This document shows positions 1 through 64,000 of a stretch of DNA of 64,000 nt, one piece after another (the first letter of the stretch is position 1; each line of letters starts with the position of its first letter). The translations under genes were made by a program, and so were the position numbers. The notes under the pieces are model-generated. The model did no database searches. It saw nothing but the letters and a program-made list of their open reading frames with translations, and had not been told where the DNA came from. This stretch comes from Streptomyces sp. NBC_00448 (GTDB taxonomy: Bacteria > Actinomycetota > Actinomycetes > Streptomycetales > Streptomycetaceae), in contig NZ_CP107913.1 in NCBI RefSeq assembly GCF_036014115.1, positions 9,132,501-9,196,500 of the forward strand, in the 5' to 3' direction.

Positions 1-487
1 ACGTGGTGGAGACGCCGGGGACGGCGGCGCGGGCCGCCTTGCCGCCCGCGTACTGGACGATGACGGGCATCGTGCCGGTGGACGCGTCGTCGTAGCCGTC
101 GGAGACGAGCTTGCCGATGTCGAAGAGTTCGGGGTCCACGAGCCCGGCGTCGATGAGCTTCTCGACGCCCGCGGGGAAGATGTAGGTCCGCTCGCCGTCC
201 TGCCACACGGCGGCCGGGTGGTCGGTGCCGGTGACCGTGCGCGGGGCGGCCGAAAGGACCCGGCCGCCGCTGTCCACCCGGGCGTCCACGACATCGCCGG
301 TGACCAAGGTGACGGACACCGCGCGGCCGGTCCCGGCGGGGGTCGCCGGCGACGTCCGGTCCGCCGCGTCGGTGGCGGTGGCGGTGGCTGTGGGCGCGGC
401 CGCGGTGGCCGCTGTGGCCCCCACCGCCATCAGGGCCGCTGCCGCGATCGAGGCGGCGATCGGCCGCCAGCGTCTGGTGCGTCTCAT
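1..487 (-). CDS. Secreted S8-family (subtilisin-like) peptidase, N-terminal part only
   Basis: The gene runs off the left edge, so only about 162 residues are visible. It begins with a Sec signal peptide: Arg-rich start, a hydrophobic Ala/Val stretch, then Ala-rich cleavage region by about residue 30. The following segment has the pattern SVTLVTGDVV, then YIFPAGVEKLIDAGLVDPELFDI and a GYDD motif, which is the typical pro-region start of large Streptomyces secreted subtilases. The ATG has GGAG seven bases upstream. The catalytic Asp, His and Ser lie outside the window, so activity cannot be judged. The family degrades extracellular protein. Confidence 0.7.
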   Translation of the reverse strand, partial: MRRTRRWRPIAASIAAAALMAVGATAATAAAPTATATATDAADRTSPATPAGTGRAVSVTLVTGDVVDARVDSGGRVLSAAPRTVTGTDHPAAVWQDGERTYIFPAGVEKLIDAGLVDPELFDIGKLVSDGYDDASTGTMPVIVQYAGGKAARAAVPGVSTT

Positions 488-629
488 GGATGTTCTCCAG
501 TGCGTCGGGGGAGGGGTGCGTCGGGTGCGGGTGAGCACCAGATTCGCCAGCTCCCGTTCCGCATGGGGGCTTTGGGGCAGGCGAGAGCACGTCATGACGT
601 AATTTCGACGCCCCGCCGTGACGCCCCGC

Positions 630-1679
630 TCAGGTGGTGAGCCATCCTCTGAGCGCGGCCTGGACCCCGGCCTGGAAGCGGGTCTCGGCGTTGAGGGCCC
701 GCAGCAGGTGGCTGATCCGGCGCCGCACGGTGTGGACGTGCAGGTCCATCCGCCGGGCGATCGCCTCGTCCTTCAGGCCGGAGGTGAGCAGTGTCAGCAA
801 CTCCCGGTCCTGCTCGGTGATCCCGTCCCCCGGGGCCGCCCCGATCGGCATGGAGCGTTCCCACACCGCGTCGAACAGCGGCACGAGGGCGTTGCTCAGC
901 AGCGCGTCACTGACCACCAGCGCCGATGCGGTGGGGTCGGCCGCGTCGGTGGGCGGCAGCAGCGTCACCCGCCGGTCCACGGTGATCAGCTTCGTCGGCA
1001 GGTTGGTGCCCAACCGGAGGTGGACGCCCTGGGCGGCGAGGTCGTTGAGCCCCCGGGCCCGGCCGGGATAGCTCAGGCCGTCCCGGTCCACGACCGTGCG
1101 GACCCGCACGCCGCGCCGTACCGCGTCGGCGACGCCGAGCGGGGCCGGCATGCCGCCCGGGGCGCTGGCCGCGTACGGCGGCCGGTCCAGCAGGGCCAGG
1201 TCCTCGCGGGCGGACAGCAGCAGCGAGTTGACCCGCTCGGCGATCGCCTCCCGGCCGTGGAGCGTCTCGATGCCGGTGGCCGGGGCGGCCCGGGTGGCGC
1301 TCAGGAGCTGGGCGGCGATCCGGTCCACCGAGCCGGCCAGCGTCTCGAGGTCGGCCGACTCGCGCAGCAGGTGTGCCTGGCGACGGTGGATCAGGTTGCG
1401 CAGCGCGGTGGCCGGCGGGACGGCGCGGGGCAGGCCGGAGCCGCCGGCGGGCGGCAGGGTGAAGCCGTACGCGCCGAGCCGGTCGAGAGCGTCCGTGAGA
1501 CGGCGGCCGGACAGGCCGAGGGCCGCGGCCAGGGCGTCATGTGAGGGGTACGCGGGGACCTCCCACAGCGCTTCGTAGACGCCGAGTTCGTCGGCTCCCA
1601 GCCCGAGGGCCGCCCAGTCGCCCTGTACTCCCTCCCATGCCACGACGACGATCTTCGTCCTCACACCCGGGCCACACAA
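630..1679 (-). CDS. LuxR-type transcriptional regulator
   Basis: About 349 residues. The last 65 residues form a LuxR/GerE-type helix-turn-helix (ITEQDRELLTLLTSGLKDE, then ARRMDLHVHTVRRRISHLL). The N-terminal 90 residues resemble a TrmB-like winged helix (LGLGADELGVYEALW, then SHDALAAALGLSGRRLTDAL). The middle resembles the phospholipase-D-like sensor region of Streptomyces TrmB/LuxR hybrids (RRGVRVRTVVDRDG, later LRLGTNLPTKLITVDRRV). The ligand is unknown. It lies between the S8 peptidase gene and a divergently transcribed M4 peptidase, so control of extracellular proteases is possible but is only inference. The start codon is uncertain: the ORF opens at 1679, but a shorter GTG start about 10 codons in is equally possible. 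Confidence 0.75.
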   Translation of the reverse strand: MCGPGVRTKIVVVAWEGVQGDWAALGLGADELGVYEALWEVPAYPSHDALAAALGLSGRRLTDALDRLGAYGFTLPPAGGSGLPRAVPPATALRNLIHRRQAHLLRESADLETLAGSVDRIAAQLLSATRAAPATGIETLHGREAIAERVNSLLLSAREDLALLDRPPYAASAPGGMPAPLGVADAVRRGVRVRTVVDRDGLSYPGRARGLNDLAAQGVHLRLGTNLPTKLITVDRRVTLLPPTDAADPTASALVVSDALLSNALVPLFDAVWERSMPIGAAPGDGITEQDRELLTLLTSGLKDEAIARRMDLHVHTVRRRISHLLRALNAETRFQAGVQAALRGWLTT

Positions 1680-1785
1680 GTGTGCAGGTCCACAAGTCCG
1701 TACCGGTGAAGCCTTGTTCGGGTGCCGGCCGCGCGACTTTCATGGCCGCGTCCGTTCACGAACCCGTGGCATCGGAGGCAGCACC

Positions 1786-4731
1786 GTGGGCAGTCCGGCA
1801 CGCAGGAGACCCGTCGCAGCAGGCGGAACAGCAGGGAACCGCTCGGGTGGCGCCGCCGTCGGGAGGGGCATCGCGACGCTGGTCGCGGCCGCGGGGCTGG
1901 TGATGGCCGCCATGCCCGCCGCACACGCGCAGGCGCAGTCCGCACCGGTGTCCGCGCCGTCGTCCGCGCTGCCCGGAACCGGCGGCGGCACCGGAACCGG
2001 CGGCGGAACCGAAACCGGCACCGAGACCCCGTCCCTGGTCACCGGCCTCCACGACGCGGTCGACGCCAAGGGAAGCGCCGCCGACGCCGCGCGCGGCCAC
2101 CTCGCCGGGAAGAAGAGCCGCTACCACATCGCCGACCCGGCCCGTGACCTCACCACGGTCTCGACGCAGAGCAGCGGCCACGACCAGACCGTCCGCCTCC
2201 AACAGGACTACCAGGGCGTGCCGGTGCTCGGCGGCCAGTACGTCGTGCGGATGCGGACCGGCGACGGCACACGCACCGTCACCGGCACCTCGGGCCAGTA
2301 CTTCTCCGCCCTCGACCTGGCCACGACGACGCCGCGGGTCACGGCCCGCACCGCGATCACCCGCGCCGTCGGAGCCGTCACCGGGCAGCTCGGCGCCGCT
2401 CCCCTGACCCGCCCCCCGGGCCGGCCGGCGAAGAACCCGAAGACGGCCGGGGCGAAGAAGCCCGCGCTCTCCGGCACGGCGGACGGCCTGACCGTACTGC
2501 CCCAGGGCAAGGGCGTGCTGACCCGGCACGTCACCGTCAGCGGCACCAACCCCCGCACCGGCGAGCCGGTCCGGCAGGAGGTGTACGTCGACGCCCGCTC
2601 CGGCTTTCCGGTCCTCCAGTACAGCGCCCTCCAGACGTTCGCCCCGGACACCGCGACCACCGGCACCGCCCCGGACACCGCGACCACCGGCACCGCACCC
2701 CAGGACGGCACGGCGCCCGCGCCCGGCGCCGACCCGCAAGCGCTCGTCGTCCCGGGCACGGGGGTCCGCTACAACGGTCAGCAGACCGAGCTGAACCTCT
2801 ACCAGGGCGCCGACGGCGCCTACCAGATGATCGACTACGGCCGGCGGACCGGGGCCAGCAACGTCATACTGACCACCTACGACGCCCGCGGCCGCGAGGT
2901 CTCCAGCGCCTCGGGGGCCTGGCCCAGCGGCATCAAGCCCTTCAGCTCGTCCACCCCCGACCTCGGCCCGGAGTACACCGACGACGGCGCGGTGGACGCG
3001 CACTGGGCGGCCGGCCAGGTCTACGACTACTACCGGACGAAGTTCGGCCGGGACAGCCTCGACGGCAAGGGCGGCTCCATCAACTCCCTCGTCGGCGTGG
3101 TCGACCAGGGGCAGCCGTACGACAACGCCTTCTGGGACGGCAGCAAGATGGTCTACGGCCAGGGCGGCGGCGACTACCGGACCTTCTCCGCGGACGCCGA
3201 CGTGGTCGGCCACGAGATGACCCACGGGGTGATCCAGAACACCGCGAACCTGGTGTACGCCGGCCAGTCCGGCGCGATGAACGAGGCGCTCGCCGACTAC
3301 TTCGGCAACGCCATCGACGTCGAGGCCAACCACATCCCGATGACCGATCCCGACGCGTCGCTGATCGGCGAGAACCTCTGCGTGACCGCCGACCCGCGCG
3401 ACTGCGCGCTGCGCGACCTCGACGACGGAGCGACCACGTCGAAGAACTTCGTCGGCGTCAGCTACCGCAGTGACGACGGCGGGGTGCACGAGAACTCCAC
3501 CATCTTCTCCGGAGCCCTGTGGGACATCCGGCAGGACCTCGGCGGGGACCTGGCCGACCAGATCGTCTACCGGGCCCTGACCTCCTACATGACGCCGCTG
3601 GACGGCTTCACCCAGGGCCGCGCCGCGGTCATCGCCGCCGCGACGGAACTCGGCGTCACCAAGGCCCAGATGCAGTCGGTGAAGCGGGCCTTCGCCGCCC
3701 ACGGCATCGTGCCCGGCTGGGAGACCGCGCTCGGCGTCGACGCCGACACCCTGATCACCAAGGTGAACACCACGGGGGCCGGCCTCGGCGCGGGCGGCGG
3801 CAAGTACGCGGTCTCGCTGAGCAACGACGACGGCAGCGAGCCGTACTCCGTGTGGGCCGGCAACACCAGCGGCAAGGGCGCCCCGACCCTGGTCAGCCCC
3901 AACAACGGCGACTACAACGTCTATCCCGACACCGACGGCAAGAACGTCGCCTGGGCCGACTTCGGCCCCACCGCGATCACGATCAAGGTGCGTCCGCTGG
4001 CCGGCGGCCCGGTGAAGACGGTGTACGGCTCCGGCACGGACATCACGTCGGTGGCCATCGACGGCGACTACGTGGTGTTCACCGAGGCCGACCCGTACGG
4101 CAACCAGCACGTCGGCTACCAGAACATCAAGACCGGCGTCGGCACGTGGGTGGACGGCGGACGGTACCAACTCGGCACGGCGCTGCCCTCGGTGCACGAC
4201 GGGGTGATCGCCTACGCCAAGTCGTGGCCCGAGTCCGACGGCTACAAACTGGGCGTGGAGACCACGGACCTGAACACCGGCAAGGTCACCTTGATGCCCA
4301 TCGACAAGGACAGGACCGTCGCGATCGGCCAGACCGCCGTCACCTCCGACAGCGTCTACTGGATGGCCGACACCGACCCCACCGACGGCGGCAGGGTCTC
4401 GCTGGACCGGGCGAACCTCGACGGCTCCGACCCCGTGACCCTCAGCCCGGAGACCCGGGGAACGCCCCTGTACGGCTACTCCCTCACCGCCTCCGACGAC
4501 GCGGTCACGGTCCTCAGCGTGCCACCGGCCACCACGTGGGACAACGACACGCTGCCGAAGCTCTACCAGATGGCCCCGGATGGAGCGGGCGGCCTGCAGC
4601 GGGTCTCCTGCGACCGCGGCGACCAGGTCTTCCCCGCCGCCGACACCGGAACGCGGGTGCTGTGGCTGGACGGCACGACCGGGTGGACCAACCTGGTCAA
4701 GCGGGACCGCCCCGCCGGGAAGTGCACCTGA
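1786..4731 (+). CDS. Secreted M4 (thermolysin-like) zinc metalloprotease with C-terminal propeller-like domain
   Basis: 981 residues from GTG at 1786, chosen because GGAGG lies about 8 bases upstream; the frame is open further upstream without a good ribosome site. A long Arg-rich signal peptide ends near an AHAQAQ site. A FTP/PepSY-type propeptide follows, then the catalytic domain with HEMTH at residues 476-480 and the third zinc ligand in GAMNEALADYFGN, as in thermolysin. The C-terminal 300 residues carry repeated strand motifs with NVYPDTDGKNVAWADF and similar, resembling a TolB-like beta-propeller not found in thermolysin itself. Between them is a short Thr/Ala-rich linker with a perfect repeat (DTATTGTAP twice, near residue 290). 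Predicted role: degradation of extracellular protein. Confidence 0.9.
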   Translation: MGSPARRRPVAAGGTAGNRSGGAAVGRGIATLVAAAGLVMAAMPAAHAQAQSAPVSAPSSALPGTGGGTGTGGGTETGTETPSLVTGLHDAVDAKGSAADAARGHLAGKKSRYHIADPARDLTTVSTQSSGHDQTVRLQQDYQGVPVLGGQYVVRMRTGDGTRTVTGTSGQYFSALDLATTTPRVTARTAITRAVGAVTGQLGAAPLTRPPGRPAKNPKTAGAKKPALSGTADGLTVLPQGKGVLTRHVTVSGTNPRTGEPVRQEVYVDARSGFPVLQYSALQTFAPDTATTGTAPDTATTGTAPQDGTAPAPGADPQALVVPGTGVRYNGQQTELNLYQGADGAYQMIDYGRRTGASNVILTTYDARGREVSSASGAWPSGIKPFSSSTPDLGPEYTDDGAVDAHWAAGQVYDYYRTKFGRDSLDGKGGSINSLVGVVDQGQPYDNAFWDGSKMVYGQGGGDYRTFSADADVVGHEMTHGVIQNTANLVYAGQSGAMNEALADYFGNAIDVEANHIPMTDPDASLIGENLCVTADPRDCALRDLDDGATTSKNFVGVSYRSDDGGVHENSTIFSGALWDIRQDLGGDLADQIVYRALTSYMTPLDGFTQGRAAVIAAATELGVTKAQMQSVKRAFAAHGIVPGWETALGVDADTLITKVNTTGAGLGAGGGKYAVSLSNDDGSEPYSVWAGNTSGKGAPTLVSPNNGDYNVYPDTDGKNVAWADFGPTAITIKVRPLAGGPVKTVYGSGTDITSVAIDGDYVVFTEADPYGNQHVGYQNIKTGVGTWVDGGRYQLGTALPSVHDGVIAYAKSWPESDGYKLGVETTDLNTGKVTLMPIDKDRTVAIGQTAVTSDSVYWMADTDPTDGGRVSLDRANLDGSDPVTLSPETRGTPLYGYSLTASDDAVTVLSVPPATTWDNDTLPKLYQMAPDGAGGLQRVSCDRGDQVFPAADTGTRVLWLDGTTGWTNLVKRDRPAGKCT

Positions 4732-4780
4732 GCCGCCGCGGCCTGAACCGCTCTGTCCGGCGCGCCGCGTGACGCCGGGT

Positions 4781-4807
4781 CCCCGGAGGCTCCCCGAGCC
4801 TCCGGGG
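4781..4807 (+). terminator. Hairpin after the M4 protease gene
   Basis: A 12-bp perfect stem (CCCCGGAGGCTC with its complement) around a 3-base CCC loop, 50 bp past the stop codon. It has no T run, as is common for Streptomyces terminators. Confidence 0.7.
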
Positions 4808-4856
4808 CCCCGGCCAGGAGCGCCCGGCGCACGCGGGGCATCCCGAACTCCCCGCA

Positions 4857-4985
4857 GTGATGCGGGTGTTCGCCACGATCCCGGCCATCAGCACCGACGA
4901 GGCGATGGTGGCGGTGGACCTGCCGGTACTGGTCGTGGTCGGACGGCACGACGTGATCTGCGGGGTGCGCCGACCGCCGGACAGC
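4857..4985 (+). pseudogene. Remnant of an alpha/beta-hydrolase gene (C-terminal part)
   Basis: A short reading frame gives FATIPAISTDEAMVAVDLP followed by VLVVVGRHDVICG. This is the usual strand-beta7/Asp region of alpha/beta hydrolases (catalytic Asp in GRHD). The nucleophile elbow and N-terminal two thirds are absent and the frame changes soon after, so this is a decayed fragment. Confidence 0.5.
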
Positions 4986-4990
4986 CCTGA

Positions 4991-5854
4991 CGTTCGCCAT
5001 CGTGGTGTACCTTGACCCGGCCGAGTGCGCCTGCCGGGCCGGGCAGAGCATCCAAGCGCTCTTCAGGTACTGCGCCAAATTCCCGGCAGGGACCCAGGAC
5101 CACGCCAACGGGCTGATCGAGGAGTCCATGCGCCAGTGGGACCGCCGTACCGCGGGTATCGGTGAGGGAGCGGGAATCCGGTCCGGTAATGCCCCGGAAC
5201 AACTGGGCCGGAGCGGGACACCAGTGGACGGAATCGGGAGGATTCAGGGTGTCCGTTCTCCTCGCCGCTGACGGCCGCGAAGATGCGCCCGACCCGACAT
5301 CAGGCCAGGTCAGGTCAGGCACCACGGCGTTGCCGGCATTCGCGCCTGATGGTGGTGGCGGCTGCCTGTGAAGTCAGGGCGGGGAGCGGTCCGGTAGAAG
5401 GGCTGCGGCGAGCCGGGGGACAGCAGCAATGACGGACGAGCCGTGGGTGGGGCCGGCGGACGCGGTGCGCGGGATACGCGCGGAACCCGTCCTCAGAGGA
5501 TAGGGCCTTCATCGCGTTCATCCGGCTCTTGCCGGAGATGAACCTTGTCCATCCGGGATGTCGTGCGGCGGGGCGCCGAACCCGGATCTCGCCGACGCCG
5601 ATGATCGCGGTCTGAGCGGTGGGGGACGAGTTGGGCGATCACGTCGGCCAGAGTCTGAAGCCGCAGCGCCACGGGTAACCATGCACGAGCTCATGAGCAT
5701 TCCTCGCCGTCGCCGGGGATGTTTTGATGTTCGAATTCCGGGTGGTCCGTCTGCGGCGTGGGATACGAGACTGCGGGCCGAAAGCCCGCACTGTCGGATG
5801 GCCCTGGTCGTGGTGCGCCACAGGCCTCCGGGGACACCAGAGGCATGTGGTGAC
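4991..5854. other. Non-coding or decayed stretch
   Basis: I see no convincing gene in this 0.86-kb stretch. The open frames here have no recognisable motif or ribosome site and read like remnants, next to the hydrolase fragment. Confidence 0.5.
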
Positions 5855-5910
5855 GCCCGGTTCCAGCCGGGTCGGCGCAGGAAGCGCCGGCGCTGTGGCT
5901 GGAACCGGGC
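5855..5910 (-). terminator. Hairpin downstream of the GH8 gene
   Basis: GCCCGGTTCCAGCC at 5855-5868 pairs perfectly with GGCTGGAACCGGGC at 5897-5910 (14-bp stem, 28-base loop). It starts 24 bp after the stop of the minus-strand GH8 gene. Confidence 0.6.
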
Positions 5911-5933
5911 ATCAGATGTGACTCAGGCTGGGT

Positions 5934-8000
5934 TCAGCGGGTCTGGAGCGCGGTGTCGTCCACGACGAAGGAGGTCGTACCGCCGTTGGTGTCGGTCTCG
6001 GTGCCGGTGAACCGCACGGTGAGGGTCTGCCCCGCGTACGCCGTCACGTCGTGGGAGTGCTGCGTGTAGCCGGTGTTGTGGCTGAGGTTGGAGTACGTCG
6101 CCAGCGTCGTCAGGACGGTGCCGGCCTGGTCGAGCAACTGCACCTTGAAGGTGTCGGGGGTGGCTGTCGTGGTGTTCTCCGTGGTGTCGACGTGCAGCCA
6201 GTACGAGAGGGTGGCGGCGCAGGCAGCCGGGATGGTCACCGTCTGTGCGACGGTGTCGGTGTCGGCCTTGCCGTCGCCGTTCGTCCAGGCGTCCCAGCCG
6301 CCGGAGTGGGCGGGCTCGTCAGCGGTGTCGTTGTTGATAGGCGCGAAGCCAAGCGTCGAGCTCTGGGTCCACGGCGCGACGGTGGCGCCGCCCTCGAAGC
6401 CGGCGTTGCCCAGCAGTTGCGCGGCCGTGCAACCGCCGCCGGTGGAGCCGATGGTCAGGGTGTAAGCGGCGGTGTGGCTGCCGGACGCGGCTGCGCCCAG
6501 CACGGAGAGGGGATACGTGCCCGCTGTGGTTCCGGTGCCGACGGTGACCGTCATGGTCGCGCTGCCGCCGGCGGTCACCGAGGCCGGGTTGAAGGAGACC
6601 GTGACGCCGGCGGGCGCACCGGTGGCGCTGAGCGTGACCGTCTGCGCGGAGCCGGAGGTGACTGCCGTGGTGACGGTGGCGGTCGTCGAGCCGCCAGTAG
6701 CAGCGGTTCCTGAGGCGGGGCTGACGGCGACGGAGAAGTCGTTCGCCGGAGCGGTCGTCGTGGCGGGGTTCCAGTAGTCGCCGGCCATGACGATGTAGAC
6801 GAGGGTCTTGATGGTCTCGCCGAAGTAACCGTCACCGAAGGGGTTGGTGGCGAGCTGGTTCCAGATCGTGTCGGTCCACGCCTGGTCTCCGGCGGCCATG
6901 GCGGCCGGGCCCACCGAGTCGCCGGCCTCTTCGGCCTGGTCGGAGGTGGAGTAGGCGGTGCAGTTCAGGTTCAGGTGCGGGTAGACCTTCTTCGGGTCGC
7001 TCCCGGAGACGGACTTGGCGCAGGCCGACCACTTCTTGGCATCGTTGTAGGCCGTGGCGGCCGTGGTGGTGCCGTTGAGCAGGGCGTCGGTCCCCATGTG
7101 CCAGGGCACGCGGATGGAGTTGTAGCCGACGATGTTGTCCGGCTGACTCTCCTGGTAGTTCGCGGGGGCTGGCTTGGGGCTGGTGGTGTTCGCGTTCACC
7201 ACGAAGTCCGACAGCAGTCCCTTGGTGGCGGAGTACGTACCGGTGAACTCGTTGATGATCGCCTCGGTGCGGGAGACGACCTTGTTCCAGTCGTGTGCGG
7301 TGTCGTACGCGGCGAAGGCCCGCAGGTGATCGAGCATCATGTCAGACGGCCGGGTGTCGGTGGACGGACCGTCGTCCTCGCACTTGAGGTGGCCGTCGGC
7401 AGCCACGTCGTGAGCGTAGATCCGGCCGAGCCACGCCTTGGCGTCGCTGGTGTAGCCTCCCCACTGCTTGTCGGCGAGGACCAGGCCGTAGCCGATGTCC
7501 AGATCGCCGTCGGTGGCAGAGTCCGGGGTGCCGCTGTCGGTGTATTTGCAGGTGGTGCCGTCCAGCTGCCACTGCATCAGGCCGTACTGGTCCTCGTGGT
7601 CCTTGACCAACTGCCACATGCCGTCGAACTCGACCTTGGCGTTCGCGTCGTAACCGGCCATGAGGGGCACGATGTTCATGCCGTAGCCCTGGCCCTCCGA
7701 GACCGGGCCGTTGTGGGGGGCGTCACCGTCGCCCTTGGTGGATACGTAGTACTCGTTGGAGGCGCAGCCCTGGACGAGATAGGCACTCTTCCAGGCGTCG
7801 TACTGCTTCTTGACGGCGGTGTCGCGGGTGGCCGCGGACGCCGACGGCATGACGCCGGTCCGGTAAGTCACGTGGGTCGGGAAGGGGTTGGCGGGGGTGG
7901 TCGCAGCGACGGCGGGGCCGCCGCCCGCTACCGTCGTGCCCAGGGCGAGGCAACCGGCCGAGGCCGTGGCCACCACAAGCTTTCGCAGAAAGTGAGCCAT
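5934..8000 (-). CDS. Secreted GH8 glycoside hydrolase (chitosanase or endoglucanase) with Ig-like and carbohydrate-binding-like domains
   Basis: 688 residues. The ATG at 8000 has GGGAG six bases upstream. A Sec signal peptide (residues 1-34, ending AVAAT) is followed by a GH8 catalytic domain: SEGQGYGMNI near residues 101-110 carries the general-acid Glu (E102), and ATDGDLDIGYGL near 162-173 carries the conserved Asp pair. Residues about 425-525 form an Ig-like domain (repeated TVTL and ATVTTAVTSG strands). The last 150 residues begin LLGNAGFEGG and resemble a carbohydrate-binding jelly roll. GH8 contains endoglucanases, lichenases and chitosanases. The palindrome upstream favours chitosanase, but that rests on recalled similarity to chitosanase operators. 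Confidence 0.85.
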   Translation of the reverse strand: MAHFLRKLVVATASAGCLALGTTVAGGGPAVAATTPANPFPTHVTYRTGVMPSASAATRDTAVKKQYDAWKSAYLVQGCASNEYYVSTKGDGDAPHNGPVSEGQGYGMNIVPLMAGYDANAKVEFDGMWQLVKDHEDQYGLMQWQLDGTTCKYTDSGTPDSATDGDLDIGYGLVLADKQWGGYTSDAKAWLGRIYAHDVAADGHLKCEDDGPSTDTRPSDMMLDHLRAFAAYDTAHDWNKVVSRTEAIINEFTGTYSATKGLLSDFVVNANTTSPKPAPANYQESQPDNIVGYNSIRVPWHMGTDALLNGTTTAATAYNDAKKWSACAKSVSGSDPKKVYPHLNLNCTAYSTSDQAEEAGDSVGPAAMAAGDQAWTDTIWNQLATNPFGDGYFGETIKTLVYIVMAGDYWNPATTTAPANDFSVAVSPASGTAATGGSTTATVTTAVTSGSAQTVTLSATGAPAGVTVSFNPASVTAGGSATMTVTVGTGTTAGTYPLSVLGAAASGSHTAAYTLTIGSTGGGCTAAQLLGNAGFEGGATVAPWTQSSTLGFAPINNDTADEPAHSGGWDAWTNGDGKADTDTVAQTVTIPAACAATLSYWLHVDTTENTTTATPDTFKVQLLDQAGTVLTTLATYSNLSHNTGYTQHSHDVTAYAGQTLTVRFTGTETDTNGGTTSFVVDDTALQTR

Positions 8001-8045
8001 CAGTGCTCCCAAGGGGGCGAGGGGGGCGTGGGCGAGCTCGATTTC

Positions 8046-8064
8046 GTTAGGAAAGTTTCCTAAC
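8046..8064. promoter_or_regulatory. 19-bp palindromic operator upstream of the GH8 gene
   Basis: GTTAGGAAAGTTTCCTAAC is a perfect odd-length palindrome 46 bp upstream of the GH8 start codon. I recall similar palindromes in front of actinobacterial chitosanase genes, read by a ROK-family repressor (CsnR type). No such regulator lies in the window. Confidence 0.6.
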
Positions 8065-8078
8065 TACTTGAACTCGTG

Positions 8079-8590
8079 TCAATCCCTTGAGCACAGGCTT
8101 GAATCTGTGGGGATCTTGGTGTTCGCGGCGCACCAGCGTGACCAGCGGCGTCGGCCAGGTTTGTAGAGACCGATCGTGGACTCCATCAGCGCGTCGTCGT
8201 AGGCGTCACCGACGCATCTGATGGAGGCTGCGATGCCCTCGCGGTGCAAGTGTTCGGCGAGGGCGAAAGAGGGTCGCGACGACCAGTCGAATCCGCCTTG
8301 CGACCCTGCATCGCTGTGGTGTACCAGTTGGCCGGGCTGGTGGCGGTTGCCTTCTCGGTCGCGCTGCCACAGGCCCATCTCGACTGCGGCCAGGACGAGT
8401 TCGGTGTGTTTGGTGGTGGCCGCGGACCAGCCGACGATGCGGCGGGAGAAGGTGTCGACGACGAAGGCGACGTAGACCATGCCGGCTCAGGCCGCGACGT
8501 GGGTGAAGTCCGCGACCCAGGTCCGGTTCGGAGCTTTGGCGACGAGGTCGCGGTCGACCAGATCGGACCCGACGGCGATCAGCCCGTGCT
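8079..8590 (-). pseudogene. IS3-family transposase (OrfB) remnant
   Basis: The minus strand encodes RTWVADFTHVAA, a stop, then MVYVAFVVDTFSRRIVGWS, followed by HHSDAGSQ and CVGDAYDDALMES. These are the three DDE regions of IS3-type integrases. A TGA replaces the Trp codon before MVYVAF, the HSD segment has changes, and both ends are missing. It is an inactive fragment. Confidence 0.75.
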
Positions 8591-8637
8591 GGACGGCCAC
8601 CGAGCCGCAGCGAGGACCATGCCGCGGCGATCTCCCG

Positions 8638-8862
8638 CTGGTCGCGGACCACTTCCGCGAGTACGGGGCTGTCCAGATCGACGGGGAAGAGCCTGCCTTG
8701 GTCTTCGCCAGCGAGGGCGGCGGGCATCTGTTCGCACTGGCAGGCTCCGGGCGGATCTGGAGGTCGACAACCGCCTCGTGGTTCGATCGGTTCGACCTCG
8801 CCGCAGCCAGCGTCCTGGAGTTCCTCGAAGGGCTTTCTCGTCAGATCAGCAGCCCGATCTGA
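8638..8862 (+). pseudogene. C-terminal fragment of a SUKH/SMI1-KNR4-like immunity protein
   Basis: The frame encodes LVADHFREYG and VFASEGGGHLFALAGSG, then FDRFDLAAASVLEFLEGL. This resembles the C-terminal half of SMI1/KNR4 (SUKH) proteins, in which FASxGGGxLFAL is a common motif. No start codon or N-terminal half is visible; IS3 debris lies upstream. Immunity function is inference. Confidence 0.4.
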
Positions 8863-9188
8863 CCGGATGCTCGCTCGCGACGGGTGCGTGAGGATGCGGA
8901 TCTGACGGAGCCGGAACGAGGCCCGGCCATGGCCTACAGCTGGTACCAGTCGTCCCCGGCGGCGCGCAGGCTGCGGCCGAGGTAGTCGCGCAGGTTGTTC
9001 TCTCCGACACCGCCGCGGCGCCACCCGGCACCCCGGCGGGCACCGCCCACCCGACGTCCGGAGGGCCCCCGGGCGAACGGATGACGCCGACCGGCGCAGC
9101 GAGCGCGGGAGGCCGGGACCTTCCGGAGGCAACGGGTGGTTGCCGCCGTCTCCTACCGCACCACCCTCATGCTCTGCCGGGTACGTCG
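8863..9188. other. Non-coding or decayed stretch
   Basis: No supported gene. A minus-strand tail reading NNLRDYLGRSLRAAGDDWYQL before a stop at about 8938 could be the end of a lost gene, but I do not recognise it. Confidence 0.4.
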
Positions 9189-9563
9189 TCAGGCGGGGTG
9201 GGTCGCTCCGTGGAACGCGCGCCGGCGGGGGTCCGGGCCGTGCTGGTTGGCGCCGTGGTCGCCGTCGAGGGCCTCCAGCACCACGAGGGCGATCCAGCCG
9301 AGCACGGGGATGATCACAAGCAACTGCCACCAGCCGGTCCTGCCGGTGTCGTGCAGCCTGCGGCACCCTGCCGCCAGGCTGGGGACGATCACGGCCAGGG
9401 CGTAGAGCACGTCCGGCAGCCTGCTGCCGATCGCGGTGTCGACGGCCACCAGCGCCGCGGAGATGAGGATGTTGATCAGGATGAAGCTCCAGTATTCCGA
9501 TCGGGACGTGCGCCCGCTGAATACGGCGTAGTTCCTCCAGGCTTCCTGGTATCCGTGCATCAC
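9189..9563 (-). CDS. DUF805 family membrane protein
   Basis: 124 residues with three hydrophobic segments (SFILINILISAALVAV, the DVLYALAVIVPSLAAG region, and LLVIIPVLGWIALVVLEAL). The N-terminal W-x-x-Y-x-x-F-x-GR-SR-x-EYW pattern and the CRRLHDTGRTGWWQL motif are diagnostic of DUF805. The function of the family is not established; it is an inner-membrane protein. Two adjacent Met codons (9563 and 9560) are possible starts. It stands alone between decayed DNA and the DUF4097 gene. Confidence 0.85.
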   Translation of the reverse strand: MMHGYQEAWRNYAVFSGRTSRSEYWSFILINILISAALVAVDTAIGSRLPDVLYALAVIVPSLAAGCRRLHDTGRTGWWQLLVIIPVLGWIALVVLEALDGDHGANQHGPDPRRRAFHGATHPA

Positions 9564-9908
9564 GGCCTCCCTTGGATCGGCCTGCTGGGAAATCGAGTGG
9601 AAAAGCTGCGTTGACCGTTCCGCTGCCCTGCTTCCCCGGTGGGAAACGGCTGGTTCGAGCCACCCGTGCGCTGCTTTGCACCCGTCCCGGAATCACGGCG
9701 GATTCGCCGATCGACGGCCGGGATTCCGGACCCGGCGCCGCCGGCTCCCCTGCCTCGCCGAGGTTTTGACGGGGTGACGGCAGGCGATGCGGGAAGTGAG
9801 TCCGCGTATCGATCCGCGGTCGTCGGATCTGGGGGACCGGCATGAGGAAATCCGGTTCGCCGCCTCAATCGCCGCCCCTGCGGCGCCGTTCGTGCCGGCA
9901 TGGCGCGG
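9564..9908. other. Intergenic stretch without a gene
   Basis: 345 bp upstream of the DUF805 gene. I find no gene or clear regulatory motif here. Confidence 0.5.
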
Positions 9909-10703
9909 TCAGGCGGGGAGCACGGCCATCGAGCCCGACACCGTCCGCAGCGCGATGACGTGCGGGCCCCCGCCGTGCCGCGGCACCTCCACCCGTACGT
10001 CGGCGGAAGTCGCGGCCGAGGTGACGGAGTAACCGTCGAGCGGCGGCACCCGCAGGGCCACCGAGGCGGACGTCGCGTTCACGCTGAGCCGGTCCGGCGC
10101 GTGCGAGAAGCCGATGTCCGCGCTGCCGGAGGTGACGGTGAGGCCGGCCTGCCGCGGGTGCAGCCCGCTCGCGGCCAGACGGTCCGAGGCGACCGTCACG
10201 TCCAGTCGGCCGCCGAGCCCGGACAGCGTGGTCTGCCCGGAGGTCTGGCGCAGCCGCAGGCCGGTGCGGCTCGGCACGGTGACGGACAGGTCGCCCGCGC
10301 ACGGCACCGCCGTACCCGTGCCGTCCGCGCAGACCACGGTGACCGTGCTCCCGGCGGGGCCCCGGCCGGTGCGGGCGGTGATACGCGCGCGGGACCCGTC
10401 CGCACGCGCGAACGTGCCCGACACACCGTCAGCGTCGGCGTCGGCAGCGATCCGGACCCGGCCGGAGACACCGTCCAGGACGAGAAGATCGGCGCCTGCG
10501 GTGCGGAAGGCGGTCGGATGTCCTGGCCCGCCCGTGGCCGCGGGACCCGGGTTCCCGGCCGGGTCGGCCGACTCGTGGTGCGGCCCGCGGCCGGTGAGGA
10601 CGACCGCGGCGATCACGGCGAGGGCGGCCGTCAGCGCGACGATCAGCGGAAGCGGCCGGGCCGCCCGGCGCGGGAACCGGTGCGTGGCGTCAGGGGTGTC
10701 CAT
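9909..10703 (-). CDS. DUF4097-like membrane-anchored beta-helix protein
   Basis: 264 residues from ATG at 10703. The cytoplasmic N-terminus (about 18 residues) is followed by one transmembrane helix (LPLIVALTAALAVIAAVVL), a Pro/Gly-rich linker, and a repetitive beta-strand region (LVLDGVSGRVRIAADAD, TSGQTTLSGLGGRLDV, TSGSADIGFS, TSASVALRVPP, TSADVRVEVP). The repeated S-G-x-h-x-h strands match DUF4097/putative adhesin beta-helices. Longer upstream extensions lack family similarity. Function unknown; probably extracytoplasmic. Confidence 0.75.
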   Translation of the reverse strand: MDTPDATHRFPRRAARPLPLIVALTAALAVIAAVVLTGRGPHHESADPAGNPGPAATGGPGHPTAFRTAGADLLVLDGVSGRVRIAADADADGVSGTFARADGSRARITARTGRGPAGSTVTVVCADGTGTAVPCAGDLSVTVPSRTGLRLRQTSGQTTLSGLGGRLDVTVASDRLAASGLHPRQAGLTVTSGSADIGFSHAPDRLSVNATSASVALRVPPLDGYSVTSAATSADVRVEVPRHGGGPHVIALRTVSGSMAVLPA

Positions 10704-11042
10704 GCCCTGCCGTCTGCCCCGGTGGTCGGGAAACACCTCCGCCAGGGGTCGGCCACGAGAGGGGCGAGCCCACCCCCACGGGGAGCCTGTCCACTTTTCC
10801 GCTCTCGCCGTCAGTAGCCTCGCCTCGCAGATCCGGACGTTTCCGTGCCCGGGTCGTGTCCGCCGAACGGTGGGTGTACCTGGAGGGCCCGTCACGGCAT
10901 CCGGTCTCTTCCGCGCGGGCACCTTTCCTCCTCCGGTCGATCAAGGAGACATCCGTGAGGGGTGAACCGCGCCGCACGGGACAGGTGAAGGGATGGCTAC
11001 CGCGACGCGGTGGCGGACCGACGCTTCTACCGAGGAGTTGTC

Positions 11043-11231
11043 ATGGGTGGCAGCGAGAAGACCGACGCCAAGGTCGACCAGATCAAGGGCAGGGCCAAGG
11101 AGACCGTCGGGCACGCGGTCGGCAACGAGCGGCTCGAAGCCGAAGGCCGCGGCGACCAGGCCAAGGGCGACGCGCGCCAGTCCGTCGAGAAGGCCAAGGA
11201 CGCGGTGAAGGACGTCATCAAGGACGACTGA
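11043..11231 (+). CDS. CsbD-like general stress protein
   Basis: 62 residues. The ATG at 11043 is preceded by GAGGAG. The sequence is almost all hydrophilic: DAKVDQIKGRAKETVG, then GDQAKGDARQSVEKAKD. This is the CsbD fold signature (K-G-x-x-K-E-x-x-G and a Lys-rich tail). CsbD proteins accumulate under general stress; the molecular role is unknown. It lies 60 bp upstream of the AI-2E-family gene on the same strand and is probably co-transcribed. Confidence 0.9.
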   Translation: MGGSEKTDAKVDQIKGRAKETVGHAVGNERLEAEGRGDQAKGDARQSVEKAKDAVKDVIKDD

Positions 11232-11291
11232 TCCGCCAGGCGCCACCCGGTGAACACCCGTAGCCGGCCCCGGGCGAGGGAGGGACCGCAC

Positions 11292-12596
11292 ATGCATGAC
11301 ACACCCGCCCAGGCGGTGCCCACGCCCGCGGGACCGCGCCTGGAGGCGCCGGACCCGCTCGGCACGGGAGAGGCGGACCCCGAGGCAGCGGGAACCGGCG
11401 AGTCGGACGCCGGCGGGCCGAAGATCGTTCGGGCCGCGGGCCGTTCGGCGGGGTCGTCCGGCACCGGCGGGACCGCAGCCACCGACGACGTCGCGGCTGT
11501 GGACGACACCGCGGCCGCCGGCACACCGGCCGGGCGCGCCGCACGGCCGCGCCGCCTCGTCGGAATGGCGGCGGCCGGGCAGTCGTGGTTCCGGACGGGC
11601 TTCGGCCTGGCGCTGGGCGCGATCCTGGCGTGGCTGGTGGCGCGGACCGTCCTCAGGCTGAGTGAGCTGCTGACGCTGCTGCTGCTCGCGGTGTTCATCG
11701 CGGTGAGCCTGGAGACGCTGGTCGGCGGGCTGGTGCGCCGAGGGCTGCGCCGCGGCTGGTCGGTGGCAGTGGTGGTGGCCGGGTTCGCGGCGCTGCTGGC
11801 GGGCTTCCTCGCGCTGCTCATCCCGCCGGTCACCGCCGCGGTCGACGCGCTCACCACCGGCATACCCCGCTGGCGCCGCCAACTGCGCGACCACCACTCC
11901 ACGTTGGGTCGGCTGGAGGACCACTACCACGTCATCGAGAAGGCGCAGCAGCAACTCGGCTCAGGCGGTGCCTCCGAGGTGGCCGGTGGTGTGGTGGGCG
12001 CGGGGCAGATGGTGATCAACGTCGTCACCTCCGCCGTCATCGTCATCACCGTCACCTTGTACCTGATGGCCGCGCTGCCGACGATCAAGCAGTTCTGCCA
12101 CCGGTTCGTGCCGGGCTCCCGGCGGCCGCGCGTGGAGGCCGTCACCGAGGAGATCCTCAGCCAGGTCGGGCGGTACATGCTGGGGAACATCGCGACCTCC
12201 GCGATCGCCGGTGTCGCCACGTTCGCGTGGTGCGCGGCGATCGGCGTGCCCTATCCCGCGGCGCTGGGCTTCTTCGTCGCACTGATGGACATGGTCCCCA
12301 TCGTGGGCTCCACAGTGGGCGGCATCGTGGTCAGTCTCGTCGCGCTGATCGTCTCCTTCCCGGTGGCGCTGGCCACCGCGGCGTTCTACGTCGGCTTCCG
12401 CATCGCCGAGGACTACCTGATCATGCCGCGGGCGATGAAGTTCGCCGTGGACGTCCATCCGGTGGTGACGGTGGTCGCGGTGCTCGCGGGCGGCTCCCTG
12501 CTCGGCGTCATCGGCGGGCTGGTGGCGATCCCGGCGGCCGTCGCCCTCGGGATCGTGCTCGACGAGTATGTCTTCCCGCGCACCGATGCCGCCTGA
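11292..12596 (+). CDS. AI-2E family transporter (PF01594-type)
   Basis: 434 residues. The ATG at 11292 has GGGAGGG about 10 bases upstream. The first 95 residues are a low-complexity cytoplasmic extension. Paired transmembrane helices follow (FGLALGAILAWLVARTVL and LLTLLLLAVFIAVSLE), with a large loop, then four or more helices with the family's conserved P-x-x-x-G-F-F-x-A-L-x-D-M-V-P-x-V-G motif (near residues 325-345) and the RIAEDYLIMPRAM segment. Some members export AI-2; others are ion antiporters. The substrate here cannot be read. Confidence 0.85.
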   Translation: MHDTPAQAVPTPAGPRLEAPDPLGTGEADPEAAGTGESDAGGPKIVRAAGRSAGSSGTGGTAATDDVAAVDDTAAAGTPAGRAARPRRLVGMAAAGQSWFRTGFGLALGAILAWLVARTVLRLSELLTLLLLAVFIAVSLETLVGGLVRRGLRRGWSVAVVVAGFAALLAGFLALLIPPVTAAVDALTTGIPRWRRQLRDHHSTLGRLEDHYHVIEKAQQQLGSGGASEVAGGVVGAGQMVINVVTSAVIVITVTLYLMAALPTIKQFCHRFVPGSRRPRVEAVTEEILSQVGRYMLGNIATSAIAGVATFAWCAAIGVPYPAALGFFVALMDMVPIVGSTVGGIVVSLVALIVSFPVALATAAFYVGFRIAEDYLIMPRAMKFAVDVHPVVTVVAVLAGGSLLGVIGGLVAIPAAVALGIVLDEYVFPRTDAA

Positions 12597-12635
12597 CCCG
12601 CAGCGCACCGCCCGATCGGGGCCGGTGTTCCGGCG

Positions 12636-13283
12636 TCATCGGGCCGGCAGGACGGCGCTCAGGATCGCCCGCACCTGGCCGAGCAGGTGGGCGAGGTCGA
12701 ATCGGCCGGGCTGGGTGAGGGCGATGCGGCCGAAGTGTTCCGCGCAGGCGACGAGCGCGTGCGCGAGAACCTGCGGGTCGAGGGCGGACTCGCCGCGGTC
12801 GGCCAGCACGACGGAGAGCCAGGATTCGACTTGGCGCCGGAAGCGCTCCCGGTCCGCGTCGATGCGGTCGCGGACGACGGCGGGCGTGGTGCCCGGTGTG
12901 AGCAGGATCAGCCGCCAGGTGTCCGGGTCCTCGCGGAGCATGGCGGACATCCGGCGTACCGCCTCGGAGGCGAACGCGATCGGGTCGCGCAGGTCCGCCC
13001 TGCTGGGAACCGTCTCCAGCAGGGCGGCGAAGGCGCGGGCCTGCTGCCGGTCGAGCAGCGCGCCCAGCAGCGCGTCGAGGTTGTCGAAGGCCCCGTAGAC
13101 CACCGAGCGGGTGACGCCGGCGCGCTTGGCGACGGCATCGACGGAGACCCGCTGGTAGCCGTCGCTCACGATCACGGCCAGGGCGGCGTCGAGCAGTTGC
13201 TCCCGGCGTTCCGCGATCGGCACGCGCGGGGCGTAGGGGCGCCGCTTGCGCGGGGTGGCTTCTGAAGAGGCGGACGCGGACAC
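12636..13283 (-). CDS. TetR family transcriptional regulator
   Basis: 215 residues. Residues 20-70 form the TetR helix-turn-helix (RREQLLDAALAVIVSDG, VSVDAVAKRAGVTRSVVYGAF). The remaining helices form a ligand pocket of unknown specificity. It is divergent from the DUF2236 gene with 53 bp between the two start codons, and a 19-bp palindrome lies between them. Repression of itself and the DUF2236 gene is therefore likely. Confidence 0.9.
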   Translation of the reverse strand: MSASASSEATPRKRRPYAPRVPIAERREQLLDAALAVIVSDGYQRVSVDAVAKRAGVTRSVVYGAFDNLDALLGALLDRQQARAFAALLETVPSRADLRDPIAFASEAVRRMSAMLREDPDTWRLILLTPGTTPAVVRDRIDADRERFRRQVESWLSVVLADRGESALDPQVLAHALVACAEHFGRIALTQPGRFDLAHLLGQVRAILSAVLPAR

Positions 13284-13303
13284 CTTGGCAGTTTACGACA
13301 CGT

Positions 13304-13322
13304 GTGACTTAATTTAAGTCAC
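13304..13322. promoter_or_regulatory. Palindromic operator between tetR-type gene and DUF2236 gene
   Basis: GTGACTTAATTTAAGTCAC is a near-perfect 19-bp palindrome (one central mismatch), unusually AT-rich for this DNA. It sits 20 bp upstream of the TetR start and 15 bp upstream of the divergent gene, as expected for a TetR operator. Confidence 0.75.
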
Positions 13323-13336
13323 CAGTGCCGTAATCG

Positions 13337-14410
13337 ATGGGTGGCAGCATGGCCGGACTGAGGCGCAGCGAGGTACAACCGCACGACGACTACGGCTTCT
13401 TCGGCCCTGGTTCGGTGGTGTGGAAGGTGTGGGGGTACCCGACGTCGCTGACGGTGGGCTTCCAGCGGGCGGTGGTGGTGGAGGAACTCGACCCGCCCCT
13501 GGTCGCCGCGGTCCACCACACCCAGGGGATCTACCGGCGCCCTCGCACGCGTTACGACCGGACCCTGCGCTACTTCGCGATGGTGGCCTTCGCGGGCTCG
13601 CGCGACGTGTGCACGGCCGCGGACGTCCTGGTCAAGGTCCACTCCAAGGCGATCGGCCGGCTGCCCTACGGCGACGGGACCTACGACGCCAACGACCCCG
13701 CCTCGCAGTTGTGGATACAGCTCACCGGCTGGCACTCCATCCTCTACGCCTACGAGCGGTACGGGCCGGGGAAGCTCACCGACGAGGAGGAGCAGGAGTA
13801 CTGGCAGGCGTGTGCGGTCGCCGCGGAGTTGCAGACGTGCTCCTCCGACGACGTTCCCCGCACTCGTGAGGGCGTCCGGGCGTACTTCGAGCGGATACGG
13901 CCGCGGTTGTCCGCCAGCCCGATCGCCCGGCAGGCCATGCGGCATCTGCTGAAGAGCGAGAACGTCCTGCCCCCGGCGTCCCGTTGGGCGAGGCCGGCCG
14001 ACCTCGTCGCCGCGAAGGCACAGCGGATCGCCACCATCGCCACCATGCCGCGCTGGATGCGTGAGCTGGCGGGAATCCGGCAGTCGGCTCTCCTCGACCT
14101 GCTGATCGTGCCCGTCATGAAGGTCGCCTTCGCGGTGGTGCACCTCAGCCCACGGCTCGAACTGCGGCTGCTGGCAAGGCTTTCCCCGTCCACGGTGCCG
14201 GTGGTCGCACCGGTGAAGCTCGGCATCCCCCCGTGCCGCGAGGAGGTGCTGACGCCTGCCGAAGCCCGCGCCCGCCACGGCTTCGCCAGCCCCGCCGCCG
14301 CGCATCCCGACCTCCGGGCCCGGCAGGCCGCGCGCGTTCTCGACGACGGCAGGACCCCCAGCGAGCAGGCGCTCGTGGAGTCTCAGGAGATCCTGGGACC
14401 GCTCGCCTAG
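13337..14410 (+). CDS. Oxygenase MpaB-like (DUF2236) protein
   Basis: 357 residues. The N-terminus GFFGPGSVVWKVWGYPTSL is the family's conserved opening, followed by QRAVVVEELDPPLVAAVHH, then DRTLRYFAMVAFAGSRDV and a WIQLTGWHSILYAYERYG helix. Members of DUF2236 are heme-b proteins related to MpaB and latex-clearing Lcp; His and Arg residues in these helices bind heme. The substrate is unknown. A second ATG at 13349 could be the true start. Control by the divergent TetR protein is likely. Confidence 0.8.
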   Translation: MGGSMAGLRRSEVQPHDDYGFFGPGSVVWKVWGYPTSLTVGFQRAVVVEELDPPLVAAVHHTQGIYRRPRTRYDRTLRYFAMVAFAGSRDVCTAADVLVKVHSKAIGRLPYGDGTYDANDPASQLWIQLTGWHSILYAYERYGPGKLTDEEEQEYWQACAVAAELQTCSSDDVPRTREGVRAYFERIRPRLSASPIARQAMRHLLKSENVLPPASRWARPADLVAAKAQRIATIATMPRWMRELAGIRQSALLDLLIVPVMKVAFAVVHLSPRLELRLLARLSPSTVPVVAPVKLGIPPCREEVLTPAEARARHGFASPAAAHPDLRARQAARVLDDGRTPSEQALVESQEILGPLA

Positions 14411-14441
14411 CACTCCAGTGAGAGCGCTCCGTATGTCCTGG

Positions 14442-14610
14442 TCAGCGGCCTGGTGGCGGTGAGCGAAGCCGGGCTGCTGCGGGGCCGGGGGCAGTTCCGC
14501 GGGGAGGTCGCACGAAGGTGTGTCCGCGCTGTTTGTAGTGGCAACGACGTGCGTGTGCTTGGTGCCGGCGGCGCCAATGGGACCAGGCCAGCGTGTGGTC
14601 GCGGGATGGA
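14442..14610 (-). pseudogene. IS701-like transposase C-terminal remnant
   Basis: The minus strand reads HTLAWSHWRRRHQAHARRCHYKQR, a basic tail like the end of IS701-group transposases in Streptomyces. The DDE domain is missing and the continuation has lost similarity. Confidence 0.45.
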
Positions 14611-14649
14611 TGGCGGTGGTGGGCGCATCTTCCGCAACGCGGCAGGGGG

Positions 14650-15110
14650 CTACGTCGATTCCGCTGCCTACGGAAAGACGTGGGCGCGGGCACGGCTCTC
14701 GCTGCTCCTCGCCCGGATCGGCACCACCTTGGAGACCGCCGCCGACGAATGGCTCGCCCCCAGCGGGCTGACCGGGCGGGACTACGCGGTCCTCCTGACC
14801 CTCGCCACCGATGCTCCGGACGCGCAGCAGCAACTCGCCCGGCTGCTCGGCAAGGCACCCGGTATCGCCGTCATCGCGGTCGACCGCCTCGAAGAAGCCG
14901 GGCTCGCAGAACGCCGGCGCAATCCGGCCGACCGCCGCCACAGCCAGGTGGTTGTCACCGCCCCCGGAGCACGAGCACTCAAGACAGCCGACAACATCGT
15001 CGGCCAAGGGCTCGCACAACTCCTACCGGGGTTGAACCGTCAGAATGCGCGTTCCTCCGCGACCTTCTCGCCTGCGGCGTCCGGCAACCACCCACCACAC
15101 ACGGGAACTG
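14650..15110 (+). pseudogene. MarR family regulator, frameshifted remnant
   Basis: The frame starting AAYGKTWARARLSLLLARIG encodes a MarR winged helix (LTGRDYAVLLTLATDAPDAQ, KAPGIAVIAVDRLEEAGLAE, NPADRRHSQVVVTAPG). No good start codon precedes it. After LAQLLPG near 15030 the homologous end (EPSECAFLRDLLACG) continues in another frame, so a single-base shift disrupts the end. It is probably inactive. Confidence 0.6.
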
Positions 15111-15282
15111 AAGCAGTCCCGGAGCGCCGTACGCGTGGACATGCCTTGGGCGTCGAGATCGGCGACATTTGCGTGACCCCTTGCCGTCGGCGACGTTCGC
15201 CCAGCTGGTTTGAGCTGCACTGATCTTCGTGGAGTCCTTGAAGCCTGGGTTACGATTCCGGGCGTAAGGAGAACCACGAGCA

Positions 15283-15321
15283 ATGCCAGCACCCCGTAAG
15301 TACCCCAAGACCGCGGAGTTA
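15283..15321 (+). pseudogene. First codons of an IS3-type OrfA, cut off
   Basis: An ATG preceded by AAGGAG opens MPAPRKYPKTAEL, the usual opening of IS3-group OrfA proteins. Similarity stops about 45 bp before the start of the IS4 element. Confidence 0.35.
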
Positions 15322-15365
15322 GGGCCGATCCGTGTCTGTCAACCGGATCGGGCTATTTCGAGGAA

Positions 15366-16854
15366 GCGCAGGTCAGGGCAACGGGGCTCCTGGTAGAGCA
15401 GGGAAGCCGACCAAGGTCTTCCCGCTCGAAGGAGCCCCGTTGTCCGTTCAGTGTTCCACCGTCACGCTCACGTCGTCGATTACCGTCGCCGATGGTGTCT
15501 TCGCTCCGGGGCATCTCGGCGAACTGACCCGGCAGTTGCCCTTCGAACTCATCGATGACGTGCTGAAACGCGTCGGCGGTGCCCAGCGGAGGCTGCGGCT
15601 GCTGCCCTCGAGGGTGGGCGTGTACTTCGTGCTGGCACTGGTCCTCTTTCCGACGCTGGGGTACGTGCGCGTGTGGGACAAGCTCACCGCCGGGCTGCGC
15701 GGGCTTCTTCCCCGGGGCCCTCGGAGAAGGCCTTGCGAGAGGTCCGCAGGCGGCTGGGGGTCGCACCGCTCCGGTTGCTGTTCGAAACGTTGGCCGGCCC
15801 CGTGGCACAGCCGAACACACCCGGAGTGAGATACCGATGCTGGCGCACGGTCGCCTTCGACGGGTGCAGTTCCACCAAGGCCCCTGACCGGCCGCGAGTC
15901 TGTGCGTGGCTGGGCAAGCACAAGCACCGCTATGGCACGGACGGATACCCGATGCTCAAGATCATGGTGCTGTGCGAGACCGGAACCCGGGCCCTGCTCG
16001 GCGCAGTCTTCGGACCGACGCCCGAGAAAGAGACCGGTTATGCCGAGCAACTGCTTCCGCTGCTGGACGACGGCATGCTGCTGCTGAACGACCGGGGCTT
16101 CGACTCCGACGACTTCCTCGCGAAGGCCGCGGCCACCGGCGCCCAATTACTGGTACGGCTCAAGGGCACCCGGACACCTGCCCGTTGGGCGCCGTTGCCG
16201 GACGGGACGTTCCTGACCAGGATCAACGGGACCAAGCTGAGAATCATCGACGCGCGCATCACGGTGACCACGGCCAAAGGGCTGCGGCTGGAAGGCCACT
16301 ACCGGCTGGCCACCACGCTGACCGATCACCGCCGCTATCCCGCCGCCGAGCTCGTGGAGCTCTACCACGAGCGCTGGGAGATCGAATCGGCGTTCTACTC
16401 GCTCCGTCACACCTTGCAGTGCGGCCTGGTACTGCGCTCCCAGGACGCGGCCGGCATCCAGCAGGAGTTATGGGCTCACCTGACCGTCTACCAGGCACTG
16501 CGCCGGGCGATGGTCGAGGCCGTCGAAACAGTCCCCGGCGCAGACCCGGACCGCGCCTCCTTCACCGTCGCCCTGGAGACCGCGAAAGACCAGGTCATCG
16601 CCGCCGCCGATATAGTGCCCGAGACCGGACCAGGCCAGATCGCATCGGCAGTACTGCACAACCTGCTCCCGCCCCGCCGGGCACGTGTCAACCCGCGTCG
16701 CGTCAAGTGCCCGATCTCCCGCTACGCCGCCCCGCCCGACCAGGCACAAGTCCTGGGCGCCTCCAGGATCGCCACCATCGTGCACTCGACCGCCGGACTG
16801 GGCGCCGACGGACGTCGCGACCGAACACTTCAACTCCTGCGCACTGACCCGCGC
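15366..16854 (+). mobile_element. IS4-family insertion sequence
   Basis: Imperfect terminal inverted repeats: GCGCAGGTCAGGGC at the left and the complement GCGCGGGTCAGTGC at the right. They enclose an IS4-type transposase gene. Flanking DNA is an IS3 OrfA stub on the left and the tail of a carboxymuconolactone decarboxylase gene on the right. The ends are approximate because I could not verify a target duplication, and the transposase frame stays open slightly past the right repeat. Confidence 0.55.
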
Positions 16855-16893
16855 CGCACCTGGCCTTCTACGCCGGTTGGCCCAACGCCATGA
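15440..16893 (+). pseudogene. IS4-family transposase, one frameshift
   Basis: TTG at 15440 has AGGAG 7 bases upstream. The N-terminal IS4 domain (PGHLGELTRQLPFELIDDVL) runs to DKLTAGLRGL near 15,705. The rest continues in another frame from SPGPSEKALREVRRRLG. The DDE core follows: AFDGCSSTKAPD, then LLNDRGFDSDDFL and LYHERWEIESAFYSLRHTL (the Y-(2)-R-(3)-E-(6)-K-like IS4 signature). The shift lies in a run of C and G, so either the copy is dead or frameshifting is used. A dead copy is more likely. Confidence 0.7.
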
Positions 16894-16940
16894 CCGCGAT
16901 CACCCAGCTGAAGAAGATCGCCGACGGGCACACCGCCTGA
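16862..16940 (+). pseudogene. C-terminal tail of a carboxymuconolactone decarboxylase-family gene
   Basis: Immediately after the IS element the frame reads FYAGWPNAMTAITQLKKI to a stop. FYAGWPNA is the conserved end of the carboxymuconolactone decarboxylase/AhpD-like fold. The rest of the gene is absent, probably lost with the IS insertion. The downstream cupin and reductase are of the same catabolic flavour and may once have shared its operon. Confidence 0.6.
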
Positions 16941-17011
16941 CCACCGGCGCGAGCAGGGCGACGACACCCCGCACGGCCGGTGGGGCGTGCTGAACCAAAG
17001 GAAAGAACGAG

Positions 17012-17446
17012 ATGGCGAGCAACGGATTCGACCAGATCTTCCCCCTCGGCGAGAAGAACGACGCTTTCGCGCGGTACTTCGTCGGCCAGAGCTACCTGGC
17101 TCCGCTCGCCTCGGGGAGCGTTTTCGTCAGTAACGTCTCCTTCGAGCCGGGCTGCCGGAACAACTGGCACATCCACCACGGCACCGCCGGGGGCGGGGAT
17201 CAGATTCTGCTGTGCACGGCGGGCAGCGGCTGGTACCAGGCCGAGGGCGAGCATCCCGTCAGCATGGAACCGGGAATGGTGGTCCGCGTCCCGGCGGGCA
17301 CGAAGCACTGGCACGGCGCGAAGGCCGACGCGTGGTTCTCCCACGTCGCCTTCATCACCCCGGGCGAAGACGTCAGCAACGAATGGCTCGAACCCGTCAC
17401 CGACGAGGCGTACGGCGAGCTGCCGAAGAACGGAGCGAACTCATGA
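17012..17446 (+). CDS. Cupin-domain protein
   Basis: 144 residues with AAGGA upstream of ATG 17012. A single cupin: motif 1 GCRNNWHIHHGTAGGGDQIL carries the metal-binding HxH and acidic residue, and motif 2 PAGTKHWHGAKADAWFSH carries the second His. Such short cupins sit with carboxymuconolactone decarboxylases and aldo/keto reductases in many actinobacterial operons, matching the remnant upstream and the reductase downstream. The substrate is unknown. Its stop overlaps the next start (ATGA). Confidence 0.85.
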   Translation: MASNGFDQIFPLGEKNDAFARYFVGQSYLAPLASGSVFVSNVSFEPGCRNNWHIHHGTAGGGDQILLCTAGSGWYQAEGEHPVSMEPGMVVRVPAGTKHWHGAKADAWFSHVAFITPGEDVSNEWLEPVTDEAYGELPKNGANS

Positions 17447-18300
17447 GCGTCCTGGACGAGACCTACACCCTGTCCAACGGGGTCGAGATTCCCCGGCTGG
17501 GGCTCGGCACCTGGTTCATCGACGACGACAAGGCGGCCGACGCGGTCCGCGCAGCCGTGGCGATCGGCTACCGCAACATCGACACCGCCCAGGCGTACGG
17601 CAACGAGCGCGGTGTCGGCGAGGGCGTGCGCACCTCTCCGGTGCCCCGCGACGAGCTGTTCGTCTCCAGCAAACTCGCCGCGGAGATCAAGGACCACGAC
17701 CAGGCGGTCGCCGCGATCGACGGCTCTCTCGTGAAGCTGGGCCTGGACCACATCGACCTGATGCTGATCCACAGCCCGCAGCCCTGGGACGACTTCGGCG
17801 GCGACGGCTACGACCAGGGCAATCGCGAGGCATGGCGTGCCCTGGAGGAGGCCCACCGGGCCGGCAGGGTCCGATCCATCGGTGTCTCCAACTTCCAGCA
17901 GCACGATCTCGAGAACATCCTTCAGGGCGCGACCGTCGTCCCGCACGTCAACCAGCTCCTCGTGCACGCCGGCAACACCCCCTTCGAGCTGCTGGCCTAC
18001 TGCGAGAGCAAGCAGATCCTCGTCGAGGCGTACTCCCCGATCGCCCACGGTTCGATCCTGCAGAACGCCGAGGTCCAGGCGGTGGCAGCGAAGTACGGGG
18101 TGTCCGTCCCCCAGCTGTGCATCCGCTACACCCTGCAGCTGGGCACCGTGTCGCTGCCCAAGACGGCCAACCCCGACCACATGCGGTCCAACGCCGAGGT
18201 CGACTTCGAGATCTCCGGCGATGACATGGACGTCCTGCGGGGCCTGCGCGACGTCGACTACGGCGAGCACAGCGTCTTCCCCGTCTACGGCGGCAAGTGA
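17443..18300 (+). CDS. Aldo/keto reductase
   Basis: 285 residues, translationally coupled to the cupin gene (ATGA overlap). It has the family motifs in order: G-x-x-x-P-x-x-G-L-G-T-W at the start, YRNIDTAQAYGNERGVGE (catalytic Asp and Tyr), the Lys in VSSKLAAE, LDHIDLMLIHSP (catalytic His) and RSIGVSNFQQHDLE. The C-terminal NADPH loop is in SLPKTANPDHMRSNAEV. It reduces an unidentified aldehyde or ketone with NADPH in the cytoplasm. It is intact, although the gene cluster around it is decayed. Confidence 0.9.
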   Translation: MSVLDETYTLSNGVEIPRLGLGTWFIDDDKAADAVRAAVAIGYRNIDTAQAYGNERGVGEGVRTSPVPRDELFVSSKLAAEIKDHDQAVAAIDGSLVKLGLDHIDLMLIHSPQPWDDFGGDGYDQGNREAWRALEEAHRAGRVRSIGVSNFQQHDLENILQGATVVPHVNQLLVHAGNTPFELLAYCESKQILVEAYSPIAHGSILQNAEVQAVAAKYGVSVPQLCIRYTLQLGTVSLPKTANPDHMRSNAEVDFEISGDDMDVLRGLRDVDYGEHSVFPVYGGK

Positions 18301-18367
18301 CGCCGGACGAGCGCCGCACCCTGTGCCGGCCTGACGCCATCAGCGGCAGCTCGGCGGTGCACTGGCC

Positions 18368-18500
18368 GTGGCCGTCTTCGGCACACGGATCACCGGCGCG
18401 GCCGGCTTCCAACACGGCCTGCGCATCAGCCTCGTACTGGCGGCCGTCATCGGCCTGGCCGCCGCCGTGGCCGCCAGCCGGAGGGTCCTCAAGTCCACCG
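18368..18500 (+). pseudogene. C-terminal fragment of a membrane transporter (MFS-like)
   Basis: The frame encodes VFGTRITGAAGFQHGLRIS then LVLAAVIGLAAAVAASRRV, which looks like the last transmembrane helix of a drug-exporter type MFS protein. Nothing upstream continues the protein. Confidence 0.35.
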
Positions 18501-18633
18501 ACGCTGATCCGCACCTTCGCCACCTGCGTGTGCGGCTCGGACCTTGGGGACTTGGGTTCCTTCCGGCGCCGGCACCGGCGGCTTCGCCCGTTTCGGTGAT
18601 GTTCCCTGCCGGGTGATGTTCCATACTGGCCGG

Positions 18634-19436
18634 ATGGGCGCCAAGACCGAGCTGTTCCATGCCGTTCCCGCCGACGTTCGGCCCTACCTGACAGAGCTCG
18701 TACGCCGCACGGGCGAGGTGTGCGGCCCCCGGCTGACCGGGGTGGTCGCGGTCGGTTCCCTCGCGCTCGGCGACTACCGGCACGGCCGCAGTGACATCGA
18801 CGTCACGGTCGTCGTGGAGGGCCCGCCTCCGGCCGCGGCCCTGCGGGCACTGGCCGACGCACTCGATCACCGGCGGCTGCCCTGCCCGGCGGCGGGGCTG
18901 GAACTGGTCGTCTACGCAGCGGACTTCGCCCGTGTCCCGTCCGGGGCGGCCGGCTATCTGCTGGATCTCAACACCGGCGCCCAACTGCCGGGCCGGGCCG
19001 CCTTCGACACGGGCGGGGCCCCGTCGTTCTGGTACGTCATCGACCGCTCCGTGGCCCACCAGGACGGTATCGCGCTCTACGGCCCGCCCGCATCGGAGGT
19101 GATCGCGGCGCCCCGGCCGACGGACCTGTACACCGCGATCCGGGACTCGGTGCGCGAACACGGCGACGGTGAGGGGCATCTCGCCGACAACCGGGGGTCC
19201 TCAACGGCTGCCGCTCCGTGGTCTACTGCCGCACCGGGCGCTGGTTCGCCAAGCGCGACGCGGCCGGGCAGGTCGCCGCCGCGGAGGAGGAGTTCCGTCC
19301 GCTGATCGAGGCCGCGGTCCGCAGCTTCGAACGTCCACGCGCCGCCGCGCTGCCCCTGCCCGGTCCGCAGGTCCGGGCGTTCCTCGCCTGGGTGCGCGCC
19401 CGTGTCGAGGAGAACGCCGCGGCGGCCGGCGCCTGA
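18634..19436 (+). pseudogene. AadA-like aminoglycoside nucleotidyltransferase, frameshifted
   Basis: From ATG 18634 the protein carries a nucleotidyltransferase core (VAVGSLALGDYRHGRSDIDV: G-S plus D-x-D) and a helical middle. After GHLADN (about 19190) the matching continuation, LNGCRSVVYCRTGRWFAKRD and a C-terminal helix to the stop at 19436, lies in another frame. A one-base change in the run of five G near 19193-19197 explains this. In-frame, the product would resemble ANT(3'')-type adenylyltransferases of about 267 residues. It could be an assembly error rather than a true pseudogene. Confidence 0.6.
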
Positions 19437-19592
19437 CAGGGCATGGTCGCGGTGGACGCCCTCCAGGTCGCCGTGCCGGCGGCGCAGCCGGTCCCGGACA
19501 GCGCCGGGCCGGTTCCTCGACGACGAGCGCGGCGCGTTCGCGGGAGCCGGCGCCCTGGTGACGGAAGCCCGGTCAGGTTCCCGTAGCGCCGC

Positions 19593-22439
19593 CTACACGT
19601 TGAACGTCTTCTTGGCCGGGTTCGTCGCCAGAGCGTTCTCGTTGAAGACCACCTGTACGCCGTCACCGTGCAGCGTGGACCGCGCCGTGTCGAGCTTCCA
19701 CCCGTCGACACGGATCGCGAGGCTCTCGCGCAGGTCGTCGGTCATCCCCGGAACGGAGATCTTCACCCGCGCGGTCCCTCCGGGCACGATGTTGAGGTAG
19801 TTGTCGGTGCAGAACACGGGAAGGACCCGCGCCCCGGTCTTCTTGTCGAAGACCTGCAGGTGCGTCATCAGCGCGACCGAGGTACCCGCGTTCTTCGCCA
19901 CGACGGTGACTTCCGTCTGTGCCTTGTCGACGTCCCTGGCCGACGCGGAGACGGAGATCACCGCCGGCTTCATCGTGTCGAGGTCGGTATAGGTGTTGTC
20001 GCCACCGGACCTGTCGTACCAGTAGAAGTTCTCGGCGATGACGGCCGAGTGCGGGTCGGTCAGGGTGAGGCGCACGAAACAGACAGCAGTGGACGCCGCG
20101 CTGATGCTCGACGACAGGTTCGCCACCGTCTTGACGGACGCCGGCTGCACGCCACTGGCCGCGACCACCGTGGAACTGCTCACGCTGCCGTCGAGATCGC
20201 GGATCTCGACGGTGACCTTGCCGCTGATCGGTTGAGCGGTGTGATTGGCGAGGACCAGGTCGCGGGTGGAGGCGTCCATGATGACGTTGACCCGGCGGCA
20301 GCCGTGCTGCACGGCGTAGAATGACGAGTGCGCTTCGAGGTCGTGGCTGTACATCTGCCAGACGAAGCTCGGCTGCGCCGGGTTCGTCATCCACATGATC
20401 ACGCCGGTGGCGGGGTCGGGGACCGATGTCGAGCTCGGGCCGAGCATCATCGATGACGGTGCCTCGTAGATGGCCTTGGTGCACTCGTAGTTCATCAGCT
20501 GCGACTTGCGTGCGAAGTCGGGCAGGTTCCGCACTTCGCCGTAACGGCTCTCGGTGAGGGCGATGTAGCCGGCGCCGCCGCCGTTCCCGCCGTTCCCGTT
20601 GACGTCGCGGTCGGCCCAGTAGTCGTCCGGCGTCTCCCATGAGGACTCGGGAAGCATCGACTGGATGAACTCCAGCGTGGGGATCGAGTAGGAGCCGATC
20701 TCGTTGCGGAACGGGTTGGACTGGGTCGACCTGGTGCGGGCGAGGCTGAACTCGGAGCTGGGCGTCTCCCACTGGTAGGGCCCTCCCGAGGAGAAGCCCT
20801 TGATCGCGTTCGTTCCCGTGTCGCCCGCCGAGCTCGTCAGGCTGACCCGTTGCGGATCGAGCTCCTGGACCAACCGGTCGAGGGCGTCCACCATTTCCTG
20901 CGGCGGCGACTTCTCGTTCCCGCCGCACCACAGCAGGATCGAGGGGTGGTTGCGGTAGTTGACGATGCAGTCGCGGATGTTGTCGATGTCGCGCTGGATG
21001 TTGCTGGCGGCCGGACCTTCGGAGGAGAAGAAGAACTCCTCCCAGACCAGGATGCCGTACTCGTCGCAGGCCGCGAAGAAGTCCTCGGTCGTGCTCTGCC
21101 CGTTCCAGTTGCGGATGAGGTTGAGGTTGGCGTCCCGGTGCAGCCGTACCTGGTTGCGCAGCCGTTCCCGCGGGGTCCGCTTCAGCGCCTCGTCCAGCCC
21201 CCAGTTGCCCCCCATCACCAGGATGGGCAGGTTGTTGATCCTGATGCGCAGTTGCTGGTCGGCGTTGACGTACTCGATGCGCCGCACGCCGAACTTCAGC
21301 TCGCGCTGGTCCGACACTGCGCCGCCGGCCGCCAACTCCAGCTGGAGGGTGTAGAGATAGGGCTCGCCGTAGCCGTTGGGCCACCAGAGCTTGGGAGCGG
21401 CGAGTCTGAGCCCGGGGATGTCGGCGGAGGTCAGGCTCACCGACGTCGTCCCGGGCTCGACGGTGATCTCGTGCCGGAGCCGGATCTTGTCGATCGACCC
21501 GGTCACGGTGGCGGCCACCGCCTTGCCGGCCGCGTTGTCGCAGGTGAGGGTGAGCGCGATCTCGGCGCTGCCCAGGTCGTCGCTCAACGTGGTGTCGACC
21601 GATACGTCCTTCAGGCGTATCTCGCCGGTGGTGAACCAGGAGGCGGGCTGCCAGATCCCCATGTTGCGGTCCGGGATGGTCGGCAGCCAGTCCCATCCGG
21701 CGGTGCAGAAGAACGACGGGCCGTTCTTGAGGGTGGCACCGGTGGAGCCGCCGTTGCGACCGCCGCGCGTCACCCCGCTCGTGTAGCTCGGCAACGAAGG
21801 GGGGTCGGTGAAGTCGAGCTTGCCGATACGCACCGCCAGGTAGGCCGTGCGGCCTGCCGTGGAGTGACCCTGCTGGGCCCTGGCGATCAGCTCGGTCACG
21901 TCGAAGACGCCACGATGGAAGGCCCCCTCGATACTCCCCACCGAGGTGCCGTTCAGCCAGATCCGCGCGCTGTAGCTGATGCCGTCGAAGCGCAGCCAGA
22001 AACGCTGCCCCGGCACCAGTTCCGGCACGTCGAACTCGGTGCGGTACCAGTAGTCGGTGTCCTTGAGGGTGTCCGGCACCGCATCGGTGACGATCCTGCC
22101 GTAGAAGGGGTCGGGATACGTGCCGTTCTTGATCACGCTGGTGAGTGGGGTGCCCGGGACGACCGCGGGCGCCATCGTCTTCACTTCCGCGCCGCTCGCC
22201 AACTGCTCGCCGCTCGCGGCGGGGATCTCGTTGGTCGCCTGGAACGTCCAGGAACCTGCGATGAGTTCGCCGCTCACGAGTCCGCCCTTCTGCACGTGAC
22301 CAGCCGGCCGGGCATCGGCCGACCCGGCGACAGCCGGCTGGGCGCTCGCCGTCGCGGGGTCGCCGGCGGCAGCCAGCACACCGCCGCCCACCACAGCCAT
22401 GCCGCCGGTCAGAAAATTCCGTCGGTCGATGCCACTCAT
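19593..22439 (-). CDS. Tat-exported GH2 glycoside hydrolase (beta-mannosidase/exo-beta-glucosaminidase type)
   Basis: 948 residues from ATG 22439 with GAGGGG about 8 bases upstream. The N-terminus has a twin-arginine signal (DRRNFLTGG plus a hydrophobic stretch). A sugar-binding domain follows (YWYRTEFDVPE, RIWLNGTSVGSIEGAFHRGVFDVT), then an Ig-like domain and the TIM barrel. The acid/base Glu lies in ILLWCGGNEKSPP (N-E), and the WEEFFF segment and the later YECTKAIYEAPS region match the beta-mannosidase branch. C-terminal Ig-like domains complete the protein. The LacI operator upstream is shared with the GH76 gene, which favours a role in mannan or related hemicellulose use. Confidence 0.85.
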   Translation of the reverse strand: MSGIDRRNFLTGGMAVVGGGVLAAAGDPATASAQPAVAGSADARPAGHVQKGGLVSGELIAGSWTFQATNEIPAASGEQLASGAEVKTMAPAVVPGTPLTSVIKNGTYPDPFYGRIVTDAVPDTLKDTDYWYRTEFDVPELVPGQRFWLRFDGISYSARIWLNGTSVGSIEGAFHRGVFDVTELIARAQQGHSTAGRTAYLAVRIGKLDFTDPPSLPSYTSGVTRGGRNGGSTGATLKNGPSFFCTAGWDWLPTIPDRNMGIWQPASWFTTGEIRLKDVSVDTTLSDDLGSAEIALTLTCDNAAGKAVAATVTGSIDKIRLRHEITVEPGTTSVSLTSADIPGLRLAAPKLWWPNGYGEPYLYTLQLELAAGGAVSDQRELKFGVRRIEYVNADQQLRIRINNLPILVMGGNWGLDEALKRTPRERLRNQVRLHRDANLNLIRNWNGQSTTEDFFAACDEYGILVWEEFFFSSEGPAASNIQRDIDNIRDCIVNYRNHPSILLWCGGNEKSPPQEMVDALDRLVQELDPQRVSLTSSAGDTGTNAIKGFSSGGPYQWETPSSEFSLARTRSTQSNPFRNEIGSYSIPTLEFIQSMLPESSWETPDDYWADRDVNGNGGNGGGAGYIALTESRYGEVRNLPDFARKSQLMNYECTKAIYEAPSSMMLGPSSTSVPDPATGVIMWMTNPAQPSFVWQMYSHDLEAHSSFYAVQHGCRRVNVIMDASTRDLVLANHTAQPISGKVTVEIRDLDGSVSSSTVVAASGVQPASVKTVANLSSSISAASTAVCFVRLTLTDPHSAVIAENFYWYDRSGGDNTYTDLDTMKPAVISVSASARDVDKAQTEVTVVAKNAGTSVALMTHLQVFDKKTGARVLPVFCTDNYLNIVPGGTARVKISVPGMTDDLRESLAIRVDGWKLDTARSTLHGDGVQVVFNENALATNPAKKTFNV

Positions 22440-22637
22440 CGCGATCCCCTCTGACTGTTGCGCCGGAGCCGTCAAGAACGTGAATGCGGGAACATGAACG
22501 GATGAGCGCGTCGGGTTCAGGCCGGCGCCGACGGAGTGACCCGCGCGCCGCGTTCCCGCCGGAGCAACCCGGTCACGGTTCTGTGGTGAGCACGCTGGTA
22601 CGTCGACAGTGGAGAAAAACGGGAAGGATGGGGGAGT

Positions 22638-22651
22638 TGACAACGTTGTCA
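22638..22651. promoter_or_regulatory. LacI-type operator upstream of the GH2 gene
   Basis: TGACAACGTTGTCA is a perfect 14-bp palindrome with the central CG step typical of LacI/GalR-family operators. It lies about 200 bp upstream of the GH2 start. The same core recurs at 26534-26545 before the GH76 gene. Confidence 0.7.
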
Positions 22652-22966
22652 TCCGATCTTTGAAAGAATGTCACGCCATCCGGGGTGCGTCAAGCGTCTG
22701 GACTCAACTCCCTGCGCTGCCCGTGCGGTGGGCGCGCTCTTCCGGTCCCCGGGGTGGGCGGCGAGGCTTGTGACGCAAGGGTGGCCAGGGTCCCACCAGT
22801 CCTCGGAGGTCTTGCGGAGGGACCGGCGGGCAACGTCTCTCCATCCCCTCCAGGCGGATCGACAAAGGTTCGGACCTCGGACGGCGTGGGCTGGTTCCGG
22901 CGGCACGGCGGTGCGGACCCGAGCGGTGAGAAGGAACGCTCGCCGGCCGGCGCCACACGGAGTGCG

Positions 22967-23896
22967 CTACCTGGGTTCGACGAAGTCCCCTGGTCGATCC
23001 CGCTGCTGGATCGCCGAGGCGGCGCGGTGCAGCTCGGCAAGGACCGCGCGGACGGCCTTGCGGGCGACACGCTCGGGTCGGTGGAGAACGTCTATGCGGC
23101 GCCGGGCGGGCACTCCGTCCAGCGGCCTGAGGACGACTTCGGGGTGGACCCGGGCGGTCCAGCGGGGCATCAACGCCAGGCCGCCGCCGGCGGCCACGGC
23201 TTCCGCCGCCACCGCGAACTCGTTGATCCTGTGGACGATGTCGAGCCGGCGGTCGGCGGCACCGGCGATCGCCTCGATGGTCGCCATCAGCGGGTAGCCG
23301 TCGTGCACCGCGATCCACGGCTGGTCCGCCACGTCTCCGGGCGTGAGCGACGACTTCGCGGCCAGCGGGTGGCCGACGGGCAGCGCGACATCGAGGGGCT
23401 CGCGCAGCAGCGTGCCGGAGACGACCGTGACCGGCCAGGGCGGCCCGTGGTCGAGGCGGTGGGCGATCACCAGGTCGTAGCCGCGCGTCAGCGCGGGGAA
23501 GCGGTCCTGCGCGACGTCTTCGTCGGCGAGCGTCAGGCGTGGGCGGTCCTGGCCCGCGTGGCTGCGAAGCAGGAAGGGGAACCACGCGGAGGCGGCGCTG
23601 TGGAAGGCGGCAACCGAGACGGCACCGTCCTCCTGCGTGGTGTAGTCGTCGATCGTACGGCGCGCCCGGGCCAGGGCGCTTTCCACCTCGATCGCCGCGG
23701 CGGCCAGCGCCTGCCCGGCTTCGGTCAACACGACCCGGCGTCCGGCGCGCTCGGTGAGCGGGACGGGGGCCGAGCGCTGGAGCAGCCGCAGTTGCTGGGA
23801 GATCGCCGACGGTGTCACATACAGAGCCTCGGCGACCGCGCTGACACTGCCCAGTTCGCCCAGCTCGCGCAGGATTCGCAGTTGACGTTCATCCAT
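22967..23896 (-). CDS. LysR family transcriptional regulator
   Basis: About 309 residues. The N-terminal winged helix (DERQLRILRELGELGSVSAVAEAL, SAISQQLRLLQ) is followed by a linker helix and a periplasmic-binding-like effector domain (LTLADEDVAQDR to the end). ATG 23896 is chosen; a TTG two codons upstream is possible. It is divergent from the EamA exporter gene with about 60 bp between, so it very likely controls that transporter. The effector is unknown. Confidence 0.9.
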   Translation of the reverse strand: MDERQLRILRELGELGSVSAVAEALYVTPSAISQQLRLLQRSAPVPLTERAGRRVVLTEAGQALAAAAIEVESALARARRTIDDYTTQEDGAVSVAAFHSAASAWFPFLLRSHAGQDRPRLTLADEDVAQDRFPALTRGYDLVIAHRLDHGPPWPVTVVSGTLLREPLDVALPVGHPLAAKSSLTPGDVADQPWIAVHDGYPLMATIEAIAGAADRRLDIVHRINEFAVAAEAVAAGGGLALMPRWTARVHPEVVLRPLDGVPARRRIDVLHRPERVARKAVRAVLAELHRAASAIQQRDRPGDFVEPR

Positions 23897-23959
23897 CCGC
23901 AAGAGTGTAGGGCTCCTACAACTTCACTTGAGAAGGTGGTCCTACCCTTCAATGTCCGG

Positions 23960-24919
23960 ATGAGGAAGCGTGGGAGCATGCCCGCTTCCCGCCGCGTCGA
24001 CGCGGTACTTCTGCTGGTCGCGCTTGTCTGGGGCTCCAGCTATCTCGCGGCCAAGACGGCCACGGCCGCGCTCCCGGTCATCACGGTGCTGTTCGCCCGG
24101 TACGCGATCTCCGCGCTCGCGTGCGGCGCCGTTGTCGCCTCACGCCGCCGAACGCGCCGCCGAACGCGCCGCTGGACCGGCGAGGAGGTCCGTCTCGGCT
24201 CGCTGCTGGGAGTCACGCAGGCGCTGGTGCTCGTGGTGGAGACCTTCGGGGTGGCGCGTACCAGCGCCGCGAACGCCGGGCTGATCATCAGCCTGACCAT
24301 TGTGCTGACGCCGATGCTGGATCGCACCGGCAAGCGGAGGCTGCCCTGGACGTTCTTCCTCAGCGCCGGCCTCTGCGTCCTGGCCGTCGGGCTGCTCACC
24401 TCGAGCACCGGATTCCACACCCCGCGGCTCGGAGACGCACTGATGCTCACCGCCGCGGTGGTCCGGGCCGGGCATGTCACCCTCGTCGGACGGCTGACGG
24501 AGGGTCGATCCGTGGACCCGCTGCACCTGACGACCATGCAGACCGTCCTGGGGTCGGCCCTGTTCCTGGTGCCCGCTGCCTTCCACGCCTCCGATCTGGC
24601 CCACAGCAGTTCCGCCACCTGGATCGAACTGGTCTACCTCGCCCTGTTCTGCAGCGTCCTCGCCTTCCTCGCCCAGACCTGGGCCGTGCAGGGAACCTCC
24701 GCCAGCCGCGCGAGTCTGCTGCTCGGCACCGAACCGATCTGGGCCGTGGCCATCGGAATCGGTTTCGGCGGTGAACGGCTGACCTTCTGGGCGGCCCTCG
24801 GAGCGACACTCATGATCATCGGCATCTACTGGGGACAGGCCGTCGAACGCACCCACCGCACCGCTCCCGCACAGATCCACGAAGAGCCTGCGGCGGTGAC
24901 GGCCGGCGCGCAGCCCTGA
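23960..24919 (+). CDS. EamA/DMT superfamily exporter
   Basis: About 319 residues with ten predicted transmembrane helices in two EamA repeats (first helix VDAVLLLVALVWGSSYLAAKT with the conserved W-G-S-x-Y/F; second repeat beginning near RLGDALMLTAAVVRAGHV). The conserved Glu-Pro of the second repeat is in LLLGTEPIWAVAIG. It probably exports a metabolite or amino acid across the plasma membrane. The divergent LysR gene is its likely regulator. A second ATG six codons in is an alternative start. Confidence 0.9.
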   Translation: MRKRGSMPASRRVDAVLLLVALVWGSSYLAAKTATAALPVITVLFARYAISALACGAVVASRRRTRRRTRRWTGEEVRLGSLLGVTQALVLVVETFGVARTSAANAGLIISLTIVLTPMLDRTGKRRLPWTFFLSAGLCVLAVGLLTSSTGFHTPRLGDALMLTAAVVRAGHVTLVGRLTEGRSVDPLHLTTMQTVLGSALFLVPAAFHASDLAHSSSATWIELVYLALFCSVLAFLAQTWAVQGTSASRASLLLGTEPIWAVAIGIGFGGERLTFWAALGATLMIIGIYWGQAVERTHRTAPAQIHEEPAAVTAGAQP

Positions 24920-25089
24920 GCCCCGAGCGTCCACGGCGTCATCGCCCCGGGATGCGATGAGGGGCTTCCCGTATCTGAGGAACTGCTCCCCGCAGGGGCA
25001 GCGCCGTTGGCGGGCCCGGCGATACACCGTTCCCTTCTGCGGGAAACCGGCCCAGCGATCCTGAGCTGGCGGACGCCCACGCTACGTTC

Positions 25090-25308
25090 ATGGACAGCCT
25101 CCGCCGACTGATCGACGAACTCGACAGCATGCACGCCCCAGACAACGGCTCCAGCCCCCGGCCTACGTAGAGGTCCCCCCGGAGTGGAAGCGTTCTGACC
25201 CCGAGAGGTACCAGCAGACGTTGGCCGACCTGTCTGGGGCTCGTGACGCCTTCCTTGAGGCGCGCACCGAATTCATGAACTCGCCGAACCGCAGAGGCTT
25301 CTTGAGCT
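25090..25308 (+). pseudogene. Small hypothetical gene, frame-disrupted
   Basis: ATG 25090 opens MDSLRRLIDELDSMHAPDNG and meets a stop (TAG) near 25170. The adjacent frame continues VEVPPEWKRSDPERYQQTLA and FMNSPNRRGFLS to a stop at 25308. Codon usage is gene-like across both halves, so this is probably one short gene with a frameshift. I do not recognise the family. Confidence 0.4.
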
Positions 25309-25389
25309 GAGCGAGACCCAGTCCAGTCCGGCTGGTGCGGACAGGGCACTTTTCCCGGCAACGGACCCACGGGCGTCTGTCGGACCTGG

Positions 25390-25977
25390 ATGGCAGAGTG
25401 GCCGGTCATGGAAACGGAAGCCTTCTGGCACCTTATACAGGCCGCACGCTCGCGCACCACGGCGGAAGGCTCCTTCGACCGGACACTGGTCGAAACACTG
25501 ACAGCACGCTCGAAGCGCGAGATCCTTGAGTATCAGGAGCGCTTCGACGCACTCCGTGGCGCACTGTATCGCTGGGACGTCTGGGCAGCGGCATACCTGA
25601 TCGGCGGCGGCTGCTCTGACGACAGCTTCACCGACTTCCGCGCGGGCGTCATTGCCGAAGGACGGGCCTGGTATGAGCGCGTAGCCGCCAATCCCGACAG
25701 CCTGGCAGAGCACCCACTCGTCGCCGCAACAGCTGAGGCGGGCGAGGACCACATCCTCTTCGACGAGGAAGTGAACTACGCCGCATCCGATGCGTTCGGG
25801 CGACTGACCGGTGACAGGCACGACTTCTACGAGGCATGGGACCAGTACCGAAAGGCCCAACCTCATGAGCGGGCCGAGCAGGACATGGGCGAGGACTTCG
25901 ACTTCGACGACGACGAGCAGATGCACCGCCGACTGCCCCGCCTCGCTGCGCTCTACCTCACGGACAACCCCGTATGA
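25390..25977 (+). CDS. DUF4240 domain protein
   Basis: 195 residues. The start METEAFWHLIQAARS (ATG 25408) or the ATG at 25390 opens a helical protein with the DUF4240 pattern: W at the start, QERFDALRGALYRWDVWAAA YLIGGG in pieces, FTDFRAGVIAEGRAWYE, then NPDSLAEHP. The end is acidic. The function of the family is unknown; its members resemble molybdenum-metabolism or toxin-immunity regulators in some genomes, but nothing here decides that. Confidence 0.75.
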   Translation: MAEWPVMETEAFWHLIQAARSRTTAEGSFDRTLVETLTARSKREILEYQERFDALRGALYRWDVWAAAYLIGGGCSDDSFTDFRAGVIAEGRAWYERVAANPDSLAEHPLVAATAEAGEDHILFDEEVNYAASDAFGRLTGDRHDFYEAWDQYRKAQPHERAEQDMGEDFDFDDDEQMHRRLPRLAALYLTDNPV

Positions 25978-26533
25978 GGATAGGAGACGAACACCTGACG
26001 ACCAGCCGGCTACCCGCTGGTCAGCGGGTTCTCCGTCGGTGCCCCTCGGTTCGGCAGGCCCGGAGGAACCCAGGGGTGCTCCGGTACCGTTCTAGAGGCA
26101 CGATCCGTGAGTTCGGCTACGAGACCCCTCCAGAAAGCTTGAACCCACCGCCTTCCGCCTGGGCACGCAGTTCCTCGACGCGGCCCGGCCATCGCCGAAG
26201 GCTTCCTCCGGCGCCTGGCGTTCGCGCAGCCCTTCATCCTGCCGCTTGATCGCGGCGCGGACGGCCGGGGCGAGTCGGTCGCCCTGTTCCGCCGTGCCGG
26301 CCTGGAGCGCGGCGAGTGCCTGGAGGTAGCGATCTGAGGCGCCCTCGCGGGTGCGCACCGGCGGATCGGGGACGAGGCCGGCGGATCGGGGACGAGGCGG
26401 GCGCGGCACGGGACTTGGCGCCCGACCGGAGGTTTGGCGGGACCGCCGTGGAGGTAGATCAGTCGGCGACGCATCGAGAACCGGCCAACCCGCCCACCCG
26501 TCCCCTCGCACGCGCGCAACGACGGTTCGGTTG
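25978..26533. other. Intergenic stretch, no gene
   Basis: 556 bp with no supported gene; only the 20-bp tandem duplication at 26359-26398 and, at its end, the LacI-type operator of the GH76 gene stand out. Confidence 0.5.
26359..26398. repeat. Two-copy 20-bp tandem repeat
   Basis: The unit CCGGCGGATCGGGGACGAGG occurs twice directly adjacent. It looks like a simple local duplication. Confidence 0.8.
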
Positions 26534-26545
26534 GACAACGTTGTC
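26534..26545. promoter_or_regulatory. LacI-type operator upstream of the GH76 gene
   Basis: GACAACGTTGTC, a perfect 12-bp palindrome identical to the core before the GH2 gene, 47 bp upstream of the GH76 start codon. The position suits repression of initiation. Confidence 0.75.
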
Positions 26546-26592
26546 ACGACGTCCTGCCGCGCCCCGCGGCAGGCAGAATGGAGGCGCTCTTC

Positions 26593-27819
26593 ATGCGCTC
26601 ACGCCGTCTGAAACTCTCCCTGACCGGCGCTGTCGTGGCGGCACTCGCCGCCGGAACCACCGCCGCGGCCTCTCCCGGCGCGGCCCGCCCCGCGGACTCG
26701 CACCGGGTGGCATCACCGGCCCACGCGAGCACGGCCGCCGCGAGCACGGCCCGCGTGAACGCGGCCCGCGCGACCGCGACCTACGCCGCACTGGAGAAGT
26801 ACCTGGGCACGACGGACGGTTCCGGTCTCTTCCACGAGCAGTATCCGGTGGCGGCGGGCGACAACCCGTACTCGTACGAGTGGCCGCTGTCCCAGGTCCA
26901 CGTCGCGGCCCTGGACATCTCGACGGTCGACCCCCGCTTCCGGACGAAGCTGGCCGCGGTGGACCAGGCCCAGGAGCACTACTGGAACGCCGCCGGCGGC
27001 ACGACAGGGGTGGCCGGTTACGACTCCTACGTGATCGCCCCGTACGGAGCGGGCGGCGACCTGTTCTACGACGACAACGAGTGGGTGGGACTGGAGAAGG
27101 TCCAGGACTACCTCCGGCACCACGACCGTTCGGCGCTGTCGCGGGCCGAGCAGATCTTCTCGCTGGTCGAGTCCGGATGGGACACCGATCCGAGCCATCC
27201 CGCACCCGGTGGCGTGTTCTGGACCCAGGCCGCCTGGAGCACCGACCGCAACACCGTCTCCAACATGCCCGCCGCCGAACTCGGGCTGCGGCTCTACCAG
27301 ATCACCGGCAAGCGCAGCTATCTGGACAACGCCAAGCGGTTCTACGACTGGACCGACGCCAACCTGCAGAGCCCGAACGGGCTGTACTGGGACAACGTCA
27401 AGCTGACGGGCGACATCGACCGGACGATCTGGTCCTACAACCAGGGGGTGCCGATCGGCGTCAACGTCCTCCTCTACCAGGTGACGCACGACCGCACGTA
27501 CCTGGCGCGGGCCCAGCGGATCGCCGACGCGGCGTACGACTACTTCGTCACCGGCGACCGGCTGAAGGGCCAGCCGATCTACTTCAACTCGATCTTCTTC
27601 AAGAACCTCCTGCTGCTGGAGTCCGTCACCGGCGGCGACAGGTACCAGCAGGCGACGGCCGCGTACGCCGACTGGGTGTGGACCAGCGCCCGCGACCCGA
27701 AGACCGGCCTGGTGCACTTCGACAGCGGCGGCACCACGCAGTCGATCCAGCAGGCCGCCGCGGCGCAGATCTACGCGGTGCTCGCCTGGCCGCGGTCGAA
27801 GTGGCCGACCCTGTACTGA
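26593..27819 (+). CDS. Secreted GH76-family (alpha-1,6-mannanase-like) hydrolase
   Basis: 408 residues. ATG 26593 has GGAGG about 9 bases upstream, better than ATG 26578. The signal peptide (LSLTGAVVAALAAGTTAAAS) is followed by an (alpha/alpha)6 barrel. The adjacent Asp pair of GH76 is in LFYDDNEWVGLEK, and QAAWSTDRNTVSNMPAAELG and YWDNVKLTGDIDRTIWSYNQG match family helices. GH76 enzymes cut alpha-1,6-mannan backbones of yeast walls or mycobacterial lipomannan. The shared LacI operator couples it to the GH2 gene. The C-terminus ends without a binding module. Confidence 0.85.
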   Translation: MRSRRLKLSLTGAVVAALAAGTTAAASPGAARPADSHRVASPAHASTAAASTARVNAARATATYAALEKYLGTTDGSGLFHEQYPVAAGDNPYSYEWPLSQVHVAALDISTVDPRFRTKLAAVDQAQEHYWNAAGGTTGVAGYDSYVIAPYGAGGDLFYDDNEWVGLEKVQDYLRHHDRSALSRAEQIFSLVESGWDTDPSHPAPGGVFWTQAAWSTDRNTVSNMPAAELGLRLYQITGKRSYLDNAKRFYDWTDANLQSPNGLYWDNVKLTGDIDRTIWSYNQGVPIGVNVLLYQVTHDRTYLARAQRIADAAYDYFVTGDRLKGQPIYFNSIFFKNLLLLESVTGGDRYQQATAAYADWVWTSARDPKTGLVHFDSGGTTQSIQQAAAAQIYAVLAWPRSKWPTLY

Positions 27820-28258
27820 GCCGTCTGCCGTCTGCCGCCCGCAGCCCGGGACCCGGCCGCGCACCGAGCCAACTCCCTTGCGCGGCTGGGCACTCGGGCC
27901 ACCGGGCCACCGGGCCACCGGACCGGCGTACGCGGTACCGGCAGCGCAGGGGAGAGGGCGGGATCGGCGCGGCGAGGCGAGGGCGTCGGCCGGTGACCGC
28001 CTTCCGCCGCGCCGATCCCGCCGGCGAGCGGGTTCATGTACCGCGGCTGAGCTTGTCCTTCGACCTCCGTCTCAGGTCGAGGGCCGTACGATCTCCACCC
28101 TCTGAAGGTCAGGAGTGGGTCCTGGCGGTCGACGTGACCAACTGGCGGATCTCGCCGATCGCTTGGCAGACGCTGAACCGCCGCGCGTTGCTCAGGCACC
28201 GACGTGGCCGCGGCGGCGGGCGGACGTGGGGCGAGGGCCGACCGGCTGAGGGGGTGGA
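27820..28258. other. Intergenic stretch, no gene
   Basis: 439 bp between convergent genes. It contains a short run of the 9-bp unit GCCACCGGG at about 27897-27924 and no supported gene. Confidence 0.5.
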
Positions 28259-28837
28259 TCAGGCTTCGTTCAGCCAGGCGCTGCCGGCGGCCTTGATCTC
28301 GGTCTCCAAGGCGCTGCCGCGGGTGGGGAACTCGCGCACGACGGGGAAACCGGACTTCTCCAGCAGGTAGGCCAGTGCGGCGTACTCCCGCGGGAAGCTG
28401 CGCACCGCCTTCTCGTCGATCTCGTGGACCTTGGTCAGGAAGTTGAAGGAGCTCATGTCGTAGAAGCTCTGGCGCTTGGCGATGCGCCATGCGCCGTCAC
28501 GCTTCTCCACCCGGTCCCAGAAGCGGTTGTGCGCGGTGGCGCCGAGCTCCAGGGCAGTGTTCTCGGCGAGGAGTATCGCGCTGGTCTGCGCCAGCGCGCG
28601 GTTGCCGTTGAAGGTGATCGACGGCCCGGCGATGACGTGCTTGGTGCGCAGATCGGATGCCCCCGTGCGCGCCGATCCCTCGATGAAGTCGGAGGCCGGG
28701 CCGTCGAACCAGGTGATCTCGACGGTGGCGCCCGGGTGGAACAGGTCGCGCAACTGATCCCACTCGCCCAGGTCGCGGTGAATCCAGCCGGTCATCAGAT
28801 CGGCGATAGCCGCGCGGTCCTCAAGGCGTGCGTCCAT
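28259..28837 (-). CDS. SnoaL-like / NTF2-fold protein
   Basis: 192 residues. The N-terminus DRAAIADLMTGWIHRDLGEWDQLRDLF and the FHPGATVEITWFDGP strand are typical of the SnoaL_4/NTF2-like family, followed by HVIAGPSITFNGNRALAQTS and NRFWDRVEKRDGAWRIAKRQ. The long C-terminal extension (about 55 residues) is seen in ring-hydroxylating dioxygenase-type NTF2 proteins. It may be a hydratase, isomerase or cyclase of a small aromatic substrate. A divergent tetR remnant lies upstream, which may once have repressed it. Confidence 0.8.
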   Translation of the reverse strand: MDARLEDRAAIADLMTGWIHRDLGEWDQLRDLFHPGATVEITWFDGPASDFIEGSARTGASDLRTKHVIAGPSITFNGNRALAQTSAILLAENTALELGATAHNRFWDRVEKRDGAWRIAKRQSFYDMSSFNFLTKVHEIDEKAVRSFPREYAALAYLLEKSGFPVVREFPTRGSALETEIKAAGSAWLNEA

Positions 28838-28941
28838 GGGTTCACAGCTCGCGTGAATAGAGAACGATATGGTTTCTTAATGCCACGCTACGCCGCCCGG
28901 TCGATCGACGCGTGCGGAGGTCAGGAGCTATAACGGGAAGG

Positions 28942-29215
28942 GTGACCGCGTCTCCAGCACCCCCCCACTCCGCCGCCCGCCGCCAGAGCCCCGGGAACCC
29001 GCCGCCGCGGTGCGGAGCTGACCCAGGCGATCTACCGGGCGACGCTGGAGGAACTGGCCGCAAGCAGCTTCGAGGAGCTGAGCTTCGAGAAGATCGCGCC
29101 GAGGGCCGGCACCGGGAAGTCCGTGTTGTACCGCCGCTGGAGCACCACAGCGGAACTCGTCCTGGCCGCGCTGAACGACGAGGACGCGGGGCTGGGCCGG
29201 CTCACGGTGCCGGGC
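28942..29215 (+). pseudogene. TetR-type regulator, frameshifted and truncated
   Basis: The frame carries ELTQAIYRATLEELAASSF, FEKIAPRAGTGKSVLYRRW and TTAELVLAALNDEDAG, a clear TetR DNA-binding domain. The upstream GTG (28942) is in another frame, and similarity ends near 29215 without a ligand domain. It is divergent from the SnoaL-like gene. Confidence 0.6.
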
Positions 29216-29526
29216 GCTGGCCGTCCGGCCCCCCGATCCCGCTCCCCGCACCAGGACGGCGGTTCGGGTGGGTGCCGCACCGCTCTGCCCGCACCGGTGC
29301 CGTGCACGGCGCGGCGCTGCGGCACCGTCGGGAGCGGTGACAGCACTCCTGGGCCGGGCGGCTTCCTGGGCCCCAAGGAAGCTGCGGATGCGACTACCCC
29401 CGTCGCCCGTGCAGGGTGGCCGCCGGCATACAGGTGCGGTGTTCGCCTCGGCGGTGATGGCCGTGAGGAGATGCCGCAGGTGGGCCTACGGCCTCCGTTC
29501 GAGCCGGACAGGAAGTGCAGAAACCG
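29216..29526. other. Stretch without a gene between tetR remnant and the biosynthetic cluster
   Basis: 311 bp of high-GC DNA in which I find no coding or regulatory motif. Confidence 0.5.
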
Positions 29527-31779
29527 TCAGAGATCCCAGAAGAAGAGCAGGTTTTCCACCAGCAATGCCTCCCAAGGTGTCAAATGGACGTGCGCGGCTC
29601 GCACAGCCGCCTCGACCTGGTTCATGTCGAGCTCCTCGAAACACTGTTGATCGGCCAACTGTCGCGCGGTGAGTAGGAGCCGGTGCCACGCCAGCCGTTC
29701 GAGGTCCTCCTTCGGCCCGGTCACGCTCGGAAAGGACTCCGGGCAGCACGCGAGCCGGTCGTCGGTGAGCAGCACGTGCTCACGCTCAAGTGCCCGGCTC
29801 ACGACCCGCACCTGAGATCTCCACGAGGCGACGCCGTCTCGCAGCCGGTCCCGGGTCGTCCGTAGTTCCGCAAGGTGCTCACGCAGCAGCTGCTGCGCCG
29901 CAGGGGCGGCAGCGAGTGGATGGGACGCGATGGCGTGGGAGATGCGGGTCTTCAGCGCGTACAGGACCGTTAAGGGGTCGTCCTCGGCAGTAGTCGGACT
30001 GAGGGCCTCGGCTACGTATGAGAGGTGTTTCCCCCGTGGCGACGGGCTCGTGACGTATTGCGGCAGGACATCGAGTAGCTGCCTCGGGCTGAAATACAGG
30101 AGACACTCGCGCAGCGCGGCTGCGCTGTCGTCCGAACTGTGCACCAGGGCCAGGATCTTGGAGTAACTGCGCAGTCCGCCACGAATGGAATCGGGAGCTG
30201 CGTCGGCCGGCTTCGAGGCGCCCTTCAACCGCAGAAGTCTCTCGCAGGCTGCGCCGTCGGGGTGTTGGAGGAGCAGCCCCAAAGAGGTGCCCATGCTCAG
30301 TCCCTTGCGGGTCAGGTGCCAATGCGTGCGCTGGTGATCCAGGATCTTGGCGCGCAGACCGTACTTGTACAGCTCCTCGATGTCGCTGTCTCGCAGGTTC
30401 CGGGTCCGGTGCGCGCGAATACGGAAGCCCGCGTCGTGCACGTGGGCGAGAATGTCGGCGTGCTTCCCTCTGTGCACGGCGTCAGGCGTGATGATCATGA
30501 AGGCCAGTTGGTCTGCCGCGAGGGTCAGACCCGCTCGACCCAGTTCCTCGACATCGGAAAGAGACAGCGGGTAGTCCTCGCGGGACTCGGCGGCGTCGAG
30601 CACCTGCTGGTACGGAGTGGACATGCCGGCTCTCCTCCGGGGTTCATGGACCGGTGTCGTCGCTGAAGGGCGCGGTCCTCCGGTGCCGGAGAAGAAGAAC
30701 AGGCTCTCCAGCACGGTGCGTTCCAGCGGGCCCAGTCCGATGCCCAGGGCATCGAGCGAGGACTTCAGGCTTGTGAAGCCGTCAGCGTCGATGGCCGCCG
30801 GTTCGGCGAGCATCCGTAGGCAGGCGAACGCGGTTCGGGGTTCGGTGGTCCGCCCGCATTCGTCCGACCGCTGTGCGACGCTTCCGCCGGGCGGCGCAGC
30901 GTCCTGGAGCAGGTCGCGCTCCTGCTTCAGGTGCCGGGCGATGGCCTGAGTCTCCGGGCCGTGTCCGGGATCGGCGTCCACCACGTTCATCGCCGAGCGG
31001 TACAGGGTGTCAGCCGCCTCCAGCACTCGGGGCGGCAGCAGCCCCTCCATCGCCGTCTCGGCCAGCAGGCGCCGCTTCAACCGGTAGAGCACCCGGTAGG
31101 ACTCGATCCGCGGCACGGTGGTCGCGGCCTCGTAGCCGGACACCACGGCGCGTTCCGCCGGGCCCCAGTGCGGTCCGGCCAACAGCCGTGAGAGTTCCCG
31201 CGGTTCGAAGAGCACGCTCGCCTCGTACAGCATGCTCAGTAGGTCGTCGGAGCTGTGCAGGAGGCCGAAGGTCTTGTTCGGGGTGCGGTAGTCCGCCCGG
31301 TAGGAGCCCGGTTGGGCGAGCTGCGGGTCGGAGGCGCCCTTCGCGGTCGTGACGGTCTGCTGGAAGGACGGGTCCGTGGGATGGCGCAGCAGGAGGACGA
31401 GGGCCTCACCGAGGTCGAACACCTTGCGCTTGATCCACCACGACCGGATGTGGCGCCCGGGCACCTCGGTCACCAGCCCGTCGTGGTAGACGCGTTCCGC
31501 GAGCCGGGGGGTCAGTGTCCGGAACCGGAAGGCCACCACGTGCTCGCCGTGCTCGCCGAGCAGCCGCTGATGCACCCCCTGCATGAGTCCGTCAGGCGGG
31601 ACCACGGCCAACGCGGTACGGCGCAGTGCCGGCAAGCAGGCGTCGGGCAGTGCCTCGACGATCTCGCGGTGGAAGTCGGCGAGTTCCGGGTAGGTCCCGA
31701 CCAGGGCCGCCAGCTCGGCCCGGACCCCGTCTGCTGCCTGCTGCGCGGCGCGAGCTTCGCGTGTCGGTAGTGGCTTCAT
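29527..31779 (-). CDS. Tandem nucleoside-diphosphate-kinase-like protein (two repeats)
   Basis: 750 residues and the last gene of the cluster operon; its ATG directly follows the transketolase stop. It holds two units of about 340 residues. Unit 1 has LAVVPPDGLMQGVHQRLLGE, GASDPQLAQPGSYRADY and GLLHSSDD; unit 2 has LAFMIITPDAVHRGKHADIL, GASKPADAAPDSIRGGL and ALVHSSDDSAAALRE. These align to the NDP-kinase core: the KPDG strand, the NPxxAxPGTIRG segment with its Arg, and the catalytic-His loop. The His is kept in both units; the nucleotide-phosphate-binding Lys of KPDG is Pro or Thr. Each unit ends in a helix (L-x-P-x-E-x-x-x-x-E-x-L-x-F-F). Authentic NDP kinases are about 140 residues. The function is unknown; phosphotransfer or nucleotide binding is inferred. 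A Met at about 30624 could start the second unit separately. Confidence 0.75.
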   Translation of the reverse strand: MKPLPTREARAAQQAADGVRAELAALVGTYPELADFHREIVEALPDACLPALRRTALAVVPPDGLMQGVHQRLLGEHGEHVVAFRFRTLTPRLAERVYHDGLVTEVPGRHIRSWWIKRKVFDLGEALVLLLRHPTDPSFQQTVTTAKGASDPQLAQPGSYRADYRTPNKTFGLLHSSDDLLSMLYEASVLFEPRELSRLLAGPHWGPAERAVVSGYEAATTVPRIESYRVLYRLKRRLLAETAMEGLLPPRVLEAADTLYRSAMNVVDADPGHGPETQAIARHLKQERDLLQDAAPPGGSVAQRSDECGRTTEPRTAFACLRMLAEPAAIDADGFTSLKSSLDALGIGLGPLERTVLESLFFFSGTGGPRPSATTPVHEPRRRAGMSTPYQQVLDAAESREDYPLSLSDVEELGRAGLTLAADQLAFMIITPDAVHRGKHADILAHVHDAGFRIRAHRTRNLRDSDIEELYKYGLRAKILDHQRTHWHLTRKGLSMGTSLGLLLQHPDGAACERLLRLKGASKPADAAPDSIRGGLRSYSKILALVHSSDDSAAALRECLLYFSPRQLLDVLPQYVTSPSPRGKHLSYVAEALSPTTAEDDPLTVLYALKTRISHAIASHPLAAAPAAQQLLREHLAELRTTRDRLRDGVASWRSQVRVVSRALEREHVLLTDDRLACCPESFPSVTGPKEDLERLAWHRLLLTARQLADQQCFEELDMNQVEAAVRAAHVHLTPWEALLVENLLFFWDL

Positions 31780-32691
31780 CTAGCAACGCTCCAGAACTCG
31801 GTGCACCAGATCGTCCGCTGACACACAGTAGGCATCCAGCAACTCCGCGTGGCTGCCCGACGCGTAGCAGAAGCGGTCTTCGATGCCCAGCCGAAGCAGC
31901 GGCGGTGCTGCCCGGCGGCCGGCCAGCACCTCGGCCACCGCGGATCCCAGACCGCCGATGACGTTGTGCTCCTCGATGGTGAGCATCAGTCGGGCGGTGG
32001 CGGCGCACTCCACGATCAGGCCGCTGTCCAGCGGTTTCACCGTCGGCAGGTAGACGATGCCGACGCTCAGGCCCGCGGCGGTGAGGCGCTCGGCGGCCTC
32101 GCGGACCGTCCGCGTCATGCTGCCGGTGAACGCCAGGACCACGTCGTCGCCCGGTTGCAGCACCGCACCGGCTCCGATGGGCGGGGCGGTGCCGTCCGGG
32201 TCGTCAGGCTCCTGCTCCGGGGGCATCCGTACGTACACCGGTCCGGGAAGCGCCAGCGCCTGGGGGAAAACGGCTGTCAGATCGCGGAAGTCGCGGGGCG
32301 CCAGCACGGTCATGCCGGGGATCGCGCGCATGATTGCCAGGTCCTCCGTCGCGTGGTGCGTCGGCCCTGAACGGGACGCCGCGAGCCCTCCCTTGCTCGC
32401 ACAGATCGTGACGTTGAGGCCCTGGTAGGCGATCGAGGTGCGGATCTGCTCACAGGCCCGCATCGTCGCGAAGGTCGCGAACGTGTGCACGAGCGGCCTC
32501 AGCCCCATCAGCGCCATGCCGGCCGCGAGGCCCATGGTGTTCTGCTCGGCGATGCCGGTGTTCACGAACCGATCGGGCCAGTTCGCGCTCACTGCCGCCG
32601 ATCCGCTGCTGCGGGACAGGTCCGCGTCGAGGACCACGACCGCGGAGTCCGCCCGCATGACGTCGAGCAGAAGCCTCGAAAACCTTTTCAC
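31780..32691 (-). CDS. Transketolase, C-terminal half (pyrimidine and C domains)
   Basis: 303 residues. It carries the pyrimidine-binding part of a ThDP enzyme: D-A-D-L near residue 24, FVNTGIAEQNTMGLAAGMAL with the catalytic Glu that activates ThDP, and GPTHHATEDLAIMRAIPGMTV (the conserved G-P-T-H-H-x-x-E-D). The C-terminal domain follows. It is the partner of the next gene upstream; together they equal one transketolase of about 570 residues. Split transketolases occur in actinobacterial natural-product pathways that move a two-carbon ketol unit. Spacing to the partner gene is 10 bp. Confidence 0.9.
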   Translation of the reverse strand: MKRFSRLLLDVMRADSAVVVLDADLSRSSGSAAVSANWPDRFVNTGIAEQNTMGLAAGMALMGLRPLVHTFATFATMRACEQIRTSIAYQGLNVTICASKGGLAASRSGPTHHATEDLAIMRAIPGMTVLAPRDFRDLTAVFPQALALPGPVYVRMPPEQEPDDPDGTAPPIGAGAVLQPGDDVVLAFTGSMTRTVREAAERLTAAGLSVGIVYLPTVKPLDSGLIVECAATARLMLTIEEHNVIGGLGSAVAEVLAGRRAAPPLLRLGIEDRFCYASGSHAELLDAYCVSADDLVHRVLERC

Positions 32692-32701
32692 CGCGCTCCG
32701 T

Positions 32702-33514
32702 TCAATAGAGGGAGGACAGGGCGTGCGCCAGTTGCCGGGAGGAGAGGGAGCCGCTGTGCCAGGTGTTGTCGCCCTCCATCGCCGGTACGCCCTTGCCCTT
32801 GACGGTGCGGGCGACGATCACCCGGGGACGTCCGCAGCCGGGCGCGGACAGCGCGTGGTCGAGAGCGGCCAGGTCGTGCCCGTCGCAGTCGACGGCTTCG
32901 AGGCCCATCGCCTCGATCTTCGACGCGAGCGGTTCCACGTCGATGATGGTGGCGGTGGCACCGTCCGCCTGCGCGCCGTTGCAGTCGATGACCGTGTGGA
33001 CGGTGTCGAGCTGGTGCCGGCCGATGAACATCAGTGCCTCCCAGACCTGTCCCGACTGCATCTCGCCGTCGCCCAGGACCGCGTGCACGTGGACCTCGCG
33101 CCCCGTTGCCCGTGCCGCGAGCGCCATGCCCGCCGCCATGGAGAGCCCCATGCCCAGCGACCCGGTGGACACGTCCACCGCTCCGGTCGTGGTCCGGCAC
33201 GGATGGCCGAGCAGCGGGCCGCCCGCTTCCATGATCGTGTCCAGGTCCTCGGACGCTATCAGCCCCAGATCGGCGAGCACGGCGTACAGCGTGATGCACG
33301 CGTGTCCCTTGGACAGGACGAACCGGGTGTCGGGCAGCGTCGGCGCGTGACCGTAGAAGATCGACACGAGGATCTCCACGCAGGACAGCTGCCCGCCGAG
33401 GTGGTGCGGTCTGCCGTGAGACAGCCTGAGCGTCTGTTCGCGGATCTCCCGCGCCTTGTCCCGTTGCCGGGTCAGGTCCCAGGAGACGGCGGGGGAGGCG
33501 CCGGTCGACGTCAC
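32702..33514 (-). CDS. Transketolase, N-terminal half (ThDP diphosphate-binding domain)
   Basis: 270 residues from GTG 33514, which overlaps the methyltransferase stop (GTGA). The diphosphate motif is GDGEMQSGQVWEALMF with the following DCNG (G-D-G-x(~27)-N). The SKGHACITLYAVLADLG and STGSLGMGLSMAAGMALAAR motifs are transketolase signatures. It pairs with the C-terminal half downstream. Predicted reaction: transfer of a glycolaldehyde unit from a ketose phosphate to an acceptor aldehyde or acyl group in the pathway. The acceptor is not known. Confidence 0.9.
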   Translation of the reverse strand: MTSTGASPAVSWDLTRQRDKAREIREQTLRLSHGRPHHLGGQLSCVEILVSIFYGHAPTLPDTRFVLSKGHACITLYAVLADLGLIASEDLDTIMEAGGPLLGHPCRTTTGAVDVSTGSLGMGLSMAAGMALAARATGREVHVHAVLGDGEMQSGQVWEALMFIGRHQLDTVHTVIDCNGAQADGATATIIDVEPLASKIEAMGLEAVDCDGHDLAALDHALSAPGCGRPRVIVARTVKGKGVPAMEGDNTWHSGSLSSRQLAHALSSLY

Positions 33515-34311
33515 GCCGGCCGCCGGTAGACCAGCACATGCTTGAAGTCGGCGATCTCCCAGCCGGGTTCCACTCCGTCCAGGGCAAGGATCTGACGGTC
33601 GTCGAATCGCCTCACCGCAACCCTCTCCAGACCGCAGGCGGTGAGAACCGCGTCCCACTCCTCCAGCGAGTAGAGGAAGTGCACCTCACGCATCTCCGAC
33701 TCCCAGTCGGGGTCGCGGTACTTCGTGAGGAACTCCAGCGCGTCGTCCTCCTGGAGGACGACCGTGTCCACGGTCTTCTGCGTCCACGGCACCGGGCGCA
33801 CGGAGTAGTCCCGGATGAAGCGGCCGAACAGGTCCCGGACCTCGTCCGTGACGATGCGCAGGGCGACCCTGTCCCGGCTGGGGACCGCGTTCTCGTAGAC
33901 CAGGACGTGCCTGCCGGGGCGCAGGGCGTCCCGTGCCGCGGTCACGGCGGCCTTCAGCCCGTCCTCGCCGGACAGGGAGTACACCTCGTGGAGCGACCGG
34001 TTGAACACCGCGCTTCCCAGGCTTTCGTCGGGGAAGGTCCGGTCTTCCAAGCCGGCTTTGACGAGCAGGACGTTGGGCCGGTGCCGGGCGGTGTTCCGGT
34101 CGAGTATGTCGGCGCTGTGGTCCACCCCCGCGAAGAACAGGTCCGGATGGCGTTCGGCCAGGTAGGACAGCGGAATGCCGTTGCCGCAGCCGAAGTCCGC
34201 CACCGGACCGCGGAAGTGTTCCGCCATGTAGTCGACGGCGGGTTTCTGGAGTTCGAAGCGACGGGCGAGCCCTTCTATGAGCACGTCGTTCTGCTCGGAT
34301 GTCCGATTCAT
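33511..34311 (-). CDS. SAM-dependent methyltransferase
   Basis: 266 residues; ATG 34311 overlaps the stop of the aminotransferase gene (ATGA). Class I Rossmann methyltransferase: motif I VADFGCGNGIPLSYLAER near residue 38, the acidic motif II FFAGVDHS, and later GRHVLVYENAVPS. The C-terminal part (EFLTKYRDPDWESEMREV, FDDRQILALDGV) is less familiar. The acceptor (O, N or C) cannot be read. Its position between aminotransferase and transketolase suggests a tailoring step on the same small intermediate. Confidence 0.85.
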   Translation of the reverse strand: MNRTSEQNDVLIEGLARRFELQKPAVDYMAEHFRGPVADFGCGNGIPLSYLAERHPDLFFAGVDHSADILDRNTARHRPNVLLVKAGLEDRTFPDESLGSAVFNRSLHEVYSLSGEDGLKAAVTAARDALRPGRHVLVYENAVPSRDRVALRIVTDEVRDLFGRFIRDYSVRPVPWTQKTVDTVVLQEDDALEFLTKYRDPDWESEMREVHFLYSLEEWDAVLTACGLERVAVRRFDDRQILALDGVEPGWEIADFKHVLVYRRPA

Positions 34312-35249
34312 GCGTCCTCCGTGGAGCTGACGGGAAGGGTGGTGAACCACTCCGGACGCCGATCGGTGCTGAGCGAGCCGGATGCGATCTCTCTTTTCAG
34401 CGACGCGGCGAGGGTGTTCGGGCCGGCGGCCAGCGGGCGCCCGTCCAACTCGCCCACCTGTCGGACGAGGTGGGCGGTGTTGGTCAGGAACACCTCGTCC
34501 GCCGCGTACAGGTCCATCGGCAGCAGCCGTCCTTCGGCGACCCGGAACCGGCCGTCGTCGCGCAGAAGCTCCAGAACCGAGTCCCGGGTGACTCCAGGCA
34601 GCACGCCGCTGTCCAGAGGAGGGGTGACGACCGACATCGTGCGCCGATCGACGACGAAGACATTGGCCTCCGCGGCCTCCGTCACCTCTCCTTTGCCGTT
34701 GAGGAAGATCACGTTGTCGTAGCCGGTGGAAAGGGCTTCGGTGAGACCCAGACGCGCGTTGTAGTAGTTGGCGGTGGCCTTGGCCTGGGTCGGCATGCTG
34801 CTGTCGTCGATCCGGCGCCAGGAGGTGATCCGGCAGCGCAGTCGGGGACAGCCGTCGAAGAAGGACGGCGGCGTCCTGCGGAGGAACACCGCCACCCTCG
34901 GCGTGAGCGCGCCGAGGTCCACCAGCGAGGAGCCCGCGAGAACGGCGTCCCAGTAGACCATGACCTTGAGGTAGCAGGTGTCGTCCTCGGCGGAGTTCGC
35001 ACGGACGATGTCCGCGACGGCGGTGAGCAGATCTCCGGCCGTGAGGGGGAGCTTGGCGCCTACCACCGACAGTGAGCGGGCCAGCCGCCGGAAGTGCGCG
35101 TTGAAGCGGAACACCGCGGTGCCCCGGCCGGGCACCGGATAGCAGCGCATGGCCTCGAAGAAGGCTGTCCCCAGCGCCGACGACACACTGTTCACATGCA
35201 GCGACACCGTTTCCTCGGCGACGATCCCGCCGTCCAGCCAGGCGTCCAC
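34308..35249 (-). CDS. Class IV (branched-chain type) PLP aminotransferase
   Basis: 313 residues; ATG 35249 is one base after the ATP-grasp stop. Fold-type IV PLP enzyme: PLP Lys in SMPTQAKATANYYNARL near residue 159, Y-D-N-V-I-F-L-N-G-x-G-x-V-T-E-A-A-E-A-N (phosphate cup with the family Glu), and LPGVTRDSVLELL near the end. Members include IlvE, D-amino-acid aminotransferase and ADC lyase. The Arg and Tyr that set stereochemistry cannot be assigned by eye, so L- or D-product is open. It probably aminates the ketose-like intermediate made by the transketolase. Confidence 0.85.
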   Translation of the reverse strand: MDAWLDGGIVAEETVSLHVNSVSSALGTAFFEAMRCYPVPGRGTAVFRFNAHFRRLARSLSVVGAKLPLTAGDLLTAVADIVRANSAEDDTCYLKVMVYWDAVLAGSSLVDLGALTPRVAVFLRRTPPSFFDGCPRLRCRITSWRRIDDSSMPTQAKATANYYNARLGLTEALSTGYDNVIFLNGKGEVTEAAEANVFVVDRRTMSVVTPPLDSGVLPGVTRDSVLELLRDDGRFRVAEGRLLPMDLYAADEVFLTNTAHLVRQVGELDGRPLAAGPNTLAASLKREIASGSLSTDRRPEWFTTLPVSSTEDA

Positions 35250-36233
35250 TCAGCGTGTCCTTTCCACGTCCGGTTCCCGCGACGAGACGCCGTCCGGGTG
35301 GAGCAGTGCTCGCACCGGCCGGACGAACTGCCGGGTCAGCAGGGCGTCCAGGCTCTCGCCGCGCATGGCGGCGGCTGCGGGGAAGTAGCTGTGCTCGGTG
35401 AGTCCGACCGTGGCGCCGGCGTCGAAGACCGCCGGTTCGCCGTCGGCGGTGATGATGGCGTTGATGTAGAAGCATCCAGCCAGGTCGAACTCCTCGGCCA
35501 TGGCACGCCCCAGCGAGCGCAGGCGGTCGAGTGTCGCCGGCCGGAGGTCCACCGGTGTGAAGGCGTACTGCCGTGACATCTTGACCGCGTGGTCGAAGAG
35601 GACGGCGTCCTTGGCCACGGACAGGGGCGGGTACAGGTCAAGACCGCGGGACGACGCCTCGTAGCCGACGCAGACCTCCAGGCCCGGCACGTAACGCTCC
35701 ACCAGAACCGTCTGATCGATCTCGAACAGGCCGTCGAGGTGCTCCCTCAGGTCCGCCCGCCGAGGGTCCGCGCTGTCGAAGAACCGCACTCCGGCGCTGA
35801 GCATGTCCGCGGTGGCGGGTTTCAGGACGACGGGGCCTTCCAGCAGTCCGATGGCCGACCAGCTGGACGCAGGCGCGTGGTTGTCCAGCACCACATGGGG
35901 CGGTGTGCCGAACCCGTTCCGGGCGAGGAACGTCTTCAGCCGGACCTTGTCGTACACCTCGGCCTCGAGTGCTCCGGTTCCGACGAAGGCGAGACCGGCA
36001 GCGGCAGCCAGTGGCTCCGCTCTGCCGTAGACGCCGTAGGTGAGGTCCTGTAGCAGACGCAGCTTCCGGCGGGCGAGCGCGGCGGCGAACTCCTCGGTGC
36101 CGTACAGCAGTACGGTGGCTTCGATGCCGGACGACTCCAGGAGTTCGGCGACCCGGTCGGCCAGCGTTTCCGACGACTTCCGCAGGAGGTCCCGGCCACC
36201 GGCGAGCACTCCGACCGGGCGGTTGGCAGTCAT
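35250..36233 (-). CDS. ATP-grasp protein related to D-Ala-D-Ala ligase, altered metal site
   Basis: 327 residues from ATG 36233. The three-domain order is like Ddl: G-V-L-A-G-G-R at the start, VYDKVRLKTFLARNGF, PVVLKPATADMLSAGV (ATP Lys), VLVERYVPGLEVCVGY, and a C-terminal INAIITADGEPAVFDAG. Compared with the VanA in this window (VDMFLTEDGEVVLNEVN), the three Mg ligands D, E, N are N, D, G, and the S-G-S-S loop is missing. It may have a different metal site, a carboxylate-amine ligation with another substrate, or lost ligase activity. Operon position suggests peptide-bond formation on the pathway product. Confidence 0.75.
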   Translation of the reverse strand: MTANRPVGVLAGGRDLLRKSSETLADRVAELLESSGIEATVLLYGTEEFAAALARRKLRLLQDLTYGVYGRAEPLAAAAGLAFVGTGALEAEVYDKVRLKTFLARNGFGTPPHVVLDNHAPASSWSAIGLLEGPVVLKPATADMLSAGVRFFDSADPRRADLREHLDGLFEIDQTVLVERYVPGLEVCVGYEASSRGLDLYPPLSVAKDAVLFDHAVKMSRQYAFTPVDLRPATLDRLRSLGRAMAEEFDLAGCFYINAIITADGEPAVFDAGATVGLTEHSYFPAAAAMRGESLDALLTRQFVRPVRALLHPDGVSSREPDVERTR

Positions 36234-36247
36234 CGCGCCGCTCCCGT

Positions 36248-37852
36248 TCAGCCGAGAGGAACGAGCCTGCGGCGCAGCGCCCGTTCCGTCGCTTCGATGT
36301 CGTCCCCGGCTTCGGCCGTCACCGCCGCCGGGTCGATCCGGCGCAGGGCCCACGCCTCGATGTGTTTGAGTGCGCTGAAGGCCGGGTCCCAGACGCCGTA
36401 CTCCTTCTCCACGTTGCTGCCGCGGAACACGTCGACGTTGATGGCGTCGGGATTGGCCAGGCAGACACGGACGTAGGCCCGCCAGCGCAGTTCGGTGGCC
36501 CGGCCGCTGTCCATGGTGGAGTGCGTCCACTCGCTGCCGACGTCCTCCCAGTGGACGTTGGCGAGCGGGTCGCTGAGCACCGGCATGGCCCGGTCACGGA
36601 TGTTGAAGACGTAGATCCCGTAGAAGCCGAAGATGTGCTCCGACATGAAGGAGGTGGTGGCCTCGATCGTCTCCTCCGTCTCGCCCGGATAGCCGATGAT
36701 GAAGTTCGACCAGGGCGAGACGCGGTGTCTGCGCAGGTGGGCGAGGGCCGGGTAGGCATCCTTCAGGCGGGTGCCCTTCTTCATGAGGTCGAGCATCCGC
36801 TGGCTGCCGCTTTCGAAGCCGATCGACAGCCAGCGGTTGTTGGCCCGCTTCAACTGGATCACCGTCTCCTCGTTCCGCAGCGGCGTCACCCTGGAGTAGG
36901 CGCCCCAGGGGATGGTCAGGCCGGCCTCGTGGTACAGGTCGAGGAAGTCCCGCAGGCGCTTCGGCGGGATGGTGAAGGTCGAGTCCAGGGCGATGATCTC
37001 CTTGGCGCCGCTTCGCTCGATGGCCTGCCAGTCCGCCAGAAGTTTCTCCGCGCTCTTGAACCGCCACTTGGTCGAGACGAGCGGGTACGAGCAGAAGGCG
37101 CACTTGTACGGGCAGCCACGCATGGACTCGTACGGCACGGAGATCCCTGAGAGGTCACCGCCCGGTATCGTGACGGGGATGCTGTCGAGCGGGACCATGC
37201 GATCGAAGGTGTACGCCTTGCCACCGCCCTCGGTCGTGTACCAGAGGTTCGGCACTCCGCTCCAGTCGTCCATCCTGGGCAGGCACCGCAGGAGAGCAGG
37301 GATCGACTCCTCCGCATCGCCCACCACGACCGCGTCCGCGCCGCAGTCCAGGACCGTCTCCGGGTTGCGGGTCGCCAGGTAGCCGCCGGCCACGATGTAG
37401 CCCGCTGACATCTCCCGCAGTCGGTCGATGACCTTCCGCAGGTCCGGGAAGTTCGTCACATAGCTGGTGGACAGCAGGCACACCGCGTTCCGCGCCGCGG
37501 CCGGCAGACCACTGTCGGCGCTCCCGTCGCAGTGCAGCAGATCGGCCAGTTCGCAGTCGGTGACTTCCGTGTCCTCGGGTAACAAGGACTTGAGGGCCAC
37601 CGAAACCAGGGTCGGTTCCGAGGCGGTGCTGGGGCGGAAGAGCGGCCGGTCGTCTTCCTCACCGCGCAGTGCGATGTCGTAGACCGAGGTGGCCCCGACC
37701 AGTTCGGTGATCCCTTCGCGCAGTTCGGGATTGTGGAAGATGTTGAGTCGGCCCACGGCCTTCTTCTCGTCCACCGTGTCGTAGGGCCAGAGGCCGGAGA
37801 CAAGCAGGACCCGACCGTTGTCGAGGCTGCTGGGCTGTTGGGGGCGTGACAT
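36248..37852 (-). CDS. Radical SAM enzyme with N-terminal B12-binding-type domain
   Basis: 534 residues from ATG 37852 (GGAG six bases upstream). The first 200 residues form a Rossmann-like B12-binding-type domain (AGYIVAGGYLATRNPETVLDCGADAVVVGDAEE in pieces). The radical SAM core has the cluster motif C-P-Y-K-C-A-F-C (RGCPYKCAFCSYP), followed by LDSTFTIPPKRLRDF, SIGFESGSQRMLD and IIGYPGETEETI. B12-dependent radical SAM proteins methylate unactivated carbons or catalyse ring rearrangement; the N-terminal His for base-off B12 is not evident. It lies between the nucleotidyltransferase and the ATP-grasp genes. Confidence 0.85.
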   Translation of the reverse strand: MSRPQQPSSLDNGRVLLVSGLWPYDTVDEKKAVGRLNIFHNPELREGITELVGATSVYDIALRGEEDDRPLFRPSTASEPTLVSVALKSLLPEDTEVTDCELADLLHCDGSADSGLPAAARNAVCLLSTSYVTNFPDLRKVIDRLREMSAGYIVAGGYLATRNPETVLDCGADAVVVGDAEESIPALLRCLPRMDDWSGVPNLWYTTEGGGKAYTFDRMVPLDSIPVTIPGGDLSGISVPYESMRGCPYKCAFCSYPLVSTKWRFKSAEKLLADWQAIERSGAKEIIALDSTFTIPPKRLRDFLDLYHEAGLTIPWGAYSRVTPLRNEETVIQLKRANNRWLSIGFESGSQRMLDLMKKGTRLKDAYPALAHLRRHRVSPWSNFIIGYPGETEETIEATTSFMSEHIFGFYGIYVFNIRDRAMPVLSDPLANVHWEDVGSEWTHSTMDSGRATELRWRAYVRVCLANPDAINVDVFRGSNVEKEYGVWDPAFSALKHIEAWALRRIDPAAVTAEAGDDIEATERALRRRLVPLG

Positions 37853-37915
37853 GTCACTCTCCAAGGTGGATGCGGGGCGGGGGATCGGGCCGTGCGGGCG
37901 GACCCACCGCCGGTC

Positions 37916-39115
37916 TCAGACCGAGCGGACGCGGGCCGCGGCGGCGAAGGGCGGTTCGGAGCCCGGTTCGAGCAGGAGAGGACGCCGGTCGCGGAGCCGT
38001 TCGCTGAAGCTGCCTCGCCAGACCAGGTAGCCGCCGTCCACGGCGCCCGCGCTGTGGAGCCAACCGTCGTCGCAGTAATCGCCGAGTGCCAGTTCGTCCG
38101 TGAGGGAGCTGCCGTACACGTCGTCCACGTGACGGCACACCCAGGCCACGGCCGGCTCCAGGAAGTGCTCCGTGATGATATTCCTGATCTCGTCACCACG
38201 GTCGCGACCCAAGCGCTCCCAGTAGCGCCACACGTCGGCGCACTGCCCGAGGCGTACGTCCTTCTCACGGATGGTCCGCTCGAACCACCCTTCGCGGAAG
38301 AGGTGCAGTACGACGAAGAGGAAGCCGTACGGCGTGTCGAGCGAGGGCAGTTCGGCTCGGTCGTCCTGCTCTGGCACGCCGTTCACGGTGACGACGCGCT
38401 CCAGCGCCGAGGCGGTGAGGATCTGCCAACTGCTCCCGTACCAGGTGAGGTTGTATGCCACGTCGACCATGAAGTACGGGATGCCGTCATCATCCGCGGG
38501 GACGCGGAAGAAGTGCGGCAGATGATCGGGGTAGAGCTGGTACATCAGTTGCAGCGACCGCGAGATGTCCAGCAGTTCGCCGGTTCGGTGGTCGAACTTC
38601 TTCGCTCCGGTGTAGCCCAACCGGTAGAGGACCTCTGCCGCCCTGTCGCGGTGTTCCGGCGGCACCATCAGGTCGATGTCGCCGAAGTGGCGGATGCCGC
38701 GGCCGTCATAGAGAGATGCCTGGCAGACGACCCCTTTGGTGCAGGCGGCGCGCACGCCCGCGTCGGCGAGGGCCGCCGTGACGCGGGCCGCCTCGATCGC
38801 GTACCGGCGGGTTTTGAAGCGGTTCCAGTGCAGGGTGCCGAGCAGGTGCCGCTGGGCGTGGTGCGGCATCGACGGCAGCAGCTCGGCCTGCACCAGGAAG
38901 TCCGCCAGGCTCGGGACCAACGCGTGCCGTGCCGCCTGGGCCAGTAGATCGTCCGGGTCGGGGAGTTCGGACGCCAGCGCCCGTGCCTCGTCGAACGCGG
39001 CGCTGCCGGGGTCGGCGATCGATATGCGCCGCAGCAGATCCCAACCCGGGTCCCCGATCCGGGATGCGTGCCCGTCCACTCTGTTCTCCTCAGGTCTCCC
39101 GTAGTGATCCCTCAT
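37916..39115 (-). CDS. Nucleotidyltransferase-fold protein (PF14907-like)
   Basis: 399 residues; ATG 39115 overlaps the stop of the synthetase-like gene (ATGA). The core has CTKGVVCQASLYDGRGIRHF then GDIDLMVPPEHRDRAAEVL, the pattern K-G-x(n)-G-D-I-D-L-x-V of the uncharacterised nucleotidyltransferase family PF14907, with the D-x-D metal pair. A helical C-terminal region of 200 residues follows. Members occur in biosynthetic gene clusters of unknown function. It may adenylylate or otherwise activate a substrate; no kinase or GT motif is visible. Confidence 0.75.
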   Translation of the reverse strand: MRDHYGRPEENRVDGHASRIGDPGWDLLRRISIADPGSAAFDEARALASELPDPDDLLAQAARHALVPSLADFLVQAELLPSMPHHAQRHLLGTLHWNRFKTRRYAIEAARVTAALADAGVRAACTKGVVCQASLYDGRGIRHFGDIDLMVPPEHRDRAAEVLYRLGYTGAKKFDHRTGELLDISRSLQLMYQLYPDHLPHFFRVPADDDGIPYFMVDVAYNLTWYGSSWQILTASALERVVTVNGVPEQDDRAELPSLDTPYGFLFVVLHLFREGWFERTIREKDVRLGQCADVWRYWERLGRDRGDEIRNIITEHFLEPAVAWVCRHVDDVYGSSLTDELALGDYCDDGWLHSAGAVDGGYLVWRGSFSERLRDRRPLLLEPGSEPPFAAAARVRSV

Positions 39116-40314
39116 ACCGGGCTCCGGCTGTTCATCCGGAGCCGGACCGGGGCCGGCCACTGCTCGATGTCGAGCCCGTGCTGGCTGAGGAACGCGTAGG
39201 TGAGGCGTTCCAGCCCGAATCCGACGCAGGCCGTCTGGGCGGTCGCCCCGTCATCAAGGGTGATGTGGAAAGCCGAACCGAACTTGTCCCCGTGGAGGTT
39301 GAACGAGCCGGCGGCGACCGAGCGCCCCCCTTCGACCGGCAGGCGCAGCTCGTACTTGAGTTCCATCAGCTCCTGCGCCAGGACCCGTTCGGAGGTCGAC
39401 TTTCCGGAGAAGAACGGATCATGGGCTACTTCGGCGTGCCCGGGCAGTGCGAGCGCGTCCATCAGACGCCAGGTCTGCTCCATGAAGCGCCTTCTCTGTT
39501 CGGCGACCCCCTCCCGGTCGCCGACGAAGACGATCTCCCGGATGGTGAAGTCCCAGAGCCGTTCCACTCCTCGCCGATAGCGGGACTCGAACCGGAAGGA
39601 CTTCCCCCGAGCGGTGAACACCGCGCTGTCCGCGGTCAGTTGCCGATCCTGCAACTGCCGGTAGGTGTGGAAGCACATGGTGGGCGGCAGACAGTGGCCG
39701 AGGTGTTCGCTGAACATGTCGAGATGACGCCCGGTGTCCGAGGCGTCCCCCAGACGTGAAAGGAAGGCGTCGTAGACCTCGGCGTCGCAGTGCAGGCGAC
39801 TGGCCGTCATCAGGAACTGGGGGAACGCGTCGAGGTAGCCGCCGCGGCGGAGGGCGTCCGTGGCGATCAGCGTGGGATAGCGGTAGGCGACCGCGCCGAA
39901 GGCGTCGACGGCGATGTCGCACACCATCTGGTCGAGCGCGGTCAGCAGTTCGGTGAACAAGCCTCCGGTGGCGTAGAGACCTTCACCCATCTCCACGACC
40001 GCCGAGGCGTCCCGCAGTTCGTCCCACACCTCCGGCTCCCCCTGGCGAGCCTCGTGCCGGGAACGCCAGACCACCGCGCTCGGCCGTCTGCGCTGCGGCA
40101 GCACGTCGTTCGCGATCAGGAGATCGAGTTTGCGGGCCAGCTCCGCCGGATCGGCATCCGGCTCGGTCGCCACGTCGACGGCGACGACCTCGCCGGCCTC
40201 TTCGACCAGGGCGTAGTCCACGATTACCGACGAGGCGTAGTAGAGGCGCTGTTCGAACTCGGCCTTCTTGTCGGCGGGCACCGCACTGCGCAGAGGTATC
40301 CGATGACTGGGCAT
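39112..40314 (-). CDS. Class II aminoacyl-tRNA-synthetase-like amino acid:carrier-protein ligase
   Basis: 400 residues. It has class II motif 2 (TARGKSFRFESRYRRGVERL, fRxE) and motif 3 (GFGLERLTYAFL). Between them is the zinc or substrate region with Cys residues (HLGHCLPPTMCFHTYRQL). The tRNA-binding arm of seryl-tRNA synthetases is absent. This matches the SerRS-like amino acid:[carrier protein] ligases, which adenylate an amino acid and load it on a carrier protein. The carrier and a flavoenzyme lie directly upstream in the operon, supporting this role. The amino acid cannot be read from sequence; Cys and Glu zinc ligands suggest a small amino acid. Confidence 0.8.
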   Translation of the reverse strand: MPSHRIPLRSAVPADKKAEFEQRLYYASSVIVDYALVEEAGEVVAVDVATEPDADPAELARKLDLLIANDVLPQRRRPSAVVWRSRHEARQGEPEVWDELRDASAVVEMGEGLYATGGLFTELLTALDQMVCDIAVDAFGAVAYRYPTLIATDALRRGGYLDAFPQFLMTASRLHCDAEVYDAFLSRLGDASDTGRHLDMFSEHLGHCLPPTMCFHTYRQLQDRQLTADSAVFTARGKSFRFESRYRRGVERLWDFTIREIVFVGDREGVAEQRRRFMEQTWRLMDALALPGHAEVAHDPFFSGKSTSERVLAQELMELKYELRLPVEGGRSVAAGSFNLHGDKFGSAFHITLDDGATAQTACVGFGLERLTYAFLSQHGLDIEQWPAPVRLRMNSRSPV

Positions 40315-40333
40315 TGCGCCTCCGTGATGTGGG

Positions 40334-41503
40334 TCAGATGAGGCTGACGGAGCGGTCGAGGAGGGTCAGCGCGCCGATTCCCGTCCACAGAGCGTCGTTC
40401 GCGTGATTCAGACTCGCCGAACGCAGGTCGCGGAAGTGCCGTTCCAGCGGTACCGGAGACCTCCGTCCGTACCCCAGGCGCAGGCCGCCCATCTCCACCA
40501 TCCGGTCGACCGCGCGGAACGTGTGCTCGGACGCGATCACCTTCAGGGCACTGAGTTGAAGCTGGGCCCGGGGCTCCGCGAGCGAGCGGCCCTCGGCCCG
40601 GGCCTGTTCCACCTGCTCGAGCACCCGGTGCAGATAAGCGCTGACCAACTCCAGTTCGACCCGGATGCGGGCGAGCCGTTCGTAGAACAGCTCTCCCGGG
40701 GTGCTGGACCCGTTGGCGCGAAACCACGCCACCAAGTCGGCCAGGGCGCCGCGGGCCGCACCGAGCCAGCAGGCGGACCAGCCCAGGTGCGACAAGGGGA
40801 TCATGCTCGTACGGGCGATCTCGGCGAATCCCCCGGGCGGGCCGACCACGTTCTCCGCCGGCACCCGACCGGACAGCTCCAACCCCCCACTCGCGGTGGC
40901 CCGCATGCCCATGACGTCCCAGCCGCCGTTTTCGTCGACGCGCAGATCGCGCCGGTCGGCGTAGACCAGCGACACCTGTTGCTCGGTGGCATCCTCGGCG
41001 GCGCGCATGGTGAGGAGGAACCCTTCGGCCTGGGCGCCGCCGGACACCACCGGAGCCGACCGCTCCACCAGCAGGTGGTCGCCGTCGACACGCAGCGGTT
41101 CCCTGGCGCTGAAGAGGTCCGAGGGCCGGCCGCGCTCGCTCGTCACCGAGGCGATGTACACCTCACCGGCCGCGACGCGCGGTAGGAGCGCATCCTTCAG
41201 CGCCGTGGACCCGTGCCGCGTGATGGCATCCACCTGGAAGCAGTGCATGGTCCACAGGTGCGCGGTGGACAGGCAGGCGCCCGCCATCCTCTCCGCCACG
41301 GACACGAAGGTGCGCAACGAGGCCCCCCGACCGCCGAACTGCGCGGGCACGATGAGCCCCAGCAGCCCTTCCTTCCGCAGCGCCTTCATCGAGGCGTGCG
41401 GGAAGCAGCTGCGGTCGTCCGCTTCGCCGGCCCCCTGTCGCAGCACCGGGAGCACGCGGGCCAGCGCTGCCTCCCACGAGCCGGCCTCCGCCCGGTCGTT
41501 CAT
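40334..41503 (-). CDS. Acyl-CoA-dehydrogenase-like flavoenzyme
   Basis: 389 residues; ATG 41503 overlaps the carrier-protein stop. It has the acyl-CoA dehydrogenase fold: GLLGLIVPAQFGGRGASL near residue 50, the FAD-binding VYIASVTSERGRPSD and VSGGAQAEGFLL region, LSGRVPAENVVGPPGG, and the C-terminal RHFRDLRSASLNHANDALW. The usual catalytic Glu of CaiA-type dehydrogenases is not clearly seen. The end resembles the N-hydroxylase and monooxygenase branch of the family. Together with the ligase and carrier it probably oxidises an aminoacyl thioester (desaturation or N-oxidation). Confidence 0.8.
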   Translation of the reverse strand: MNDRAEAGSWEAALARVLPVLRQGAGEADDRSCFPHASMKALRKEGLLGLIVPAQFGGRGASLRTFVSVAERMAGACLSTAHLWTMHCFQVDAITRHGSTALKDALLPRVAAGEVYIASVTSERGRPSDLFSAREPLRVDGDHLLVERSAPVVSGGAQAEGFLLTMRAAEDATEQQVSLVYADRRDLRVDENGGWDVMGMRATASGGLELSGRVPAENVVGPPGGFAEIARTSMIPLSHLGWSACWLGAARGALADLVAWFRANGSSTPGELFYERLARIRVELELVSAYLHRVLEQVEQARAEGRSLAEPRAQLQLSALKVIASEHTFRAVDRMVEMGGLRLGYGRRSPVPLERHFRDLRSASLNHANDALWTGIGALTLLDRSVSLI

Positions 41504-41778
41504 GGGCGCGCCTGCGTCGGCGTGTCGGAGGAGCGCCGGCTCTCCTCCAGGACCCGCCAGAGCCCCGAGAGGCTGGTGAAGACTCGGAATTCGAGGTGCT
41601 CGTCGGCCACCTGGACGCCGTACGCGTGCTCCAGCGCCATGAGGAGTTGCACCATTCCCAGCGAACTCAGGCCGAGCGCCGTCAGATCGAGATCAGGAGT
41701 CAGTGATCTCTCGGGGCTCAGCCCTTTGACGTTGTCACGTATCACCGTTTCAAAACGCTCGTCCCAGATTTGTTCCAA
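41500..41778 (-). CDS. Stand-alone acyl/peptidyl carrier protein
   Basis: 92 residues from TTG 41778 (AAGGA about 10 bases upstream); longer starts in the same frame add a tail without ACP similarity. The phosphopantetheine site is DLTALGLSSLGMVQLLMALE: the Ser sits in S-S-L where most carriers have D-S-L. Helix III follows (AYGVQVADEHLEFRVFTSL). It is the first gene of the operon and overlaps the flavoenzyme. It probably holds the amino acid during oxidation and carbon-chain extension. Confidence 0.85.
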   Translation of the reverse strand: MEQIWDERFETVIRDNVKGLSPERSLTPDLDLTALGLSSLGMVQLLMALEHAYGVQVADEHLEFRVFTSLSGLWRVLEESRRSSDTPTQARP

Positions 41779-41900
41779 TGGTCGTGTCCTTAAGTCCGTG
41801 AGATGGACAAGACGATCCGGCCGGACTTCGCAGTTGCGGATCGGAGATGAGGAGTCGTGCGGATTGCACACCGAAAGGCGGAGCGCGCCTCAAAGCGGGG

Positions 41901-41929
41901 AATGTAATCGCGACCGGTGCGGCTGTCAA
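41901..41929 (-). promoter_or_regulatory. Near-consensus promoter of the biosynthetic operon
   Basis: On the minus strand TTGACA (41929-41924), a 17-bp spacer and TACATT (41906-41901). The spacing is ideal for the major sigma factor. It lies about 120 bp upstream of the carrier-protein start. The divergent MFS gene has a weaker candidate (TTGACA at 41984-41989 on the plus strand). Confidence 0.7.
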
Positions 41930-42114
41930 GGACAGCGATAGGTCAGCGACAAGGGGCGTCAACGCCGTTGCTTTAAGGCGTGGTTGACAGCACTACCGGG
42001 ACGCGCGATGCTCCTGTACCGCTCACGCCGCCCGCGGACCGCCTTTTCCGCGGTCGTCGGCCAGGTGTGCTCGAATCTTGTTCCGACCGCCACGCACATA
42101 GGATTCGGCGCCGT

Positions 42115-43386
42115 ATGCCGCACGCAACCGAGGCGACCCAGCAGAGCACGAACAAGCCGCTGGCGCTCCCCCGATTCCGACGCTATTTCGCTGCCCGCAC
42201 CATATCCCTTACCGGCGATGCCATGCTTCCGGTGGCTCTGACCGTCGCCGTGCTCAACGACGGCTATGGCGCCACGGGGGTGGGACTGGTTCTCGCCGCG
42301 CCGCTCGTCCCCTGGGTCTCGCTGATGCTTTTCAGCGGTGTCCTCGCCGACCGGATCGGCCCGCTGCCGATGATGGTCAGTTCCGACCTGATGCGTTTCG
42401 TCGGCCAGGGAATTCTGGCGACGGCGATCCTGCTGGGGCACGCGCCCCTCGTGCTCCTGGTGGTGATGCAGGTGCTTTCGGGCATCGGCACCGCCTTCTT
42501 CCAGCCCGGTGTGGGCAGCATCGTCTCCGATCTGACAGAGGAGGTCCAGCAGGCGGTCGGGCTGCTGCGGACGTCTGAGGCCATGGTGACGATGCTGGCG
42601 CCCGCGGTCGCCGGGCTCGCGCTGACCGTGTGGAGTCCCGGTGCCGTGGTCGGTGTTGACGCGGCGTCGTTCGCCGCGAGCGGCGTGCTGCTTCTGTTCC
42701 TCCGGTTGCCCGGGCGGAAGGCGGCGCAGGCGCCGAGAGGCGGCTTCGTCAGGTCCGACCTCGTCGAAGGGTGGCACGAGTTCACGTCCCGGCGCTGGCT
42801 GTGGACGGTCATCGTGATCTTCGGCCTGTTCGGTCTGCTCGTCTTCGGCCCCTTCTACGTCCTCAGCGCCTCCACCATCACCGAGCACCATGGCAGCCAG
42901 ACCTACGGCATGGTGGTCGCCCTCCAGGGCGTAGGAGCGATCTGCGGTGGCTTCCTGGGCACGAGAATCCGACCGCGGCGGCCTTTGAAGGTGGCGGCCG
43001 GCGTCCTGCTCCTCACGATCCCCCAGGTCCTGGCGCTGGCGGGCGGCGTCGGGATCCCGCTGCTGGCGGGGACTGTCTGCCTGGGGGCCGTCGGGCGCTC
43101 GGTGTGGAGCGTCCTGTGGGGGAGCACCGAGCAACTGCACGTGCCGAAGGCCGTGTTGAACCGAATCTACGCCTACGACGTGGTGGGCTCGGTCGCCCTG
43201 CTCCCGGTCGGCCGGGCCCTGGCCGGCCCGCTCGCGGAGGTCATGGGAGACACCCCGCTACTCCTGCTCTCGGCAGCCGCCGCGCTGGCAGGCTCCGCGG
43301 CCATGCTCGCCACACGCGAGATTCGCACCTTGCCCGCGGCCCCGGCCGCTGCCGCCTCCGAGCGCTCCCGTCCGTCCGCGTGCTGA
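42115..43386 (+). CDS. MFS transporter (drug or product exporter)
   Basis: 423 residues from ATG 42115 with twelve predicted transmembrane helices (FAARTISLTGDAMLPVALTV, LVLAAPLVPWVSLMLFSGVL, and so on). The loop 2-3 motif is G-V-L-A-D-R-I-G-P-L. It resembles the enterobactin-exporter/DHA3 branch. Divergent from the biosynthetic operon and followed by the condensation-domain gene, it probably exports the product or confers self-resistance. The 336-bp divergent region between this gene and the carrier gene holds both promoters. Confidence 0.85.
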   Translation: MPHATEATQQSTNKPLALPRFRRYFAARTISLTGDAMLPVALTVAVLNDGYGATGVGLVLAAPLVPWVSLMLFSGVLADRIGPLPMMVSSDLMRFVGQGILATAILLGHAPLVLLVVMQVLSGIGTAFFQPGVGSIVSDLTEEVQQAVGLLRTSEAMVTMLAPAVAGLALTVWSPGAVVGVDAASFAASGVLLLFLRLPGRKAAQAPRGGFVRSDLVEGWHEFTSRRWLWTVIVIFGLFGLLVFGPFYVLSASTITEHHGSQTYGMVVALQGVGAICGGFLGTRIRPRRPLKVAAGVLLLTIPQVLALAGGVGIPLLAGTVCLGAVGRSVWSVLWGSTEQLHVPKAVLNRIYAYDVVGSVALLPVGRALAGPLAEVMGDTPLLLLSAAAALAGSAAMLATREIRTLPAAPAAAASERSRPSAC

Positions 43387-43438
43387 ACCCATCGCGGCGT
43401 AAGGACGTCGACCACCTGCCACGTCATGGAGGGTTCCG

Positions 43439-44749
43439 TTGACCGAGACATTCCCGCTCAGCTCCGAGCAGCGCAGCATGCTCCACATGGACCGCCTCCT
43501 CGGTCCCGGCATCCTGCACAACCTCGTCGCCTCGCTGGAGGTGCCCCGCGGCACCACGAACAGAACCGTCCGGCACGCCGTCGAGCGACTGGCCGAGCGG
43601 AACCCCGCCCTCACCGCGACACTGGCTGAGGGAGCCCACGGCACACGCCAGCAGACCGGGCGGCGGGACGTCGAGGTCCACTCCTTCGCCCCGTCGTCCG
43701 GCGGCGACATCGAAAGCCGCCTCGATCGCCTACGCCACCTCCGCCTCGACCGCTCCACCGGGGCCCGGGCGACCGTGCGTCGGCACACCGACGGAGCGGG
43801 CGACCGCCTGATCCTGGCGGTGGACCACCTGGTGTGCGACGCCGCCGCGCGTGAACTCGTTGTGCGCGACACCTCGTCCCTGCTGACCGGCGGCGGACCC
43901 GCCGCCGACGCCCACACCGCGCCCCAGGCGTACGCGGCCTACTGCCGGGAGCAGGAGGCCGCTCTGGCGGACGGACAGGTCAGGCGGCGGGAGATCGAGC
44001 GCTGGAAGTGCGCACTGCGGGGCTGCCGGCCCCTGACCGGCCTCGGCTCGAAGGCCGCGGCCGACGCCCCCCGTGAGGCCAGGTGCTGGGAGATCCACGA
44101 GCCGGGACCGGCGCTGCACGACGCGCTGCGCCATCTCGCGGCGGCCACGGCGACCAGTCCCTTCGTGGTCGGCGCCGCCCTGTACGCGACCGCCCTGTGG
44201 GCACGGACCGGGGTCCGGTCGAGCGCACTGGTCACTCCGGTGTCCACCCGCAGGGCGCCGGAGCACCAACGCCTGGTGACGAACCTGGTGAACGAACGCC
44301 CGGTGCCGTACCGCATCGTCCCCGACGAGGGTTTCACCGTGCTCGCGCAGCGCCTCGGAGGGAGCTTCCTCTCAGCGTTGCGCGGCGCGTCACTCGCGAT
44401 TCCCGACCTGGTCGCGACGGTGGACGGGTACCGGGAGCTCCTCCATGCGCCGGACTGCGCCTACGTCCAATTGCAGGTGTCGCTCGGCAGCGCCGCACCG
44501 TCCGACCTTCCGGCAGGGGAGCGGAGTTGGCCCTGGGGGGCGCCGTACGCGGCGCCGACCGGCATCACCTGCACGGTGTTCCGGGTGAACGCCTCTCCGC
44601 GCGGCGCCCGGCTCAGCACGTTCCACGGCGGTCCCACCGGTCAGGGGACGGCGGTCGCGGCGATCTCGAAGGACGTCATCCGGCTGGCAGGACTGGCGGC
44701 CGGCGACCCGCGGACGCCCGTCGGCCGCCTGGCCGACGAAGCGTGCTGA
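43439..44749 (+). CDS. Stand-alone condensation-domain protein with altered HHxxxDG
   Basis: 436 residues from TTG 43439 (GGAGG seven bases upstream). It has the condensation-domain layout of CoA-dependent acyltransferases and NRPS C domains: PLSSEQRSMLHMDRL at the start (like S-x-x-Q-x-R), and AVDHLVCDAAARELVVRDTS, the catalytic motif. The usual HHxxxDG is DHxxxDA: the second His and the Asp are kept, the first His is Asp, and Gly is Ala. No A or T domain is present. It is probably a stand-alone condensation or release enzyme acting on the carrier-bound intermediate; an inactive scaffold is possible. Confidence 0.75.
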   Translation: MTETFPLSSEQRSMLHMDRLLGPGILHNLVASLEVPRGTTNRTVRHAVERLAERNPALTATLAEGAHGTRQQTGRRDVEVHSFAPSSGGDIESRLDRLRHLRLDRSTGARATVRRHTDGAGDRLILAVDHLVCDAAARELVVRDTSSLLTGGGPAADAHTAPQAYAAYCREQEAALADGQVRRREIERWKCALRGCRPLTGLGSKAAADAPREARCWEIHEPGPALHDALRHLAAATATSPFVVGAALYATALWARTGVRSSALVTPVSTRRAPEHQRLVTNLVNERPVPYRIVPDEGFTVLAQRLGGSFLSALRGASLAIPDLVATVDGYRELLHAPDCAYVQLQVSLGSAAPSDLPAGERSWPWGAPYAAPTGITCTVFRVNASPRGARLSTFHGGPTGQGTAVAAISKDVIRLAGLAAGDPRTPVGRLADEAC

Positions 44750-44769
44750 CGGCGCCTCGACCGGGGCCT

Positions 44770-44819
44770 CTCCGGATCGCCGGGTTGTCCCGCCGGCGGG
44801 ACAACCCGGCGATCCGGAG
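44770..44819. terminator. Perfect 50-bp palindrome: bidirectional terminator
   Basis: Arms of 25 bp (CTCCGGATCGCCGGGTTGTC then CCGCC, and its complement) meet with no loop. It is 20 bp after the condensation-domain stop and downstream of the minus-strand LmbU-like gene, so it can terminate from both sides. Loop-less palindromes of this size are uncommon. Confidence 0.75.
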
Positions 44820-44942
44820 GAACCCCGGTGCCGGAACGGCGGCAGGGTCCCGGCACGATGAGGAACCGGGTGTGATCACGCCGGCCGTGCGAGCCGTCCG
44901 CCGCGAGCCGTCCCGACCTCGTGAGCCGTCGATCGCATGACG

Positions 44943-45617
44943 TCACCCGGCGACGGCGTCATGTGGCGAGTCCACGTCCAACTCCGCGGCTGCCGCGGCA
45001 TCGAGTTTGAGCACGACCCAGTCCTCGAGTCGGACGTGAGAGTGCTCGGCCGCCGAGCGCCATCGCGCGATGCGCTCCGGGGCGGCGGTGATGGCGGGCA
45101 GGAGGTTGCGCTCGGCCGAGGCCGTCCCGGGCCGACGAGCGTCTCGGATGCTCCTGCGCAACTGGTTGCGGGACCAGTCGCACTCTTCGGCACGCCCCAG
45201 CCACATGTCCTGCTCCTCCGGGCCGAGTGCGGCGACCTCCGCGTGGTGCTGGAAGCTGAGGCCGGCCCTGCGCCGGGAGACCTCGACCTGTCGCGCGACC
45301 CACGCGTAGTTCCGGATGGTCTGGTATTCCAGCCCGACGGCATCGACGGCCCTGCGGTAGCGGTCCTCGAAGCGGGAGCGGCCATAGTTGATCCAGTCGC
45401 CGAGGCACCAGGCGACCGAGTCCAGCGTCTGGGAGATCCGGTGCCCGACCTGCTCCCACACGTCATAGGTCAGCCGATCGGGAATTTGCAGACCCACCCG
45501 GGTGACCATCACCTGCCGCACCGGATGCCCGGCGCCGCCGTTCGTGCCGTCCTGCGGCCCGACGGCGGCGGACGTGCCATCGAGTTCACGCCCTTTCCGC
45601 TCCGCCTTCGTTCCCAT
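44943..45617 (-). CDS. LmbU-family transcriptional regulator
   Basis: 224 residues. The core matches the LmbU family: MVTRVGLQIPDRLTYDVWEQ, WCLGDWINYGRSRFEDRY, LEYQTIRNYAWVARQVE, LSFQHHAEVAALGPEEQDMW. LmbU-type proteins activate lincomycin and other antibiotic clusters in Streptomyces. It lies between the biosynthetic cluster (past the 50-bp palindrome) and vanX. It is therefore the most likely cluster activator; it might also touch the van genes. The start at 45617 is supported by a G-rich ribosome site; a shorter start at MVTRVG is possible. Confidence 0.85.
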   Translation of the reverse strand: MGTKAERKGRELDGTSAAVGPQDGTNGGAGHPVRQVMVTRVGLQIPDRLTYDVWEQVGHRISQTLDSVAWCLGDWINYGRSRFEDRYRRAVDAVGLEYQTIRNYAWVARQVEVSRRRAGLSFQHHAEVAALGPEEQDMWLGRAEECDWSRNQLRRSIRDARRPGTASAERNLLPAITAAPERIARWRSAAEHSHVRLEDWVVLKLDAAAAAELDVDSPHDAVAG

Positions 45618-45674
45618 AACCCCCGCCCCCTGTAATTTTTTCGGTTCCCCGGTCCGCGACCGCGAGCTTGGCTC

Positions 45675-46319
45675 CTACCTGATGGGGAAATCGAAATAGG
45701 TGTCCGGAAAGGGTTCGTTGTCGAGCGTGTAATGCCACCACTCGCGTTCGTACGCATGGAAACCGCAGGTCTCCATCACGGACCGAAGGTGCTGACGGTT
45801 CCGCGTTTCGACGGGCGTGATCCCTTTCGCGCCGTGGTGCGAGATGAGGTCCATCAGGTCGTGGTCGCCGCCCATGGGAACGAGTTTTCCCGTGGCCAGG
45901 TCATAGAGCGTGAGGTCGACGGTGCTGCCCCGGCTGTGGCCCGACTTGGCGGCCACGTATCCCTTCTCGAACATCTCGGCCCTGTCGATGTTGGGATAGT
46001 GCCGCGACTTCGTCCGGCCGTCCTCCGGCTGCTGCGACCAGCTCATGAAGCAGTCGACGGCACACTGCGGGCGGTAGCCGTCCCAGAGCAGCAGGCCGAA
46101 CCCCAGTGACGCGGCCTGGCCCCGCGCCTTTCCCAGCGCCGTGCACAGAGCCGTCGTTCCGACGATCCGATTGGCCAGATAGCCGTCCACCGCCTTTCCG
46201 GTGAAGTTGTCCCGCGTGGCGTACTTGGCATCCCAGCGTATTCCGGGCACCAGGTCGTCCGCGAAGGCGAAGACGTCATCCCTCGACTCCGCAGTCTCCA
46301 CCGCCGCAACCGCTTTCAC
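45675..46319 (-). CDS. vanX: VanX D-Ala-D-Ala dipeptidase
   Basis: 214 residues; GTG 46319 overlaps the vanA stop (GTGA). Zinc dipeptidase with SGHSRGSTVDLTLY (S-x-H-x(6)-D, zinc His and Asp) and EREWWHYTL (catalytic Glu and zinc His). It hydrolyses D-Ala-D-Ala so that only D-Ala-D-Lac reaches the cell-wall precursor. It is the last gene of vanHAX. A second vanX lies at 62676-63284 and is slightly shorter. Confidence 0.95.
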   Translation of the reverse strand: MKAVAAVETAESRDDVFAFADDLVPGIRWDAKYATRDNFTGKAVDGYLANRIVGTTALCTALGKARGQAASLGFGLLLWDGYRPQCAVDCFMSWSQQPEDGRTKSRHYPNIDRAEMFEKGYVAAKSGHSRGSTVDLTLYDLATGKLVPMGGDHDLMDLISHHGAKGITPVETRNRQHLRSVMETCGFHAYEREWWHYTLDNEPFPDTYFDFPIR

Positions 46320-47356
46320 CGGATCTTCCCCGTCAGCGCGAGGGAGACGGTTCGGTCGATCACTTCGGAGAGCGACAGACCCGCGGCCGCCATCATCCTC
46401 GGGTAACGGCTGTACGAAGTCATGCCGGGGAAGGTGTTGACCTCGTTGAGGACGACTTCTCCGTCCTCCGTGAGGAACATGTCCACCCGCGAGATGCCGC
46501 GGCACCCCACGGCGCGGTACACGGCCTTGGCCGCCTCCTGGACGAGCAGCCGGGACTCTTCGGGGATGTCGGCGGGAACGATCGCGATGGAGTTCTCGGA
46601 GCCGGTCTCGGGGGAGTCCTCCTGATGAATCCGGAAGAATCCGTGCGAGAGCGCGATCCGGTCCACCTCGCCCACGACGAGATCCGCGTCGTTGCCCAGG
46701 ATGGCGCAGCCGATCTCCTGCCCATGGACCGCCTCTTCGATCAGCACCTTCGAGTCGTACTGTCGTGCCGTCTCCACCGCACTCGGGAGTTCCTCTGCCC
46801 GGAGCACCTTGGTGACGCCGAAGGACGATCCCGATCGGGCCGGCTTCACGAAGACCGGGTAGGTGAGCTGGGCGGGATCGACGGTCTCGTCGGCCGTGAC
46901 GGTCCAGAAGTTCGGCGTGGCGATTCCCGCGCTCCTGGCGACGATGTAGGCGAGGGACTTGTCCATGCACAGAGCGGCACTCGGGACGTCGCAGCCGATG
47001 TAGGGGATACCCGAGAGTTCCAGCAGCCCCTGCATCGCGCCGCCTTCGCCGAGCCTGCCGTGCAGCACGGGCAGCACGACGTCCAGCCGGATCGTACGGA
47101 TGCCCTCCGGCTCCAGGACGAGGAGTCCGTGCACGTCGCTGTCCGGCGAGAGCACCACCGGGTGGCAGTCGCCGTTCTCCCACTCCGCGTCAGGCCCGTC
47201 GCAGAGCTTCCAGGCACCGCTCTTCGTGATCCCGACGAAGAAGGGTTCGTACTTCTCGAGATCGAGGTTCCGGGCCATTTCCCGCGCGGACTTGACGGAT
47301 ACGGGGTGCTCCTCGGAACGGCCCCCGAAGATGACGCCGATCTTCAGCTTAGCCAT
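46316..47356 (-). CDS. vanA: VanA-type D-alanine-D-lactate ligase
   Basis: 346 residues. ATP-grasp ligase with VFVKPARSGSSFGVTKVL (ATP-binding loop), EEAVHGQEIGCAIL and RVDMFLTEDGEVVLNEVN, where D, E and N are the intact Mg ligands. The opening GVIFGGRSEEHPVSVKSA is the Ddl signature. Its operon position between vanH and vanX identifies it as the depsipeptide ligase rather than housekeeping Ddl. Starts 8 bp inside vanH and overlaps vanX by 4 bp. Confidence 0.93.
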   Translation of the reverse strand: MAKLKIGVIFGGRSEEHPVSVKSAREMARNLDLEKYEPFFVGITKSGAWKLCDGPDAEWENGDCHPVVLSPDSDVHGLLVLEPEGIRTIRLDVVLPVLHGRLGEGGAMQGLLELSGIPYIGCDVPSAALCMDKSLAYIVARSAGIATPNFWTVTADETVDPAQLTYPVFVKPARSGSSFGVTKVLRAEELPSAVETARQYDSKVLIEEAVHGQEIGCAILGNDADLVVGEVDRIALSHGFFRIHQEDSPETGSENSIAIVPADIPEESRLLVQEAAKAVYRAVGCRGISRVDMFLTEDGEVVLNEVNTFPGMTSYSRYPRMMAAAGLSLSEVIDRTVSLALTGKIR

Positions 47357-48338
47357 GCTGGTTCCTGCTTTCGAAAGTCAGTGAGTTGGTGAGGGAGTTC
47401 GCCACGATGTCGCGCAGGGCGTGATCCGTGTAGTAGGCGGTGTGCGGAGTGACGAGCGCGTTCGGCAGCTCCTGAAGCCGCAGCAGTACCTTGCTTTCCA
47501 TGGGCCTGTCCCGGCAGTCGGCATAGAAGACGCCTTCCTCGCCTTCGACGACATCCAGTGCCGCGCCGCCCAGCCTGCCGATCTCCAGTTCGTTCACCAG
47601 GGCCTCGGTGTCGATGAGCCCACCACGCCCGGTGTTGACGATCAGCGCGCCGTCCTTCATCCGCGTCAGGCGCCGTTGGTCCAACAGATGGTGTGTGGCC
47701 GCGGTGAGCGGCGTGTGCAGCGTGACCACATCACTCCGCCGCAGCAGTTCGTCGAGCGAGACGTACTCAGCGGTGGGACCGGCGCGGTCCGCGCGGCGGT
47801 CGTCATGGGCCAGAACGCGGCAGCCGAAACCCCGCAGCCGGTCCAGCACCGCCGCGCCGATACGTCCCGTCCCGATCACTCCGACGGTCATGTCGCGCAG
47901 TTCCCTCCCGCGCACGTCACTCAGCCGGTAGTCGTGCATGTCGGTGCGGCGGACGATGGATTTCGCATCGCGTACCGCCATCAACATGAGCATCAGGGTG
48001 TAGTCGGCGACGCTGTCCGGCGAGTAGGAGACGTTCTCGACGTGGATGCCGATGCTCTCCGCGTATTCCATGTCGATGTGGTTGTACCCGACGCTCCGCG
48101 TGGAGACATAGCGCACGCCGACTCCGCGGAGCGCACGCAGCGCGACACGGGTGAGGGGCGTCTTGTGGCTGACGCTGACGCACCGGCTGCCGGCGGCCAG
48201 TCCGCTGGTGGATTCGGACGCCGGGGCGTCGGTGACAATCGGCCGCACACCGAGGCCGGGCGCCAGCTCGCGGAACAGGGAAGCCTCGTCCGGACCGCAC
48301 CCGTACACGGTGATGCGAGTCTTTTGGCTGTGGGTCAT
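47349..48338 (-). CDS. vanH: VanH D-lactate dehydrogenase
   Basis: 329 residues; GGAGG before ATG 48338. D-2-hydroxyacid dehydrogenase: Rossmann motif VGVIGTGRIGAAVLDRL, VVTLHTPLTAATHHLLD, ALIVNTGRGGLIDTEAL with the catalytic Arg and Glu residues, and PHTAYYTDHAL with the catalytic His. It reduces pyruvate to D-lactate for the VanA reaction. First gene of vanHAX, under a putative VanR box. Confidence 0.95.
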   Translation of the reverse strand: MTHSQKTRITVYGCGPDEASLFRELAPGLGVRPIVTDAPASESTSGLAAGSRCVSVSHKTPLTRVALRALRGVGVRYVSTRSVGYNHIDMEYAESIGIHVENVSYSPDSVADYTLMLMLMAVRDAKSIVRRTDMHDYRLSDVRGRELRDMTVGVIGTGRIGAAVLDRLRGFGCRVLAHDDRRADRAGPTAEYVSLDELLRRSDVVTLHTPLTAATHHLLDQRRLTRMKDGALIVNTGRGGLIDTEALVNELEIGRLGGAALDVVEGEEGVFYADCRDRPMESKVLLRLQELPNALVTPHTAYYTDHALRDIVANSLTNSLTFESRNQHG

Positions 48339-48371
48339 GCCTCCAGTGAAGGCGGCTTGCTGTTGCCGGGG

Positions 48372-48402
48372 CGTATGTGGTTTTCGATATGCCCGCGATA
48401 CG
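48372..48402 (-). promoter_or_regulatory. VanR box and promoter of vanHAX
   Basis: 31-bp element reading toward vanH: CGTATCG, five bases, ATATCGAAA, four bases, CATACG. The two TATCG half sites are 11 bp apart as a direct repeat, typical of OmpR-type regulators; CATACG is the presumed -10. It lies 34 bp upstream of vanH. Here the first half site is altered. Confidence 0.75.
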
Positions 48403-48429
48403 CCCTACTGCCCTGGCGGGAGGCATGAC

Positions 48430-48665
48430 CGACACCTGCTGGACAGCCGGCAAGCCGAGCCCGGCGGTCTCTTCGCCGCCTTCGCCGCCCACGTCGTGGC
48501 CCGGCTGCACGACGCACTGACCGTCGTCGGGGCGACCTCGCCGGCAGCGACGCGGCCGCCGACCGGCTGCGTGACCAACTCGCCGCCGGGTATGCGGTGA
48601 TGGTCAACGCTTCCCGCGGGGCACACCTCGACGAGGCCGCCGCCGCACTCGCGTGGCCGGCCGCT
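48430..48665 (+). pseudogene. Remnant of a murF-like gene
   Basis: The plus strand reads DSRQAEPGGLFAAF, then [17 protein letters not shown], which match two separated parts of the intact MurF at 60490-61872. After a frame change it reads [21 protein letters not shown], matching that protein's C-terminus ([16 protein letters not shown]). Everything between is deleted. So a second murF once lay here in opposite orientation. Confidence 0.65.
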
Positions 48666-48692
48666 CGGTGCCGCGATCGGCGGCAGTGCGGT

Positions 48693-49859
48693 TCAACGCC
48701 CGCGGCGCCTCATATAGAGGTCGAAGGCCCGGTAGATCATCGGCCGCAGCGGCAGGTCCCATTCGCCGACGTACCGTACCGCCTGGCCGCCGGTGCCGAC
48801 TTTGAACCGGACGAGACCGACGTGCGGGTCGTCGGCGTCGAGGGTCGGGGTGATGCCGCGCAGGTCGTAGACATCGCAGTCGGCCGCGCGCGCGTCACGG
48901 ATCATCGCCCACTGACAGGCGTTGGAGCCGCGCACCTCGCGTTTCGCGGTGGCGGAGGCGCCGTAGGAGTACACCGCGTGGGCCCCGACGCGCACCATGA
49001 CCGTGGCCGCCGCCAAGTCGCCCTGGTGGTGGGCCAGGTAGAGCGTGATCCGCTCGGGCTCCTCGGCGCGCAGCGCCGCGAACATCGTCTCGAAGTAGGG
49101 CAGCGGCCGGGGTGTGAAGCGGTCACGTTCAGCGGTGTGGACGTAGAGGTCGTGAAACGCCTTCAGCTCCTCCGGACTCCCGTCGCTGACCGTGACCTCG
49201 ACGCCCTCCTTGGCCGCCTTCTTGATGTTGCGGCGCCACTGCTGGTTCATGCCCCTGAGCAGATCGTCCTCGGTCTTGCCGGTCAGCGGGACCTGGTACT
49301 TGAACTGCGGATGCCCCACTCCGAACCCGTCCTGCGGATTCTGCGGCAGCCAACCCGCGTCCTTGAGTCTGTCGCTCACGCGGGCGCCGAGCGGGTCGAC
49401 CCACCATCCTGCCAGGTCGGTCAGCCGCCGGACCGACGGGTCGGTGATGCCCTCCTTGACCTGGTCCGAGCTCCAGGCGTCCGTTACCAGCGGCGGGCCG
49501 ATCCGGATCGCGAAAGCGCCATGCTCCTTGAGATACGCCGCCAGCGGATCGAGCCACATACTGATCTCGCTGCTCCAGTCGATGACCGGGCCCTCGGGCA
49601 GATACGCCAGCGTGTAACGGTCGAGCCGCGGTACAGGGCGGTACAGGACGAGCCCGGCGCCCACCAGGTGCTGACCGTTGAACCAGCCGAGGGACTCGCT
49701 GCGCCATTCGGTCTTGACCCGGCCCCACGCCGGGGTCTGGAGGAAACTGACCGACCGCTGGGCCCGGACAAACGCCAGGTGCTCGGCGGCGCTGATCGGT
49801 CTGACGATCGGAGATCCGACCGTGGTAGGGGATGGTTCGTTGGAAGACTTGGAGGACAT
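48693..49859 (-). CDS. vanK: VanK-type FemX aminoacyltransferase
   Basis: 388 residues from ATG 49859. FemAB-type acetyltransferase-like fold: SFLQTPAWGRVKTEWRSE, LVLYRPVPRLDRYTLAYLPEG, RNIKKAAKEGVEVTVSDG and VYDLRGITPTLDADDPH. In Streptomyces coelicolor the equivalent VanK adds the cross-bridge glycine to D-Lac-ending precursors and is essential for resistance. It lies between vanJ and vanHAX with its own VanR box, as in that species. Confidence 0.9.
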   Translation of the reverse strand: MSSKSSNEPSPTTVGSPIVRPISAAEHLAFVRAQRSVSFLQTPAWGRVKTEWRSESLGWFNGQHLVGAGLVLYRPVPRLDRYTLAYLPEGPVIDWSSEISMWLDPLAAYLKEHGAFAIRIGPPLVTDAWSSDQVKEGITDPSVRRLTDLAGWWVDPLGARVSDRLKDAGWLPQNPQDGFGVGHPQFKYQVPLTGKTEDDLLRGMNQQWRRNIKKAAKEGVEVTVSDGSPEELKAFHDLYVHTAERDRFTPRPLPYFETMFAALRAEEPERITLYLAHHQGDLAAATVMVRVGAHAVYSYGASATAKREVRGSNACQWAMIRDARAADCDVYDLRGITPTLDADDPHVGLVRFKVGTGGQAVRYVGEWDLPLRPMIYRAFDLYMRRRGR

Positions 49860-49892
49860 GCTGCCAGTCAATGTAGTGGGGTGTTCCCGGGA

Positions 49893-49923
49893 CGTATGTG
49901 AATTTCGATACACAGACGATATG
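49893..49923 (-). promoter_or_regulatory. VanR box and promoter of vanK
   Basis: Toward vanK: CATATCG, five bases, GTATCGAAA, four bases, CATACG (presumed -10), 33 bp before the start codon. It is one of six matching copies. Confidence 0.8.
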
Positions 49924-49947
49924 CCACTTTCCGTCTGCTCGCGGCGC

Positions 49948-51003
49948 TCACCAGCTGATGCCGGCCGCCACCGGCCGATGGTCACTGCCCGTGGCCGGCA
50001 ACAGCCACGCGCTTTCCGGCTCCACGCCGCGGACGAGGATCTGGTCGATCCGCACCATGGGAAACCTCGCCGGCCAGCTGAAACCGAACCCGTCTCCCGC
50101 CACGTCCTGGACCGAACGCAGCTGCGAGGTGAGGCCGTCGAACGCACGGTCGTCCAAGGTGCCGTTGAAGTCACCGAGTACCAGCACCCGCTCGCTGCGG
50201 TCGGCGGCGACGACCTTGGCGAGCTTCGTCGCGTCGGCGTCCCGCGAGTCCGTCCAGAAGCCGCCCCTGGGCATCACCCGGACAGAACCGAGATGCACCA
50301 CGTACACCTCCAGCGGCCCCTTCTGAGTCGTCACCGTGGTGCGCAGCGCACGCAGCGGGACCATCGGGACGTCTTCGCGCCGCTGATCCTCGACCGGCGG
50401 CCCGGGCGTGTCTCGCCGGTCGTCGACCGGCCGGGTGTCGGACAGCGGCAGCTTGCTCCACAGCCCGACCGTGTCCAGCACCGCGTGGTACGGGTACGCC
50501 TTCGCCAGCTCCTTCTCGTACCTGCCCTCGGCCTGGTCGGTCAGTTCCTCGAGCGCCAGCAGATCCGCGCCGGAGGCGGCCAGGTCGCGGGCGGTGCCGG
50601 CCGGATCACGGTTCGCGGCGTCCACGTTGTGGCTGACCACCGTGAGGTCGCCGGCCCGGTGGGACTTGTCGCCGAGCAGCCCGCCGAAGAGGTTCAGCCA
50701 CACGACGACCGGCAGCAGCAGCGCGACAACCGAGGAGGCGGAGCGGCGCCACAGCGCTCCGGCGAACAGCACGGGGACGAACAGACCGAACCACGGCAGG
50801 AAGGTTTCCACCAGACTGCCCAGGCCGGCCCGGTCCGTGAGCTGTCCATGCAGCAGCAGAAGCAGCCCCAGCAACAGCGCACACACCGTCAGCACCGGGC
50901 CGCGCTTCCACGGGTCCAGCCGGAAGAGGCCCGCGAGCCGGGTTCCACCGTCTTCGGCAGACAGGCCGCCCGGTCCGGCCTCCGCCGTGTCCACCGGTGT
51001 CAT
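49948..51003 (-). CDS. vanJ: VanJ-like membrane protein with endonuclease/exonuclease/phosphatase fold
   Basis: 351 residues from ATG 51003; a start at 51057 is also open. Two or three hydrophobic helices lead (VLTVCALLLGLLLLL, FLPWFGLFVPVLFAGAL, SVVALLLPVVVWLNLFG). The extracellular EEP domain follows: TVVSHNVDAANRD, DLLALEELTDQAEG, VVHLGSVRVMPR, LVLGDFNGTLDDRAF and a C-terminal GSDHRPVAAGI. VanJ in S. coelicolor is VanR-dependent and gives teicoplanin-type resistance, probably through undecaprenyl-phosphate processing. The D-H-R-P and G-D-F-N active-site motifs are intact. Confidence 0.85.
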   Translation of the reverse strand: MTPVDTAEAGPGGLSAEDGGTRLAGLFRLDPWKRGPVLTVCALLLGLLLLLHGQLTDRAGLGSLVETFLPWFGLFVPVLFAGALWRRSASSVVALLLPVVVWLNLFGGLLGDKSHRAGDLTVVSHNVDAANRDPAGTARDLAASGADLLALEELTDQAEGRYEKELAKAYPYHAVLDTVGLWSKLPLSDTRPVDDRRDTPGPPVEDQRREDVPMVPLRALRTTVTTQKGPLEVYVVHLGSVRVMPRGGFWTDSRDADATKLAKVVAADRSERVLVLGDFNGTLDDRAFDGLTSQLRSVQDVAGDGFGFSWPARFPMVRIDQILVRGVEPESAWLLPATGSDHRPVAAGISW

Positions 51004-51274
51004 CGTCCGATCTCGCTCGCTCTTGCCCACCGCTGATCGCAGGTACTCACCGGTCATTGCCGCATTCCCGGGTCATCGGTGGGATTGCCATACTTGTGCG
51101 GGCGGCCATTGGCGGCCGCCCCGGTGCGCGGTTCGTGCTGCCGGGGTTCGTTCCCGTGGATGTGGCACAGCCCGGGCCGCGGACAACCGACCGGCGAACC
51201 CGACGTGTCGTTGTCCTTGCGGAGGTCAGGGTTCGAGACATACAGCCAGGGAAAACGACATGACGTTGCCAGCG

Positions 51275-51305
51275 CGTATGCGATTTTCGATACACGGACG
51301 ATATG
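51275..51305 (-). promoter_or_regulatory. VanR box and promoter of vanJ
   Basis: Toward vanJ: CATATCG, five bases, GTATCGAAA, four bases, CATACG (presumed -10), followed by CGCTGGCAAC, which is shared with other copies. The leader to ATG 51003 would be about 265 bp, longer than for vanK. Confidence 0.75.
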
Positions 51306-52264
51306 TGCCGCCCCGCCGCCTTGAAGCGGTGTGGGTTCGACAGGGATTCCGAATCGCGCTGGCCCCCTGGGACGCGGAGGCGGACCAGCCGAAGTTGCCG
51401 CGGTTGAGGCGTGCCTGACGAGGGACGCGCGGAAGAGGCTCTCTGCGCGGGATGGCCTGGCGCCGCCTCGATCATGCCCGCGTGCAGGGCTGTCGTCGGC
51501 GCCGGAACGCATCCCACAGGGCCTGCCGAGACTGAGTTCCGGTTTCCGTGGAAGATCACGCCGACGGGGGAGACTTTCGATTCAGACAGCGTGTTGACCG
51601 TCCCAAAGGGCGTTCCAGGCCGGTGAATTCCATCCACATGGGGGCACGTGGTAGCGACGAGGAGACCGAAGCGGACTCGGGCCAGGTCCGGTCCGGGTGA
51701 TCCAGTTCCGGAATTCCTGTCGGATTCCGTCTCCGGGGCCCTGGCGCTCTGATCCGGCGCGTCCACGATTCCGCCGAGATCACCGAGAAGGACCGGTAGC
51801 CACCTCGCGCGTGGTGGCGCCAAGGGAATCATTCGGGGTCCGAGCGGCGACCCGGATCACCTCGCGTCGTCCACCGCGTGACTCGTCCACCACGAGACTC
51901 GACCACCAGCTGTTGCATGTGCCGAAGGCGAAAGGGCACGACGGCGACGCGGGGGAGGCCCCCGTTCGGCTCACGTCCGCGTCCAAGTGCCGGAATCACG
52001 CGCTTGGACACCACTCGTGGACATTGAGCCCGATCAGCACCATGGACCTCCTGACTCCGCTGACGTCGGAGAGGGGATGTCCGCATGGTCGTGATGCCGC
52101 CCACCGGAGACGCCGAGGCAAGGGGAAGGCCCCTTCTGCCGACCCGGACGATCAGGTCGCGCCGGCGACGCACTTCACCGCGGACCGTCCGGTGCTGTCA
52201 TGCGAACCGGCCGTACCGAGCTGCCTGCGAGGCCCGGTATTTCACTCAATCGTGAGGAGTAGAA
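51306..52264. other. Long non-coding stretch between vanJ promoter and MBL gene
   Basis: 959 bp with several open but unconvincing frames and no recognisable gene. It presumably holds the promoter of the downstream MBL-fold gene (ribosome site GAGGAG just before 52265). Confidence 0.5.
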
Positions 52265-53851
52265 GTGACCGAGGAACAGCTCTTTCTCCGGTCCGACACC
52301 ATCATCGAACCACTGGTCGACCGGTTCTACGCCCAGCTGTACACGACAGCTCCAGTGACCGGCACCATGAACCTGGCCTTCCGGCAGATCCCGATGCTGG
52401 AGTCCTACTTGCAGACTCCGGACTATCACTTCACGGGCAGCCGCGACCCGAGGTTCCGCGGCGGGTTCTTCGTCGGTATCGAGGAGGCGCGGAAGGCCGA
52501 GGTCGAGGCGCTGCTGGCGGCCATCCGGCGTGACCGCGCGGACATGATCCGGTTCGCCGAGGCGATCGCGGAGGCGGAGCGGACCGTACGGGAGGAGGCG
52601 ACCGGCTACGACCTCGGGCCGCTCTACCCGAAGCTCCCCCCCGAGCTGGCGGGCCTGGTGGAGGTCACCTATGACACCGGCAACCAGGCCTCGCTGCACT
52701 TCCTGGAGCCCCTCGCCTACCAGAGCAAGGCCTACACGGAGGACCGCCAGTCGGTTCAGCTGTCGGCGGAAACCGGCATCGAGCGGCCGTTTGTGATGAG
52801 CACCCCGCGGCTGCCCTCGCCCGACGTGCTGGAGCTGAACATCCCCTTCCGGCACCCGGGTATCGAAGAACTGTTCCGCTCCAGGGTCCGGCCCACCACT
52901 TTGGCAGCGCTCCGCGAGGCGCTGGAGCTCAGCGACGGGGAAGCCGCCCAACTGTCCCGCTTGCTGGTCGCAGAGCCGGGGGTGACCGCCGGTCGCCACG
53001 TCACGACCGGAGCCAGGATTCGCTACTGGGGGCATGCCTGCCTCCTCTTGCAGACTCCCGAGGTGTCCATCCTCACGGACCCGTTCATCAGCGCCGACAC
53101 CCGCGCGACCGGCCGGTACACCTATGACGACCTTCCCGACCACATCGACTACGTCCTCATCACGCATGGGCATTCCGACCATCTCGTGACCGAGACCCTG
53201 CTCCAACTGCGCGGCCGGGTAGGCACATTCGTCGTGCCGAGGAGCTCGCGCGGCAATCAGTGCGACCCATCGCTGGCGCTTTTCCTGAAGTGCCTCGGGC
53301 TCCCCGTCATCGAGGTGGACGACTTCGACGAGGTGGCCTTCCCCGACGGGAAGATCGTCGCCACTCCGTTCTTCGGAGAGCACGCCGATCTCGACATCCG
53401 CGCCAAGTCGACCTACTGGATCCGCCTCGGCGGGAAGTCCGTCTACGTGGGGGCGGACTCCTCCGGCCTCGATCCGGTCCTCTACCGCTACGTCCGCCAG
53501 CATCTCGGACGGGTGGACATCGCGTTCCTCGGCATGGAGTGCGACGGTGCGCCGCTGAATTGGCAGTACCAGCCTCTGTTCGCCGAACAGATCCCGAAGA
53601 AGATGAGCGATACCCGCAAAATGTCCGGCTCCAACGCGGAGCAGGCAAGCGCGATCGTCACCGAGCTGGGGGCCGAAGAGGCGTACATCTACGCGATGGG
53701 CGAGGAGAGTTGGCTCGGCCACGTCATGGCCACCAGCTACAACCCGGACTCCTACCAACTCCAGCAGATCGCCGAGTTCGAGGAATGGTGCTCGCACAAG
53801 GGAGTCAAATCCGGTCACTTGCTCAACCAGGCCGAGTGGAAATGGTCGTAG
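52265..53851 (+). CDS. Metallo-beta-lactamase-fold protein, CmlA-like diiron oxygenase candidate
   Basis: 528 residues from GTG 52265 (GAGGAG, six-base spacing). The first 250 residues form a separate N-terminal domain. The MBL domain follows: ARIRYWGHACLLLQTPEV, ITHGHSDHLVTETLL (HxHxDH near residue 300), GEHADLDIRAK and YVGADSSGLDPVLY, then LGMECDGAPLNW. Length (about 530) and layout resemble the CmlA/Dbv28 diiron beta-hydroxylases that act on carrier-bound aromatic amino acids. No NRPS is nearby, so its substrate is unclear. It might instead be an uncharacterised hydrolase. It is the only intact gene between vanJ and the IS element. Confidence 0.7.
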   Translation: MTEEQLFLRSDTIIEPLVDRFYAQLYTTAPVTGTMNLAFRQIPMLESYLQTPDYHFTGSRDPRFRGGFFVGIEEARKAEVEALLAAIRRDRADMIRFAEAIAEAERTVREEATGYDLGPLYPKLPPELAGLVEVTYDTGNQASLHFLEPLAYQSKAYTEDRQSVQLSAETGIERPFVMSTPRLPSPDVLELNIPFRHPGIEELFRSRVRPTTLAALREALELSDGEAAQLSRLLVAEPGVTAGRHVTTGARIRYWGHACLLLQTPEVSILTDPFISADTRATGRYTYDDLPDHIDYVLITHGHSDHLVTETLLQLRGRVGTFVVPRSSRGNQCDPSLALFLKCLGLPVIEVDDFDEVAFPDGKIVATPFFGEHADLDIRAKSTYWIRLGGKSVYVGADSSGLDPVLYRYVRQHLGRVDIAFLGMECDGAPLNWQYQPLFAEQIPKKMSDTRKMSGSNAEQASAIVTELGAEEAYIYAMGEESWLGHVMATSYNPDSYQLQQIAEFEEWCSHKGVKSGHLLNQAEWKWS

Positions 53852-53879
53852 CCGGGCCGAACACGAGTCGGAGGCGAAC

Positions 53880-54060
53880 GTCGAGGCACCTCGGCACGTC
53901 CCCCGCACGGGCGGTACAGCCTCGAGGAGCGGGATCAGCTGGGTGGCATCGTTGCGGTTGCCGCCGGTCAGGGTCGCGGCGAGCGGAATGCCCGTGGCGT
54001 CGGTGATCAGGTGATGCTCGCTGCCCGTCCTGCCCGTCTGCCCGTCCTGCCCCGGTCGAC
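53880..54060 (-). pseudogene. IS5-family transposase remnant
   Basis: The minus strand reads HHLITDATGIPLAATLTGGN then RNDATQLIPLLEAVPPVRG. This is the DDE middle of IS5-group transposases. The ends are missing; it abuts the IS1380 element. Confidence 0.65.
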
Positions 54061-55888
54061 AAGGTCACCGGGAACCGCGCGATCTGCCCTCACCGCGTCC
54101 AAGTGTCGAAAACGGTCAGTTGGTCGGCGACGTGAGAGGGCGACGTCGTCGCAGTCCGCACGCCACCGCGTGGCGAGAGGACTGCGACGGTACGCGGCCG
54201 TCCCGGCCGTCAGGCCGGGGCGGAGCGCCAGGTGTCTAGCCTCGGGCTTTCGTGAGGGGCTTGTCCGGTCCTTGATCAAATAAGTGGAGAGTGCTGCTGA
54301 CCTGCAACGATGGGACTTTTCTAGGGTCCAGTCGGTCGCGGGAAAGAAGCACTCTCCAGGTGAGTAAGCGTATCGGGTCGTATCCGCGTGTCCGCGTGCG
54401 GGACGACGGGGGCGGAGTGGTCTCGCAGGCCGGTGGGGTGCTGCTGGCGGAAACGGTCCGCAAGACGGGGCTGGACGCGGCGATATCGGCGGCGCTGGCA
54501 CCATGGCGCAAGCCCCGCGCGGTGCACGACCCGGGCAAGATCCTGCTGGACCTCGCCATGGCGGTCGCGCTGGGCGGGGACTGCCTGTCCGATGTGGCGA
54601 TGCTGCGTGCCCAACCCGCCCTGTTCGGGCCGGTGGCCTCCGATCCCACCGTCTCCAGGCTGGTGGACACCCTGGCCGGGGCGGGTCCACGTGTGGTGAC
54701 TGCGATCCGCCGGGCCAGGGCCGAAGTGCGCGAACGAGTCTGGACGTTGGCCGGCGCCGATGCCCCCGACGCGGACGGGCAGGTGATCGTGGATATCGAC
54801 GGGGTGCTGGTCCTGGCGCACTCCGACAAGCAGGACGCGACCGCGACGTGGAAGAAGACCTTCGGGCATCATCCGCTGGTCGCGTTCATCGACCACGGCC
54901 CGGCCGGTTCCGGGGAACCGGTCGCAGCCCTGCTGCGGCCGGGCAATGCGGGCAGCAATACCGCCGCCGACCACATCACCACCACTCAACTGGCACTGGC
55001 CCAACTGCCCAAACGGCACCGGCGGGGCCGTTCAACCCTGATCCGGACCGACTCCGCGGGCGGCACCCACGAGTTCCTGAACTGGCTCACCGCACGGGGC
55101 CGGTGGCTGTCCTATTCCGTCGGGATGACCATCACCGACGCCGTTCACCACGCCGTCCTCCAGATCCCGGGCTCGGCTTGGAGCCCGGCGGTCGAACCCG
55201 GCGGCCAGGTCCGCGACGGCGCCTGGGTCGCCGAGCTGGCCGGTGACGTCCTGAAGGGCTGGCCTGCCGGGATGCGGCTGATCGTCCGCAAAGAACGCCC
55301 CGTGCGCCGTGAGGCGCTGTTGATTCGAACGGAGGTGGGAGACCTTCGTCGCTGATCCTGTCGCAGCAGGACGGTGGAGCTGAGGGCAGTCTGATCCGGG
55401 TGGTGCCGGTGAGGGCGGGAAGCAGCCCTGACAAAGCCGGGACGTGTCAGCACTGCCAGATGGTGCGGGTCCGGCGAGCGGGACGGAAAGGAGTACGAGA
55501 GGAACCGGCGTTTACGTCCCTTCATCTTGCACCGGCTCGAATCTGGTGGATATGGGCCGGGGGCGGTGCGCAACCCGTCGGATATCGGCGGGTAACTCCT
55601 GGGCCGGATAGGACGGCTGGCCGGGAGACCACGGTGAAGTGCTGCGGGGTAGCCGTGGTGATGCCGCAGGGACAGAGTCGGGCTCCTCCTCCGTCGAGCG
55701 AATCACAGTGAACACGGGAACCATCCGGGTCCTGCCACCCGGCCGGGCCGCCAACCCGACCGGGCGGCTGAGCGCACCGACCGCAGATCGGGCCGGGATG
55801 GGGCGGAGCCGTCGTAGTACTCCGAGCCGGGGAAAGCCCGGCACATGGGGAAGGACGGCAACGGTTTCGAGAAGGGAAGGAGGCTGCA

Positions 55889-57361
55889 ATGTCGAAAGAC
55901 GCGTCGGTGAACATCGGCGCCGCGAATGCGATGGACCCGGTGGGGCCGCGCGCCCGGGTATCGAGGATGCAGGCCAAGCTTCACCGTTGGGCGGCGGCCG
56001 ACTCCGGCCGCAGGTTCGACGACCTGTTCAACTTCGTGCACGACCCGGCGACGCTGCTGGCGGCGTTCGATCGGGTCGCGGGCAACACCGGCGCGAAAAC
56101 TCCTGGAGTCGACGGCCTGACCGCCGCCGATATCGAGGAGGGCGTCGGTGTGTCCGGATTCCTGGACGACCTGCAAACCCAGCTGAAAGACGGATCGTTT
56201 CGTCCGCTTCCGGTGCGGGAGCGTAAGATCCCCAAGCCGGGCGGCAGCGGCAAAGTCCGGAAGCTGGGGATTCCGACCATTGCGGATCGGGTCGTTCAGG
56301 CGGCGCTGAAGCTCGTGCTGGAGCCGATCTTCGAGGCCGGCTTTCTGCCGGTCTCGTACGGATTCCGGCCGAAGCGAAGGGCACACGACGCGGTCGCGGA
56401 GATTCAGTATTTCGGCACCAAAGGCTACCGCTGGGTGCTGGATGCGGATATCGAGGCGTGCTTTGACTCGATCGACCACACGGCCCTCATGGACCGAGTG
56501 CGGACCCGGGTGAAGGACAAGCGCGTGCTGCTGCTGGTCAAGGCGTTCCTCAAGGCCGGGGTGATGACTGAAACCGGTCACTTCGAGGACAACCCGACCG
56601 GCACGCCGCAGGGAGGCATCCTGTCCCCCCTGCTAGCCAACATCGCCCTGAGCGTGCTCGATGAGCATGCCCATGGCCCATGGCGGCCGGGCGGGACGAT
56701 GGCCAGCCCCGTAAGTCGCGCCCTCCGTCGCCGGAGGGGATTGCCGAACTGGCGGATCATCCGCTATGCGGATGATTTCGTCGTGCTCGTGTTCGGCAGC
56801 CGTGACGATGCGGAAGTCCTGCGCGAGGAAATTGCTGATGTGCTCGCGCCGCTGGGACTTCGTTTCTCCGAAGCCAAGACCCGCGTCGTGCACATGAGCG
56901 AAGGGTTCGACTTCCTTGGGTTCCGCCTCCAGTGGAAACGCAAGCGAGGTACGGACAAGTGGTACGTCTATACCTTCATAGCTGACCGGCCCATCCGGTC
57001 CTTGAAGGACAAGATTCGTGCCCTGACACACAGGTTGTCGCAACAGCCACCCAGGGACGTGCTGAGACGGCTCAACCGGATCATGCGCGGCTGGTCCAAC
57101 TACTTCAGATATGCAGTCGCGAAGAGCACCTTGCAGACTCTCGCCATTTTCGTCTGGCGGCGGATTGCCCGGTGGTGGATGCGGCTGCACCGCTGGAGCT
57201 GGACCGACCTGCGAAGGCATCTCACCGACCACACCGGCCGGTGGCTGATGCCCTCATCGGACGGGATCGAATTGTTCAACCTCGGCCGGGTGCCAACCGA
57301 AAGGTACCGGTACCGCGGCAATAAGATCCCGAACCCCTGGATCCTGGCCAACCACGCCTGA
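55889..57361 (+). CDS. Group II intron reverse transcriptase/maturase (LtrA-like)
   Basis: 490 residues with an A/G-rich ribosome site (GAAGGGAAGGAGG) 8 bases before ATG 55889. RT blocks are in order: TPGVDGLTAADIE, VRELKIPK-like LPVRERKIPKPGGSGKVRKLG, PTIADRVVQAALKLVLEPIFEA, FRPKRRAHDAV, VLDADIEACFDSIDH, TGTPQGGILSPLLANIAL, and the catalytic IRYADDFVVL. The maturase domain X is in LKDKIRALTHRL to NRIMRGWSNYFRYAV. No HNH endonuclease is visible. Intact, so the intron may be mobile. Confidence 0.9.
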   Translation: MSKDASVNIGAANAMDPVGPRARVSRMQAKLHRWAAADSGRRFDDLFNFVHDPATLLAAFDRVAGNTGAKTPGVDGLTAADIEEGVGVSGFLDDLQTQLKDGSFRPLPVRERKIPKPGGSGKVRKLGIPTIADRVVQAALKLVLEPIFEAGFLPVSYGFRPKRRAHDAVAEIQYFGTKGYRWVLDADIEACFDSIDHTALMDRVRTRVKDKRVLLLVKAFLKAGVMTETGHFEDNPTGTPQGGILSPLLANIALSVLDEHAHGPWRPGGTMASPVSRALRRRRGLPNWRIIRYADDFVVLVFGSRDDAEVLREEIADVLAPLGLRFSEAKTRVVHMSEGFDFLGFRLQWKRKRGTDKWYVYTFIADRPIRSLKDKIRALTHRLSQQPPRDVLRRLNRIMRGWSNYFRYAVAKSTLQTLAIFVWRRIARWWMRLHRWSWTDLRRHLTDHTGRWLMPSSDGIELFNLGRVPTERYRYRGNKIPNPWILANHA

Positions 57362-57377
57362 CGGCAGAGACCGTGGA

Positions 57378-57411
57378 GAGCCCGGTGCGTGGAAACGCGC
57401 ACGCCGGGTTC
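57378..57411 (+). ncRNA. Group II intron domain V
   Basis: A 34-nt hairpin with the GAGC start, a GAAA tetraloop (GTGGAAACGC) and the complementary GGGTTC end, as in domain V. It lies 17 bases after the maturase stop. Domain VI and the 3' splice site follow. Confidence 0.85.
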
Positions 57412-58134
57412 GGCGAGCGGTCCGCAGAAACGGACCGGTGGCAACACCGGCACCGCGCTGCGGGCCGACTCACCCACCCCGGGGCCCAGTTGCGGTTCAC
57501 CGACGCCGACGGCATGCGCTTGACGTGTTTCGCCACCAACACCGCCGGCACTGCGATCGCTGCCCTGGAACTGCGGCACCGCCAGCGCGCCCGAGCCGAG
57601 GACCGCATCCGGGCCGCCCGTGCCACCGGCCTGCGCAACCTCCCCCTGCACCACGCGGCAAGCAACCAGCTGTGGCTGGAGATCGTCCAGCTCGCCCTGG
57701 ACCTCCTCGCCTGGATGCCGATGCTCGCCCTGACCGGCGCCGCCCGCCGCTGGGAACCCAAAAAGCTTCGCCTCAGGCTGTTCTCGGCGGCCGCCCGCCT
57801 GGTCACCACCGGCCGTCGACGCATCCTCCGCCTCGACCGCCACTGGCCCTGGACCAACACGATCACCAGCGCCTTCACCCGGCTGCAAGCGCTACCGAAC
57901 CCTGGCTGACCAGCAAGATCAACCCATCCCGACGAGCACCCGAATCCCTCCGGAACCGTGGAACCCGGCGCCCACCCGACACGACAGTCGGACCATCGGC
58001 CTGCCCGCCACCACCCCGACAAGCCGAAACGGCCCACCGGGCAGACCGACGGGCCGTCACGAAAGATCGAGGCTAGGGTCGGTGAGGGTCGGGCCGGGGC
58101 GCAGCCATCGACGCTTTCCACCCGAACGGGCGGT

Positions 58135-58300
58135 TCAGGTGACCGGGCGGCCTGCCGTGAAGATGTGCCGGACCTTGCGGAGGCTGCCCAACTCGGCCAG
58201 CGGGTCGCCGTCGATGACGATGAGGTCGGCGCGCATCGCGTCCCGCCGCATTTGTACGGCGTGGTAGCCGAGTTCGCCAGAGAGCACGCCCGGCTGTGGA
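58135..58300 (-). pseudogene. C-terminal remnant of an amidohydrolase-like gene
   Basis: The minus strand encodes GELGYHAVQMRRDAMRADLI followed by VIDGDPLAELGSLRKVRHIF and TAGRPVT with a stop, the usual end of imidazolonepropionase-type amidohydrolases. The catalytic barrel is missing. It lies between the IS1380 end and the vanR box. Confidence 0.55.
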
Positions 58301-58508
58301 CCGGGTTTGCCGATCGCCTGGACGACTGGGTGGCGACTTTGGCCGCAGAGTGATCGGGTGCGGCGGTGTTCCACCGTGGGCGACACGGCCCGGTACACGG
58401 CCGGTGCGCGCGTGCAGGCGTCTGGCTGGTCCTCGCTGGAAGCCACGACGAACACCGTGACTCCCGACATAATCAGCTCGGTGGCCACTGTGACGGCTCC
58501 GGCTCCCC

Positions 58509-58539
58509 GATATCCGGTTTTCGATACGCCGACGATATG
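58509..58539. promoter_or_regulatory. VanR box upstream of vanR (reverse orientation)
   Basis: The same 31-bp element, but oriented away from vanR: on the minus strand CATATCG, five bases, GTATCGAAA, then GATATC instead of CATACG. The vanR side has its own candidate -10, TAGTAT (58551-58556), seven bases before ATG 58563, so vanR is probably translated without or with almost no leader. Box orientation thus differs from the other five copies. Confidence 0.75.
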
Positions 58540-58562
58540 GCACCGGCTCGTAGTATGCAGCC

Positions 58563-59247
<685 letters not shown>

Positions 59248-59255
<8 letters not shown>

Positions 59256-60369
59256 GCGCCAGGGATTGAGCGTCCGCCTCAAACTCACGCTCAGCTACGC
59301 CGGGTTCCTCGTGGTCGCGGGCACCTTGCTGCTTTCCGCCGTATGGGTATTCCTTCTGCGGGGAAGGTCGAACAGCATTCAGGTCCCCCATAGGTCCGAC
59401 TTCCTGCTCGTCTTCGACCCGAACAATTTCGGCCCGGTCGTCTTCGTCCCGGCGGGGATACTGGTGCTGGTGTTCCTGCTGGTGTTCGGTCTGGTGGGCG
59501 GGTGGATCCTGGCCGGCCGGATGCTCACCCCCCTGATCCGGATCACCGACGCCACCCGCGCGGTGGCGAACGGGCCGCTTTCCTACCGGCTGCACCTGCC
59601 GGGCCGCCGCGACGAGTTCCGCGAGCTCGCGGACTCCTTCGACATAATGCTCGCGCAGTTCGAAGACCACGTCGCCGAGCAGCAGCGATTCGCGGCCAAC
59701 GCCTCTCATGAACTGCGCACGCCGCTCGCGGTCACGCAGGCGCTTCTCGACGTGGCCCACAACGATCCGGAACGTGACTTCCGCGAGCTTGTCGAGCGCT
59801 TGCGCGTGGTCAACACCCGGGCCATCGACCTCACTGAAGCACTGCTCCTGCTCAGTCGCGCCAACCAGCGGTCCTTCACCAGGGAGCACGTCGACTTGTC
59901 CCTGATGGCGGAAGAAGCCACAGAAACGCTCCTGCTCCTGGCGGAAAAGCACGGTGTCACCATCGAAACCTCCGGCGAGATGGGCAACACCATCGGCTCG
60001 CAGGCGCTCCTGCTGCAGATGACCACGAACCTTCTGCACAACGCGATCGGCCACAACCTGCCCGAGCAGGGCATCGTGTGGGTGCGTACCAGCGTCCGCC
60101 CCCACACCGTCGTGCTCACTGTCGAGAACACCGGCGAGAAGCTCACCTCGCAATTGGTCTCGACACTCACCGAGCCGTTCCGGCGCGGCACCGACCGCCT
60201 GCGCACCGGTCACGCAGGTGTCGGCCTCGGCCTGGCAATCGTCAAAAGCATCACCCAGGCACACGACGGCACCCTCACCCTCACTCCCCGCCCCGCAGGC
60301 GGGCTGCGGGTCACGGTGGAACTTCCCGCCGCGCCGGCGCACGCGCGAACGGACGGCGGTCGGGCCTGA
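59248..60369 (+). CDS. vanS: VanS sensor histidine kinase
   Basis: 373 residues from GTG 59248. Two transmembrane helices flank a short extracellular loop of about 30 residues (loop after AGFLVVAGTLLLSAVWVFLL; second helix FVPAGILVLVFLLVFGLVG), followed by HAMP (GRMLTPLIRITDATRAV) and the H box ASHELRTPLAVTQALLD with the phospho-His. The ATPase N, G1 and G2 boxes are NLLHNAIGHN, VENTGE and GVGLGLAIVKSI. The short sensor loop is as in S. coelicolor VanS, which binds vancomycin-type drugs. Confidence 0.93.
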
Positions 60370-60372
60370 CGA

Positions 60373-60424
60373 ACGTCCGGATCTCCCAGGGCAACCCTCG
60401 CCTGCGAGAGACCCGTCCGGACGT
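60373..60424. terminator. Possible convergent terminator between vanS and murF
   Basis: ACGTCCGG (60373-60380) and its complement CCGGACGT (60417-60424) can pair; the enclosed bases include further partial pairing. It lies between convergent genes. The stem is short, so confidence is modest. Confidence 0.4.
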
Positions 60425-60489
60425 CAGGCGGGCGGCGCCGTGTTCGACCGGTGCCCAGCGGACCCGTACGCCAACAGCCGCAGCCACTC

Positions 60490-61872
60490 CTACCCGTCGT
60501 TCTTCGGTCCCTGTACCAGCACTTCGGCTGGGGCGGACACCAGCGCGGCGGCGACCTCGTCGAGGTGAGCCCCGCGGGAAGCCTTGACGAGCACGACATC
60601 GCCGGACATGAGCCGGCCGCGCAGCCACTCGACGGCCGCGGCATTGTCGGCCAGCGCCACCGCCCGCTCCCCGGCGGCTTCGGCGAGCGGGCGGGCGCCG
60701 ACCGCGACGACCACGTCGGCCCGGCGGGCGGCGTACTCCCCGATGGCGCGGTGCGCGTCCTGGCTGCCCTCGCCGAGTTCGAGCATCTCGCCGAGGACGG
60801 CGATGCGGCGCCTGCCCTCGACCGCCGCCAGTGCGTCCAGAGCGGCACGGGTCGAGTCGGGGTCGGCGTTGAAGGAGTCGTCCAGCAGCTTTACGCCGCC
60901 GGCGAGATCACGCAGTTCCAGGCGCCACTTCGACAGCGAGACCTTGGGCAGGGCCGCAGCGGCCGCATCGAGGGAGACGCCGGCCACCAGCCCCGCCGCC
61001 GTGGCAGCAGCCGCGTTGAGCGCCTGGTGCGTGCCCACGAGCGGCAGGGTGACCCCTGCCCGGCCGGTGGCGGTCCGCAGGTTGAAGGACGGCCGGGCGA
61101 GCCGGTCCAGCACCACGTCGAGTACGCGCACGTCGGAGTGTTCCGCGTGGCCGAAGGTCACAACCGGGCGATCGGTGAGCGAGCGCATCGCGACCACCCG
61201 GGGATCGTCGGCGCCCAGGACCGCGGTGCCGCCGGGCGCCAGACCCTGCACCAGCTCACCCTTGGCCCGGGCGATGGCCTCTCGCGACCCGAGATAGCTG
61301 AGATGGGCGTGGCCCACGTTGAGGACCACAGCGACGTCGGGCGCGACCAGGCCGGTGAGTTTGGCGATGTCGCCGATGCGGCGCACTCCCATCTCGAGGA
61401 CGAGGAAGCGGGTGGCCTCGCTGGTACGCAGCATGGTGAGCGGTACGCCGAGCTCGTTGTTGAGCGAGCCGCCCGTGGCGATCGTCGGGGCGGTGCTCGA
61501 CAGCACGGCCGCCAACAGGTCCTTGGTGCTGGTCTTGCCGCGGGACCCGGTCACCCCGACCACGGTCAGTCCGTCGCGCAGCCGTGCCACGACGTGGGCG
61601 GCCAGCGTCTGCAACGCGGCTTCGGTGTCCTCGACGACGACGGTCGGCAGCGCCGTGGGCCGGGAGCCGAGCACAGCCACCGCGCCGACCCGGCCGGCCT
61701 GGTAGGCGTGGTCGTGGCCGTCGGAGCGTGCGCCGGCCAAGGCGACGAAGAGGCCGCCCGGCTCCGCCCGCCGGCCGTCGATCACGGCCGGGGCGGTCAC
61801 CGTCACGGTCTTGTCGCCCTGGACCTTCCCGCCGACCACCGCGGCGATCTCGCCCAGGCTGAGCGGGATCAC
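60490..61872 (-). CDS. murF: MurF-type UDP-MurNAc-pentapeptide ligase, D-Lac-adapted paralogue candidate
   Basis: 460 residues from GTG 61872. Mur-ligase order: [55 protein letters not shown] (P loop), [31 protein letters not shown] and [10 protein letters not shown]. It adds the D-Ala-D-X dipeptide to UDP-MurNAc-tripeptide. Murein-ligase paralogues beside vanHAX occur in glycopeptide producers, where they accept D-Ala-D-Lac. The VanR box upstream supports this. A TTG start at 62019 would lengthen the protein, but family proteins begin near 61872. Confidence 0.85.
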
Positions 61873-62040
61873 GCCCGGACCGCGCAGGGATCGGTGAGGC
61901 ACACCTGGCCCCGGCCGCCCGCCGGGACGGCGAGCGGAGGCGGGCTGGCGAGCGGAGGCGGGCCGGCGAGGTGGAAGGGAACTGAGGTTGGTTCGCAGGT
62001 AGTCATACCGCCCAGACAAGAGAGCGTGATGTTGCCGGGG

Positions 62041-62071
62041 CGTATGCGGTTTCCGATACGCCGACGATATG
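62041..62071 (-). promoter_or_regulatory. VanR box and promoter of murF
   Basis: Toward murF: CATATCG, five bases, GTATCGGAA, four bases, CATACG (presumed -10), followed by a leader beginning CCCCGGCAACA. The leader of about 150 bp contains ACGCTCTCTTGTCT, which recurs in the vanX2 leader. Confidence 0.75.
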
Positions 62072-62084
62072 TTGCCGGCCCCCT

Positions 62085-62120
62085 CCCCACGAGAGCAGGC
62101 GTGTGGCTGCTCTCGTGGGG
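62085..62120. terminator. Strong hairpin between the divergent murF and vanX2 promoters
   Basis: CCCCACGAGAGCAG (62085-62098) pairs perfectly with CTGCTCTCGTGGGG (62107-62120) around an 8-base loop. Lying between two divergent promoters it does not end a gene; it may insulate the promoters or be an operator for another factor. Confidence 0.6.
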
Positions 62121-62323
62121 ATCGGCCGAACGCTCCGGCAGTCGAGGCATCGGGACCGGCAGCCGCGTCGCCGGCCCGCCCCGGCCGTACCTCGGGGCCG
62201 CTTTGAGCGGTGGGGTGGAACGGCAGCGTGCAGGGGGTTGAGTCCTCCGGCCGCCGAGGGGCGGGGGAGGCGGGGGAGGTCCTTGAAGATCGATACGAGG
62301 ATCGTCACGCGGGCAGCGGTCGA

Positions 62324-62354
62324 CATATCGTCGGCGTAACAAAAAACGCATACG
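62324..62354 (+). promoter_or_regulatory. VanR box and promoter of vanX2
   Basis: Toward vanX2: CATATCG, five bases, GTAACAAAA, four bases, CATACG. The second half site is weaker than in the other copies. The leader repeats the murF leader motif (ACGCTCTCTTGTCT). Confidence 0.7.
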
Positions 62355-62497
62355 CTCTGGCAACTCCACGCTCTCTTGTCTTGAAAATATGATTTCGAGT
62401 GGACCAACCCGAGCGGCGGTGCGCCGCACCCGAGCGCCGGCGTCGTCCTCCGGTGCTGTCTCGAAGACGGGAACCACGGTCGGCCACACGTCGATCG

Positions 62498-62632
62498 GCG
62501 AGGTGCGTCGGCAAAGCGACATCGTCACGATCCACACCCGCTCACCGCGGGAACCCGCCATCTCGTCGATCGCCGGCGTACCGGGCAGGCGCGACCCAGC
62601 GCGTTCACCGTCGATACCGGAGGCGGACTGCT
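62498..62632 (+). pseudogene. vanH remnant upstream of vanX2
   Basis: The plus strand reads RRQSDIVTIHT, and after a frame change PLTAGTRHLVDRRRTGQ then AFTVDTGGG. These match the vanH catalytic region (RRSDVVTLHTPLTAATHHLLD, IVNTGRGG). The rest of vanH and all of vanA are missing, so this was once a vanHAX operon that has been reduced to vanX. Confidence 0.7.
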
Positions 62633-62675
62633 CAGGAGAACGGCTCGTGTCCATGGCACTGCACCAGAAGAAGCG

Positions 62676-63284
62676 ATGAACGACGACTTCGTGTACCTGG
62701 ACGAACTGGTGCCCGGAATCCGGTGGGATGCCAAGTACGCCACCTCGGACAACTTCACCGGAAAGCCGGTGGACGGGTATCTGGCTCATCGGATTGCCGG
62801 CTCCAAGGCTTTGTGCACAACCCTGGGGCACGCGCAAGAAGAGGCCGCATCCCTCGGCTTCGGCCTGCTTGTCTGGGACGGATACCGTCCGCAACGCGCC
62901 GTCGACTGCTTCCGCAAATGGTCGCAACAGCCGGAGGACGGCCGGACGAAGCGGCGCCACTACCCCGGAATCGACCGGGTCGAGCTCTTCGACAAGGGAT
63001 ATGTCGCGGCCAAGTCAGGCCACAGTCGCGGCAGTTCCGTCGACCTCACACTCTACAGTCTCACGACCGGAGAAATGGTCAGTATGGGTGGCGGCTACGA
63101 CCTCATGGACCCGATCTCGCATCACGGAGCAAATGGAATAACGCCTGTCGAAGCGAAGAACCGCGAGCTCCTTTGCTTCATCATGGAGACATGCGGATTT
63201 GCTCGCTACGCCTGCGAATGGTGGCACTACACGCTGGAAAGCGAGCCCTATCCAGATGTCTATTTCGACTTTCCCATCGTATGA
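62676..63284 (+). CDS. vanX2: Second VanX D-Ala-D-Ala dipeptidase
   Basis: 202 residues, the usual VanX length. SGHSRGSSVDLTLY (zinc His and Asp) and ACEWWHYTL (catalytic Glu, zinc His) are intact. It is clearly similar along its length to the vanX at 45675 (for example DELVPGIRWDAKYAT against DDLVPGIRWDAKYAT). It is preceded by a vanH remnant and its own VanR box, and overlaps the downstream C39-like gene by 29 bp. A functional duplicate dipeptidase is likely. Confidence 0.93.
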   Translation: MNDDFVYLDELVPGIRWDAKYATSDNFTGKPVDGYLAHRIAGSKALCTTLGHAQEEAASLGFGLLVWDGYRPQRAVDCFRKWSQQPEDGRTKRRHYPGIDRVELFDKGYVAAKSGHSRGSSVDLTLYSLTTGEMVSMGGGYDLMDPISHHGANGITPVEAKNRELLCFIMETCGFARYACEWWHYTLESEPYPDVYFDFPIV

Positions 63285-63927
63285 TGGAACCCTCCCGTTT
63301 GTCTCGCAATGGGGAAGCCTGGACCGGAACGACGAGGTCGTCATACGGCGTGCCGCCTCGTCGAGGCTGGACGTCTTCCTGGGACGTACCGATCCCTCGC
63401 ACCCTCTCGACTGGGCCTCCGACGGATACCATTCGTACGAGGAGTACCTCTTCTGGTCCCGCAAAATCTGCGGCCTGGCATGCCTCCAGTCCCTGCTTCA
63501 CGGCTGGACCGACGTCCGATTGCCGATGCGTGCACTCCTTTCGCTGGCCCTCGACCGGGGCTGCTATGTGGTGGAACCCCAGGGAGGGGTCCAGGGGATG
63601 ATCTACCGGCCGTTCATGGACTGGGTCGGCTCACAATTCGGTTTCACATGCCATCTGGTCGAGAACACGCCGATCCAGGAATCCGCCCGAGCGGTACGAC
63701 CCGGGCAGGCCCTGATCGCTTCCGTGTCTCCTGAGATCCGGGACCCCGACACCCACGAACCGCGACGGGGAGGGCATCTCGTGCTGATTCATGAGGTCCA
63801 CGGCGAGACGGTACGGTTCCATAATCCGTCGGGCTACTCCCACAACGCGGACTCCGCGTCGCTTCCCATGCACGTATTCGAGGGCTTCCACGCAGGACGA
63901 GGAATCCTGGTCAGCGCCACACCGTGA
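63256..63927 (+). CDS. C39-like papain-fold cysteine protease or related protein
   Basis: 223 residues from ATG 63256, overlapping vanX2 by 29 bp and therefore coupled to it. The catalytic Cys is in RKICGLACLQSLLHG and the His in GGHLVLIHEVHGETVRFHNP; the order C, H, N/D and the NPSGY ending match the Peptidase_C39_2 family. There is no signal peptide or ABC transporter part. Members cut leader peptides or peptidoglycan-like amide bonds. The van context suggests a substrate in the cell wall, but that is inference. Starts at other Met codons upstream lie inside vanX2 in other sequence. Confidence 0.75.
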   Translation: MSISTFPSYDGTLPFVSQWGSLDRNDEVVIRRAASSRLDVFLGRTDPSHPLDWASDGYHSYEEYLFWSRKICGLACLQSLLHGWTDVRLPMRALLSLALDRGCYVVEPQGGVQGMIYRPFMDWVGSQFGFTCHLVENTPIQESARAVRPGQALIASVSPEIRDPDTHEPRRGGHLVLIHEVHGETVRFHNPSGYSHNADSASLPMHVFEGFHAGRGILVSATP

Positions 63928-64000
63928 GCCCGGGCGGATCGGCACCGCGCGCCACCGACAGCGCGAGCTCGAAGGTCCGCCGAGTCGGCGACAGCCCGCG

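Follow-up and report, generated by a model that had tools for sequence, protein, structure and literature searches.

A thirteen-gene cluster of Streptomyces sp. NBC_00448 conserved in three actinobacterial families, with a possible two-branch pathway

The stretch analysed here (the window) comprises 64,000 nucleotides of contig NZ_CP107913.1 of Streptomyces sp. NBC_00448. ORF calls and profile searches place an 11-gene operon on the (-) strand at window positions 29527-41778, and genes for an MFS protein and a stand-alone condensation (C) domain diverge from it at 42115-44749 (+), completing a set of 13 genes (Table 1). Profile matches bear out every gene class named in an initial annotation of this DNA, each on the strand given there. 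Its description of the genes as mostly overlapping is too strong, however, because only 4 of the 10 operon junctions overlap (4 bp each) while the other six have gaps of 0-63 bp. The right edge was also set too far out, at 45617, whereas conservation among relatives stops at ~44749. The LmbU-family regulator beyond this point has no counterpart at E<=1e-10 across ~56 kb of Kutzneria and ~52 kb of Actinoplanes sequence surrounding the related clusters, and its membership is unproven. The region to the right of the cluster also contains a transposase and a group II intron.

Table 1. Genes of the cluster and its right flank. Gene starts are gene-caller predictions; E-values marked (a) were computed on ORFs longer than the gene.
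Feature	Position	Strand	Profile match
Tandem NDPK-like protein, 750 aa	29527..31779	-	PF00334 1.2e-20, 2 stretches
Split transketolase, C-terminal half	31780..32691	-	PF02779/PF02780 (Transket_pyr 3.1e-37, Transketolase_C)
Split transketolase, N-terminal (ThDP) half	32702..33514	-	PF00456 Transketolase_N 3.5e-28 (a)
SAM-dependent methyltransferase	33511..34311	-	PF13649 Methyltransf_25 6.6e-8 (a)
Class IV (BCAT-like) aminotransferase	34308..35249	-	PF01063 Aminotran_4 1.9e-42
Ddl-like ATP-grasp, altered substrate site	35250..36233	-	PF07478 Dala_Dala_lig_C 2.1e-10 (a)
B12-dependent radical SAM	36248..37852	-	PF04055 1.3e-19, PF02310 B12-binding 3.8e-8
PF14907 nucleotidyltransferase (NTP_transf_5)	37916..39115	-	PF14907 3.6e-31
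SerRS-like amino acid:[carrier protein] ligase	39112..40314	-	PRK07080 2.8e-54
ACAD-fold flavoenzyme, ligase-linked subfamily	40334..41503	-	PF02771 Acyl-CoA_dh_N 4.4e-16
Stand-alone carrier protein (ACP)	41500..41778, start uncertain	-	PF00550 PP-binding 4.8e-8 (a)
MFS exporter (predicted)	42115..43386	+	PF07690 MFS_1 2.8e-28 (a)
Stand-alone condensation (C) domain	43439..44749	+	PF00668 5.8e-13
LmbU-family regulator, outside conserved unit	44943..45617	-	NF038070 1.1e-63

The whole set recurs in Kutzneria sp. CA-103260 and, rearranged, in Actinoplanes subtropicus, bringing the clusters found to three, in bacteria of three actinobacterial families. Kutzneria has all 13 genes in unchanged order and orientation, at 65-86% amino acid identity. 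Nucleotide identity to the window is 78.6% over 29526-41801 and 74.7% over 42157-44733 (blastn), with no further match at E<=1e-5 in ~56 kb, and similarity ends at the cluster edges. Actinoplanes has all 13 functions in an altered arrangement: the C domain gene adjoins the carrier, oxidase and ligase genes (C domain-ACP-ACAD-ligase), and the NDPK-like protein is encoded by two separate adjacent genes (L119). There, the MFS protein and eight core genes are 46-68% identical to those of the window, while ACP, ACAD, ligase and C domain are 30-33% identical (ACP 32% over 53 residues). The methyltransferase shows 86% identity in Kutzneria and 64% in Actinoplanes, and the MFS protein 77% and 56%.

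Because the 13 genes recur together in Kutzneria and the 13 functions in Actinoplanes, the cluster is more than a product of chance. An accidental neighbourhood or a decaying remnant with no working pathway is scarcely credible: the NDPK-like gene is indeed rare (among 35 genus genomes, only the strain's own has a match at E<=1e-10), and the transposase and intron to the right could fit such a reading, but it is already contradicted by conservation across families, with the 13 functions open and together in all three and the checked catalytic motifs present. Since the cluster is small, non-modular and conserved in this way, it is probably under selection and should be tractable to heterologous expression.

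The analysis supports the initial view of a biosynthetic cluster that is not modular and whose ligase probably loads a carrier. Profile and PDB scores both put the ligase nearer to the PRK07080/Bll0957 family than to tRNA-charging SerRS (NCBIfam, 184 bits for PRK07080, below the equivalog cut-off of 357, vs 133 for PRK00960; PDB, 6.6e-32 for 3mey, which is Bll0957, vs 1.4e-25 for 3w3s). The Cys, Glu and Cys aligned with 3mey, which we take to be the three Zn ligands, are kept in all seven ligases aligned. The window ligase falls within a longer (~400 aa) actinobacterial group, and the ACP gene lies two genes upstream in the same operon. In a tree of 11 rows, in which it forms a long branch, the Actinoplanes ligase groups with rhizobial and Tsukamurella ligases, away from that of the window (split support 98/97).

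Four of the five non-Streptomyces ligase loci examined, all four proteobacterial, have ACP, ACAD and ligase genes in the same order; the Tsukamurella locus is the exception. In both Tsukamurella and S. decoyicus, no ACAD is annotated beside the ligase and ACP genes, and the trio is thus not obligate. None of the core genes is annotated in the 5-6 kb flanks of the four trio loci, where DUF1839 follows the trio. According to PMC10318531, DUF1839 is a papain-like family, and BtrH, which belongs to a different papain-like group, is an ACP:aminoglycoside acyltransferase. As a cassette, the carrier/oxidase/ligase trio is widespread and not new. This qualifies the initial statement that no characterised cluster has this combination, which holds for the cluster as a whole to the extent that literature searches with multi-gene or ligase-context terms (MIBiG being outside their scope) found no described equivalent or product.

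The nearest PDB relative of the ACAD-fold enzyme is the TdsC/DszC-type monooxygenase 5xb8 (3.2e-18), although ordinary acyl-CoA dehydrogenases match almost equally well (5e-17). Where acyl-CoA dehydrogenases have YEGT, the enzyme reads NHAND (window and Kutzneria) or IGNGR (Actinoplanes), and the alignment has no Glu at the alternative helix-G site. We take the YEGT or helix-G Glu to be the catalytic residue of acyl-CoA dehydrogenases; with Glu absent at both sites, the enzyme lacks this feature of a true alpha,beta-dehydrogenase. A flavin monooxygenase appears more likely. A flavin reductase gene is the fourth gene downstream of ACAD relatives of ~43% identity (both records opened of the four top Streptomyces records); the cluster itself encodes none, and annotation shows none at the four proteobacterial trio loci or at two other ACAD loci. 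Among the listed plasmid relatives of the ACAD, 50 of 60 have a listed ligase <1 kb away. The Actinoplanes ACAD is 37-41% identical to rhizobial ACADs vs 33% to that of the window, and a tree of 8 rows, which carries a long-branch warning, does not fix its place. The low Actinoplanes identity of the ACP and C domain could reflect drift rather than replacement. All three C domains share the motif DHxVCD, reading DHLVCDA or DHFVCDG vs HHxxxDG, with the second His and the Asp kept and the first His lost.

Relatives of the ligase also bear on a ZmaGHI-type route, in which aminomalonyl-ACP is an extender unit. The nearest plasmid relative (51% identical) lies in a stretch without annotation, and two of the three nearest (L011 and L012; 46% identity) have as neighbours genes for ACP, ACAD, 3-hydroxyacyl-CoA dehydrogenase, acyltransferase and ketosynthase. 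A pathway oxidising seryl-ACP twice to an aminomalonyl unit would suit such a setting, but is very unlikely for the window: Pfam finds neither a 3-hydroxyacyl-CoA dehydrogenase nor an acyltransferase or ketosynthase in the cluster, and the ACAD of the window shares just 28% identity with those of L011 and L012, grouping instead with ligase-linked ACADs.

In the core, the C-terminal half of the transketolase is closest in the PDB to the C-chain of the split transketolase 6yaj (4.3e-64). The ThDP motif GDG (GDGE) and the AEQN glutamate are kept in 3/3 orthologs. THAGLTVGEDG of 6yaj becomes SKGGLAASRSG in the window; across the three orthologs GED is replaced by SRS or ARS and His by Lys, with the Lys and Arg-Ser kept. 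The acceptor-site Asp and neighbouring His, which we take to be Asp469 and His461 of the E. coli enzyme, are replaced in all three. The aminotransferase is closest to the BCAT 5ce8 (2.2e-47), and its Lys motif AKATANY occurs in all three orthologs. So does CxxxCxxC of the B12 radical SAM protein, a probable C-methyltransferase (B12-binding 33.6 bits vs a cut-off of 32.1). Its best-scoring NCBIfam model is that of the PhpK-type methyltransferases, yet the score (138 bits) is far below the cut-off of 600, and the Pfam results for the cluster include no phosphonate gene.

The Ddl-like enzyme keeps the ATP-site Lys residues and has Leu, Tyr, Asn, Asp and Gly at the positions of Glu15, Arg255, Asp257, Glu270 and Asn272 of E. 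coli DdlB, the last four being the same in 3/3 orthologs. We take Glu15 to hold the donor, Arg255 the acceptor and the other three to be Mg ligands. The enzyme has thus lost the residues with which a true D-Ala-D-Ala ligase binds D-Ala and Mg, and its proposed role in amino-acid ligation is unproven. The GD[IV]DL motif of the PF14907 nucleotidyltransferase is present in 3/3 orthologs. Of the residues that we take to define the NDPK site (catalytic His, nucleotide-binding Arg, the active-site Lys of KPD and the Asn before His), the His and Arg are invariant over seven NDK-like domains and a T. thermophilus segment, the Lys is Thr or Pro in all seven domains, and the six domains from the clusters have lost the Asn, which persists only in the distant G077 protein.

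In Actinoplanes the tree assigns the ligase, and identity the oxidase, to a rhizobial type while the core is kept, and for this reason we distinguish two modules, an arm and a core; three or four genes appear to behave like an exchangeable plug-in. We favour, at about an even chance, a small molecule built from two converging branches. In the arm, the ligase would adenylate a small amino acid (Gly, Ala or Ser) and load the ACP, the flavoenzyme would oxidise the carrier-bound amino acid, more likely as a monooxygenase, and the C domain would move the oxidised aminoacyl arm onto a core amine. In the core, the split transketolase would join a two-carbon unit to an aldehyde and the BCAT-like aminotransferase would create the amine. 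The methyltransferase and B12 radical SAM protein, both acting as methyltransferases, may decorate the core, the ATP-grasp enzyme may form one further bond via an acyl phosphate, and the nucleotidyltransferase/NDPK-like pair may activate or mask a hydroxyl or phosphate, with export by the MFS protein. Gene content, cross-family conservation, cluster edges, residues kept and lost, and the different Actinoplanes ligase/oxidase type are the observations behind this model; from them we infer each reaction, the step order and all substrates.

The initial annotation had instead put the amino acid on a linear path, oxidised on the ACP, extended by two carbons while bound, transaminated and ligated by the Ddl-like enzyme. 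All required classes do lie in one operon, and oxidation of a tethered glycine could conceivably yield an aldehyde-level acceptor. Its carrier-loading ligase is supported, but no finding connects the carrier with the transketolase or aminotransferase, the trio occurs as a cassette of its own, the substrate residues of Ddl are missing from the Ddl-like enzyme, and the path leaves the C domain, nucleotidyltransferase and NDPK-like protein without a role. Since Actinoplanes has a ligase and oxidase of another type and keeps the core, two converging branches fit better, and we regard the linear path as unlikely.

A vanX-vanA-vanH-FemAB-vanJ stretch begins 0.9 kb beyond the C domain. With a decayed vanA copy directly upstream of the Actinoplanes MFS gene, and vanA itself scarce (7 of 35 genus genomes at E<=1e-120, the strain's own included), this could point to a cell-wall antimetabolite acting on the D-Ala branch, its producer shielded by the adjacent vanHAX D-Ala-D-Lac system. 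We consider this improbable: the best Kutzneria vanA homologue is ~5 Mb from the cluster, three relatives have the van locus without the cluster (20-40 kb flanks read), the linkage is a post hoc observation, and the aminotransferase is BCAT-like and not clearly D-specific. As a clue to function, the van genes are suggestive only. Quite improbable as a whole is the combined picture of a C-methylated amino-polyol or aza-heterocyclic core of azinomycin-like logic, closed via a nucleotidylated or phosphorylated leaving group, with an N- or C-oxidised glycyl, alanyl or seryl arm from the exchangeable cassette, a D-Ala-step target and van-type immunity. If true, it would be a new structural family with leaving-group closure by a nucleotidyltransferase and a repurposed NDPK.

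Under the two-branch model, a different carrier-loading module in an otherwise orthologous pathway is a natural experiment in which arm and core can be told apart, and the arm of the Actinoplanes product is predicted to be different or made anew. The cluster also brings three under-characterised enzyme types into one testable pathway: a PF14907 nucleotidyltransferase, an NDPK-like protein without the kinase lysine and an ATP-grasp enzyme without Ddl substrate residues.

Among known systems, the zwittermicin-type aminomalonyl-ACP pathway shares an ACP, an ACAD-fold enzyme and amino-acid activation; its second dehydrogenase, acyltransferase and PKS are absent here, and the ACAD is of another group. 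The Bll0957/PRK07080 cassette has the same ACP-ACAD-ligase order and Zn ligands, but is partnered by DUF1839 and a GH2-type enzyme rather than a C domain and an eight-gene core. The amino acid side chain of butirosin is assembled on a stand-alone ACP and passed to an acceptor amine. This logic resembles the proposed arm, but the papain-like BtrH (PMC10318531) is replaced here by a C domain, and the loading enzyme differs. For the azinomycin azabicycle, PMC9570651 describes the split transketolase AziC5/C6 adding two carbons to an aldehyde, followed by an aminotransferase, the same succession of a two-gene transketolase and an aminotransferase as proposed here. That pathway's acetylglutamate kinase/reductase family has no member among the cluster genes (Pfam), and the window cluster differs in its class IV aminotransferase, altered transketolase acceptor motif and additional B12 radical SAM, NDPK-like and nucleotidyltransferase genes.

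The window (9132501-9196500) lies on a single 9.65 Mb contig and carries a cluster of 13 genes, consisting of an 11-gene operon and two divergent genes. The first six operon genes encode an ACP, an ACAD-fold flavoenzyme, a SerRS-like ligase, a PF14907 nucleotidyltransferase, a B12 radical SAM enzyme and a Ddl-like ATP-grasp enzyme. Genes 7–11 encode a class IV aminotransferase, a methyltransferase, the N and C halves of a split transketolase and a tandem NDPK-like protein. Four of the junctions are 4-bp overlaps and six are gaps of 0–63 bp. Family matches bear out the gene list of the initial annotation, which was right in kind for every gene. We refer to the ACP, flavoenzyme and ligase as the trio, to the trio plus the C domain as the arm, and to the other eight operon genes as the core. 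In the divergent intergenic region (41779-42114), GTGGTTGACAG and GCTGTCAAGGA were seen by eye in both the window and Kutzneria sp. CA-103260, and are possible divergent promoters.

Features at the cluster locus, in window positions
Feature	Position	Strand	Remark
11-gene operon	41778 down to 29527	-	gene order in text
MFS transporter	42115-43386	+	divergent from operon
Stand-alone C domain	43439-44749	+	divergent from operon
LmbU-family regulator	44943-45617		

A radical SAM scan of 84,980 species genomes, which requires exact 8-residue patterns and so can miss more diverged clusters, confirmed 116 relatives, of which 80 were kept. It identified two orthologs: one, at 85%, in Kutzneria sp. CA-103260, and the other, at 68%, in Actinoplanes subtropicus NRRL B-24665. 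Among the 80 kept loci, some of which are short contigs, only those of the two orthologs matched more than one further query gene. The Kutzneria cluster has all 13 genes in an identical arrangement, with protein identities of 65–86%, and DNA similarity to the window covers 29526-41801 (78.6%) and 42157-44733 (74.7%). No window gene outside the cluster had a match (E≤1e-10) in the ~56 kb around the Kutzneria cluster. The LmbU-family regulator had no match in the cluster regions of either relative, and we do not count it as a proven cluster member. Just past the C domain in Kutzneria is a gene (L116:2554-3492) that, by eye, encodes a putative ParB/StrR-type regulator.

Actinoplanes has the same 13 functions, rearranged: MFS, nucleotidyltransferase, radical SAM, Ddl-like, aminotransferase, methyltransferase, transketolase N and C, two separate NDPK-like genes, C domain, ACP, ACAD and ligase. 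The MFS and eight core proteins are 46–68% identical to those of the window; the C domain is 32% identical, and the ACP 32% over 53 residues.

The NDPK-like protein was found in 1/35 genus genomes, that of Streptomyces sp. NBC_00448 itself, and in 3/394 family genomes at E≤1e-10 (the source genome, and two others that match at ~1e-12 over one domain). No further cluster gene was matched in the 20 kb around those two. Relatives of the radical SAM enzyme were detected in 8/394 family genomes at E≤1e-40, source genome counted, and within 18–20 kb of the seven others no cluster gene was matched except the radical SAM gene. Searches of the plasmid collection with the nucleotidyltransferase, Ddl-like and methyltransferase proteins (E≤1e-15) and with the NDPK-like protein (E≤1e-7) gave no matches, and those with the transketolase C half and the aminotransferase hit broad families. 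Two different loci deserve mention. A single NDPK-like protein occurs in a locus common to two genomes (L031 9943-10368, L032 9808-10236), beside genes assigned by eye to GTP cyclohydrolase II, a PaaK-like ligase, a class II aaRS-like protein, an HpcH-like aldolase and a putative PhyH. The other locus (L024:777-14075) has a radical SAM relative (38-39%), a phosphoketolase-like ThDP enzyme, a methyltransferase, and MR/MLE, luciferase-like and PhyH proteins.

As a cassette, the trio is already known, and it is not specific to the window cluster. We examined five non-Streptomyces plasmid loci with the ligase. In four (Phyllobacterium, Azospirillum, Rhizobium and Mycetohabitans), the order is ACP, ACAD, amino acid-[ACP] ligase, followed by a DUF1839 gene and a GH2/beta-mannosidase gene. 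The fifth, from Tsukamurella, has the ACP and ligase among glycosyltransferase genes without an ACAD; S. decoyicus also has the ACP and ligase without an ACAD. At least 50 of the 60 plasmid ACAD relatives listed (67 in all) are <1 kb from a listed ligase relative, which is a lower bound since 60 of the 85 ligase records were listed. The relatives with no listed ligase that near include the four closest among the matches listed, all Streptomyces records with ~43% identity. At the plasmid loci of two of these four (L156:10356-22100 and L157:8862-19441), the ACAD relative adjoins an ACP, an adenylate-forming enzyme and a PLP enzyme, a flavin reductase is the fourth gene downstream, and no SerRS-like ligase is annotated nearby. 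Consecutive genes on a Pantoea plasmid (L159:7723-12062) encode an ACP, an ACAD relative (35%) and a hypothetical protein, and two more in the same row carry the annotations aroA and cysC.

The Actinoplanes ligase is only 30% identical to that of the window, compared to 36–43% for the rhizobial and Tsukamurella ligases, and it groups with the latter in the ligase tree (98/97), on a long branch. The Actinoplanes ACAD is 33% identical to the window protein versus 37–41% to rhizobial proteins, and the tree does not fix its place. The simplest reading of these comparisons is that the trio, perhaps with the C domain, was replaced as a unit in Actinoplanes; such a replacement is best shown for the ligase, is likely for the ACAD and may also hold for the ACP and C domain.

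We inspected active sites by alignment. The ligase retains the Zn-site Cys, Glu and Cys. The transketolase retains the ThDP motifs, while its acceptor motif THAGLTVGEDG is changed to (S/T)KGGL(A/S)A(S/A)RSG in all three orthologs. The radical SAM enzyme has CxxxCxxC and a B12 domain, and the BCAT-like aminotransferase retains the PLP lysine motif. The NDPK-like domains retain His and Arg; Lys is lost in 7/7 domains and Asn in the six cluster domains. The L031 protein shows the same Lys loss. AlphaFold2 models of the NDPK-like protein (mean pLDDT 48.5, 4-row alignment) and the nucleotidyltransferase (51.9, 3-row alignment) were judged too poor. The Ddl-like enzyme retains the ATP-site lysines, and Ddl residues Glu15, Arg255, Asp257, Glu270 and Asn272 are replaced by Leu, Tyr, Asn, Asp and Gly. 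With these substrate residues lost, the enzyme should not be named a D-amino-acid ligase, and D-Ala-D-Ala-type ligation was rejected.

In the ACAD-fold enzyme, both canonical catalytic Glu positions lack Glu. Among solved structures, the TdsC/DszC-type monooxygenase 5xb8 matches it best (3.2e-18), and ordinary acyl-CoA dehydrogenases score almost as well (5e-17). However, no flavin reductase is present in the cluster, and the annotations of the four proteobacterial trio loci and of two further ACAD loci show none either, which counts against a monooxygenase step.

Right of the cluster are vanX and vanA of the D-Ala-D-Lac type, each scoring above a model cut-off, good matches to vanH and vanJ that fall below cut-offs, and FemAB; farther right are a VanS-like kinase, MurF and a second vanX. 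Positions 45675-63284 form a rearranged vancomycin-resistance region, with a first block vanX-vanA-vanH-FemAB-vanJ and a second block of a response regulator/VanS-like pair, murF and the second vanX (62676-63284). Between them are a CmlA-type diiron hydroxylase, a DDE transposase and a group II intron reverse transcriptase; the van genes are together in three relatives (L143, L145, L151). At E≤1e-120, vanA was found in 7/35 genus genomes, and the three relatives compared (G007, G019, G020; 20-40 kb flanks) have the van locus without the cluster. In Actinoplanes, a decayed vanA copy, broken into three or more fragments that lie in two reading frames, is just upstream of the cluster (L119:349-873), with full-length homologues elsewhere in the genome. 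Since vanA is ~5 Mb from the cluster in Kutzneria, and the linkage, present in 2/3 genomes and decayed in one, was spotted after the fact, we treat it as a weak lead only.

We rate the cluster as a non-modular biosynthetic cluster of the orphan kind: multi-gene and ligase-context literature searches, MIBiG and most subscription papers aside, turned up no earlier description of a cluster with these genes. Every enzyme class is already known, and the literature seen gave no description of the combination or of the change of trio. From the enzyme families, we infer each chemical step of a possible pathway, of which the modular architecture is the sole part that comparison of loci supports. In the arm, a small amino acid would be loaded on the ACP and oxidised there by the flavoenzyme, and the C domain would pass the oxidised aminoacyl group to an amine. 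An aminomalonyl pathway was rejected, as the cluster encodes neither a second dehydrogenase nor an acyltransferase or KS. DUF1839 in the proteobacterial cassette occupies a position that an acyl-transfer partner could fill. One paper describes DUF1839 as a papain-like family that, the authors suggest from genomic context, may process cell-wall glycans in an acyl-CoA-dependent manner, and BtrH, of a different papain-like group, as an ACP:aminoglycoside acyltransferase (PMC10318531). In the core, a transketolase two-carbon extension followed by transamination may be joined by methylations by the SAM methyltransferase and the B12 radical SAM enzyme and by one bond formed by the ATP-grasp enzyme, and nucleotidylation/phosphoryl transfer would finish the pathway. 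Azinomycin biosynthesis (AziC5/C6) provides a precedent for transketolase two-carbon extension and then transamination (PMC9570651).
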